39,475 nucleotides of DNA from NCBI GenBank assembly GCA_018969425.1, contig JAGWYJ010000030.1:1-39475 (forward strand). The letters run 5' to 3'. This DNA is from Alphaproteobacteria bacterium. Its GTDB lineage: Bacteria > Pseudomonadota > Alphaproteobacteria > Caulobacterales > Hyphomonadaceae. The notes beneath the pieces were generated by a model. The model had not been told where the DNA came from, made no database searches, and saw nothing but the letters and a program-made list of their open reading frames with translations. A program made the position numbers and the translations under genes. The stretch's first letter is position 1, and each line of letters begins with the position of its first letter. Shown in pieces: positions 1-39,475 of the stretch.

Positions 1-397
1 GTCAGGGCTGTGCGCCGGAGCAACGACTGGGGGGTCGTCATCATGCATCGGCCCATTCCTCTTCGACTGTGTCACCCGACAGGCTGCCGTCAGGCTAGCC
101 CGCCCCTGATGATCGTGACCAGCCCCAGCTCGCAGGGGCCCGATTCGTTTTCTCTGACTTCAGGCCTCGGGTCCGAGCCCCCGCTCCGGCGATCGTCCGG
201 CCGTTGATCGATGGCGGACGGGGGGTGACAGCCCGAGAGGCCCTGACCCGGACGTCAGTCGCTACGTCATACACCCATTCGGGGTATGGGGTTTTAGTTT
301 CCCTTCGGTCACGGTTTCGTTACGCTAACAGCAGGGGTCTGGGTTCCGGGGGGGACGCACCAATGCAGGACGACGCTACGCTCAGGCGAGCAGCCAC
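1..397. other. Intergenic leader upstream of the LuxR-type regulator
   Basis: I find no convincing gene in this stretch; the short open frames lack a plausible ribosome binding site and recognisable protein character. The only clear structure is an imperfect palindrome at 268-288, listed separately. It probably holds the promoter of the regulator that starts at 398. A gene ending just before the window cannot be excluded. Confidence 0.5.
268..288. promoter_or_regulatory. Imperfect palindrome upstream of LuxR-type gene
   Basis: The outer arms CATAC and GTATG and inner arms CCC and GGG surround the loop ATTC, with one bulged A. A T-rich stretch (TTTTAGTTT) begins at 292. The element lies about 110 bp before the regulator's start codon. 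It could be an operator, for example for autoregulation, or a weak terminator of a transcript entering from the left. The sequence alone does not decide between these. Confidence 0.35.
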
Positions 398-1513
398 GTG
401 ACTCCAATCGCCGCAGCTCAATTGATTCTCGACGAAGCCGTCTTCGAACCGGAAACCCTTCCAGACGCCTTCGCGAAGGCCGGTCGCGAACTCGGCTTCG
501 ACCATTTCTGTCTGGTTCACGCCAACCTTGAAGATCCCACTTTCATCGGGGCGGACAGTGCGTTGGTCTTTCTCAATGAATACGCGAAGGATGGCTGGCT
601 CGCTGGAGACTACCGGGCTAATTTCGTCAATCAGGTTCCCAACGGAACCCTCTTCAGCGACGAGACGATGACAGATGCGGAGGGCCGCAAGGCGACCGCA
701 ATCTATAATGAGCTCTACGTGAAGCATGGGATCGAATCCTTCGCCGGATGGCGCCATTCGATTTCCGACCAGACGTGGATCTTCTCACTCGCCCGCTCTG
801 CGGACAAAGGCCCCATAACCAACGTGGAGATGGAGACGCTTGGTCGGTTTCGTTCCATCGCCAATCGGACGGCGCGACTGGCCTACACGCTTCGTCAGGC
901 CCGTCTGGACGGCGCGCTTGAAGGCCTCGCGCTGAAGGGCAGCGCAGCAATCCTTCTCAGCGTCACCGGCCGCGTCATGGCCGCTACGCCCGCGGCGGAG
1001 AGACTGTTCGATGCGGAATTCAACGTGCGGCAGTCCATGCTCTGGGCGAACCATCCCAACAGCCGCTCCGCCCTCGCTGCGCTTGCGGTCCCCGCCCGAA
1101 ACGGCGCCCTGACGCCTGGCTCGTCATCCATCGTCATTCATCGCCGATCGCCGCGGCGTCCGCTGCTGGCGACCCCCCATCCGGTACGGGGGCTGGGGCT
1201 TGACGCCCTGACAGGCGCGCAAACGCTTCTTATCGTCACGTCGGTTGACGACGATGCGCATTCCGGACCGGTCACGAACGGGCTCAAGCTCCTGTTCAAT
1301 CTCTCGCCAGCGGAAAGCGAGATTGCAGGTCTCCTTGCCAATGGCCTCACTCTTCAGGACATCGCCGATGCGCGAGGGGTCGGACGGGAGACGGTCAGGG
1401 CCCAGATCAAGCGGGTCTTCGACAAACTCGATGTCCGGCGCCAGTCTGACGTGGTGCGTATTGTGGAAAGACTGAGACTGCCTGCAGCCGCGCCGGAGAC
1501 AGACGTTCCCTGA
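398..1513 (+). CDS. LuxR-family helix-turn-helix transcriptional regulator
   Basis: The last 70 or so of 371 residues form a LuxR/GerE-type DNA-binding domain: a LSPAESEIAGLLANG stretch, then LQDIADARGVGRETVRAQIK, typical of the helix-turn-helix. The N-terminal half (about residues 15-170) looks like a GAF-like or autoinducer-binding-like sensory fold (ELGFDHFCLVHAN). A middle segment (about 180-270) resembles a PAS-like domain (SAAILLSVTGRVMAATPAAERLF). The start is GTG; no strong Shine-Dalgarno is visible, so it is provisional. No LuxI-type synthase is present, so the ligand, if any, is unknown. It converges on the molybdenum hydroxylase genes and stands alone, so its targets cannot be read from context. 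Confidence 0.8.
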   Translation: MTPIAAAQLILDEAVFEPETLPDAFAKAGRELGFDHFCLVHANLEDPTFIGADSALVFLNEYAKDGWLAGDYRANFVNQVPNGTLFSDETMTDAEGRKATAIYNELYVKHGIESFAGWRHSISDQTWIFSLARSADKGPITNVEMETLGRFRSIANRTARLAYTLRQARLDGALEGLALKGSAAILLSVTGRVMAATPAAERLFDAEFNVRQSMLWANHPNSRSALAALAVPARNGALTPGSSSIVIHRRSPRRPLLATPHPVRGLGLDALTGAQTLLIVTSVDDDAHSGPVTNGLKLLFNLSPAESEIAGLLANGLTLQDIADARGVGRETVRAQIKRVFDKLDVRRQSDVVRIVERLRLPAAAPETDVP

Positions 1514-1603
1514 TCCGCAGCCACACACAGCCCTCGGCTCTCCAGCGGACACAACGCGTCATCAAATAAGTGCGCCGAGACGGCTGGCGTCAGGATAAAA
1601 AGA

Positions 1604-1630
1604 GAGCGCCGAGCCATTGGCCCGGCGCTC
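1604..1630 (-). terminator. Hairpin terminator after the molybdenum hydroxylase operon
   Basis: GAGCGCCG pairs with CGGCGCTC, with an inner GCC/GGC pairing around ATT. Read on the minus strand, the hairpin follows the stop codon at 1658 by about 27 bp and is followed by a CTTTTTAT tract, as expected of an intrinsic terminator for the minus-strand genes. Confidence 0.7.
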
Positions 1631-1657
1631 CATTCTGGTCCCGCTCAGACGACATCT

Positions 1658-3925
1658 TCAGCCGCGAAGGGCCTGCAGGACATCGTTGGGGCGGATCGGT
1701 ATGTGACGCAGGCGCGCACCGACCGCAGCAAAGATAGCGTTTCCGATCGCCGGCCCAACCACTGTCGTCGCCGGCTCTCCAAGCCCCACAGGCGCTTCCG
1801 GACTCTCGATAAAGGAGACGTCCATCACCGGCGTGTCGGCCAGACGAAGCGGGGTGTAGGCGCCGAGGTTTCTCTCCCGCACCTGACCCGCCTCGAACGC
1901 CGCGCCCTCATGGAGCGCCATAGAGAGCCCCCAGAGAGCCGCGCCCTCCGTCTGCGCCTTAGCTCCGTCCGGGTCGATAATGGCCCCGGCATCCGTCACA
2001 AGGGTCAGCTTCTCGACCTTCACCTGACCTGAACTGCGATCCACGCTGACGCGTGCTGCGCACGCGACCCAGGTCGGCATATTCCGCTCCTGGCCAAAGC
2101 TGGTGGCGAGGCCAAGCCCGGTGTTCGGCGGGAGCGCGCCGCCCCAGCCCGCCTTCTCCGCAGCCTGACGGACAACAGCCGCCTGACGAAGCGCGCCGCC
2201 GACTGAATTCGGAGACGATCCCGCATTGCGCCCCTCCCCCGTCAGCATTTTCAGACGGAATGCGACCGGGTCCAGCCCAAGTTTGTGAGCGGCTTCATCG
2301 AGAAAGCTCTCAAGCGCCCAGTTGGTCCACCCGGGCCCAACAGAGCGAAGCCAGCCAGGGCGGAAGACGGTGTTGGCGAGATCATTATTGATCGCCCGAA
2401 CCTTCTGCACGCCGACCTGATACCAGTGATCTGCGCCCGAAATGGCGAAGGGATCGTACGGAACATCGCCCAACCCCTTGGGCATGAAGAACGGCGCCAT
2501 GGCGAGAGTGGGCCAACCGGCGGCCGCGTGGTGCTCCATCGCCGTGACCTCGCCTTTCGCGTCGAACGCCATCCGAAGCTTCTGAACTGAGGGCGAACGA
2601 GGGGAGTCAAAGCGCGCGTCATCCTCTCGGGACAGGATCATCTTGACCGGCTTGCCCAGGGCCTTCGCCGCCAGCGCGGCAGGAACGGCGTAGTCTCCAT
2701 TCAACCGTCGGCCAAAGCCGCCGCCCACCCGGTAGGTGCGAAGGACAATGGACGTCTCGGGTCGATCCAGAGCCTGCGCCAGGGTCGGCAGGATAAGGCT
2801 CTGCCACTGATTCCCGGTATGGATCTCAAAGACGCCATCCTTCTCAAACGCCAGAGCGTTCACGGGCTCAAGCTGGAAGTGAAGGACGGTCGAGGTGGTG
2901 TAGGTCGCCTCAAGCGTCGAGCGTGCAGCCCGAAACGCCGCCTGCGCATCCCCGCCTCCCGTATCGAGCACAGCGCCCGCATCCGCCTTCGAGATCAGCT
3001 CAGACGCGCGCTTCTGAAGGTCCGCCTCCGAAACATCCGCCCCAGGTCCCGGCGTCCACTCCACCTTTACAAGTCCTGCCGCCTTGATCGCGGCCGGATA
3101 GGTCTCAGCGATGACCATCACCCAGCCCGGAACAGTCCCGGACGGATCCTCCAGCGTCAGAGACTGAAGATAGCCCGACACCGCCTTCGCCGCACTGTCG
3201 TCCACGGCCACAACTTTCGAACCGTAACGGGTCGGGGGAAGCAAAGGACGGGCATAAACCATGCCCTCGACCTTCGCATCGATCCCATAGACCGCAGCCC
3301 CGGTCGTCTTCTCGGCGACGTCCAGAGCGGCCACGGGCTTGCCGATCAGCCGACGCTCCTCAACCGGCTTAAGCGGCAGCGCCGTAAGCTCTTCGGGGGT
3401 GAATACACGCTCCAGAGAACCGCGTTTGAGGATCGACACATAAGAGATCTTTCGGTCTCCCGAGAGGACCTCGCCATTTTCCGCACGACATGAGGATGCA
3501 TCCACCCCAAGGATCTTCGCTCCCGCCTCGATCAGCGCGATGCGGCCAGCTGCGCCGGCCTGAGAATACAGGGGATAGCTCTGCCAAACCGACCAGCTTC
3601 CGCCGGTGACCATGAGCCCCCACTTCGGATCGGTGTCGACATGATTGATGCGCACCGTCTCCCAGGGGGTCTCAAGCTCATCCGCCAGAATGCGGGCGAT
3701 AGCCGTGCCCACATGCTGACCCATTTCCGCGCGAATGATGTTGACGGTGACGATCCCATCCGGGGCCATAGAAAACCACTGGGTGGGTTCGAACGCCTTG
3801 ACATCCGCACCCTCGCTGCAGGCGGTCAGAAAACTGAAGGCGAAGCCTGAGCCCGCAGCGGCCACCATGAAACCGCGACGGCTCAGATCGAGACCGCCTG
3901 ACATCCTGTTCACTCGTCCAGACAT
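1658..3925 (-). CDS. Molybdopterin-binding subunit of a xanthine-dehydrogenase-family oxidoreductase (isoquinoline 1-oxidoreductase beta-like)
   Basis: This 755-residue protein is the large catalytic subunit of a molybdenum hydroxylase. The family hydroxylates N-heterocycles or oxidises aldehydes with water as the oxygen donor. A twin-arginine signal (LSRRGFMVAAAGSGFAFSF, residues about 14-32) predicts Tat export in a folded state. Family hallmarks include VGGGFGRR near the middle and VGLGEPATTVVGPAIGNAI near the C terminus; the glutamate of GEPAT is the expected catalytic base. It follows the iron-sulphur subunit with a 1-base gap and has a GGGAGGG ribosome binding site. No cytochrome subunit or MobA/XdhC-like maturation factor is adjacent. 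The two-subunit layout without a FAD subunit matches IorAB-type enzymes, but the substrate is unknown. Confidence 0.87.
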   Translation of the reverse strand: MSGRVNRMSGGLDLSRRGFMVAAAGSGFAFSFLTACSEGADVKAFEPTQWFSMAPDGIVTVNIIRAEMGQHVGTAIARILADELETPWETVRINHVDTDPKWGLMVTGGSWSVWQSYPLYSQAGAAGRIALIEAGAKILGVDASSCRAENGEVLSGDRKISYVSILKRGSLERVFTPEELTALPLKPVEERRLIGKPVAALDVAEKTTGAAVYGIDAKVEGMVYARPLLPPTRYGSKVVAVDDSAAKAVSGYLQSLTLEDPSGTVPGWVMVIAETYPAAIKAAGLVKVEWTPGPGADVSEADLQKRASELISKADAGAVLDTGGGDAQAAFRAARSTLEATYTTSTVLHFQLEPVNALAFEKDGVFEIHTGNQWQSLILPTLAQALDRPETSIVLRTYRVGGGFGRRLNGDYAVPAALAAKALGKPVKMILSREDDARFDSPRSPSVQKLRMAFDAKGEVTAMEHHAAAGWPTLAMAPFFMPKGLGDVPYDPFAISGADHWYQVGVQKVRAINNDLANTVFRPGWLRSVGPGWTNWALESFLDEAAHKLGLDPVAFRLKMLTGEGRNAGSSPNSVGGALRQAAVVRQAAEKAGWGGALPPNTGLGLATSFGQERNMPTWVACAARVSVDRSSGQVKVEKLTLVTDAGAIIDPDGAKAQTEGAALWGLSMALHEGAAFEAGQVRERNLGAYTPLRLADTPVMDVSFIESPEAPVGLGEPATTVVGPAIGNAIFAAVGARLRHIPIRPNDVLQALRG

Positions 3926-3926
3926 C

Positions 3927-4391
3927 TCAGCGCCCTCCCTTCATCACATCGGCCGCCTGCCTGACCGCCGCCCGGATCCGGGCGTAGGTCATGCACCGGC
4001 AGAGATTGCCCGACATCATCGCGTCTATCTGCTCGTCGGTGATCGCAGGATTATCCTTGAGAACCGAAGCCGCCTGCATGATCTGACCCGACTGACAATA
4101 ACCGCACTGCGGAACCTGCAGCTCACGCCACGCCTGCTGGACAGGATGATCTCCCGCCGGATCAAGTCCCTCGATTGTGGTGATCTCCACGCCCTCGAGA
4201 TCGGAAATCGGCGTAATGCACGAACGGATCGCTGCGCCGTCCACATGGACGGTGCAGGCCCCGCACATGCCGATACCGCAGCCGAACTTGGATCCCGTCA
4301 GCCCCGCCTCATCCCGAACGATCCACAGCAGGGGCGTGTCAGGTTCGGCGTTCGTCTCGAGCTCTTTCCCATTGATCTTGAGTTTGATCAT
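3927..4391 (-). CDS. (2Fe-2S)-binding subunit of molybdenum hydroxylase (isoquinoline 1-oxidoreductase alpha-like)
   Basis: This 154-residue electron-transfer subunit carries two [2Fe-2S] clusters. The plant-ferredoxin-like N-terminal domain has GCGIGMCGACTVHVDG, and the four-helix C-terminal domain has CGYCQSGQIM and GNLCRCMTYARI. The frame is open upstream to 4478, but the ATG at 4391 begins the conserved MIKLKINGKE strand and is preceded by AGGAG and GGGAAG, so I chose it. It lacks its own signal and would be co-exported with the Tat-signal-bearing large subunit. The pair forms a two-gene operon. Physiological electron acceptors for this class are usually membrane-bound or cytochrome c-type; none is encoded here. 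Confidence 0.88.
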   Translation of the reverse strand: MIKLKINGKELETNAEPDTPLLWIVRDEAGLTGSKFGCGIGMCGACTVHVDGAAIRSCITPISDLEGVEITTIEGLDPAGDHPVQQAWRELQVPQCGYCQSGQIMQAASVLKDNPAITDEQIDAMMSGNLCRCMTYARIRAAVRQAADVMKGGR

Positions 4392-4698
4392 TCGCTTCCC
4401 ACTCCTCGCAGCCTGCGGCGCGCCGCGCAACGACACGTAACGGAGATCCCGACACCCCGTATCGCCGACAGCGCCCATTCGGCTGAGGACGACCGGACAA
4501 CGTCAACCAGACGCGAATCCTCCTCCTCTCATACGGTCTTGTCCAGACCCTTCTCAGCCGTGCGGCCAAGAATTCCCTCCATCCGGCTCATGGACGCAGC
4601 GGAAAGCCGCACGGTGAGTGCGCCTTCCCGGCGGAGGGGAAAGAGGCTAATCCCCCCAAAGGGAGCCTAACGCCCCCGTCAACGCCGGACGCCCGTTC
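4392..4698. other. Divergent intergenic region between the molybdenum hydroxylase and nucleoside-salvage genes
   Basis: About 300 bp between two divergent operons. It must carry both promoters. I see no clear operator palindrome, FNR-type box, RNA gene or terminator in it. Confidence 0.4.
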
Positions 4699-5637
4699 AT
4701 GGACCCCGTTCCTCTCATCATCGACTGCGATCCCGGCGTCGACGACGCGATCGCGCTCTTCATGGCGTTCGCACGACCCGACATGTTCGATCTGCGCCTG
4801 GTCTCCACCGTGGGCGGAAATGTGGCCGCCGAAACGACAGCGCGAAACGCCTGCATCATTCGGCGCATCGCAGGCCGGCGCGACGTTCCCGTTCATGCGG
4901 GCGCCCGACGTCCCCTCCTCGCGCCGCAGGCCGCCGCGAGCGATTTTCACGGACCCAGCGGCCTCGGGGCCCTCACGATTCCCGACACTCTAGATCCGCT
5001 TGCGTCCGGGCCTGCGGCGCAGGCCCTTGTCGATGCCGTCATGGCCCATCCGCCCGGCGCGGTTCGTCTCGCGGTCACCGGCCCCATGACGAACCTCGCC
5101 CTCGCCCTGCGCCTCGCGCCGGATCTGCCCGCCCGGCTTGGGCCGGTGTGCGTGATGGGGGGCGCCAGACGCGAGGGCGGAAACATCTCCGCCAGCGCCG
5201 AGTTCAACATCTACGCCGATCCCCACGCCGCACAGATCGTCCTCGACGCCGGGATTCGCCCTGTTTTCATCGGTCTCGACGTCACTCATGAGGTGCGCTC
5301 GACCCCCAGACGGCTCGAACGCATCAACGCTATTGCGACGCCTATGGCGCAGGCGGCGAGCCAACTCCTCGCATTCTCCAATCATGTCGAGCAAACGCGC
5401 GTAGGGGGCTCAGCCGCACCGCTTCATGATCCTTGCACTATCGCATGGCTGCTGGCGCCTGAACTCTTTGAGACGCGACCCGCCCACATTGAGGTCGAGA
5501 CCGCCTCCAGACTGACACGCGGCCATACGGCGGTCGAGTTTCGTCTGGGCCCCGAGGTCCCGGAAAACGCCCGCTGGGCGCACGCTGTCGACGCGGACGG
5601 AGTGTTCAATCTGCTCATCGAAAGTCTGCGACGATGA
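4699..5637 (+). CDS. Nucleoside hydrolase (IUNH/Rih family)
   Basis: This 312-residue cytoplasmic enzyme hydrolyses the N-glycosidic bond of ribonucleosides to a free base and ribose. The calcium- and ribose-binding signature IIDCDPGVDDAIAL starts at about residue 7. Further family motifs are GPMTNLALALRL, VCVMGGA, SASAEFNIYADPHAA and, near the C terminus, LHDPCTIAWLL. Length is normal for the family. The stop codon overlaps the ribokinase start (ATGA at 5634-5637), which implies translational coupling and a pathway from nucleoside to ribose to ribose 5-phosphate. Base preference cannot be read from the sequence. Confidence 0.92.
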   Translation: MDPVPLIIDCDPGVDDAIALFMAFARPDMFDLRLVSTVGGNVAAETTARNACIIRRIAGRRDVPVHAGARRPLLAPQAAASDFHGPSGLGALTIPDTLDPLASGPAAQALVDAVMAHPPGAVRLAVTGPMTNLALALRLAPDLPARLGPVCVMGGARREGGNISASAEFNIYADPHAAQIVLDAGIRPVFIGLDVTHEVRSTPRRLERINAIATPMAQAASQLLAFSNHVEQTRVGGSAAPLHDPCTIAWLLAPELFETRPAHIEVETASRLTRGHTAVEFRLGPEVPENARWAHAVDADGVFNLLIESLRR

Positions 5638-6512
5638 AGCCCCTTCAGGTTACGGTTCTGGGATCGGTCAATCTTGACCTCACGGCCGCCGCGCCGAAGC
5701 TCCCGACCCCGGGAGAGACGGTCACCGGCGCCCGGCTGACGCGCCACCCTGGAGGAAAAGGCGCCAACCAGGCCCTTGCGGCGAGGCGGCTCGGCGCCGA
5801 CGTGCAGCTCATTGCGCGTGTCGGCCGTGACGCCATGGCGGAAGAGGCGCTCAGACTTCTTCGCGAGGAGGGGGTCGACCTTTCCGAATGCATGGCCGAC
5901 GAGACAGAACCGACCGGCGTCGCTCTGATCGCTGTAGATCCGTCCGGCGAGAACCAGATCGTCGTCGCCTCCGGGGCCAACGCCGCACTGAGACCTGAAC
6001 ACGTCAAGGGCCTGATCGAAGGCGCTCTCGTCTGTCAGCTGGAAACGCCCGAGGCGACCATCGCGCATGCGGTCAGCCGCGCGCCAGGCTTCGTCTGCCT
6101 CAATCTCGCTCCCGCGCGTCCGATTGCCGAAGCCCTGCTCATGAAGGCGGATCTGATCGTGGTGAACCAGGTGGAAGCCGCCTTCTACGGAGAGGCGCTC
6201 CATCGCAGCGGGGCCCTTGTCGCAATAACGGCAGGCGCTCAGGGAGCCGAACTGTTCCGATCCGGACGGATGTCGGCTCGGGCTGCAGCTCCGAAAATCA
6301 CCGCTGTCGACACAACAGGCGCCGGGGACGCCTTCGTTGCGGCGCTCACCCTCGCCCTGATCGAAGGACGACCCAAAGATCAGGCCCTGTCGTTCGCATG
6401 CGCTGCAGGCGCGCTGGCGGCGACGCGTCGAGGGGCCCAGACATCTCTTCCGACACGGGCTGAACTGATCGCGTTCGAACGCCAGACAGCGTCCGAACCG
6501 TCGTCATCCTAG
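5634..6512 (+). CDS. rbsK: Ribokinase (PfkB family)
   Basis: This 292-residue sugar kinase phosphorylates ribose to ribose 5-phosphate. It has the N-terminal sugar-site motif HPGGKGANQALAARRLG at about residues 37-53 and the C-terminal PfkB signature DTTGAGDAFVAALT, whose second aspartate is the catalytic base. The 4-base overlap with the upstream nucleoside hydrolase explains its source of ribose and supports ribokinase over other PfkB kinases. It ends at 6512, sharing a CTAG with the convergent gene's stop codon, so there is no room for a terminator between them. Confidence 0.88.
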   Translation: MKPLQVTVLGSVNLDLTAAAPKLPTPGETVTGARLTRHPGGKGANQALAARRLGADVQLIARVGRDAMAEEALRLLREEGVDLSECMADETEPTGVALIAVDPSGENQIVVASGANAALRPEHVKGLIEGALVCQLETPEATIAHAVSRAPGFVCLNLAPARPIAEALLMKADLIVVNQVEAAFYGEALHRSGALVAITAGAQGAELFRSGRMSARAAAPKITAVDTTGAGDAFVAALTLALIEGRPKDQALSFACAAGALAATRRGAQTSLPTRAELIAFERQTASEPSSS

Positions 6513-7735
6513 GCCGGATCCTCAACCCGGAAGGTCAGGCCTGCCCGCGCTTCCAGTCTTTCGATAAGGCGAGCCCCAAGGGCGGCCCCAGGCGTCCAGA
6601 CGCCTCCGCGGGTCGAGGCTTGGTCGACATCCCGGGCGAGACACATGGCCGCTTCGGCGATCATTCGGGAGGTTGATCCATAACCGGGATCCTTCCGGCC
6701 GGAGACCGACACACGGAGACGATCCCCCGACGACGTCTCGCCCGCGAACAGAACATCGTAGAAGCCGTTTTCCCGCTGCTCTTTCGATGGTCCCTCACCC
6801 GGCTTCGGAAGAACAAAACGGCGGATCAAAGCCCTCGTGAGGGCCATGGCGAGAAGCGCTGTCTGCACTTTCTCCTGTCGGGCCGCCGCCATCGCGCGTC
6901 GCTTTCCCTTGGGACCGTCGCCGGTCATCACTCGCTCGTCATAAACGAAATCCTGACCGTAAAGGCCTGCGAGCAATGCGTTCGTGCGATGAACGTTCTT
7001 GGTGTTGATGCTCGCCATAATGAACGGAGCCGTCCACGACGACACGACAGGATCGTGGACAGCGCCCTCATCGGCCGGCTGAGACGGACCACGGAACCCA
7101 GGGGCCAGAAGAAACGGATCGGCCAGCCTCTTCATGAGAGAGGAATCCCGGACGGCCGCCTCCAGAGTCGCCAGAAGGCTGGCGGCCGTGCCGCCTGAAA
7201 AGCCGCCCTGCATCTTCCGCACGCGCCCTCTCACTCGGGAACAGGGAGCGCCCAAGCGAGCGATCGCCGTCTGCTGAAGGAAGAGAACGCCCAGATCAAA
7301 GGGAATTGAATCGAAGCCGCAGGAAAAGACGATCCGCGCCCCGGAGGCGCGGGCCGGAGCGTCGAAACGTGCGATCATGTCGGCCATCCATCCCGGTTCG
7401 CCGCAGAGGTCGACATAATCCGTCCCTGCCGCGACACAGGCCTCAACCAGGGGAGCGCCGAAGAGCTGGTAGGGGCCGACCGTCGTCAGAACGACCCTCG
7501 CGCTGGCCGCCATCGCGGCCAATGTCTCAGGCGCGGCTGTGTCAGCCACCACAATATCCGGCTGGGAGGAGACATTCAGCTCACGTCTCAAAGCCTCCAG
7601 ACGGTCGCGACTTCGACCTGCGATCGCCCATTTGACGTCCCCGCCCGGATAGGTCTCCGCCATGTACTCGGCGACCAGGCGGCCAGTGAACCCGGTCGCC
7701 CCATAAACGATCACGTCATAGGCCCGTTCGGTCAT
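6509..7735 (-). CDS. Saccharopine-dehydrogenase-like NAD(P)-binding oxidoreductase
   Basis: This 408-residue protein has an N-terminal Rossmann fold (VIVYGATGFTGRLVAEYM, about residues 6-23). It belongs to the saccharopine dehydrogenase-like family that includes mycobacterial trans-acting enoyl reductases. Typical segments are TVGPYQLFGAPLVEACVAAGTDYVD (read in part) and CGFDSIPFDLGV. The ATG at 7735 is chosen over one four codons upstream because GGAGG sits at ideal spacing and the upstream start would overlap it. The family is loosely characterised; enoyl or lipid-linked reduction is possible, but nothing nearby identifies a substrate. It stands alone and is divergent from the symporter. 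Confidence 0.8.
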   Translation of the reverse strand: MTERAYDVIVYGATGFTGRLVAEYMAETYPGGDVKWAIAGRSRDRLEALRRELNVSSQPDIVVADTAAPETLAAMAASARVVLTTVGPYQLFGAPLVEACVAAGTDYVDLCGEPGWMADMIARFDAPARASGARIVFSCGFDSIPFDLGVLFLQQTAIARLGAPCSRVRGRVRKMQGGFSGGTAASLLATLEAAVRDSSLMKRLADPFLLAPGFRGPSQPADEGAVHDPVVSSWTAPFIMASINTKNVHRTNALLAGLYGQDFVYDERVMTGDGPKGKRRAMAAARQEKVQTALLAMALTRALIRRFVLPKPGEGPSKEQRENGFYDVLFAGETSSGDRLRVSVSGRKDPGYGSTSRMIAEAAMCLARDVDQASTRGGVWTPGAALGARLIERLEARAGLTFRVEDPA

Positions 7736-7855
7736 GCTACCCTCCAACCTGTTGCCGGCACGCCACCTCCCTAGCGCGCATGAGCCGTTGTCCCAATCCC
7801 TGTTCGTTCCATTCCTTCCTCAACAGGCGGATCACGCGCTTTGTCTCACAAGATG

Positions 7856-7891
7856 GCGTTTGGCCCCTGTACGAGGCTGCGTTTGGCCCCT
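7856..7891. repeat. Tandem 13-bp direct repeat upstream of the symporter
   Basis: The 13-mer GCGTTTGGCCCCT occurs exactly twice, at 7856-7868 and 7879-7891, with start-to-start spacing of 23 bp, about two helical turns. It lies 40-75 bp before the symporter start codon. Same-face direct repeats at this position suggest a binding site for a regulator that binds head-to-tail. It could also be a chance duplication. Confidence 0.5.
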
Positions 7892-7930
7892 AGCCTCGGA
7901 CCAAATACAAGACCATCGGGGAGAGCGGCC

Positions 7931-9376
7931 ATGGACAAGAGCATGATTCAGTGGGGCGTGTTCATCGCCCTGACCCTTGCAATGGCGGCCGCCACAGCCT
8001 GGCAGGTCGCCCGGATGGGCGGACGATCCGCAGATTCCAACCGGGAATTCTTCCTTGCAGGAGGCAACCTGTCCTGGCCGTTCATCGCCGGATCGATCAC
8101 GCTCACCAACCTTTCAACCGACCAGCTGGTCGGGATGAACGGCAATCAGATGCTTCTCCTGGCCTGGTGGGAGCTCTCCGCCATCGCAGGCCTCCTCATG
8201 CTCTGCTACGTCTTCCTGCCGATCTACTACCGAAACAACTGCACAACGACGACAGAACTTCTAGAGCGAAAGTACGGATCGAAGTATCTCCGGGCCAGCG
8301 TCTCGATCCTGTTTCTCCTCGGCAACATCTTCATCTATCTGCCGATCATGCTCTATACGAGCTCACTGTTCCTGAAGACGATGTTCGATCTGGACACCCC
8401 GCTCATCCTGATCGCATCCTTCCTCGCAATCGTCGGAGCCGCCTACGCCATCACCGGCGGTCTAAGAGCTGTGGCGGTCTACGACACACTCTCCGGCATC
8501 GGCGTCCTCGGGCTCAGCGCAGCCGTCGTCATTCTGGCCCTGATGGCGATCAATTTCGACTTTTCCGGCATTCCCGCGGAGAGACTGTCGATGATCGGAG
8601 GCGCCGACAGCCCGATCCCGTGGCCCACTCTGCTCACCGGAATGATATTCATCCAGATGTTCTACTGGAGCACCAATCAGACCATCACCCAGCGCGCCAT
8701 GGCGGCCCCCAACCTCAAGGAAGGACAAAAGGGCGTTCTGGCGGCGACCGTCATTCGGATCATCTTCATTCCCGCGATCGTCGCCATACCGGGAGTGGTC
8801 GCATTCAAGCTTTTTGGAGATCTGGGCGACAAAACCTATGGAACCATCGTCGCTGAGGTCCTGCCCGGCTGGATGTCAGGAGCATTCGCCGCATTCATGG
8901 CGGCCGCCGTCCTGACGAGCTATACGTCCGTGCTCAACTCTTCGGTCACGCTCTACGTGTGCGACCTTCACGAGAAATTCCTCGCCGAAAAACCCAATGT
9001 CGCTCGTCTGAACACGGTTATCTCTCTGGCTTTCATGGTCATGTCGATCGTTCTCGTTCCCGTCTATTCAGGCGCCGATTCCATCATCAATCTCGTTCAG
9101 CAGCTCAACGGCCTTCTCTCGATGCCTATTCTGTCGGCCTTCATTCTCGGACTGGCCTTCCGCGGAGTGGACGCACGTGCGGCCATGGCGGCCTTGATAT
9201 TCGGGACAGGCCTCTACGCCTTCTTCACCTTCGTCTGGACGCCCGTCCACTACATCCATCTGATGGCGGTCACCCTGTTTTCCTGCATCGGATTCGGGCT
9301 GCTGGTGAATCGCGTCATCTTCGGAAAAAGCGCGAGCCTTCCTCTGCTTGCGCGACCGACAGGCTCGCAGTCCTGA
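7931..9376 (+). CDS. Sodium:solute symporter (SSS family, SglT/YidK-like)
   Basis: This 481-residue inner-membrane protein has the hydrophobic pattern of about 13-14 helices expected of the family. The helix-1 region contains STDQLVGMNGNQ, close to the corresponding segment of SglT/YidK-type sugar symporters, followed by the LLLAWWELSAIAG helix. The frame is open upstream, but the ATG at 7931 starts MDKSMIQW just before the first helix and has GGGGAGAG upstream. It is followed by alpha-galactosidase, and galactose genes lie nearby, so galactose or a galactoside is the likely sodium-coupled cargo. That substrate assignment is by context. Confidence 0.87.
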   Translation: MDKSMIQWGVFIALTLAMAAATAWQVARMGGRSADSNREFFLAGGNLSWPFIAGSITLTNLSTDQLVGMNGNQMLLLAWWELSAIAGLLMLCYVFLPIYYRNNCTTTTELLERKYGSKYLRASVSILFLLGNIFIYLPIMLYTSSLFLKTMFDLDTPLILIASFLAIVGAAYAITGGLRAVAVYDTLSGIGVLGLSAAVVILALMAINFDFSGIPAERLSMIGGADSPIPWPTLLTGMIFIQMFYWSTNQTITQRAMAAPNLKEGQKGVLAATVIRIIFIPAIVAIPGVVAFKLFGDLGDKTYGTIVAEVLPGWMSGAFAAFMAAAVLTSYTSVLNSSVTLYVCDLHEKFLAEKPNVARLNTVISLAFMVMSIVLVPVYSGADSIINLVQQLNGLLSMPILSAFILGLAFRGVDARAAMAALIFGTGLYAFFTFVWTPVHYIHLMAVTLFSCIGFGLLVNRVIFGKSASLPLLARPTGSQS

Positions 9377-9538
9377 CCAGCCGGACGAAGCACGAATGCC
9401 CCTTTCGAGGAGATCAAAGTTTCACCTGCTGTTGGGGCCGGGCCAACAGAGGATGGGGCTCGGATGTCCCCGCCGGAGCCGATCCCTATCAGGAGCCCGG
9501 CTCCGTCACTCGGACGCGTTGAGGGAGAAAGGCGCGCC

Positions 9539-11656
9539 ATGACCCAGTATGAGCGGATCGACAGCGCTATTTCGACCTTTGTGACGGCGATCGAAGAGGG
9601 CGCATCTCCTCGCCTCGTTCACTTCGGACGCCCCCTTCCGGCGCATACGGATCTCCAAGCTCTGGACGCAGCGCTCAAGCGCGGCCCCAGAGAATCGACG
9701 CCTGATGCGCCAGTCCTGCCGAACCTGTTTCCTGTTGCGGGCGCGGGCTGGCTCGCAGAGCCCGCGCTCAGCGGTTATCACGATAACGGAGACGGCCTCA
9801 TCTGCTGGACCTCTTCGACCATGCGACGCTCCTCGCAGGAGATCCATGTCGCGCTGAGAGACGAGCGTACCGGGCTCGCAGCCGACCTCCTCTGGCGTCT
9901 GGACCCCAAGACGGGCGTTCTCGCCTCGTCCGTCCGCCTCACCAACCTCGCCGACAGCGACTTTCATCTTCACTCACTCTGCTCCCTAAGCCTCCCTGTC
10001 CCGAACTGGGCCAGCGAGGTTCTGGCGTTCTCAGGAGACTGGTCTCGTGAGATGCAGGCGCACCGCATGCCCTTGCCGCCCGGGGAGTGGTCGTCCACGA
10101 ACCGTACCGGCCGGACAGGTTTTGCCGGCGCATCCTTCGCCCTTCTCGAAAGCGGGGCTGGCGACCAGGCCGGGCGCGTTCTCGCCATCCATCTCGCCTG
10201 GAGCGGAAACCACCGCCTGTCGACCGCGACCTGTTCCGGCGGCGCCCGTCAGGCCTCCGCCGGCGTCCATCTTGCCCCAGGAGAAGTTGTCCTCAGACCA
10301 GGAGGCGCATTTCTTTCGCCGACGGTCTACGCCTGCGTATCGCAAACGGGCCTGAACGGCGTGTCAGACGCCTTCCACCCCTTCGTTCGCTCGTCCATCC
10401 TGCCCGTCCGACGCGACGGCTCTCGCAAGGTCCATTTCAACTCGTGGGAGGCCGCATACTTCTCATTTGACGAAAGCTCGATGCGGCGTCTTGCCGATCA
10501 GGCCGCCGGACTGGGCGCAGAACGGTTCATCCTTGATGACGGATGGTTTCTCGGACGGAGAGACGACACATCCTCTCTCGGCGACTGGCGGGTCGATCCC
10601 TCACGTTTCCCCTCCGGCCTGGACGCCTTCATCCGCCATGTGAAATCTCTCGGGATGGACTTCGGACTTTGGGTCGAGCCTGAGATGGTCAGCCCCGATA
10701 GCGATCTCTACCGCGCTCACCCGGACTGGTGCGTCCACGCGCCGGGCCTTGCGAGACGGACCATGCGCGGCCAGCTGTGGCTCGACATGGCCCGAAGCGA
10801 CGTGCGCGATCACGTCTTCAGCCAGATCGATGCTCTGCTCAGCGAGTACGACATCGCCTGTCTGAAGTGGGACTGCAATCGGTTCCTCGATCCCGCTGTC
10901 AGCGGAGGACAGCAGGCGGCGGAACGCATAACGCGAGGCTCCTACGAACTCATGGACCGGCTCCGAAGCGCTCATCCGGGGGTCGACATCGAGAGCTGCG
11001 CCAGCGGAGGCGCCAGGATCGATCTTGAGGTGGTCAAACGCTGCATGCGCGTCTGGACGAGCGACACCACGGACGCGATTGAGCGCCTCGCTATCCAGAG
11101 ATGGACCTCAATCATTTTTCCGATGGAGGCCCTCGGCGCGCATGTGGGGCCAAGCCCTAATCCCATTACCGGGCGCGTGATACCTATGGAAATGCGGGCC
11201 CGGGTGGCTCTGTTCGGACATATGGGCGTTGAGGCGGACCCTGAACGCATGTCGGAGACGGACCGAAAGACGCTGGCCGAGCACATCGTTTTCTACAAAC
11301 GCCATCGCGGCCTTCTCCACTCAGGACGACATCTTCGATGGAGCACGCGGGATGGCGCAGAGGGCAGGATGACGATCTCCGAAGATCAGGGCGAAGCTCT
11401 TGTTCTCGCCTGCCGGGCGGACGTCGCCGTGCATGCTGAAAGCGCCCCGTTCGCGATTCCCGGCCTCGATCGTGCCGCCCGCTACAAGGTCAGCCTTCCA
11501 ACGCCCTGGCCGCAGATCGCCGCCCGCCGCCTCGCCGAGCCGCACCTCTGGCGAGACGGACGCGTATTCTACGCGGATAGTCTTGTTGAGACGGGACTGG
11601 CGCTTCCACTCAGCGACCCTCAGACCGCCTGGCTGATTCACCTCATACGTCTCTAG
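9539..11656 (+). CDS. Alpha-galactosidase (GH36)
   Basis: This 705-residue glycoside hydrolase removes terminal alpha-linked galactose, as in melibiose or raffinose-type sugars. GH36 marks are GLWVEPEMVSPDSDLYRAHP, LKWDCNR with the predicted nucleophile Asp445, ESCASGGARIDLE, and VWTSDTTDA with the predicted acid/base Asp509. An N-terminal beta-supersandwich and a C-terminal beta domain flank the barrel, giving the usual length. The ATG at 9539 is preferred over 9464 because GGGAG precedes it and the extra 25 residues are proline-rich and unlike the family. No signal peptide is visible, so it probably acts on imported sugar. It lies 162 bp after the symporter and probably belongs to the same transcription unit. 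Confidence 0.92.
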   Translation: MTQYERIDSAISTFVTAIEEGASPRLVHFGRPLPAHTDLQALDAALKRGPRESTPDAPVLPNLFPVAGAGWLAEPALSGYHDNGDGLICWTSSTMRRSSQEIHVALRDERTGLAADLLWRLDPKTGVLASSVRLTNLADSDFHLHSLCSLSLPVPNWASEVLAFSGDWSREMQAHRMPLPPGEWSSTNRTGRTGFAGASFALLESGAGDQAGRVLAIHLAWSGNHRLSTATCSGGARQASAGVHLAPGEVVLRPGGAFLSPTVYACVSQTGLNGVSDAFHPFVRSSILPVRRDGSRKVHFNSWEAAYFSFDESSMRRLADQAAGLGAERFILDDGWFLGRRDDTSSLGDWRVDPSRFPSGLDAFIRHVKSLGMDFGLWVEPEMVSPDSDLYRAHPDWCVHAPGLARRTMRGQLWLDMARSDVRDHVFSQIDALLSEYDIACLKWDCNRFLDPAVSGGQQAAERITRGSYELMDRLRSAHPGVDIESCASGGARIDLEVVKRCMRVWTSDTTDAIERLAIQRWTSIIFPMEALGAHVGPSPNPITGRVIPMEMRARVALFGHMGVEADPERMSETDRKTLAEHIVFYKRHRGLLHSGRHLRWSTRDGAEGRMTISEDQGEALVLACRADVAVHAESAPFAIPGLDRAARYKVSLPTPWPQIAARRLAEPHLWRDGRVFYADSLVETGLALPLSDPQTAWLIHLIRL

Positions 11657-11699
11657 GCTCCTCCGCGAGGGACCAGAAGCGGATCGGCGAAGCTGCTTT

Positions 11700-13658
11700 C
11701 TAAATCCTCGCCAGCCCCTCGCCGCCGCATCGCCAGATCGCCACGCCCGCCGTCAACAGACGCCTCTCGCCCAGAAGAAAGTCGATCTCAGCTGCGCCTG
11801 GAATCCAGTCCGCCAAATCGATCGGATCGGGACCATAGTTGATGGCTATCCTGAGATCTCCCCGTCGACGGACACGAAGGTCGTCGGGAAGATCGTACAC
11901 CTGGAGGCCCGCCCCGACGCTCGCGGTCTCAAGAACGGCTCGAAGCAGACGCGGATCCGGCCAGGCGGCGAGATAATGGGCTCCCTGGTTCTCATACCAG
12001 ACGCCGGCGCCGCTCCGGGTCCTCGCCAAGGGCGCAAGATCGGTTTCCACATGCTCAAGCCATCGCGACACGGGGAAGTCGCCTGGCTCGACCCAGCCTG
12101 GTCGCAGACTTTCAACACGAACGACCCGCAAGGGCAGCCTCGGGATGCGTTCGCCAAAAGGCATGGCCTCCGGGATCTGAAAATCCTGCGTCTTAGACGC
12201 CGTGCGCGGCCCGAGAACCAACGCTCCGCCGAAAGCTGAAAGACGTCGCTCAAGATCTGCGTCAATGACCGGCAGGCTGGGAGCGACGACGAGACTATAG
12301 CCGCTGAAATCCTCGCGCGGCGAGATGATGTCGACATCCAGCCCCAGACGACGCAATCCGGCGTAAAACTCGAGCGCAAGCTGGAAATAATCGAAATCCG
12401 CCCCCTGGGGCTGGATATCGAACATCCACTTCGCCTCGTAGTCGAACAGGAGAGCGACAGGCGACGGCCTTGAAGCGATCTCTCCGAACGCCTTCAGCTC
12501 CGCTGCGACCTGCCGGGCCTCCCCGGCCGCCGGAGCGTCTCGCCGGTCGGGCGTCAGCAGGCCCGCATGCATCTGCTCCTGCGCGAAAGGCGCCTGGCGC
12601 CATCTGAAATAGGACACAAGCTCTGCGCCGTGGGCGAACGCCTCCCACGTCCACGCGCGAACCATTCCGAGCGCCGGAGCCGGATTCCACGGCGCCCAGT
12701 TCACGGGACCGGGCTGCTGCTCCATCACCCACCACCGTCCCCGGCATGCGCCGCGATAAAGGTCATGGTGAAAGGCCGTGAAGTCGGGGTGACCCTGACG
12801 CATGAAACGCGCCTTGACTTCGTCCGACCATCGCCCCTGCTCGAGAAAGCCAAGGGGATAGGAATCCCAGGTTGCGACATCGAGATCCGCGGACAGCACA
12901 TGATGGTCAAAGGCGGTCGATACGCCCATGAAGTTGTGAACGATGTCCCGTCCGGGGGACAATCGTCTCAGAATGTTCGTCTGGATACGATTGAACGCCG
13001 CAACCTCGTCTGAAGCGAATCTCTGATAATCGAGACGATGGGACGGATTGGCTTCCGTCACGGTCATGACAGGCGGTTCGATCTCCTCGAAAGACCGATA
13101 CTCCTGGCTCCAGAAGACGGCCCCCCAGGCCTGGTTCAGGGCCTCGATCGTCCCGTAGCGAGCCCTGAGCCAGACCCGGAAGGCCCGACGGCCGTGAAGG
13201 GAATACGACACGACGGTATCGTGACATCCGTACTCGTTATCCGTCTGCCAGGCGCAGACCGCCTCCAGCCGGCCATAACGCTCGGCGATCAGCTCGGTGA
13301 TACGGGCCGACTCTTCACGATAACGGGGGCTCGAGAAACAGTAGTGCCGACGAGATCCGAAACCGCGGGGCCGACCCTTGTGGTCGACAGCGAGCATGTC
13401 AGGGTCCCGGTCGACCAGCCATTTCGGCGGGGTTGCCGTGGGCGTGCACATGATGACCCCGAGGCCTGCCCCGGCCAGACTCTCAATCGCTCTGTCGAGC
13501 CAGGCCCACTCCATGCGGCCAGGCTCGGGCTCCATCCGGCTCCAGGCGAACTCCGCTATGCGCACGCGCGAGAGGCCGAGGTCAGCCATTCGACGGGCGT
13601 CCTCCACCCAGACGGTTTCAGGCCAATGTTCCGGATAGTAGCAAACCCCCAGCCTCAC
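11700..13658 (-). CDS. Beta-galactosidase (GH42)
   Basis: This 652-residue enzyme hydrolyses beta-galactosides. The N-terminal segment LGVCYYPEHWPE is diagnostic of GH42. WQTDNEYG holds the predicted acid/base Glu142, and VMEQQPGPVNW holds the predicted nucleophile Glu313; the trimerisation and small C-terminal domains follow. The frame can be opened at a GTG at 13682, but an AGGAGG six bases before the GTG at 13658 fixes the start there. There is no signal peptide. It is convergent with alpha-galactosidase and divergent from galK, so both galactosidases and the galactose kinase are clustered but not in one operon. Confidence 0.92.
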   Translation of the reverse strand: MRLGVCYYPEHWPETVWVEDARRMADLGLSRVRIAEFAWSRMEPEPGRMEWAWLDRAIESLAGAGLGVIMCTPTATPPKWLVDRDPDMLAVDHKGRPRGFGSRRHYCFSSPRYREESARITELIAERYGRLEAVCAWQTDNEYGCHDTVVSYSLHGRRAFRVWLRARYGTIEALNQAWGAVFWSQEYRSFEEIEPPVMTVTEANPSHRLDYQRFASDEVAAFNRIQTNILRRLSPGRDIVHNFMGVSTAFDHHVLSADLDVATWDSYPLGFLEQGRWSDEVKARFMRQGHPDFTAFHHDLYRGACRGRWWVMEQQPGPVNWAPWNPAPALGMVRAWTWEAFAHGAELVSYFRWRQAPFAQEQMHAGLLTPDRRDAPAAGEARQVAAELKAFGEIASRPSPVALLFDYEAKWMFDIQPQGADFDYFQLALEFYAGLRRLGLDVDIISPREDFSGYSLVVAPSLPVIDADLERRLSAFGGALVLGPRTASKTQDFQIPEAMPFGERIPRLPLRVVRVESLRPGWVEPGDFPVSRWLEHVETDLAPLARTRSGAGVWYENQGAHYLAAWPDPRLLRAVLETASVGAGLQVYDLPDDLRVRRRGDLRIAINYGPDPIDLADWIPGAAEIDFLLGERRLLTAGVAIWRCGGEGLARI

Positions 13659-13737
13659 CCGACCCCTCCTTTGCGACGCCACGAATTGCTATTACTGGGA
13701 TTGGGTCGGCAATGCCATCACTCGTGAAAGGCGGACC

Positions 13738-14868
13738 ATGTCCCTTTCTTCCGACCTTGTGCAGGCCTTTGGGCAGCGCTTCGGCGCCGGAGGCCGCCTC
13801 TTCCGGGCGCCGGGGCGAATCAACATCATCGGCGAGCATACGGACTACTCAGAAGGGTTCGTCATGCCGGCGGCCATTGACAGGGCCTGCCTTTGTGCGG
13901 CCGCCCCAAGTCCGGACGGCGTCAGCCGCATCTTCTCTCTCAACCGAGGCGGGGACGTCTGTGAGCTTGATCCCGCGAGGGGCCCGCAAAACGACTGGTC
14001 GGACTATGCCGCAGGCGTGTTCTCAGCCCTTCAGACAGCCGGCGTCAGTCCGGTCGCCTGCCATATCGGCCTGTCCAGCAATGTGCCGGAGGGGGCCGGG
14101 GTAAGCTCATCGGCGGCTCTTGAGGTGTCCGTCCTCACTGCTGTCCTTGCTCTGTCCGGCATTGACGCCCCGCGACAGCAGCGCGCCGCGTGGGCCCGAT
14201 CCGCAGAGGCGGATTTTGTAGGGGTCCCGTGCGGGATCATGGATCAGTTCATCTCGGTCAGCGGACTGGCGGGCTGCGCCCTGGTGCTCGACTGCCGGAC
14301 GCTGGAGGCGCGGATCGCTCCGATCCCTGAGCATGCTGCCTTCGCCGTCATCGACAGCGGGGTCCGCCACCAGCTGACGGACGGAGGATATGCGCAAAGA
14401 CGCGCGGAATGCGAGGACGCCGCCCGATTGCTGAATGTGAGGGTGCTGCGCGATGCTGATCTCATCTCCCTCGCAGAGGGAAAGCTCAGCGATACTCTTC
14501 ATCGGCGAGCCCGCCATGTCATTACCGAGTCCCAACGGGTCGCACTGACGGCGACAGCCCTCAGTCAGGGCGACCTCTCTGAGGTGGGATGCCTGATGAA
14601 TGCCTCTCATCATAGCCTTCAGAACGATTTCGCCGTTACCTGCCCGGAGACAGATCAGCTCGCCGACCTCGCCCGGCGCACTCCCGGCGTCTATGGCGCT
14701 CGTCAGATGGGCGGCGGCTTCGGAGGCGCAGTCCTCGCATTGTGCGATCGCGAGAGGGCCGAAACAGCTGTGGAGAGCATCCTTGAGGACCAGGAGCGCC
14801 TCGCCGGCCGCAGGACAGAAGGTTTTGTCTGCACTGTCGGCGCCGGAGCCGGAGAAATCATGCCGTGA
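13738..14868 (+). CDS. galK: Galactokinase
   Basis: This 376-residue GHMP-family kinase converts galactose to galactose 1-phosphate in the first committed step of the Leloir pathway. The galactokinase signature GRINIIGEHTDYSEGFVMPA is at about residues 25-44, the ATP-binding GAGVSSSAALEVS at about 120, and the C-terminal MGGGFGGAVLAL near 322. AAGGCGG precedes the ATG. It is divergent from beta-galactosidase across an 80-bp shared promoter region, and its end overlaps galT by four bases (GTGA), implying coupled translation. Confidence 0.95.
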   Translation: MSLSSDLVQAFGQRFGAGGRLFRAPGRINIIGEHTDYSEGFVMPAAIDRACLCAAAPSPDGVSRIFSLNRGGDVCELDPARGPQNDWSDYAAGVFSALQTAGVSPVACHIGLSSNVPEGAGVSSSAALEVSVLTAVLALSGIDAPRQQRAAWARSAEADFVGVPCGIMDQFISVSGLAGCALVLDCRTLEARIAPIPEHAAFAVIDSGVRHQLTDGGYAQRRAECEDAARLLNVRVLRDADLISLAEGKLSDTLHRRARHVITESQRVALTATALSQGDLSEVGCLMNASHHSLQNDFAVTCPETDQLADLARRTPGVYGARQMGGGFGGAVLALCDRERAETAVESILEDQERLAGRRTEGFVCTVGAGAGEIMP

Positions 14869-15890
14869 GCCAGGCCTCTTCGCATAAGCGCCTGAACCTT
14901 CTGACAGGAGACTGGGTCCTTGTCTCGCCGCACCGGTTGTCACGACCCTGGCAGGGGGAGGTCTCGGACCCAAAGGGCGCCTCCTCCCAGACCCACGACC
15001 CGTCCTGCTATCTTTGCCCCGGCGCTCCGCGCGTGGGAGGCGTCGTCAATCCGGACTATCGGGGCGTCCATGTTTTCACAAACGACTTTCCAGCCCTCCT
15101 TGAGACATCGCCGGATCTGACCTCTGACGACATTTTCGTCCGTGAACCTGAAACGGGGCTCTGCCGCGTGATCTGTTACTCGCCGCGCCATGATGCAGGG
15201 ATGTCGGCACTCGGCGAGGAGAGCATTCGGGCGATCGTCAGAGCATGGATGGATCAGACGTCAGAGCTCATGGGCTCACGAGACATTTCAGCCGTCACAA
15301 TATTCGAAAATCGAGGAGAGATGATGGGGGCCAGCAATCCTCATCCTCACGGACAAATCTGGGCGAGCCGGACCGTTCCAAACGAGCTGAAGCGCGAAAC
15401 GGACCGTCAGACCGCCTGGATCCGGCAGCGGGGCCGCCCTCTCCTGAGCGATTATCTCGACCGCGAGATCGAGGCCGGCGAACGCGTTGTGCTCTCCAAT
15501 ACGCATTTCGTCGTCTTGACCCCTTTCTGGGCGGCCTGGCCCTTTGAGACGCTGCTCGCGCCGCGCCGTCCCGTGAGCGACCTCACTGAACTTTCAGACG
15601 ACGAAATCGCATCTCTCGCCAACATTCTCTCACGACTGACCCGGACCTATGATTCGGTCTTCAACACCCCCTTTCCCTACACAATGGGATGGCATCAGAG
15701 GCCCTCATCAACAGATGCAGAGGGATTTGTCGTTCACGCTCACTTCTACCCACCTCTCCTGAGGTCGGCCTCGATCCGGAAGTTCATGGTCGGCTTCGAG
15801 ATGCTCGGCGGCCCTCAGCGCGATTTAACCGCCGAGGCCGCGTGCGCACGCCTGAGGGAAGCCGCCGCCAGAGCCGGCGTCCAGGACTGA
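14865..15890 (+). CDS. galT: Galactose-1-phosphate uridylyltransferase
   Basis: This 341-residue enzyme exchanges UMP between UDP-glucose and galactose 1-phosphate. The active-site HPHGQ (His160 and His162) lies in NRGEMMGASNPHPHGQIWA. The zinc-site motif CYLCPG near residue 45 and a later histidine-rich VVHAHFYPP segment are in place. The GTG start overlaps the galK stop. galE is not in the window, so UDP-galactose must be recycled by an epimerase encoded elsewhere. Confidence 0.95.
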   Translation: MSQASSHKRLNLLTGDWVLVSPHRLSRPWQGEVSDPKGASSQTHDPSCYLCPGAPRVGGVVNPDYRGVHVFTNDFPALLETSPDLTSDDIFVREPETGLCRVICYSPRHDAGMSALGEESIRAIVRAWMDQTSELMGSRDISAVTIFENRGEMMGASNPHPHGQIWASRTVPNELKRETDRQTAWIRQRGRPLLSDYLDREIEAGERVVLSNTHFVVLTPFWAAWPFETLLAPRRPVSDLTELSDDEIASLANILSRLTRTYDSVFNTPFPYTMGWHQRPSSTDAEGFVVHAHFYPPLLRSASIRKFMVGFEMLGGPQRDLTAEAACARLREAAARAGVQD

Positions 15891-15917
15891 TCCGCGGCGC
15901 GTTGGCGCTGCACGGAT

Positions 15918-15931
15918 TTGATCCCGATCAA
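15918..15931. promoter_or_regulatory. FNR/FixK-type box upstream of the class II ribonucleotide reductase
   Basis: The sequence TTGATCCCGATCAA is a perfect match to the FNR/ANR/FixK consensus TTGAT-N4-ATCAA. Its centre is 82 bp before the ribonucleotide reductase start. Class II activation geometry (-41.5) would put the transcription start near 15966, leaving a leader of about 40 bases. Oxygen-limited induction of an oxygen-independent reductase fits. Confidence 0.82.
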
Positions 15932-16006
15932 CCCCGCTTCGTCTGATCAGAGGCTCCTCGCGAGGGGACCTCAGAGTCCCGGCGCCCGGAACGTGGAGAG
16001 GGGTGG

Positions 16007-17782
16007 ATGAACGCGCGGGAGCTTTCATCCCTGATCTGGTCCCTTAAGTACCGGTTACGCGGCGAACGACGCATCGCCGACACATTCAGACGGGTCGCCG
16101 GAGCGGTCGCCTCAGCAGAGGCTGATCGTCCCCGGTGGACTGAAGCCTACCTCGCGTTGCTGGAGAGCGGACAGTTCATTCCCGGCGGCCGGATCCTTGC
16201 GAACGCCGGTGACCGAGAGGGAGAGACACTCTGCAACTGTTTCGTCTCAGGCGAAGTGTCCCCCTCCCTCGAAACCCTTATGGAGCACCTGAGAGACGTG
16301 ACCTCAACCCTCGCTTCCGGAGGGGGGGTCGGCGCCGATGTCTCGCCCCTGGGGCCTAAGGGAACGACAGACTCGCGCGGTCGCCCTCATACCGATCCAT
16401 TGTCCTACCTGCGCCTCCTGAATAGCGCAGCCGAAGCCTTCCCTGCAGGACGACGCAGACACGGGGCTCTCATGGCCTCCCTCTCATGCCGTCACCCGGA
16501 CATCGAAGCCTTTGTGTCCGCTCAGGGTCCTGATCTCAGCCATTTCGCTCTCTCGGTTCAGATTTCAGACGAGTTCATGAACGCAGCCATCGCAGACCGG
16601 CGCTGGCGTCTGCGTCACCCCGAGGGCGGCGGCGCATGGATACGCGCCAGAGATCTCCTCACACAGATCGCCTCATGCGCCCGACGCACCGGGACGCCCG
16701 GTGTGCTGTTCATCGATCGGATCAATGATGACAACACCCTCTGGTGGCGGGAGCGCCTCACAACGACCAATCCATGTGGAGAAGCGCCCATGCCCGCTCA
16801 TGGCGCCTGCACCCTGGGGTCTCTGAATCTATGTGCGTTCGTCATTGATCCGTTCGGCCCCGCGCCTCAGATCGACTGGCCGGGCCTCGAATCCGCCAGC
16901 GCGGCCGCTATCCGATTTCTGGACGCCGTTCTCGATCTCACGCCTTACCCTTTGCCGGCGCAGCGCGATGAGGCTAGCGCGGTCAGACGGGTGGGCCTTG
17001 GGGTGACAGGGCTTGGAGACGCGCTGGTTTTACTGGGCGTTTCATACTCCTCCTCCCATGGAAGACATCTTGCGCAGGAGATAATGAAAGCGATCCGGGA
17101 TTTCGCCTACAAGGCCTCCGTTGATCTTGGCGTGGAAAAAGGATCCTTTCCGGCGCTCGATCGGAATAAATTCCTGCAGGGCGGCTTCGCCCGTCGTCTG
17201 CCGGAGACCATACGACAATCTATCCGGCGATACGGATTGAGAAACGGCCGCCTTCTCGCGATTGCTCCTGCAGGTTCCATCAGCCTTCTGGCGGGCGGGG
17301 TTTCCAGCGGCATCGAACCCATATTCGCAGCCGTCACGCGTCGTCACCTTCGCGATCTGCGCGGAGAACCGCAGTCGATTGATATCCACTCGGTGAGCCT
17401 GTCCAAATGGCGAGAAACTACCGGGGAAACCGGCGCGGTTCCGCCGTTTTTTTTGACCGCCAACGAAATTTCCCCGATGGACCAGCTGGCCATGCAAGCG
17501 GCGGTTCAGCCGCTTGTCGACGGCGCTGTCTCAAAGACTGTCACCCTGCCTCAATCTGCGACGGACATGGATGTGGAAGGATTGATCCTCGAGGCCTCGA
17601 GGCTCGAAATCAAGGGCTGCTCTTTTTTCTCGCCAGGCGCCTCAAATGACAATTTTCTTTCAGCCTCCGAGCGTTCCTGCGCAGACACATCAGCCCGCAC
17701 CCGATCCGACAGCAACTCTCCTCCTCCGTGTCCACTCGAGGTTGCGCCCAGTCCGGCGCGCCCCAAAATGAAAGGCGACTAA
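16007..17782 (+). CDS. nrdJ: Adenosylcobalamin-dependent (class II) ribonucleotide reductase
   Basis: This 591-residue protein belongs to the compact class II reductases, which make deoxyribonucleotides with a coenzyme B12 radical and need no oxygen. Active-site elements are LCNCFVSG (Cys78 likely one of the redox cysteines), TNPCGEAP (Cys257, predicted thiyl radical) and GACTLGSLNL (Cys268, partner cysteine). GSISLLAGGVSSGIEPIFA and EIKGCSFFSPG match the barrel's later strands. The C-terminal tail is rich in Ser, Thr and Pro, with only two well-separated cysteines and no clear CxxC or CC pair, which is unusual because a tail pair normally re-reduces the active site. GGAGAGGGG precedes the ATG. 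It is followed after one base by an SDR gene. Confidence 0.88.
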   Translation: MNARELSSLIWSLKYRLRGERRIADTFRRVAGAVASAEADRPRWTEAYLALLESGQFIPGGRILANAGDREGETLCNCFVSGEVSPSLETLMEHLRDVTSTLASGGGVGADVSPLGPKGTTDSRGRPHTDPLSYLRLLNSAAEAFPAGRRRHGALMASLSCRHPDIEAFVSAQGPDLSHFALSVQISDEFMNAAIADRRWRLRHPEGGGAWIRARDLLTQIASCARRTGTPGVLFIDRINDDNTLWWRERLTTTNPCGEAPMPAHGACTLGSLNLCAFVIDPFGPAPQIDWPGLESASAAAIRFLDAVLDLTPYPLPAQRDEASAVRRVGLGVTGLGDALVLLGVSYSSSHGRHLAQEIMKAIRDFAYKASVDLGVEKGSFPALDRNKFLQGGFARRLPETIRQSIRRYGLRNGRLLAIAPAGSISLLAGGVSSGIEPIFAAVTRRHLRDLRGEPQSIDIHSVSLSKWRETTGETGAVPPFFLTANEISPMDQLAMQAAVQPLVDGAVSKTVTLPQSATDMDVEGLILEASRLEIKGCSFFSPGASNDNFLSASERSCADTSARTRSDSNSPPPCPLEVAPSPARPKMKGD

Positions 17783-17783
17783 C

Positions 17784-18551
17784 ATGAAGCGACTGACTGG
17801 CAAGCGCGCGGTCATCACAGGCGGGGCGGTGGGCATTGGAGAGGCCTGCGCCCGGCGTATGGCTCAGGAGGGCGCCCAAATCGCCATCCTTGATATTCTT
17901 GACGTCGAGGGCCGACGCCTCGCGGCAGAGATCGTCCGGGAGGGCGCTTCCGCCATCTACATTTCATGCGACGTTCGTTCCGAGCGGCAGGTGTCTGACG
18001 CAATGACATCTGCAGCTAAGGCGATGGGCGGCCTCGATGTCCTGGTGAACAATGCAGGCATCTCAGGTTCCAGACGTCCGACACATGAACTCACTGAAGA
18101 AGAATGGGACCTCGTTCAGGCGGTCAACGTCAAGGGCGTATTCTTCTGCACGAAACACGCCATCTCACACATGAAGTCCGCCCGCGGCGGAAGCATCATC
18201 AATCTCTCGTCAATCTACGGTCTGGTCGGGGCAGCGGACGTTCCGGCCTACCACGCCTCAAAGGGAGCCGTCCGCCTGATGACCAAGACTGACGCGATGC
18301 TCTATGCGGCAGACGGGATCCGCGTGAACTCGATCCATCCGGGATTTATCGAGACAGATATGGTCCGGAAGTTCCTCAATGATCAACCCGATCCGGCGGC
18401 GGCTCGCGCAGGCGCCAGCGCGCTGCATCCTCTTGGCCGAATCGGCGTTCCCGACGATATCGCCTGGGGGTGCGTCTACCTCGCGTCCGATGAAAGCGGC
18501 TTCGTGACAGGTTCGGAGCTTGTCATTGATGGCGGATATACGGCGAGGTGA
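17784..18551 (+). CDS. Short-chain dehydrogenase/reductase (SDR)
   Basis: This 255-residue classical SDR uses NAD(P)H on an alcohol or ketone. The cofactor loop TGGAVGIG is near residue 11, NNAGISGS near 90, the catalytic serine sits in NLSSIYG near 143, and YHASK gives Tyr156 and Lys160. The SIHPGFIETDM segment follows. An acidic residue after beta-2 (AILDILD) favours NAD. It begins one base after the reductase stop, so it should share the FNR-type promoter. A role in redox balance or hydroxyacid metabolism at low oxygen is inference only; the substrate cannot be assigned. Confidence 0.88.
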   Translation: MKRLTGKRAVITGGAVGIGEACARRMAQEGAQIAILDILDVEGRRLAAEIVREGASAIYISCDVRSERQVSDAMTSAAKAMGGLDVLVNNAGISGSRRPTHELTEEEWDLVQAVNVKGVFFCTKHAISHMKSARGGSIINLSSIYGLVGAADVPAYHASKGAVRLMTKTDAMLYAADGIRVNSIHPGFIETDMVRKFLNDQPDPAAARAGASALHPLGRIGVPDDIAWGCVYLASDESGFVTGSELVIDGGYTAR

Positions 18552-18599
18552 AGGGGTCCAACTCCGCCGGATGCCATTTCCCACAGACTCTCTAAAACG

Positions 18600-18635
18600 G
18601 GAGGGACGCCCCGATGATCATCGGGGCGTCCCTCC
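18600..18635. terminator. Perfect 36-bp palindromic terminator between convergent genes
   Basis: Two 18-base arms (GGAGGGACGCCCCGATGA and its exact complement) abut with no spacer. On the minus strand the hairpin is followed by CGTTTTAGA, so it should stop the DUF883-type gene. On the plus strand no T-run follows, though it may still stop the SDR transcript. Confidence 0.75.
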
Positions 18636-18667
18636 TTGCCGAGGTTGTCGCGGGTCCTATCGACGGA

Positions 18668-18982
18668 TCAGCGACGGGTTGCAGTCCTGGCCCGCTGCCC
18701 GAGGGCGAGGCCGATCACCGCTACGGCTGCAATCGCGAGAGCCGCCGTCGCCGCCGGATGGGTCCTCATCTGCCGACCTGCTCCCTTAGCGGCCTTCACA
18801 CTCGTCTCTCGCGCCTGTCTCGCGAAGTCCGAGGCAGCGTCGACAAGAGCAGCGCCGGATTTCGACATCGTGTCGCCAGCATCCTCTCCGATATGTCTCG
18901 CCATTTTGCTCAGGCTATGAACGACATCCTGATAGACGTCCCCCACTTCCTCGGCGACGCGTCTGGATACGTTGTTGACCAT
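18668..18982 (-). CDS. DUF883-type (YqjD/ElaB-like) membrane-anchored protein
   Basis: This 104-residue protein is helical and amphipathic for most of its length (VAEEVGDVYQDVVHSLSKMA, then ARQARETSVKAAKGAGRQM). It ends in one membrane segment (AATAALAIAAVAVIGLALG, about residues 80-98) with a short arginine tail. This layout is that of the DUF883/YqjD/ElaB family, C-tail-anchored inner-membrane proteins linked to stationary-phase stress and, for YqjD, ribosome binding. The ATG at 18982 is chosen over two upstream ones because AGGAG precedes it at good spacing. An FNR/FixK-type box is centred 60 bp upstream. Confidence 0.75.
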   Translation of the reverse strand: MVNNVSRRVAEEVGDVYQDVVHSLSKMARHIGEDAGDTMSKSGAALVDAASDFARQARETSVKAAKGAGRQMRTHPAATAALAIAAVAVIGLALGQRARTATRR

Positions 18983-19035
18983 GGTTTTCTCCTGTTCTGG
19001 AGACGCCATTCGATCACGCGGAGAGCGTATCCTGC

Positions 19036-19049
19036 TTGACCGCAATCAA
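19036..19049. promoter_or_regulatory. FNR/FixK-type box upstream of the DUF883-type gene
   Basis: TTGACCGCAATCAA fits TTGAY-N4-RTCAA. Its centre is 60 bp before the start codon at 18982 on the minus strand, which gives a leader of about 19 bases if bound at -41.5. Confidence 0.78.
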
Positions 19050-19175
19050 CAGATCGCAGATCTCCGAGCGATCTGACGCATACCTCACTCGCATCCATCC
19101 ATTCACGACATTGATGACCCTCGTCACGAGCACACAGTCCAAGAACGCGGTCTGACTTGAAGCGGCGAACTCAGA

Positions 19176-20012
19176 TCAATGAGAGATGAAGATAGGGAAT
19201 GTCGGCTTCGCCAGGAGATCACGACTGACGCCGCCAAGAATGAGCTCCCGGACGCGGGACGCGCCATAAACTCCCATCACCAAAAGGTCTGAACCCGACT
19301 TGCCCATCTCAAGACGGAGAACGTCAGCCGCCGACGCGTCAGTCAGGTGATTTTCAATAAAGGTCATCGTGAGACCGTGAGCGTCGAAAAAACTTTCCAG
19401 CCATGGATCGCTCGTCCTCCCAGGACCAGCCCCTACTCGGACGACAGTGATGCTTTCGGCGCATTTAAGGAGAGGCCAGGCGTCCCTGAGGGCGCGGGCC
19501 GACTCCCGCGTTCCCTTCCACGCCACCATTATCCTTCGCCCCGTCAAAGGCTCATAGCCGGCATCGGGCAGCACAAGAACAGGCCCGCCCGACGCCATGG
19601 CGATCTGAGCCGCTGAGACCCGGTTCTGTCCAAGACTGGCCTGCACTGAGACTGGCGAGACCACAAGATCACATCGACGAGCGCAATCGAGGACGTCGTC
19701 GTCCAGATCGCCGTCAACGGTTCGCCACGCAGCGCTCGTTCCGGCGTCCCTGGCCGCCTGCTCAAGGCAGCGACGCGCTTGGTCGGACGCCTCAGACACG
19801 GCGTCTGCATGACGCTTCAGAAGCCTGTCGATGTCATCCGGCGGCATGAAGGCGAGCGCCTCTCCGGCCCCGTAAGTCCTCATAAGATCCGATCTCATGA
19901 ATAGGCCGGTAATCCGGGCCCCAAGCTTATGTGCAATCGCGGTCGCAGCCCGCGCGCGGAGCGTCGCCGCCGGGGTATCGTCCATCAATACCAGAATACT
20001 TTTGCAAACCAT
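19176..20012 (-). CDS. Universal stress protein (tandem UspA domains)
   Basis: This 278-residue protein has two Usp folds. The first begins KSILVLMDDTPAA at residue 3; the second begins RRIMVAWKGTRESARALRDA and ends with GVYGASRVRELILGGVSRDLL, matching the G-2X-G-9X-G nucleotide-binding pattern with glycine in place of the usual Ser/Thr. Tandem Usp proteins of this kind are often induced by oxygen limitation or stationary phase. The ATG at 20012 has GGGAGGG seven bases upstream; the frame continues upstream to 20102 without a ribosome binding site. An FNR/FixK-type box is centred 60 bp upstream. Confidence 0.9.
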   Translation of the reverse strand: MVCKSILVLMDDTPAATLRARAATAIAHKLGARITGLFMRSDLMRTYGAGEALAFMPPDDIDRLLKRHADAVSEASDQARRCLEQAARDAGTSAAWRTVDGDLDDDVLDCARRCDLVVSPVSVQASLGQNRVSAAQIAMASGGPVLVLPDAGYEPLTGRRIMVAWKGTRESARALRDAWPLLKCAESITVVRVGAGPGRTSDPWLESFFDAHGLTMTFIENHLTDASAADVLRLEMGKSGSDLLVMGVYGASRVRELILGGVSRDLLAKPTFPIFISH

Positions 20013-20064
20013 CACGCGCCCTCCCATTGAGAACGTCATTGTGGGCAACGGACGACAGTCATTG

Positions 20065-20078
20065 TTGACAGGGGTCAA
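20065..20078. promoter_or_regulatory. FNR/FixK-type box upstream of the universal stress protein
   Basis: TTGACAGGGGTCAA is a symmetric TTGAC-N4-GTCAA palindrome centred 60 bp before the Usp start codon (minus strand). The C/G variant at position 5 is common in FixK/DNR-type sites. Confidence 0.8.
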
Positions 20079-20106
20079 CCCGATCCGCCTTCCTGCAGAC
20101 ACGAGA

Positions 20107-20135
20107 ACGCCCCGGAGCGGCGATCTCCGGGGCGT
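20107..20135 (-). terminator. Hairpin terminator after the Hsp20 gene
   Basis: ACGCCCCGGAG pairs with CTCCGGGGCGT across a 7-base loop, 28 bp past the Hsp20 stop on the minus strand. The following T content is weak. It separates the Hsp20 transcript from the Usp promoter. Confidence 0.65.
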
Positions 20136-20162
20136 CCATTCAGTCCAGAGCTCGGGGCGGAG

Positions 20163-20633
20163 CTATTTGGCGGACTGAATCTCAATGGTCTTGGGTTCGG
20201 CGCCGGCATGCTTGGGCGCTGTGACACGGAGCACCCCATCAGCCATCACCGCCTTGATCTTGGCCGGATCTACGCTTGCCGGAAGACTGACAGACCGCTC
20301 AAATGCGCCGTAGCTTCTCTCAATCACTCGCCGCTGACGATCCTTGGTCTCCTTTTCCAGCTTCTTCTCACCGGAGATGGTCAGGACATCATCCTCGACG
20401 GTGATCTTAACGTCCCCTTGCGTCATCCCGGGTAGTTCAAACGCGTACTCGATCGCGCCCTTGGTCTCAGTCACGTCCATACAGGGCGACAATCCGGACA
20501 GAGCGCCTGAGGTCCATCCTCGCGACAGCTGATCGAAAATGCGATCAAGTTCCCGCTGCACCGGAGTGAAAACTCCACCCCCAGATCGGGGAAAGGGCGC
20601 CAGAAAGCTCTCGCTTCCAACATGATTATTCAT
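20163..20633 (-). CDS. Small heat-shock protein (Hsp20/alpha-crystallin)
   Basis: This 156-residue ATP-independent chaperone has the alpha-crystallin domain at about residues 47-150 (YAFELPGMTQGDVKITVEDD, ERSYGAFERSVSLP, ADGVLRVTAPK). It ends with an IEIQSAK tail. The ATG at 20633 is set by AGGAG upstream; the open frame to 20684 has no such site. It is analogous in class to HspX of the mycobacterial DosR regulon. An FNR/FixK-type box lies 77 bp upstream. Confidence 0.93.
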   Translation of the reverse strand: MNNHVGSESFLAPFPRSGGGVFTPVQRELDRIFDQLSRGWTSGALSGLSPCMDVTETKGAIEYAFELPGMTQGDVKITVEDDVLTISGEKKLEKETKDRQRRVIERSYGAFERSVSLPASVDPAKIKAVMADGVLRVTAPKHAGAEPKTIEIQSAK

Positions 20634-20702
20634 GCGCAGCTCCTGTAATGATTTGCCAGCCTCATCGGAGTGCGAGAACACCATGGTGAGCGAGGAGGAG
20701 CG

Positions 20703-20716
20703 TTGACCCCGGTCAA
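20703..20716. promoter_or_regulatory. FNR/FixK-type box upstream of Hsp20
   Basis: TTGACCCCGGTCAA is a perfect TTGAC-N4-GTCAA palindrome centred 77 bp before the Hsp20 start. It sits in the short gap after the P-type ATPase stop codon, supporting an independent Hsp20 promoter. Confidence 0.82.
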
Positions 20717-20723
20717 TCAGATC

Positions 20724-23258
20724 TCAGCTTGATGCTTTTTTCGTCTGTCTTTCATGCCCTCGCACGGCGAGCAGATCCGATCTCGTCAAGATCCCCATCC
20801 AACCGCCAGCCGGAAGAGAGAGTGCAAGCGTGATCCAGGCCGCAGGATCTGTTGGCCAGGCCACTCGAAAGACTGACGAGAGCGAAGGATGAAGGAATAT
20901 CGAAACGGTGACCACCGTGACACCTAAGGCGATAATCCAGAACACCATGCGACCTGAGTGAAAGAGAGACTGAGATTTTCCAAAACTATCTGCCAATGCT
21001 AGCGCCAATGTTGAGGCGATAAGAGAGGCGAAGCCGACGCCTCGCGCCTCCGTCTCTGAGCCCAAAGCCAGCCAGAAAGCGTAGGACGCCAGGATAAAAA
21101 CAAGCAGCACGCCCCCCTGAAGCAGCGCCAGGCTCAGTTGCGTCAGCCCGAAGAGCGATTCCCGGGGATTTCGCGGCGGCTTGTCCATGGCGTCCGCTTC
21201 GCTCGGCTCGGATTCAAAGACCAGAGAGCAGACAGGATCGATCACGAGCTCGAGAAGAACCACATGCATGGGATACATCAGCGGAGGCAGTCCGAGCAGG
21301 ATGGGCAGCAGCGCCAGACCCGCAATAGGAAGATGGACCGCAGTGATGAACATCAGGGCCTTGCGGAGGTTTATGAAAATGCGACGACCCAGGCGAATGC
21401 CTCCTACGATCGACGGAAGACCATCATCCAATAAGACGATGTCCGCCGCTTCACGCGCAACGTCAGACCCCCTACGCCCCATCGCAATCCCGATATCCGC
21501 CGCTTCGAGGGCTGGAGCATCGTTGACCCCGTCTCCAGTCATCGCAACGATCTCGCCGCGTGACCGGAACGCTCTGACCAGTCTGAGCTTCTGATCTGGC
21601 AGAACACGAGCGAAGATGCGAACTGTCCGGATCCGATCGGCCAGAGCGTCGTCGGCAAGAGCGGCTATATCCTGCCCTGTCAGATACCCTCCAGACGTAT
21701 CTATGCCAGCCTGTCTTGCAATCTCCATGGCGGTCGGAGCGTAGTCGCCCGTGATCATCACGACATTTATTCCCGCTCGCCTCGCCTCGCCGATGGCCTC
21801 GACAGCTCCTGACCGTAACGGATCCAGAAATCCGATCAGGCCAAAGAATTCGAACTGTGCAAGGTCGGGATCGGCCTCTGGAAAATCACCTCCACGCCAT
21901 CCTGCGACTCCAAGAACACGAAGACCTGATGCTGCCAGATCCTCCAGCGCTCGTGTGGCGCGAGCTCTCGGCTCGCCCTGGAGCCCGCACAGGTCAAAGA
22001 TTGTCTCCGGCGCTCCCTTGGCCGCGGCGGTGCGTTCTGTCGGCGCATCCCATAACTGGATCACCGCTAGTCGAGATGATGTCAGAGGCCAGGTGCGGAC
22101 TGGAGACACCTGGGTTTCGGCTTTGACCCCCGAACGAACTGCACTTGTGACAGCGCGATCGATCGGATCCGTGGTTCCGACGCGCGAGGCAAGCGCTGCG
22201 ATACGGAGCAGCTGGCTTTCTCCGGATCCTGCTCCTTCCGGTATCCGCTTCTCACGCCCGCGCTCAGGGGTCCAAAGGCTTTCGACCTCCATCCTGTTCT
22301 CAGTGAGCGTTCCTGTCTTGTCCACACACAGAACGCCGGCGCCGCCAAGCGTTTCGATCACAGCTGACCGCCTGACAAGAACCCGGCGCCTGGCCAGACG
22401 CCATGCGCCGAGGGCCATGAATACGGCGAGCACCATGGGAAATTCTTCTGGAACAAGAGCGACGGCTACAGTCACTCCGGCAAGGATGCCTCCAATCCAG
22501 TCTTTGAACAGCCATCCGTATGTGAGGGCGACGACGCCGCAGAATGCGATCGCCATGCCTCCAAGGCCCGCGATCAGACCTGCTGAGCGTCGTTGCAGAG
22601 GCGTGAGCTCGAACTTGATCCCGCTCAGAGACGAACTCAGGCCGCCAAGAGCGGAGCGGGGACCAGTCGCCACAACCTCAGCCGCCCCATGGCCGCGAAC
22701 GACAAGCGTTCCTCCTAATAGACGATGTCGCTCAGGATCTTCGATGGGGACGTTATCCGTTCCACTTCCACAAGTGATTGGAAAGCGATCCACAGGAGCG
22801 GATTCTCCCGTCAGAATGCTTTCATCGATTCCAAGAGTATCGCCGCGCAGAAGACGAGCGTCTGCGGGAAGTCGCTCGCCCTCCCCGACAAGGATCACGT
22901 CGCCTCTGACGAGCTCGACCGAGGGTAGCCTTATCTCTCGACCGTCTCTAATCACACGAACGGTCGGCGCAGCGAGAGTACGCAGAGCTCGCAGAGCTCT
23001 TTCGCTTCGCACCTCCTGAACAATCACAAGAGCAACTGCGAGACACGCTCCAGAGGTAAGAAAAAGACCTTCTCCGAGATCACCAATGGACAGATAGATC
23101 GCCGCTGCCAGAAAGAGCAGCAGAAACATCGGCTCTCGAACGGCCCTTAGGACGATCATCCACAATGACCGGGTCTCGGCATCCGGCCACTCGTTTCGTC
23201 CCTCAGCGAGAAGACGCCGCTGCGCCTCGAGTGACGTCAGTCCAATCACATCATCCAC
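20724..23258 (-). CDS. P-type cation-transporting ATPase (P2-like, ion unknown)
   Basis: This 844-residue inner-membrane pump has the full P-type core: an N-terminal cation-ATPase domain (LTSLEAQRRLLAEGRNEWP), the actuator LTGES, the phosphorylation motif CVDKTGTLTENRM with Asp313, and MTGDGVNDAPAL. The M4 motif reads VPEEFPMVLAV where SERCA-like pumps have PEGLP. M6 reads LLELVIDPVCS where they have an N-x-x-T-D pattern. Calcium ligands are therefore not conserved and I do not assign the ion. The start is GTG in a G-rich context. It lies 35 bp after DUF2267, so the two are probably one operon. CtpF in the DosR regulon is the functional parallel. Confidence 0.9.
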   Translation of the reverse strand: MDDVIGLTSLEAQRRLLAEGRNEWPDAETRSLWMIVLRAVREPMFLLLFLAAAIYLSIGDLGEGLFLTSGACLAVALVIVQEVRSERALRALRTLAAPTVRVIRDGREIRLPSVELVRGDVILVGEGERLPADARLLRGDTLGIDESILTGESAPVDRFPITCGSGTDNVPIEDPERHRLLGGTLVVRGHGAAEVVATGPRSALGGLSSSLSGIKFELTPLQRRSAGLIAGLGGMAIAFCGVVALTYGWLFKDWIGGILAGVTVAVALVPEEFPMVLAVFMALGAWRLARRRVLVRRSAVIETLGGAGVLCVDKTGTLTENRMEVESLWTPERGREKRIPEGAGSGESQLLRIAALASRVGTTDPIDRAVTSAVRSGVKAETQVSPVRTWPLTSSRLAVIQLWDAPTERTAAAKGAPETIFDLCGLQGEPRARATRALEDLAASGLRVLGVAGWRGGDFPEADPDLAQFEFFGLIGFLDPLRSGAVEAIGEARRAGINVVMITGDYAPTAMEIARQAGIDTSGGYLTGQDIAALADDALADRIRTVRIFARVLPDQKLRLVRAFRSRGEIVAMTGDGVNDAPALEAADIGIAMGRRGSDVAREAADIVLLDDGLPSIVGGIRLGRRIFINLRKALMFITAVHLPIAGLALLPILLGLPPLMYPMHVVLLELVIDPVCSLVFESEPSEADAMDKPPRNPRESLFGLTQLSLALLQGGVLLVFILASYAFWLALGSETEARGVGFASLIASTLALALADSFGKSQSLFHSGRMVFWIIALGVTVVTVSIFLHPSLSSVFRVAWPTDPAAWITLALSLPAGGWMGILTRSDLLAVRGHERQTKKASS

Positions 23259-23293
23259 GATCCGGCCGCCCCCCCCGGAAAACCGCGGTCAGA

Positions 23294-23734
23294 CTACAGC
23301 GCCCAGGCCCTCACAGGCCAGAACTCCCTCAGGGGCTTTGGAAGGTGCTGGATGATTTTTCGAACCTCGCCCGGATCGATCCGGTCAGCCATGACTGTCA
23401 GAACGCTGGAAGCGATATCGTTTGCGTCCCTCTGACAGGCGCCCATCGTCCGCGCCCGAATTTCCTGAAGAAAGACCGCCGGGTCGCGACCACCCCTTGG
23501 CGCCTCAAGCGGCTTCCATCCCTCAAGAAAGACCCCCCTCAGGAGCATAGGCAACTGGGCGGAAAGACCGGAGACCTGGTCTGCCGTCAGATGGTCCCTA
23601 AGGACATGCAGGACGGCCCGAAGAGCAGAATAAGCCTGCTGACGGGTCAGAGGCTGAAGGTCTGTCTCGATGGCCCGAAGCCACTCATTGGTCTCCTGAA
23701 CGGTCGTGTCAAAAACGGCCAGACCTGTCGACAT
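23294..23734 (-). CDS. DUF2267 domain protein
   Basis: This 146-residue soluble protein matches DUF2267, a helical family of unknown function: TVQETNEWLRAIE near the start, then QQAYSALRAVLHVLRDHLT, QLPMLLRGVFLEGW and MADRIDPGEVRKIIQHLPK. DUF2267 proteins often sit beside Hsp20, Usp and BON genes in stress clusters, as here. The ATG at 23734 is preferred to a GTG two codons upstream; AAGGA lies nine bases before it. It is the first gene of a probable operon with the P-type ATPase, and the FNR/FixK-type box is 105 bp upstream. Confidence 0.82.
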   Translation of the reverse strand: MSTGLAVFDTTVQETNEWLRAIETDLQPLTRQQAYSALRAVLHVLRDHLTADQVSGLSAQLPMLLRGVFLEGWKPLEAPRGGRDPAVFLQEIRARTMGACQRDANDIASSVLTVMADRIDPGEVRKIIQHLPKPLREFWPVRAWAL

Positions 23735-23831
23735 GAACACTTTCCTTCTGAAGCATCAGACCATTGCGAGCGTCGCCGGACCGGGCTCGGCTCCTCATCG
23801 TTTATACCTGTCAGAGGTATTCCAGATCGTG

Positions 23832-23845
23832 TTGATCGGGATCAA
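23832..23845. promoter_or_regulatory. FNR/FixK-type box shared by two divergent operons
   Basis: TTGATCGGGATCAA is an exact consensus site centred 105 bp before DUF2267 (minus strand) and 74 bp before the phasin-like gene (plus strand). One dimer could activate both directions because the site is palindromic. Confidence 0.82.
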
Positions 23846-23911
23846 CGTCCTGGCGTCTCCCATCCGGCACACCCCACGCAGCTGGTTTCGTGGAAGCTGA
23901 AGGAGGCCATC

Positions 23912-24166
23912 ATGCCGAAAGACACTACAGGTCACGCAAGTCGCTCCGATGCCGGTTCGGCTCTCAACGGTTTCTGGACCTCACGATCCGATCCGCTCCA
24001 GATGTGGTCCCGGACCTGCGACCTTTACTCCCGATATTTCGCTGCTCTTTCGAAAGCGCAGAGTCCTGAGGGTCTGATGGCGGCGAACGCTGAGCTTCTT
24101 GCTGGAGGCATGGAGGCAATCGGAGGCAGATCCTCCTCCAGCAATGGTCATGCATCAGCCCCTTAA
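23912..24166 (+). CDS. Small phasin-like protein
   Basis: The start of this 84-residue protein is fixed by AAGGAGG six bases before the ATG. The core NGFWTSRSDPLQMWSRTCDL, then FAALSKAQSPEGLMAANAEL, is an amphipathic helical pattern like that of phasin-family proteins (DPLQ-W-LYxR-FxxLxxAxSPEELMxxxAEL), which coat polyhydroxyalkanoate granules. The length is shorter than most phasins and I found no polyester synthase nearby, so the call is tentative. The tail is Ser/Gly-rich. The FNR/FixK-type box 74 bp upstream places it in the island regulon. Confidence 0.5.
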   Translation: MPKDTTGHASRSDAGSALNGFWTSRSDPLQMWSRTCDLYSRYFAALSKAQSPEGLMAANAELLAGGMEAIGGRSSSSNGHASAP

Positions 24167-24236
24167 GGGCGCTCCGCAGGTCCTGTCCTGGTCTGCCCTG
24201 TCGCGCATCACTCATATCCCAGAGGCCCGAGGCGTC

Positions 24237-25529
24237 ATGTCGATCATTTCCCTTCAAACGTCACTGCGTCCGTCCTTCGCCCGGCGGTCCGATACCCGAA
24301 CTCAGGAGGCGTCGAACAATGATCTGTGCCTGATCATGAAGGCGCTGCTTGAGTCTCACCGAGAGGATAAACCAGGGTCGACAAATGGCACGTTCTCCCC
24401 CTCCCCCGACGCACTGACGTCATCTCTGGAAGACAAGTGTGAGGCGTCAGGACTTCTTGATCGGTCCGGAGCATTGGTCTCTGATCTCCTTTCCCAGCTC
24501 ACTCACATCAGATCTCATCTCGCTGATCGCCTTATTGAGCGCGAAGAGGAGGGGCGTCACGGGATCATGCGAGTCGAGGACGCGCCTTCAATCGGCCTAC
24601 GGATACTTCCGGATTTTTCAGGGGCGATCCATTCGCCGATGATCCCGGTCGAGCACAAGACAGGAGACAAGCTATATGACCTGTCCCTGCTTCTGATCAG
24701 TTTGCTCGAGAGCGGTCAGAGGTCGCAGGCCAATATTGCGATGAACACGTATTTTGACGCCGCGAGAGAGCCTGATCAGGACCTTGGGGTTCTTTCATTC
24801 TTCATGGCGGTGCGTTCGCTTGATCGTGCAGCCGACGCCTGCTCGGGCGGAGATTCCAGGACGGCCGATAAAAGAGTCCAGCTTGCGAAGTCAATAATGG
24901 CGACGACCTCGCCTGCGGTCGCTGCACTATGCGTCGCCTCTCCTCAATCCTCCTCGCTTCTCGGTCTCCGTATCGCGACGGAGCTCTCCGGGCCATGCGG
25001 CGCACGTCGTCTGAACGCTGCGTCCATTCTCAACGAACTTCGTCAGACGATCTGGTCAGGCCCGCTCGCAAGCGCAGGACAGGAACCCGCAGGCAGGGCG
25101 ACCGTTTACAGGCTGCTCGCTCAGAGGGCTCTTTCGGCTGTCGCGGCGAACTGCTCCGTCGTCGCAGAGGCTCCCTTCCTTGAGGCGCCCGCGCGGGTTC
25201 TAATCGAGGCGGCGGCGCGTGGAGGCCCCTTTGCGGGCGTGTGGACAGGCGCTCACCGCGATCTCACCGCCCTCCCGTCTATGGAGGCCGGCCGCCCAGA
25301 AGCATCCGTCAACGCACACGGCCCTGCGTCTAGGAGCGTCTCCGATGCTCCGGATGGGTGGCTCTCTTTGAACCATCGACGGGACGAGGATGTCCCTGTC
25401 TCGGTCAGCGCCGTTCTACGCCACATAGGCGCCCAGAGACGGGTATGGGAGTACGGCGCCCATTCGAGAGACCTCGGCTACCGGAGAGCGAGTTCGGGTT
25501 GCGCGACGTCGCTTTCCATCCGGCCCTGA
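24237..25529 (+). CDS. Degenerate homologue of the bifunctional aminoglycoside phosphotransferase/ATP-binding protein (Rv2004c-like)
   Basis: This protein of about 430 residues retains the skeleton of the family that fuses an APH-type kinase to an AAA_33-type P-loop kinase. Matches are KLYDLSLLLISLLESGQRSQ at 145-164 (family: VLYDLAFLLMDL), ARRLNAASILNELR after the P-loop position, and VVAEAPFLEAPARVLIEAAA with PFAGVWTGA. The key residues have gone: the HGDLH catalytic loop is absent before residue 145, and the P-loop position (about 231-241) reads VASPQSSSLLG with no GxxGxGKS. It is probably catalytically dead or repurposed. The start is uncertain (24237, with GAGG upstream). It lies 70 bp after the phasin-like gene, likely in the same operon, and ends at a strong terminator. 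Confidence 0.6.
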   Translation: MSIISLQTSLRPSFARRSDTRTQEASNNDLCLIMKALLESHREDKPGSTNGTFSPSPDALTSSLEDKCEASGLLDRSGALVSDLLSQLTHIRSHLADRLIEREEEGRHGIMRVEDAPSIGLRILPDFSGAIHSPMIPVEHKTGDKLYDLSLLLISLLESGQRSQANIAMNTYFDAAREPDQDLGVLSFFMAVRSLDRAADACSGGDSRTADKRVQLAKSIMATTSPAVAALCVASPQSSSLLGLRIATELSGPCGARRLNAASILNELRQTIWSGPLASAGQEPAGRATVYRLLAQRALSAVAANCSVVAEAPFLEAPARVLIEAAARGGPFAGVWTGAHRDLTALPSMEAGRPEASVNAHGPASRSVSDAPDGWLSLNHRRDEDVPVSVSAVLRHIGAQRRVWEYGAHSRDLGYRRASSGCATSLSIRP

Positions 25530-25563
25530 GGCCCCCGGTTCGGTCTGCCCGGGCGCCTTTTTT
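25530..25563 (+). terminator. Intrinsic terminator
   Basis: GGCCCCCGG pairs with CCGGGCGCC (one C-C mismatch) across a 10-base loop and is followed by TTTTTT. It begins immediately after the stop codon of the degenerate kinase-like gene. The remaining 210 bp up to the next gene hold nothing I can identify. Confidence 0.85.
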
Positions 25564-25775
25564 GACTGCCGGATGGGGCTTGCGCCATTTGCACCCGGCG
25601 AGTTGGCCGTCTCCAATCTTCTGATCGTCATCATCCAAGGGTTTTGAGCCCCCTGTTGACCTGAACAGTTTTGTTCCCCTCTTGGCCTGTCGTCTCCTCC
25701 GTGTCGGAACGGTCGAGTATCAGTACCGGAGCGAACACTCCCAGGGACGCGCCATACGAACCGGCTCTCTCCCAT

Positions 25776-26384
25776 CTATGCAACCGATGCCTCCAGAGCG
25801 TGATCCGAATGGCCGGCCGGCGGAACGTCATTGCCTGAAACCTGAACGTGAGCCCTGGAAAGGCGAAGGTAGAGACGCCGTCGGGCGAGCAAGGGCCACC
25901 AGTCATACAGAAAGATTTCCATCGGCCGCCAGTTCGCCACCCAGCCGAGAATAAGCGCGCCCTCCGATACGATGCCGGAGAAGGGCTGCCCCCCTACAAG
26001 CAGGGACAGGGTGCGACCTCCAAGCAGGCATCCGCCGAGGACCATAAGACCGATCAGAAGCGAAAGACGACCTCTGCGAAGCATCTCCGCGAGGTCTCCG
26101 GAAAGGGTTCTGGCCTTCTGTAAGAAATGATTGGATAGGGCCAGACGAAGATCTTCCGCATGCTGGGGTCCGATCTCGCTGGACGGACCGTGAATCAGAA
26201 TTTGAATTGGAACGGAAACTGGAAACTCGCGGGCCCATCCGACGATAAAGTCCTCAGCGCTTCTGGAAAGATCCCTGAATGGAACCGGAAAGGGGTCAAA
26301 AGGATCAAATAACAGCGCGAGACGCTCAAGTCTCAGCTCGATCACGCAGGGCGATCCTTCCCGCGACATAGCGCCTTCCGTCAT
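25776..26384 (-). CDS. Conserved membrane protein of unknown function
   Basis: This 202-residue protein has an N-terminal soluble part with IELRLERLALLFDPFDPFP and DFIVGWAREFPVSVPIQILI. Two membrane segments follow (about residues 106-122, LSLLIGLMVLGGCLLGG, and 131-148, GIVSEGALILGWVANW), then WRPMEIFLYDWWPL and an arginine-rich stretch. The layout reminds me of a family of uncharacterised membrane proteins seen near stress genes, but I know no function. The ATG at 26384 has AGGGTGA upstream; a TTG further out is less likely. It shares the FNR/FixK-type box at 26442 with the divergent ligase gene. Confidence 0.7.
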   Translation of the reverse strand: MTEGAMSREGSPCVIELRLERLALLFDPFDPFPVPFRDLSRSAEDFIVGWAREFPVSVPIQILIHGPSSEIGPQHAEDLRLALSNHFLQKARTLSGDLAEMLRRGRLSLLIGLMVLGGCLLGGRTLSLLVGGQPFSGIVSEGALILGWVANWRPMEIFLYDWWPLLARRRLYLRLSRAHVQVSGNDVPPAGHSDHALEASVA

Positions 26385-26441
26385 GGCGTCACCCTGCAAT
26401 CTTCACCCCTATCTTGGAATGGAAAGAGGGGCGAACTCATC

Positions 26442-26455
26442 TTGATCGACGTCAA
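26442..26455. promoter_or_regulatory. FNR/FixK-type box shared by divergent membrane-protein and ligase genes
   Basis: TTGATCGACGTCAA fits TTGAY-N4-RTCAA. Its centre is about 64 bp from both divergent start codons (26384 and 26512), an almost exactly symmetric placement. Confidence 0.8.
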
Positions 26456-26511
26456 TCGGAGGCTCAGTCCCCAACGATTACTCCAGATTTCCCGCCAACA
26501 GCAGGACCATC

Positions 26512-29154
26512 ATGACAACCCATAATCTTCAGGCCCTTTTCGAACCTGCCTCAGTGGCTCTCGTCGGCGCCAGTCAGAGAGAGGGTTCGGTTGGCGCCAT
26601 TCTCACCCGAAATCTGCTGAGAGGCGGTTTCAAGGGGACGATCCATCTTATCAATCCCCATGCCCGCGAGATCGAGGGGCGGCCCTGCCTCCCCTCAGTG
26701 GATGCTCTTCCTGAGCCAATCGATCTGGCCGTTGTCGCGACGCCTGCCGCAGGCCTTCCTCAGCTGATCGATCAGCTGGCCTCGCGGGGGTGTCGTTGCG
26801 CAATCGTGATCTCCGCCGGCCTTGGTGCTGACCAAGCCGACGCTATCGTGTCGTCAGTCCGCCCTTCAGGCCTTCGCATTCTTGGCCCCAATTGTCTCGG
26901 AATGCTGTCTCCAGGGATCGGCCTTAATCTGAGCTTCAGTCATTGTTCGCCTGAGCCGGGGTCGATCGCATTCCTTACTCAGTCAGGGGCCATCGCAACG
27001 TCCATGATCGACTGGTCGCGTTCGCGGAACATCGGCTTCTCGCGCATCGTATCTCTCGGCGACATGCGCGATATCGATTTCGGCGATCTTCTGGACTACC
27101 TCGACCGTGATCAGGCGACATCCTCTATCCTCATCTACGCTGAGACCATCACCTCGGCCCGCAAGTTCGTGGCGGCCGGACGCAGAACAGGGCGTGGCAA
27201 GCCGATATTCATACTTAAAGCCGGACGCAGTCATGCCGGGGCGCTCGCTGCAGCTTCCCACACCGGAGCAATGGCGGGAGCGGATGCCGTTCATGACGCG
27301 GCTTTTCCGCGCGCCGGTATGGTACGCATTGATACCCTCAGGGATCTCTACGGCATCGCCCTCGCTCTGTCCGCTTCCATGACGAGCGTATCGCCGTCCC
27401 TCTCAATCGTGACCAATGGCGGAGGCCTCGGCGTTCTCGCCGCTGACGCCGCCGGGGCTGCAGGGGTGCGCCTTCCGCCTCCCTCTACTCTGGCAATCTC
27501 CAAACTTGACCAGGTGATGCCTCGGTCCTGGTCGCGCGCCAATCCGATCGACATTTTGGGCGACGCCCATGCGGATCGTTATGACGTAGCCGTGAGGACG
27601 ATCTCTGGGGATGCAGCCGACTCCTCGCTTCTTATCATGAATTGTCCCACCGGCGTTGCGGACCGGACGAACGCCTCAGAGAGCGTTGCGGCTCTGCGGC
27701 AGGACCATAAAGACGAAACATGGCTTTCGTGCTGGGCGGGTGAGGAGAGCGTCGGTCCCTCCTCCCGTCACCTTCGTACAGCGGGCATCGCAAATTTCGA
27801 CACTCCAGAGGAGGCCGTTCGGGCTATAGAGCTGATCGCCTCCCGATCCCGAGTTCTCGCTCTCAGCAGCCATACACCGCCGCCGGCGCTCGTTCAGGAC
27901 CCCTCCCGATCAGCGAACGCCTCGGCTATCGTCAAGTCTGCAATTGCAGACGGCCGGACCCTCCTTACAGAGGCTGAAGCGAAAGCCATACTCGAACTGT
28001 TCGGGGTACCCGTCAGCTCGGTCATAATAGCGCCGACGCCAGAAGCCGCCGCAGAGCTGGCGGAACAAATTGGATTTCCTGTCGTTCTCAAGATCCTTTC
28101 GAAGGATATCACCCACAAATCGGATGTCGGCGGCGTGCGCCTTGGACTGTCCAGTGGCGACGAGACCAAAAAGGCGGCGGAAGAGATGCTTTCCACACTC
28201 GCTCGCAACGCTCCGACCGCCAGACTGGAGGGCTTCACCCTGCAGTCGATGATCCGAAAGCCACTTGGCCATGAGGCTATCATCGGCGCCGTAAGGGACC
28301 CCGTGTTCGGACCCTGTCTCCTCGTAGGACAGGGAGGGGTCTCCACCGAGATCGTACATGACCGAGCGCTCGGCCTTGCGCCTGTCGATCGTGCGATAGG
28401 CCTCGAAATGATATCGAGAACGCGCATCTCCCGGCTGCTGGCAGGGTTTCGACATGTCCCGCCCGCAAGGGTCGATGCGATCGCCGACGCGCTGTGCGCC
28501 CTCAGCGATCTGATGATCTCGTGTGCCGACATCACGGAAATCGATGTGAATCCCCTTCTGGTCGATGCTGACGGCGCTATCGGTCTTGATGCGCGAATTC
28601 GTCTGCGAGACCCCAACGATATCCGGTCTGCGCAAACAGCAATCGTCCCCTGGCCGGCGGAAATCGGTCAAACCCTGACGGAGCCTGGCGACACTGTGAT
28701 CGTTCGCGCCAGTCGCCCAGCAGATCAGGACAGATTCATGAGCTTCGACGGAGAGCGGATCTTTGAAAGTGCGCTCCCCGGATCCTTTTCCCCTCCGCGC
28801 GGGGCCATCTCCGAGGCGCTCGTCCATGATGACTATTATCGGGAGGCGACGTTTGTGGCGGTTGGCAGCGGAGATCGCCTGCTCGGCGTCGGGCGAGTTC
28901 AGATCTCGCCGGAGCGAGACCGGGCCTTGCACGATCTGACGACCATCCACGCCTGCGCACAGACCGTTCGCTGCGCGCTGATCGACGCATGTCTTCAGTT
29001 CGCGACCCTCCACGGCCTCAGTCACCTGGTTACCTTCGTCAATAAGGATGGGCCAGGTCGGATCCTTGCCGACAGCCTCGGCTCTCGATATCAGCAGACA
29101 GGGGTGTCCGAAGGCAGGCTGACGGGGCTCATCTCTCTTCAGAGTGCGACTTGA
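26512..29154 (+). CDS. ADP-forming acyl-CoA ligase (acetate-CoA ligase type) with degenerate GNAT domain
   Basis: This 880-residue cytoplasmic protein has an N-terminal CoA-binding fold (LFEPASVALVGASQREGSVG) and succinyl-CoA-ligase-like domains with ASHTGAMAG, whose His250 is the expected phosphorylated histidine. The ATP-grasp domain (about 480-700) has FPVVLKILSKDITHKSDVGG. The family interconverts acyl-CoA plus ADP and acid plus ATP. That could yield ATP from acetyl-CoA when respiration is limited. The C-terminal part (about 735-880) looks like a GNAT acetyltransferase, as in PatZ-type proteins, but the acetyl-CoA pyrophosphate loop (usually Q/RxxGxG) reads AQTVRCALI and appears lost. GCAGGA precedes the ATG. 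Confidence 0.85.
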   Translation: MTTHNLQALFEPASVALVGASQREGSVGAILTRNLLRGGFKGTIHLINPHAREIEGRPCLPSVDALPEPIDLAVVATPAAGLPQLIDQLASRGCRCAIVISAGLGADQADAIVSSVRPSGLRILGPNCLGMLSPGIGLNLSFSHCSPEPGSIAFLTQSGAIATSMIDWSRSRNIGFSRIVSLGDMRDIDFGDLLDYLDRDQATSSILIYAETITSARKFVAAGRRTGRGKPIFILKAGRSHAGALAAASHTGAMAGADAVHDAAFPRAGMVRIDTLRDLYGIALALSASMTSVSPSLSIVTNGGGLGVLAADAAGAAGVRLPPPSTLAISKLDQVMPRSWSRANPIDILGDAHADRYDVAVRTISGDAADSSLLIMNCPTGVADRTNASESVAALRQDHKDETWLSCWAGEESVGPSSRHLRTAGIANFDTPEEAVRAIELIASRSRVLALSSHTPPPALVQDPSRSANASAIVKSAIADGRTLLTEAEAKAILELFGVPVSSVIIAPTPEAAAELAEQIGFPVVLKILSKDITHKSDVGGVRLGLSSGDETKKAAEEMLSTLARNAPTARLEGFTLQSMIRKPLGHEAIIGAVRDPVFGPCLLVGQGGVSTEIVHDRALGLAPVDRAIGLEMISRTRISRLLAGFRHVPPARVDAIADALCALSDLMISCADITEIDVNPLLVDADGAIGLDARIRLRDPNDIRSAQTAIVPWPAEIGQTLTEPGDTVIVRASRPADQDRFMSFDGERIFESALPGSFSPPRGAISEALVHDDYYREATFVAVGSGDRLLGVGRVQISPERDRALHDLTTIHACAQTVRCALIDACLQFATLHGLSHLVTFVNKDGPGRILADSLGSRYQQTGVSEGRLTGLISLQSAT

Positions 29155-29164
29155 AGCAGGCGAC

Positions 29165-30457
29165 ATGATGTTGAACCAGATCGCCTCAGGCCCGGAAGAT
29201 CTGCTTGGATTGGCCCAGCGTCTCGGACTTGCTCTGGCGATCGGGTTTCTGGTTGGCGTTGAGCGGGGATGGAAGCAGCGCCATGAGGCGGACGGGGCGC
29301 GTGTCGCCGGTCTGCGAACATTCACCTTGTCCGGTTGCCTGGGAGGCCTCGCAGGAGCCCTGTCGCCACTGGTTGGCCCTGTTCCAACCGCCGCGCTTAT
29401 ACTCGCCTTTGCCGCGACCTTCGTCGTGTTTCACCTCAAGCACGCCGAGGCGGACAAGGATGCCTCGGCTACATCGGTCATCGCCGGACTGCTGGTGTTT
29501 TCTCTCGGAATCTACGCCGTGGTCGGCAACCCTGTCGTTGCGTCTGGCGCCGGCGTCGCGACTGCAGGCATTCTCGCTTTCAAGGATGCTCTACACGGCT
29601 GGCTCCGGCGTCTGACCTGGCCGGAAATCCGGTCGGCATTTCTCATTCTCGTGGCGACTTTCATCGCTCTCCCCCTCCTCCCGTCGACGCCGATTGATCC
29701 ATGGGGGGCGGTCAACCCGAGATCCCTATGGATACTCACTATTCTGGTGGCTGCCGCCTCCTTTGGAGGCTATGCGGCCCTTCGAGCCCTTGGCCCCTCT
29801 TCGGGCCTTATCGCCGGGGCGATCGCAGGATCGGTCGTATCGTCCACTGCGGTGACGCTCGACGTCGCACGGCGGGCTCAGGCAAAGGAAATTTCCACCT
29901 CTCAGGGCATTCTCGCAGCTTCGCTGGCCTCAATTGTCATGCTCGTTCGCGTTTGCGTCCTGACAGGGACCTTCTCCAGCAAGGCGTTGATCATGATTGC
30001 ACCTGCCGCAGGCGCTGCGGCCGCCGTGTTCGCATTGACCGCCGCAGGCGCCCTCATACGTCGTTCGACGCCCAATGGGCGCGCCGGGTATGAAGCCATT
30101 CATAGCCCTCTCGATCTGCGCGAAGTGGGTCGCTTCGCGCTTCTCCTGTGCGCTGCAACCGTCCTTGCGAAACTCATCGCTGCCGAATTCGGGTCTGCAG
30201 GACTGACAGCCTTCGCCGCTACTGCGGGACTGGTGGATGTCGACGCCGTGACGCTGGCGGTCGCCGACCTTGTCCGCGCTGGCGGCGGCGCTGAGGAAGC
30301 CGCCTCCGCGATCCTGATCGCCGCCGGGTCGAACACGGTGTTCAAGGTCGTCGCAGCCTCTATTCCTGGAACCAGTCGCTTTCGTCTCTGGTTTTTCGTG
30401 ATCAGCCTTGGCGCCATCCTCGCCGGCGCTCTGGCCTGGCGCATCACTGCGGGATGA
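29165..30457 (+). CDS. MgtC/SapB family membrane protein with DUF4010
   Basis: This 430-residue polytopic inner-membrane protein starts with the MgtC-type segment LGLALAIGFLVGVERGWKQR and continues into a DUF4010 region with many hydrophobic helices (for example ALILAFAATFVVFHLKH and SAFLILVATFIALPLLP). The GLIAGAIAGSVVSSTAVTLD helix is typical of DUF4010. MgtC proteins are tied to magnesium limitation and intracellular survival in some pathogens; the DUF4010 fusion has no settled function. The ATG at 29165 follows the ligase stop by ten bases with AGCAGG upstream, so the two form an operon. A GTG at 29144 would overlap the ligase and is less likely. Confidence 0.85.
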   Translation: MMLNQIASGPEDLLGLAQRLGLALAIGFLVGVERGWKQRHEADGARVAGLRTFTLSGCLGGLAGALSPLVGPVPTAALILAFAATFVVFHLKHAEADKDASATSVIAGLLVFSLGIYAVVGNPVVASGAGVATAGILAFKDALHGWLRRLTWPEIRSAFLILVATFIALPLLPSTPIDPWGAVNPRSLWILTILVAAASFGGYAALRALGPSSGLIAGAIAGSVVSSTAVTLDVARRAQAKEISTSQGILAASLASIVMLVRVCVLTGTFSSKALIMIAPAAGAAAAVFALTAAGALIRRSTPNGRAGYEAIHSPLDLREVGRFALLLCAATVLAKLIAAEFGSAGLTAFAATAGLVDVDAVTLAVADLVRAGGGAEEAASAILIAAGSNTVFKVVAASIPGTSRFRLWFFVISLGAILAGALAWRITAG

Positions 30458-30491
30458 GACGCCTGGGATCGACCTGATCGCTCAAGGCAGG

Positions 30492-30505
30492 TTGACACAC
30501 GTCAA
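30492..30505. promoter_or_regulatory. FNR/FixK-type box upstream of the TPR lipoprotein
   Basis: TTGACACACGTCAA is a perfect TTGAC-N4-GTCAA palindrome centred 60 bp before the ATG at 30559. A -41.5 position gives a start near 30540, with CCTATCTC near the expected -10. Confidence 0.8.
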
Positions 30506-30558
30506 CACTTCTGCGGACCGCAGAGCCTATCTCCCAATTTCAGCCGGGAGCGAGGGGG

Positions 30559-32394
30559 ATGGATCGCCCTCAATACCCTCCCGGAGCGGCGGTCAGGCGG
30601 ACGGCGGGGCGGGAGATCTCATTGCGCGGAACAGGAGCGAATAACCTTAGATGCGGAGGCAAGGCCACCGTTCTGCTGGCGTTTCTTCTGTCAACCTCCT
30701 GCACGAGTGCGCCTCCCTCTCATGTCGACGCGCTTCATATCGACACGGCTGACTGCTACAGGGACATCGAAATCACCGCGCCCCCGGAGGTTGCAGAAAC
30801 CGTCTGCTCCCGCGCACTCGGCGCTTCGAGCATCGACATTCAGTCATTTGCGTTCGCAAACCTTCATCTCGGAGAGGCGCGACTTCGCTCCAAGTCCTAT
30901 GACAGGGCCGCAGAGCCTCTGCGACTGGCGGCTGAGCTTTTTTCCGGTCGGGCGCCCGACGCCCGCCGACGCGCACTCCATGGCCTGGCTCAGTCTCTCT
31001 CAGGGTCTCTGAAGTCCTCGGAGGCGATCGCAGCTCTTGATGAGGCCCTCCAGCTTCCTGGCCCCAGAACGCATATTCTGTTCGATCGCGCCGAGGCGCT
31101 CCTCGCGATCGGTCGCATGACAGAGGCCAGCTCGGATTATCGCGCAGTGGTCGCCGGCGCCCGGCGCACGGATCCCGAAGAGCGGCATCTTGCATCTCGC
31201 GGAAGCATCCGCCTCGGCGATCTTGCTCTCCTGGAGTCGACCCCGGAAAGCCTGCAGCGGGCAAAAGAGGCCTTTGAAAGCGCCAGACGTGACGACCCTG
31301 ATAGTCCAAGCGCGGCTGTCGGTCTCGGTCGGACAAGCCTCGCTCTGGCCGCCATCGCCTCCGATGGCGCATCAGCCTCCGATCACCTTTCCGATGCCCT
31401 TCGGGCATTCGAGCTGGCCGAGCGCCTCGCCCCTCAGGACTTCGCCCCGGTCGCAGGATCGGGCCGCACTCTCATTCGAATGGGCCGCCAGGAGGAAGGC
31501 GCTCGCCGACTGCAGCGAGCCCTCGAGCTGGCGCCCGACAATGTCAGCCTGCTCGTCGAGATTTCACGGGCGCTGGCCGGCTCCGGCCGCCTTGCAGAGG
31601 CGGAAGCGCCCCTGCAGCGAGCCCTCGCACTGGCGCCCCCGGACGCCGCCCTGCGGGTTGAACTTGCGCGGATCCAGCTGTCTCAGGGCCGTACCGATGA
31701 CGCCCTCGCCAGTTTTGAGGCTGCGGGGCGCCTGGATCCCGGCCTGGCGTCGGCGTTTCTCGGCATCGGCAGCATTTTGTTCAATAAGGGAGCTGCTCAC
31801 TTTCCCGCTGCGCGAACCCAGCTGACGGAAGCTGAACGTCTGGCCTCGCGCAGCCGGGACCTCCCGAGCCGCGGCGCGGCTCTCTACTTTCTCAGTCGCA
31901 TAGAGACCGAGGGCCCTGCGCCGCCGCAACCCGTCGCGATCCGCCTCGCTGATGAGGCGGTATCGATTGATGGCCGCAACGGGGACTATAGGGCTCAGGC
32001 GTGCCTCGCTCGCATCCGTCTCCTTGACAAGGCGCGAGCGGCGACATCGGGCGATACCTCAGGTGTCTGCGCGGCTGCAGGCGCGGGATCTCCCGCCCAG
32101 GCGAAGCTGCTATCGGGTCTTCATCAGCTGCGCCTTGCGCACTTTGCGAATGGCGATGATCGCAAACGCCGCTGGGAAAGCGCCTACAAGTCCTTTTCCG
32201 AGGGTCTTGAAGTCCTGGGAAATCCCGAAAACGACAGCGGACGGCAGCTCAGGTCCCGGCTCGAGATGGGTCAGGGCATGTCTTACTACTGTATCGGCTT
32301 CGCCGATATCGGGCGGCAGATGATGGAGCGATCCGATAAGGAGGCGCGGGCCTTCTTCGATACCTACCATGTCGCTCGATGCAACGATTACTGA
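30559..32394 (+). CDS. TPR-repeat protein, probable lipoprotein
   Basis: This 611-residue protein has a hydrophobic stretch (ATVLLAFLLSTSC, residues about 36-48) ending in a cysteine that could be lipidated, although serine at -3 is not ideal. The rest consists of tetratricopeptide repeats, clearest in QEEGARRLQRALELAPDN, AEAEAPLQRALALAPPD and TDDALASFEAAGRLDPG. Such proteins are scaffolds for other envelope proteins. The n-region is long from this ATG; a TTG at 30622 with GGGAG upstream would give a more normal signal, so the start is uncertain. It is followed after 39 bp by a membrane protein gene. Confidence 0.72.
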   Translation: MDRPQYPPGAAVRRTAGREISLRGTGANNLRCGGKATVLLAFLLSTSCTSAPPSHVDALHIDTADCYRDIEITAPPEVAETVCSRALGASSIDIQSFAFANLHLGEARLRSKSYDRAAEPLRLAAELFSGRAPDARRRALHGLAQSLSGSLKSSEAIAALDEALQLPGPRTHILFDRAEALLAIGRMTEASSDYRAVVAGARRTDPEERHLASRGSIRLGDLALLESTPESLQRAKEAFESARRDDPDSPSAAVGLGRTSLALAAIASDGASASDHLSDALRAFELAERLAPQDFAPVAGSGRTLIRMGRQEEGARRLQRALELAPDNVSLLVEISRALAGSGRLAEAEAPLQRALALAPPDAALRVELARIQLSQGRTDDALASFEAAGRLDPGLASAFLGIGSILFNKGAAHFPAARTQLTEAERLASRSRDLPSRGAALYFLSRIETEGPAPPQPVAIRLADEAVSIDGRNGDYRAQACLARIRLLDKARAATSGDTSGVCAAAGAGSPAQAKLLSGLHQLRLAHFANGDDRKRRWESAYKSFSEGLEVLGNPENDSGRQLRSRLEMGQGMSYYCIGFADIGRQMMERSDKEARAFFDTYHVARCNDY

Positions 32395-32433
32395 CGCAAA
32401 TGATCACAGGTCCGACCCGGGAGCGACCACATC

Positions 32434-33273
32434 ATGACCAAGCCTAACGATAATTCGCGGGACAGACAGAGAGCTCTGGACATCGAGGTCAGAATTCCGG
32501 CATCGGGGCAACAGCCTCCTGTGTGGGCGAGCCGCCCGGATGAGGCCGGGAGATGGATCGTCGAACTCGCCGAATACGCATTCCGGGAAGCTTTCGATGG
32601 AACGGTCACCCCCGGGCACGCCTATGCCGAAGCTGACGCTTTCGTCCAGTATCTGACCGCCATGGCCCATCCGACTGCGGCCAACCGGGAAGTGATCCGG
32701 GGCGATCTCAGGAGCCTGGTCAGTCGCCTTGAACATGACCTCTCGATCAAATTCGATTGCGGACAGCAGAGGCCGTCGGTCAGCCTTGATCCCGACAGAA
32801 CTTTTCTGGGACACGATACGCAACTTCCGACCCGTCATTCGGGAGAATCCCCATCCAACGGGGGACAGACGACCCTGCATATGCTTGAGGGACACCAGAA
32901 TGGATCCTCAGACAGTCTCTCGCAGAGGAACATTGAGGGTCGCCAGACGGGCTCAGCCCTGATGTGGACCGGCGCCTGTCTCGGCGGGGCCCTGATCGCA
33001 GCGGCGTTTCTGGGATGGAATGTGATTGAACTCAGAGAGGAGGTTCGGCAGACGCGGGACCTACAGGCGACAGTCAGCCGCCTGACAACCGACCTGCGCC
33101 TGCTGAGTTCGGCCCGATCCTTCGAGACCATGGAATGTCAACGGTCCATTCGCGAACATCGGACCATGATTACCAACCTCGCCAAGCAGTGCACGCCCAA
33201 GCAGCCTGCGCCAACCCCTCCAGCTCCGCCGGCGCCTTATCCGAATTCCCCAGATCCGTTCGCCACACGCTAG
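32434..33273 (+). CDS. Single-pass membrane protein of unknown function
   Basis: This 279-residue protein has a soluble N-terminal part of about 170 residues (containing RWIVELAEYAFREAFDGTV), one membrane helix (about 175-197, ALMWTGACLGGALIAAAFLG), a short predicted coiled coil (ELREEVRQTRDLQATVSRL) and a proline-rich tail. I do not recognise a family. The close spacing to the TPR lipoprotein suggests the two proteins work together in the envelope and share the FNR/FixK-type promoter at 30492. Confidence 0.65.
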   Translation: MTKPNDNSRDRQRALDIEVRIPASGQQPPVWASRPDEAGRWIVELAEYAFREAFDGTVTPGHAYAEADAFVQYLTAMAHPTAANREVIRGDLRSLVSRLEHDLSIKFDCGQQRPSVSLDPDRTFLGHDTQLPTRHSGESPSNGGQTTLHMLEGHQNGSSDSLSQRNIEGRQTGSALMWTGACLGGALIAAAFLGWNVIELREEVRQTRDLQATVSRLTTDLRLLSSARSFETMECQRSIREHRTMITNLAKQCTPKQPAPTPPAPPAPYPNSPDPFATR

Positions 33274-33405
33274 GGAGCATCCACGTCTCGACGACCCCTA
33301 TCCTGTCCGGGAAGCGGATTTCTCCTCTCGTCATCCCGATTGAAGAGCGCTATGGGCGGTCTTTGAACACGCTCTCCAGCGGCGCGACAGATCTGAAAGG
33401 CGGAT

Positions 33406-34698
33406 ATGGAGACCGGATCGCCTAAGACAGTCATTTCAGCTCCCGAGCTCAGAGCGGCCTCTCTGAATCTCGACTGTTTTTGCGAGACCCTCGACACCCC
33501 TCAGCTAGCCCGAGAGCTCGCCAGGCAAAGCGGCGATCCTGATTTTCATCGGAACCATGTCGCCAATCGGCCGCATCTGCTGTCCGGTGTGCCGGTTTTC
33601 GCCCCCCAATCCGCCAGACATTCCATGCTGGAGACGATCGCCGCTATCGAGGCGGTGGTCCAAACACCTTCCTTTCAGGCTCAGGTCCTTGAAAGCGCCG
33701 ATGACCCCCTGCTTCGCGATCGTGGTCCGGTTGGGGTCTTCATGGGCTATGACTTCCATCTTCATGACGGACCGCCGAGGCTGATCGAGATCAACACAAA
33801 CGCAGGGGGCGCCTTCCTCAACGCCGCCAGCGTGCGCGCCCATAAGGCCTGCTGCGCAGAAATGGATCCTGCTCTGAGAGAAGTGTGGTCGGAATCTTTC
33901 GAAGCCAATGTGATCGGCATGTTTCGCCAGGAGTGGATACGATCCGGCAGGCATCCCGAAGATCTGCGGCGTATCGCCATCGTCGATCAGGAACCCTCCG
34001 ATCAGTTTCTGTATCCAGAGTTCCTGCTTGCCCAACGGCTCTTCGAGCGTCATGGGATCGAGGCGATGATCATCGACCCCTCCGAGCTTCAATGTGAACG
34101 AACCAGCCTCACAGCCAGAGGGGTCAGTCTTGATCTGGTCTATAACCGCCTGACAGACTTCTCGCTGAGCGAGCCGCGCAACGCAGCGCTTAGACAGGCT
34201 CTGCTTGACGATCGAGCGGTTATCACGCCTGATCCGCGTGCGCACGCTCTCTATGCGGACAAGCGCAATCTAACCTTCCTTTCGGATCCTGATTTCCTAA
34301 GCGGTCTGAACATCGGGGACAAAGAACTCTCCGCATTGTCGGACATTCCGCGCGCCGTACTGGTCAGACCGGAGACCTCTGACGATCTGTGGCGTAAACG
34401 GGGGCGAATGTTTTTCAAACCAATGTCAGGCTATGGCGGCAAGGCGGTCTATCGCGGCGACAAGATCACGCGGCGGGTCTGGGAAGATATTCTGCAGGCG
34501 CCCTATATCGCTCAGGAACTGGCGACTCCCGGAGAGAGACGCATGCTTGTCGAGGGGACGGCCGTCGCACGAAAGATGGATGTGCGGATCTATACCTATG
34601 AGGGCGCGCCCCTGCTCGCAGCGGCCCGGCTTTACCAGGGCCAGACGACCAATTTCAGAACACCTGGAGGCGGCTTTGCCCCCGTGTTTTTCGTCTGA
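33406..34698 (+). CDS. ATP-grasp-like protein of unknown function
   Basis: This 430-residue protein appears to have an ATP-grasp-type ligase fold. MFFKPMSGYGGKAVYRG resembles the ATP-binding lysine and glycine-rich loop, and ARLYQGQTTNFRTPGGGFAP resembles the catalytic C-terminal segment. Earlier, PPRLIEINTNAGGAFLNAAS also looks like a ligand-binding loop. It may join an amino or carboxyl group to a peptide- or polyamine-like substrate; I cannot say which. The ATG has AAAGGCGG upstream. It sits 132 bp after the preceding gene with no FNR-type box of its own and is convergent with the 2-hydroxyacid oxidase. Confidence 0.55.
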   Translation: METGSPKTVISAPELRAASLNLDCFCETLDTPQLARELARQSGDPDFHRNHVANRPHLLSGVPVFAPQSARHSMLETIAAIEAVVQTPSFQAQVLESADDPLLRDRGPVGVFMGYDFHLHDGPPRLIEINTNAGGAFLNAASVRAHKACCAEMDPALREVWSESFEANVIGMFRQEWIRSGRHPEDLRRIAIVDQEPSDQFLYPEFLLAQRLFERHGIEAMIIDPSELQCERTSLTARGVSLDLVYNRLTDFSLSEPRNAALRQALLDDRAVITPDPRAHALYADKRNLTFLSDPDFLSGLNIGDKELSALSDIPRAVLVRPETSDDLWRKRGRMFFKPMSGYGGKAVYRGDKITRRVWEDILQAPYIAQELATPGERRMLVEGTAVARKMDVRIYTYEGAPLLAAARLYQGQTTNFRTPGGGFAPVFFV

Positions 34699-34748
34699 CG
34701 ACGTCGTGTCGCGACTGTCCTCCCGACAAAGCGGTCAGCCCACGGGCG

Positions 34749-35960
34749 TCAGATAGGCGTGAGATTGTTTCGTCCTATGGCGCCAATACGCGTCACGCCC
34801 GCCTGCCGCATGACTGACCGCAGTTCTTCATCCAGTATGCTCAGAACAGCCTCGACGCCCTCGGATCCGAAAGCCGATAATCCCCAGATATAGGGCCGCC
34901 CCACACAGACCGCGCTCGCGCCAAGAGACAGCGCCTTAAAGACGTCCGTTCCCCTTCGGACGCCTCCATCCATGAGAATCGGAATGCGGCGATTGATCTT
35001 CGCTGCGATGGCCGGCAGGACATCGAGGGTTCCCATAAGACTCTCTTCGGCTCTGCCCCCATGATTTGACACAATGACGCCGTCCGCACCGAAGGCGAGC
35101 GCCATCTCGGCGTCCTCAGGGGTCATGATTCCCTTCACGAGAACCTTCTTCTCTGTCCAATCACGAAGCCGACGAACAAACTCCCAGGTCAGGGAGGGAT
35201 TGTTCAGCGTTCTGGCTTTCCCCAGATCAAAGCGGTCGAACATCGCCTTACGTTTCACCAGGTCGGCAAAGCCGGCCGAGCGATCGTGACAGGAAGAACA
35301 ATCGCCAGGATCGGTGCGAGCCAGACGCTCCTGCGTCTCCCGCCTCATTCCCCCGGAAAGAAGATCAGATGTGAACACAATCGCGCTGGCTCCCGCTTTG
35401 TCGGCGCGCGTCACCAGAGACTTTGCGATCTCTGTGTCATTGGTCGGATAAAGCTGGAACCAGACAGGCCCCTGTCGGTCAGATATGACCGTCTCAATTG
35501 AGATATTGGTCATGGTCGAGAGTATCTGAAGAGCGCCATGCGACCGGGCCGCTCGCGCCACAGGCCTCTCCGCCTCATGATGGTAGGCTCGCTGGCTCGC
35601 CACAGGGGCGAGGACTACGGGCGAGGCCCACGTCTCGCCAAGAAGTTTTGTGGTCAAATCTATCCTGGAGACATCGACGAGACGACGGGCCTGAATGCCC
35701 CAGCGCCGGTAAGCGGCGCGATTGGCGTCAAGCGTACCGTCATCGAGCACGCCCGTCTGAAGATAACCGAAATGAGCCGGGCGCATGGTCCGTTCCGCAA
35801 TCGGAAGGAAATCGGATACATTCAGCGCATCCTTCGCCTGGACAATCTCCCGCGGGGACACACGGAGCGTCTGAGCAAGGGCCGCGCCAGGAAGGCCCCC
35901 TGCCGCAGCGCCGAGCGCCAGATATCGGAGGACGCCTCTCCTGCATGGGTCCGGATTCAT
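34749..35960 (-). CDS. Tat-exported FMN-dependent 2-hydroxyacid oxidase/dehydrogenase with CxxCH motif
   Basis: This 403-residue enzyme oxidises an L-2-hydroxy acid such as lactate to the keto acid. Its signal peptide has a twin-arginine start (CRRGVLRYLALGAAAG) and an ALA cleavage site, so it should be periplasmic. Family marks are PVWFQLYP, VLVKGIMTPEDA, the catalytic His300 in SNHGGR, and ILMDGGVRRGTDV. In the surface loop between strand 4 and helix 4 lies DCSSCHDR (Cys221, Cys224, His225), a CxxCH c-type haem signature that LldD-like enzymes do not normally carry. The ATG at 35960 follows AGGTGG; a GTG three codons upstream would overlap it. No clear FNR-type box precedes it. Confidence 0.85.
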   Translation of the reverse strand: MNPDPCRRGVLRYLALGAAAGGLPGAALAQTLRVSPREIVQAKDALNVSDFLPIAERTMRPAHFGYLQTGVLDDGTLDANRAAYRRWGIQARRLVDVSRIDLTTKLLGETWASPVVLAPVASQRAYHHEAERPVARAARSHGALQILSTMTNISIETVISDRQGPVWFQLYPTNDTEIAKSLVTRADKAGASAIVFTSDLLSGGMRRETQERLARTDPGDCSSCHDRSAGFADLVKRKAMFDRFDLGKARTLNNPSLTWEFVRRLRDWTEKKVLVKGIMTPEDAEMALAFGADGVIVSNHGGRAEESLMGTLDVLPAIAAKINRRIPILMDGGVRRGTDVFKALSLGASAVCVGRPYIWGLSAFGSEGVEAVLSILDEELRSVMRQAGVTRIGAIGRNNLTPI

Positions 35961-36128
35961 CCTGTCCACCTGCGTTCTCCAATACGTTCCGCAGCCATCG
36001 CGCTTTCACTCTGATCAGCGCAAACCTGAGAGAGTCACTCCACGCGCATGAGCTTCACGATAAGGACCGACAAATCAAGATCATCCCAGAAGCAGACGGC
36101 GAACCAATATCGGGAGAGCCGTTCTCAG

Positions 36129-36142
36129 TTGACTTGACGCAA
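36129..36142. promoter_or_regulatory. Degenerate FNR/FixK-like box upstream of ftsH
   Basis: TTGACTTGACGCAA has one perfect half-site (TTGAC) and one weak half-site (CGCAA where GTCAA is expected). If used at -41.5 it would start transcription close to 36177, the likely ATG of ftsH. That would give a nearly leaderless mRNA, so the call is weak. Confidence 0.3.
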
Positions 36143-36176
36143 GACCTTGTCGGACCAAACAGGGGCCTATTGCCGT

Positions 36177-38126
36177 ATGGCTCTGCAAGCATCCTCCGAT
36201 CGTGGTCGCCGTGGTCGATCCAGTCTGCCGTCATCCGATCCCCCCGAGGAAACGGAAGGCGGTCTGGGCGTTTGGCTGGTCATCGGGTCTCTGGCGGCAT
36301 TATGGCTTGTTCCAGCGGTTCTTTCGCTTCTCAATCCGGTACAGACGATCTCCTACGACACTTTCGAAAAGTGGCTGTCGTCAGACCGCATCCAGAGCGT
36401 ACGTGTCACACCTGACCGCATCGAAGGAATGACCAAGGGTACAACCGCAGAGCAGACACCCAAGCCGTTTCTGACCCTTCGGGTCGACCCAGACCTCGCG
36501 CAGAGATTTATCGATCGAGGCGTTCGGGTGGAGGGTGCGCCCTCATCGAGCCTGCTGACACGTATTCTCAGCTGGGTCGCGCCCGCTCTCGCCTTCTATC
36601 TCGTCCTGCTGCTTCTCAGCTCCCGCGCAGGTTCTGGCGGAGGGCTCGCCAGCTATCTGTCTGTTGGACGATCACGTGCGAAGCTGTATCGCGATACGGG
36701 ATCACCTGTCGCATTTGACGACATCGCCGGCGTGGATGAAGCAAAGGCTGAACTCCGCGAGGTTGTAGAGTTTCTCAAAAATCCGAAGGCGTTCGGTCGT
36801 CTCGGCGCCCGCTCGCCCAAGGGAATTCTTCTTGTTGGCCCGCCAGGGACGGGAAAGACCCTTATGGCCCGTGCTGTCGCCGGTGAAGCCGGAGTTCCCT
36901 TCTTCTCGATCTCCGGGTCTGAATTTGTGGAGATGTTTGTCGGTGTCGGAGCTGCGCGCGTTCGCGACCTGTTTGAACAGGCCAGGCGAGCTGCCCCCAG
37001 CATCATCTTCATAGACGAGCTGGATGCTCTGGGCCGCGCGCGCGGCAGCGTCTTTCTCGGCGGCTATGACGAGAAGGAGCAGACGCTCAATCAGCTCCTA
37101 GCCGAAATCGACGGCTTTGATCCGAGCTCGGGCGTCATCCTTCTGGCCGCCACCAATCGTCCGGAGATTCTTGACAAAGCCCTCCTTCGAGCCGGACGCT
37201 TCGATCGTCAGGTCCTCGTCGATCGTCCAGACCAGAACGGGCGGCTTGCTATTTTGAAGGTTCACGCCCGGAAGATCCGTCTTGCCCCTGAGATGAACCT
37301 CGACATTGTCGCGGGCCTGACTACCGGATTTGTCGGGGCCGATCTTGCAAACCTCGTCAATGAGGCCGCGATCGCCGCCACGCGACGAAACGGAACGTTC
37401 GTCACCCTTGCTGACTTCGAGAGCGCAATCGAACGCATCGTGGCCGGAATCGAAAAAAGAAGCAGAGTTCTCCGGCCCTCTGAACGAAAGCGTGTCGCGG
37501 TTCACGAGATGGGTCACGCCCTCGTCGCATCGGATCTCCCATCTGTCGATCCGGTTCAAAAGGTCTCAATCATACCCAGAGGTCTTGGGGCGCTTGGCTA
37601 TACGCTTCAGCGTCCCTCGGAGGAGCGCTTTGTTCTTTCCCGCAGAGATCTTGAAGAGCGCCTCGCCGTTCTTCTCGGTGGACGTGCTGCGGAGGCCCTG
37701 GTCTACCACGAGGATGTTTCGACCGGGGCGGCTGACGATCTGCAGCACGCGACACAGATCGCTCTGGATATGGTCGAGCGCTATGGCATGGCTGCAGAGA
37801 TCGGCGAGCGCAGTCTGACGCCAAGGTCCGAAACCCTCATCACTCCTTTTCCGGGCATGTCCGGGGCGTCTCAGGATACGCAGAGGGATGTCGATCTGGC
37901 TGTTCGAAAGCTTCTTGAGAACGCCTCCAGAACTGCAGAAACTATTCTCACGCGTCGGAAACCGGATCTGGACAGGGGTGTTGAGCTTCTCCTGCGCAGC
38001 GAGACACTCAATGCGTCTCAATTTCCGGCGCTCATGAAGCGATCTGAAGGCGACGCCTCTTCTGCGTCCGGAAAGTCCGCCAACTCGGGATCTTCTGAGG
38101 AGCCTATCGGCTCCGGCCCGCCATGA
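36177..38126 (+). CDS. ftsH: ATP-dependent zinc metalloprotease FtsH (paralogue)
   Basis: This 649-residue membrane AAA protease degrades damaged membrane and regulatory proteins. It has two membrane segments (about residues 34-51 and 130-146) flanking a periplasmic domain, Walker A GPPGTGKT at 221-228, the pore motif FVG in [19 protein letters not shown], and Walker [36 protein letters not shown] is the SRH. The zinc motif HEMGH is at 443-447, with Asp521 in GAADDL as third ligand. The frame extends to a TTG at 36147; the ATG at 36177 is preferred though its ribosome binding site is poor. Its position in a stress island suggests an accessory paralogue rather than the housekeeping FtsH. Confidence 0.9.
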
Positions 38127-38131
38127 ACAGA

Positions 38132-38611
38132 TTAGAGCCAGGGCGGGGTACGGTGAGCTTGCCCGTCTGCAGCCGTCCCCCGCTCATCAAGCTCATCGAT
38201 CTGATCCAGGAGCTGCTCAAGGCGTCGACTGAGGCCGACGGCGTCAGACCCAAAGATTGCGGACGCCTCGTCAAGACCAAAGTCGAGAGCCGATACGAGA
38301 AAGAGCGCTCCTTTCACGTCGTAGGGGGCGATACGAAAAGGCCCTGTAGATGCCTCTGAGACCGCCCTGGCAGCTTCAGCAAGCCCAAGCCCAGAGGGCC
38401 CCGATCGGGCTGACGGGGCCGCCTCGAAGACTGCGCGGAAAGCGCTGAAGCGATCGGGGTTCGACTTCGTCTCCTCGATATCGCTTTGCTCCTTATCCAG
38501 ACTGGCCAGACATGCGTCAACAAAAGACGACGCACGGCATGTTGGAACGCCAAGCACAGTTGCAAACGCAGTCAGCTCTGTCTTAGCGGCCTCAGGCCTC
38601 CATACTTCCAT
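38132..38611 (-). CDS. Hypothetical protein
   Basis: This 159-residue soluble, mostly helical protein belongs to no family I recognise. It begins EVWRPEAAKTELTAFATVLG, has KSNPDRFSAFRAVFEAAPSA in the middle, and a C-terminal helix RRLEQLLDQIDELDERG. The start is set by GGAGG ten bases before the ATG; upstream ATGs lack such a site. It converges on ftsH with a 5-bp gap and faces the BON gene across the FNR/FixK-type box at 38668, which is 64 bp from its start. That placement is the best evidence that the gene is real. Confidence 0.55.
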   Translation of the reverse strand: MEVWRPEAAKTELTAFATVLGVPTCRASSFVDACLASLDKEQSDIEETKSNPDRFSAFRAVFEAAPSARSGPSGLGLAEAARAVSEASTGPFRIAPYDVKGALFLVSALDFGLDEASAIFGSDAVGLSRRLEQLLDQIDELDERGTAADGQAHRTPPWL

Positions 38612-38667
38612 CACGACACGCCTCCACTCTGTTCGTTGTTTTTTTCGCATGCCCGACGATTTCAAAG

Positions 38668-38681
38668 TTGATGAATGTCAA
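38668..38681. promoter_or_regulatory. FNR/FixK-type box shared by a hypothetical gene and the BON gene
   Basis: TTGATGAATGTCAA fits TTGAY-N4-RTCAA. Its centre is 64 bp before the minus-strand start at 38611 and 78 bp before the plus-strand start at 38753. Confidence 0.78.
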
Positions 38682-38752
38682 CGCATGTCCGCCCACATGA
38701 GGGAGAGTGCACGGGCCGCAGTGTCCGCGGCTCCAACACTGGAGATACCGAC

Positions 38753-39400
38753 ATGGACGACAAGACAATCAAGACGCTGGTCATGGATGAGCTGGAGTGG
38801 GAGCCGTCCATAGACTCCAATGATATCGGCGTGGCCGTTCAGGACGGAATCGTGAAGCTTTCCGGGTTTGTCGCCAACTACGCTCAGAAGCTGGATGCGG
38901 AAACCGCCGTCAAGCGCGTCAAAGGCGTCAGGGGATATGTCGAAGATCTTGAGGTCAGACCTTTTGCTCAGCCCTTCACTGATGAGGCCCTTGCGACTCG
39001 AATCGCAAATGTCATCGACTGGGATACGACCATCCCAAAGGGTCAGATCAAGGCGAAGGTCGAAAAGGGCTATGTCACACTCAGCGGGCAGGTGGAGTGG
39101 CAGTATCAGCGAACGGCGGCGGAGAATGTCGTACGTCCGCTGCAAGGCGTCCGCGGGGTCAGCAATCAGGTCACCGTCAAGGCTCGCGTTCAGGCGAATG
39201 ACGTCAAGAAGCGCATCGAAGACGCCCTCGCACGTCAGGCGGAGCTTGAAGCCTCGAAAATCCGGGTGACCATCGATGGAGGAAAGGTGCGGCTGGACGG
39301 CAAGGTAAGAGCCTGGTTCGAGCGGGACCTTGCAGAACGGGCTGCATGGGCGGCGCCTGGCGTCACGATGGTCGAGGATAATGTCTCCGTCGGCCTTTGA
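38753..39400 (+). CDS. Triple-BON-domain protein
   Basis: This 215-residue protein has three BON repeats of about 65-70 residues, each ending in a glycine-bearing strand: GIVKLSGFVANYAQKLDAET, GYVTLSGQVEWQYQRTAAEN and GKVRLDGKVRAWFERDLAER. BON domains bind phospholipid or other envelope ligands; related proteins (OsmY-like) are induced by osmotic and stationary-phase stress. No signal peptide is visible, so it would be cytoplasmic unless exported otherwise. The ATG at 38753 has GGAG eight bases upstream; the frame extends to 38675, overlapping the FNR-type box, so the shorter form is chosen. It ends at a hairpin. Confidence 0.9.
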   Translation: MDDKTIKTLVMDELEWEPSIDSNDIGVAVQDGIVKLSGFVANYAQKLDAETAVKRVKGVRGYVEDLEVRPFAQPFTDEALATRIANVIDWDTTIPKGQIKAKVEKGYVTLSGQVEWQYQRTAAENVVRPLQGVRGVSNQVTVKARVQANDVKKRIEDALARQAELEASKIRVTIDGGKVRLDGKVRAWFERDLAERAAWAAPGVTMVEDNVSVGL

Positions 39401-39408
39401 CCAGTAGC

Positions 39409-39436
39409 GGGAGGTCGCCTGAACGGGCGGCCTCCC
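39409..39436 (+). terminator. Hairpin terminator after the BON gene
   Basis: GGGAGGTCGCC pairs with GGCGGCCTCCC (one T-G wobble) across the loop TGAACG, eight bases past the stop codon. The downstream T content is modest (CTGCCTCGCCTTT). Confidence 0.65.
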
Positions 39437-39475
39437 CTGCCTCGCCTTTCCGGGGGGCGTCGCGGCGATCTGGAG

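What the first reader, a model, noticed from the sequence alone, without database searches (positions are those of the whole stretch)
15918..39400. A 23-kb island organised around eight FNR/FixK-type operators
Eight exact matches to TTGAY-N4-RTCAA lie at 15918, 19036, 20065, 20703, 23832, 26442, 30492 and 38668. All are intergenic, with centres 60-105 bp before start codons, and I found none in the first 15.9 kb. Assuming about 60 percent GC and independent bases, a hand calculation expects well under one match in the whole window. The sites include the FNR consensus (TTGAT/ATCAA) and the FixK/DNR variant (TTGAC/GTCAA). A block of stress, chaperone, transport and metabolic genes therefore appears to be one oxygen- or redox-responsive regulon packed into one locus. 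The regulator is not in the window.
Basis: partly seen in the sequence, partly recalled or inferred. Interest (0 to 1): 0.85.

Follow-up and report, generated by a model that had tools for sequence, protein, structure and literature searches.

The report
FixK-controlled low-oxygen survival gene island
A little-known bacterium keeps a set of probable low-oxygen survival genes side by side, many behind the same on-switch sequence, and the likely switch protein and its oxygen sensor lie elsewhere in the genome; the kind of system is known, and this is a tidy new example.

Summary
All eight exact TTGAY-N4-RTCAA sites are where stated (shuffles expect 0.13). The genome has 20 such sites; 8 lie in this contig, 1.2% of the bases (P about 5e-11). 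In the nearest genome, with the same gene order, all eight recur: 64 of 64 half-site bases unchanged, against 199 of 320 flanking bases. One Crp/Fnr-type transcription factor passes the family cut-off in this genome, on another contig. It is FixK-like (no FNR cysteine cluster) and lies beside an OmpR-type response regulator and a FixL-like hybrid kinase: the gene arrangement of the rhizobial hFixL-FxkR-FixK oxygen cascade. Three of five rhizobial plasmid loci opened carry that cascade beside homologues of island genes (USP, BON, P-type ATPase; acyl-CoA ligase in two, Hsp20 in two), also with these sites. Best reading: a FixK-controlled low-oxygen persistence island, a new member of a known kind. 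Corrections: FixK rather than FNR; FtsH, FMN-dehydrogenase and an ATP-grasp-like gene have no site; 12 sites lie elsewhere. Unusual: this genome and its nearest relative lack the cbb3 oxidase that lies within 10 kb of fixK in 10 of 11 relatives having both. No expression was tested.

The parts
15918..15931 (.). operator 1, TTGATCCCGATCAA, before NrdJ-type ribonucleotide reductase
   Evidence: conserved in G002:C13:114809
16007..17782 (+). adenosylcobalamin-dependent (class II, NrdJ/NrdZ-type) ribonucleotide reductase
   Evidence: PF02867 1.8e-88; TIGR02504 420.5 bits over cut-off 399.95
17784..18551 (+). short-chain dehydrogenase/reductase, probably same operon as NrdJ
   Evidence: PF13561 1.2e-67
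18668..18982 (-). small membrane-anchored protein (YqjD/ElaB-like by eye; no significant family)
   Evidence: 97% identical in G002; no Pfam match over cut-off
19036..19049 (.). operator 2, TTGACCGCAATCAA, before the 18668-18982 gene
   Evidence: G002:C13:117934
19176..20012 (-). universal stress protein
   Evidence: PF00582 5.1e-11
20065..20078 (.). operator 3, TTGACAGGGGTCAA, before USP
   Evidence: G002:C13:118966
20163..20633 (-). Hsp20 small heat-shock protein
   Evidence: PF00011 8.1e-24
20703..20716 (.). operator 4, TTGACCCCGGTCAA, before Hsp20
   Evidence: G002:C13:119605
20724..23258 (-). P-type cation ATPase
   Evidence: PF00122 6.5e-38, PF00689
23294..23734 (-). DUF2267 protein, upstream of the P-type ATPase in one likely operon
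   Evidence: PF10025 1.5e-29; 96% in G002
23832..23845 (.). operator 5, TTGATCGGGATCAA, between divergent genes
   Evidence: identical 14-mer in G002:C13:122732
23912..24166 (+). 84-aa phasin-like protein (weak)
   Evidence: PF09361 E 0.015, below cut-off
24237..25529 (+). diverged relative of the phosphotransferase/ATP-binding protein encoded on contig C82
   Evidence: 29% over 252 aligned positions, 2.6e-22, to the C82 protein
25776..26384 (-). conserved unknown, about 200 aa, no Pfam match
   Evidence: 41-43% homologues in Sinorhizobium/Ensifer loci L099 and L101, 51% in G003
26442..26455 (.). operator 6, TTGATCGACGTCAA, between divergent genes
   Evidence: G002:C13:125333
26512..29154 (+). 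NDP-forming acyl-CoA (acetate--CoA) ligase with a C-terminal part annotated GNAT in homologues
   Evidence: PF13549, PF13607; homologues named bifunctional acetate--CoA ligase/GNAT
29165..30457 (+). MgtC/DUF4010 membrane protein
   Evidence: PF13194 2.6e-41, PF02308
30492..30505 (.). operator 7, TTGACACACGTCAA
   Evidence: identical 14-mer in G002:C13:129384
30559..32394 (+). TPR protein
   Evidence: PF13432 9.1e-21
32434..33273 (+). unknown, 92% in G002, likely co-transcribed with the TPR gene
33406..34698 (+). ATP-grasp-like unknown; no operator in front
   Evidence: PF14403 E 0.097 only
34749..35969 (-). FMN-dependent dehydrogenase; no operator in front
   Evidence: PF01070 1.2e-108
36147..38126 (+). 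FtsH protease; no operator in front
   Evidence: TIGR01241 700.4 bits over cut-off 600
38132..38614 (-). unknown, 66% in G002
38668..38681 (.). operator 8, TTGATGAATGTCAA, between divergent genes
   Evidence: identical 14-mer in G002:C13:137548
38753..39400 (+). three-BON-domain protein, 100% aa identical in G002
   Evidence: PF04972 5.6e-45, 3 stretches

Best explanation
The block is a low-oxygen persistence island. Inferred chain: when oxygen falls, a FixL-like hybrid kinase with a haem-type PAS domain (contig C19:5986-7524) activates the OmpR-type response regulator next to it (C19:5202-5978, FxkR-like); this switches on the divergent fixK-like gene (C19:4378-5082) through direct repeats in the shared upstream region; the FixK-type activator binds the eight TTGAY-N4-RTCAA operators here, about 60-105 bp before start codons, and turns on genes that help a slow or non-growing, oxygen-starved cell: oxygen-independent dNTP supply (NrdJ), chaperone (Hsp20), USP, ion transport (P-type ATPase, MgtC/DUF4010), substrate-level energy metabolism (NDP-forming acyl-CoA ligase), envelope-type proteins (BON, TPR). 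Shown here: sites, enrichment, conservation, a single regulator over the family cut-off, the sensor/regulator gene cluster, homologous loci elsewhere. Inferred: binding, activation, oxygen as signal, and the physiology.
For: Site count and enrichment. Conservation of all eight in G002: 64/64 half-site bases, 15/16 Y/R, 25/32 spacer, flanks 199/320. One HTH_Crp_2 match over cut-off in the genome, at C19, the only one of four cNMP-binding matches that coincides with it. It matches FNR (3.2e-21) and FixK2 4i2o (7.2e-21); E-T-V/I-S-R is in 16 of 16 aligned proteins, and the own protein has one cysteine, Cys2, in its N-terminal part. The kinase PAS aligns with FixL haem domain 1dp6 (3.7e-26), including the HDxY segment. 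GTTACA-N6-GTGACA-N4-GTGACA lies between fixK and the response regulator, close to the K-box GTTACA-N4-GTTACA (PMC7888657, PMC4999443, passages). Rhizobial plasmids: all five opened loci have response regulator, Crp/Fnr-type gene and PAS kinase together; three have USP, BON and P-type ATPase homologues near, two of these also the ligase. A same-genus genome (G011:C50) has fixK, fxkR, hfixL, ligase, SDR, BON, USP and P-type ATPase homologues in 40 kb with 5 sites. In S. meliloti 1021 a FixK-like motif is densest in a 120-kb pSymA region whose transcription changes together (PMC5596199, section 16); a pSymA stretch holds the homologous genes and 6 sites.
Against: No expression or binding data. 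Three weaker HTH_Crp_2 matches (E 5.7e-5 to 8.7e-4, below cut-off) exist and were not examined further. The strict GTGACA-N4-GTGACA repeat is in 2 of 12 fixK upstream regions (own included), a relaxed form in 4 of 12. A published chromosomal cluster fxkRc-fixKc-hfixLc has neither anaerobox nor K-box between the genes and its kinase had little or no role (PMC7888657, passages), so the gene triplet alone does not prove an active cascade. The pSymA co-regulation was seen in storage-polymer mutants under nitrogen limitation, not at low oxygen (PMC5596199). Regulator and island are on different contigs here and in G002. Three island genes have no site. The -10-like signal at +22 is weak (1.74 of 6, other offsets about 1.0-1.6) and from non-independent sequences. 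Haem binding is inferred from alignment.
Confidence: 0.78

Rival explanations
1. The sites serve the FixK-type protein, but the signal is not oxygen: a redox, thiol or nitric-oxide cue acting on the kinase or directly on the regulator's conserved cysteines.
For: Cys2 in a shared MCI-x-GG start is in 12 of 12 proteins of this lineage aligned and in 0 of 4 rhizobial ones; two further cysteines are each in 11 of 12. PMC2908626 (passages) reports that B. japonicum FixK2 can be regulated by cysteine modification under oxidative stress.
Against: The neighbouring kinase PAS aligns with the FixL haem domain; the only PF00115 protein in the genome is an aa3-type oxidase, so no NO reductase of the NorB kind (NorB in PF00115 is recalled).
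Confidence: 0.12
2. A general stress or stationary-phase island; the TTGAY-N4-RTCAA sites are a minor input and most control comes from other factors, perhaps one of the weaker HTH matches or none of the Crp/Fnr kind.
For: USP, Hsp20, BON and FtsH also occur in general stress responses (recalled); FtsH, FMN-dehydrogenase and an ATP-grasp-like gene have no site; pSymA co-regulation was reported under nitrogen limitation.
Against: Eight promoters with full-consensus operators, all kept in G002 while flanks changed; linkage to the FixK cascade genes in other bacteria.
Confidence: 0.08
3. The clustering is chance or one promoter copied several times.
For: None beyond the shared core.
Against: No shuffle of 100 reached more than 1 site; the genes are of different families; by eye the flanks of the eight sites do not resemble one another; half-sites are kept against flanks.
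Confidence: 0.01

Closest known systems
S. meliloti pSymA FixK-motif region and Sinorhizobium/Ensifer plasmid clusters with hFixL-FxkR-FixK
   Same: Same regulator triplet and gene kinds (USP, BON, P-type ATPase; ligase/GNAT in three of the four stretches L098, L099, L101, L102; Hsp20 and MgtC/DUF4010 homologues in L099, L101, L102), with 5, 8, 9 and 6 sites; motif density and co-regulation published for a 120-kb pSymA region (PMC5596199).
   Different: There the regulator genes lie inside the cluster and it is plasmid-borne; here they are on another contig. No NrdJ match in the stretches examined. Identities of island proteins about 27-47%. That my unannotated pSymA stretch lies within the published 120 kb rests on recalled gene order.
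hFixL-FxkR-FixK cascade of Rhizobium leguminosarum and R. etli
   Same: Hybrid FixL, FxkR, FixK, anaerobox and K-box logic (PMC7888657, PMC4999443; passages).
   Different: A key published target is fixNOQP; no ccoN was found in this genome.
low-oxygen-activated (lxa) locus of Burkholderia cenocepacia
   Same: A large cluster with USP, heat-shock and BON genes, strongly induced at low oxygen (PMC6127331, PMC9733578; passages).
   Different: 50 genes, six USPs; one passage says that five of the USPs are regulated by a DNA-mimic protein, Bnr1; the word FNR occurs 0 times in either paper. The original paper (Sass 2013) is not held and was not seen.
FixLJ-FixK regulon of Caulobacterales
   Same: FixK as the only FNR/FixK-type regulator; FixK sites.
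   Different: Targets there are described as redox functions including cco and cyd, and the partner is FixJ (PMC4999443, passages); here cco and cyd were not found and the neighbouring regulator is OmpR-type.
Mycobacterial DosR dormancy regulon
   Same: Works alike: hypoxia-induced nrdZ, ctpF, hspX and a USP (PMC8044303, passages); haem-sensor kinases recalled.
   Different: Regulator and operator are of another kind (recalled); likeness in gene choice, not membership.

Membership tests
FixK subfamily of Crp/Fnr regulators | cNMP-binding fold plus HTH_Crp_2 | tested here: met
   PF13545 60.9 bits and PF00027 57.6 bits, both over cut-off, in one ORF
FixK subfamily of Crp/Fnr regulators | lacks one or more of the four FNR cluster cysteines (criterion of PMC2908626) | tested here: met
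   only Cys2 before residue 91; an arginine is aligned with FNR Cys122 (numbering recalled)
FixK subfamily of Crp/Fnr regulators | recognition helix E-x-x-S-R for TTGA half-sites (recalled) | tested here: met
   ETVSR or ETISR in 16 of 16 aligned proteins
FixK subfamily of Crp/Fnr regulators | binds and activates at these sites | not testable with these tools
   needs binding and reporter assays
hFixL (hybrid FixL) | haem-type PAS, kinase core and C-terminal receiver in one protein | tested here: met
   matches to FixL PAS, kinase and receiver structures along 512 aa; 45-46% to the 15 listed plasmid proteins over 93-94%
hFixL (hybrid FixL) | binds haem and oxygen | not testable with these tools
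   histidine segment aligned only
FxkR | OmpR-type response regulator next to fixK, acting at a K-box | tested here: inconclusive
   PF00072 and PF00486, divergent from fixK, repeats with one change per K-box half; strict repeats in 2 of 12 regions, own included; closest plasmid matches not specific
FixK/anaerobox regulon | TTGAY-N4-RTCAA before genes, kept in a relative | tested here: met
   8 of 8 in G002
FixK/anaerobox regulon | respiratory target ccoNOQP/fixNOQP | tested here: not met
   no TIGR00780 match in G000 or G002; one PF00115 protein in G000, aa3-type by its neighbours
lxa-type low-oxygen locus | cluster with USP, heat-shock and BON genes | tested here: met
   against passages of PMC6127331
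lxa-type low-oxygen locus | induction at low oxygen | not testable with these tools
   no expression data

The most novel reading that the evidence does not exclude
A FixK cascade that has lost its respiratory output: ccoN lies within 10 kb of fixK in 10 of the 11 FixK-bearing relatives that have it, but is missing from this genome and from G002, which both keep hFixL, FxkR and FixK (92%, 82% and 99.6% identical between the two) and the island with all eight operators. The oxygen circuit would then control mainly survival genes instead of a high-affinity oxidase.
Probability: 0.45. Interest if true: 0.5.

Novelty: new member of a known kind. Interest (0 to 1): 0.36.

Why it matters
It is an unusually clean case: one regulator over the family cut-off, 20 exact sites, 8 of them in one block, and a near relative in which every one of the eight is conserved. 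That makes much of a low-oxygen persistence regulon readable from sequence and carries the rhizobial hFixL-FxkR-FixK type of cascade outside the rhizobia. If the loss of cbb3 with retention of the cascade is real, it shows that this circuit can be kept without its respiratory target, which would help to separate its respiratory role from its persistence role. The gene set, including a family of unknown function at 25776-26384, is a short list for what an oxygen-starved cell may need.

Tried and rejected
FNR with an iron-sulphur cluster as the regulator: the only HTH_Crp_2 protein over cut-off lacks the cysteines. DNR/NnrR-type regulators: no second match over cut-off; three weaker matches were not examined. 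Extra degenerate sites for FtsH, FMN-dehydrogenase and the ATP-grasp-like gene: none in front at one mismatch. Reading all 12 other genomic sites as functional: rejected for C28 (inside a catalase-peroxidase-like ORF by eye) and C41 (inside the start of a coding frame), left open for C64 and C80. A paper search for USP, Hsp20, BON domain, FNR, low oxygen and gene cluster found no paper with 5 of the 6 terms; another found 6 papers with 4 of 6 terms; neither proves absence from print. Sass 2013 is not held.

Mistakes mended: one search read five minus-strand fixK loci (L036, L040, L042, L044, L047) in the wrong direction; redone. One search used two out-of-frame starts (23914, 24218), so it has no valid row for those two proteins; corrected. 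The -10 search is not relied on.


Full report
What was checked. The eight sites are real and exact. The window is the whole of contig C24 of a 3.245-Mb, 91-contig genome (99.98% complete, 1.6% contamination). That genome holds 20 exact sites, the backwards control none. Eight of 20 in 1.2% of the bases has a binomial probability of 5e-11. The first 15.9 kb hold galactose, melibiose, nucleoside and other genes and no site.

Conservation. The nearest genome among those searched (G002; a contig of the same length, 209,303 bases, appears as CAIKWZ010000013.1 of an uncultured alphaproteobacterium MAG) is collinear with the window in blastn pieces from 259 to 39436. All eight sites are there, 8 of its 17. 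Half-sites are identical at 64 of 64 bases, Y/R positions 15 of 16, spacer 25 of 32, and the 20-bp flanks of both sides together 199 of 320. All 19 predicted proteins of the block are found there at 60-100% identity, which supports the small and unknown ones as genes.

What the sites stand in front of. Distances from site centre to the chosen start are 60-104 bp. Three sites lie between divergent genes (23832, 26442, 38668), so eight sites can serve eleven promoters. Likely units: NrdJ-SDR; a small membrane protein; USP; Hsp20; DUF2267-P-type ATPase; a phasin-like protein and a diverged kinase-like protein; an unknown of 200 aa; acyl-CoA ligase-MgtC/DUF4010; TPR protein and an unknown; BON; an unknown. 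Operon structure is inferred from spacing. The ATP-grasp-like gene, the FMN-dependent dehydrogenase and FtsH have no site in front even with one mismatch. In G002 a USP-like ORF follows BON (named by eye); in our genome the contig ends there.

The regulator. A search for HTH_Crp_2 gives one match over cut-off, at C19, and three below it; of four cNMP-binding matches only the C19 one coincides with it. The protein (234 aa) resembles FNR and FixK2 about equally but lacks the FNR cysteine cluster, which by the rule in PMC2908626 (passages) puts it in the FixK group. Beside it are an OmpR-type response regulator (PF00072, PF00486) and a hybrid histidine kinase whose PAS domain aligns with the FixL haem domain. 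This is the hFixL-FxkR-FixK arrangement described for Rhizobium (PMC7888657 and PMC4999443, passages). The response regulator's closest plasmid matches are not specific, so its name rests on its neighbours. Between fixK and the response regulator lies GTTACA-N6-GTGACA-N4-GTGACA, one change per half away from the K-box; related repeats align upstream of most of 12 fixK genes (own included), the strict form in 2 and a relaxed form in 4. The site at C19:7694 stands 77 bp before a small gene, near a USP-like gene (Pfam E 0.079 only, ORF cut by the contig end); the same arrangement is in G002.

The other twelve sites. Eight are in front of genes: between cytochrome c-like and TypA-like genes (C11), the C19 small gene, an AtpI/F0 ATP synthase-like operon (C20), dodecin-like (C69), a TonB-related gene (C78), a TonB-receptor-like gene (C79), an MCP-like gene and a ribosome-hibernation-type gene followed by a phosphotransferase/ATP-binding protein (C82). 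Two are inside coding frames (C28, C41) and two are unclear (C64, C80). These names come from reading the translations by eye; the C82 kinase-like protein also matches the S. fredii gene annotated phosphotransferase/ATP-binding protein at 37%.

Comparison with other bacteria. Of the 15 listed plasmid hits of the kinase (2596 records matched) I opened five. All five have response regulator, Crp/Fnr-type gene and PAS kinase together. S. meliloti pB and S. fredii pSF45436d also have ligase, USP, BON and P-type ATPase homologues, Ensifer adhaerens has USP, BON and P-type ATPase without the ligase, and Agrobacterium and R. tumorigenes have phosphoketolase and acetate kinase instead. Homology was checked by tblastn. 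The first three stretches hold 5, 8 and 9 sites where 0.05-0.06 each are expected from base composition; 18 of these 22 lie within 156 bp before an annotated start; the last two hold 1 each. The unannotated pSymA stretch of S. meliloti 1021 has 6 sites and homologues of Hsp20, ligase, USP, BON, P-type ATPase and MgtC/DUF4010. PMC5596199 (passages and section 16) had shown a FixK-like motif densest in a 120-kb pSymA region that is co-regulated, in storage-polymer mutants under nitrogen limitation. A Variovorax plasmid, one of 25 listed ligase hits and the only one of its kind opened, carries a similar set with a Crp/Fnr gene and 2 sites. So this kind of island is known and not confined to this lineage.

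Within the genus. I searched 40 relatives for four proteins: FixK, NrdJ, the ligase and ccoN (and for the site pattern). FixK orthologues of 60% identity or more are in 11 of 14 other same-genus genomes and in 1 of 10 same-family genomes of other genera. A close NrdJ is in G002 only (81%; at most 39% in the other congeners). The ligase passes 1e-60 in 6 of 14 others. Whether smaller versions of the island exist in the rest was not searched. In G011 the regulator genes lie among the island genes. ccoN is over cut-off in 10 of the 11 FixK-bearing congeners (all but G002) and in the FixK-bearing same-family genome; in 10 of these 11 it lies within 10 kb of fixK on the same contig (G012 is the exception). 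It is not found in our genome or G002. Against a simple rule: ccoN is also missing from G004, present only as a fragment in G005, and present in G010, three congeners without a FixK orthologue. Our genome has one haem-copper oxidase, aa3-type by its neighbours, and no bd oxidase match. This suggests that the cascade outlived its respiratory target here.

Verdict. Shown: sites, enrichment, conservation, one regulator over cut-off, cascade genes, homologous loci. Inferred: oxygen signal, binding, activation, survival function. It is a new member of a known kind, with one unusual feature, the missing oxidase.

Noticed in passing
own genome C19:786-4321 (L024): SelB- and SelA-like genes (selenocysteine machinery, named by eye) lie directly beside the fixK-like gene, where 10 FixK-bearing relatives have ccoN within 10 kb.
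   Followed up: partly
own genome C20:96844 (L026 site 3345): An exact site stands about 97 bp before an ORF that looks like AtpI at the head of an F0 ATP synthase operon (by eye); the same 14-mer occurs at G002:C33:97284 (context there not checked).
   Followed up: partly
25776-26384: A 200-aa protein family without a Pfam match recurs in the S. fredii and Ensifer FixK loci at 41-43% identity and in G003 at 51%: a candidate marker of this kind of island.
   Followed up: partly
24237-25529: A diverged relative of the phosphotransferase/ATP-binding protein on C82, only 60% identical in G002 where the neighbouring proteins are at 75-96%: perhaps decaying or under different selection.
   Followed up: partly
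L024:4378-5082 and L036-L047: The 12 FixK-like proteins of this lineage aligned all begin MCI-x-GG; Cys2 is in 12 of 12 and in 0 of 4 rhizobial proteins, and two more cysteines are each in 11 of 12. Could be a thiol switch.
   Followed up: partly
38753-39400: The BON protein is 100% identical in amino acids to that of G002 while its DNA is 90% identical.
   Followed up: no
33406-34698: An ATP-grasp-like protein without a Pfam match over cut-off sits beside an FMN-dependent dehydrogenase.
   Followed up: no
G014:C7:30722-76180 and G014:C13:32030-37637: A congener has two further groups of exact sites (5 and 3), near other Crp/Fnr genes, USP, P-type ATPase, SDR and ligase homologues, and near its own NrdJ.
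   Followed up: partly
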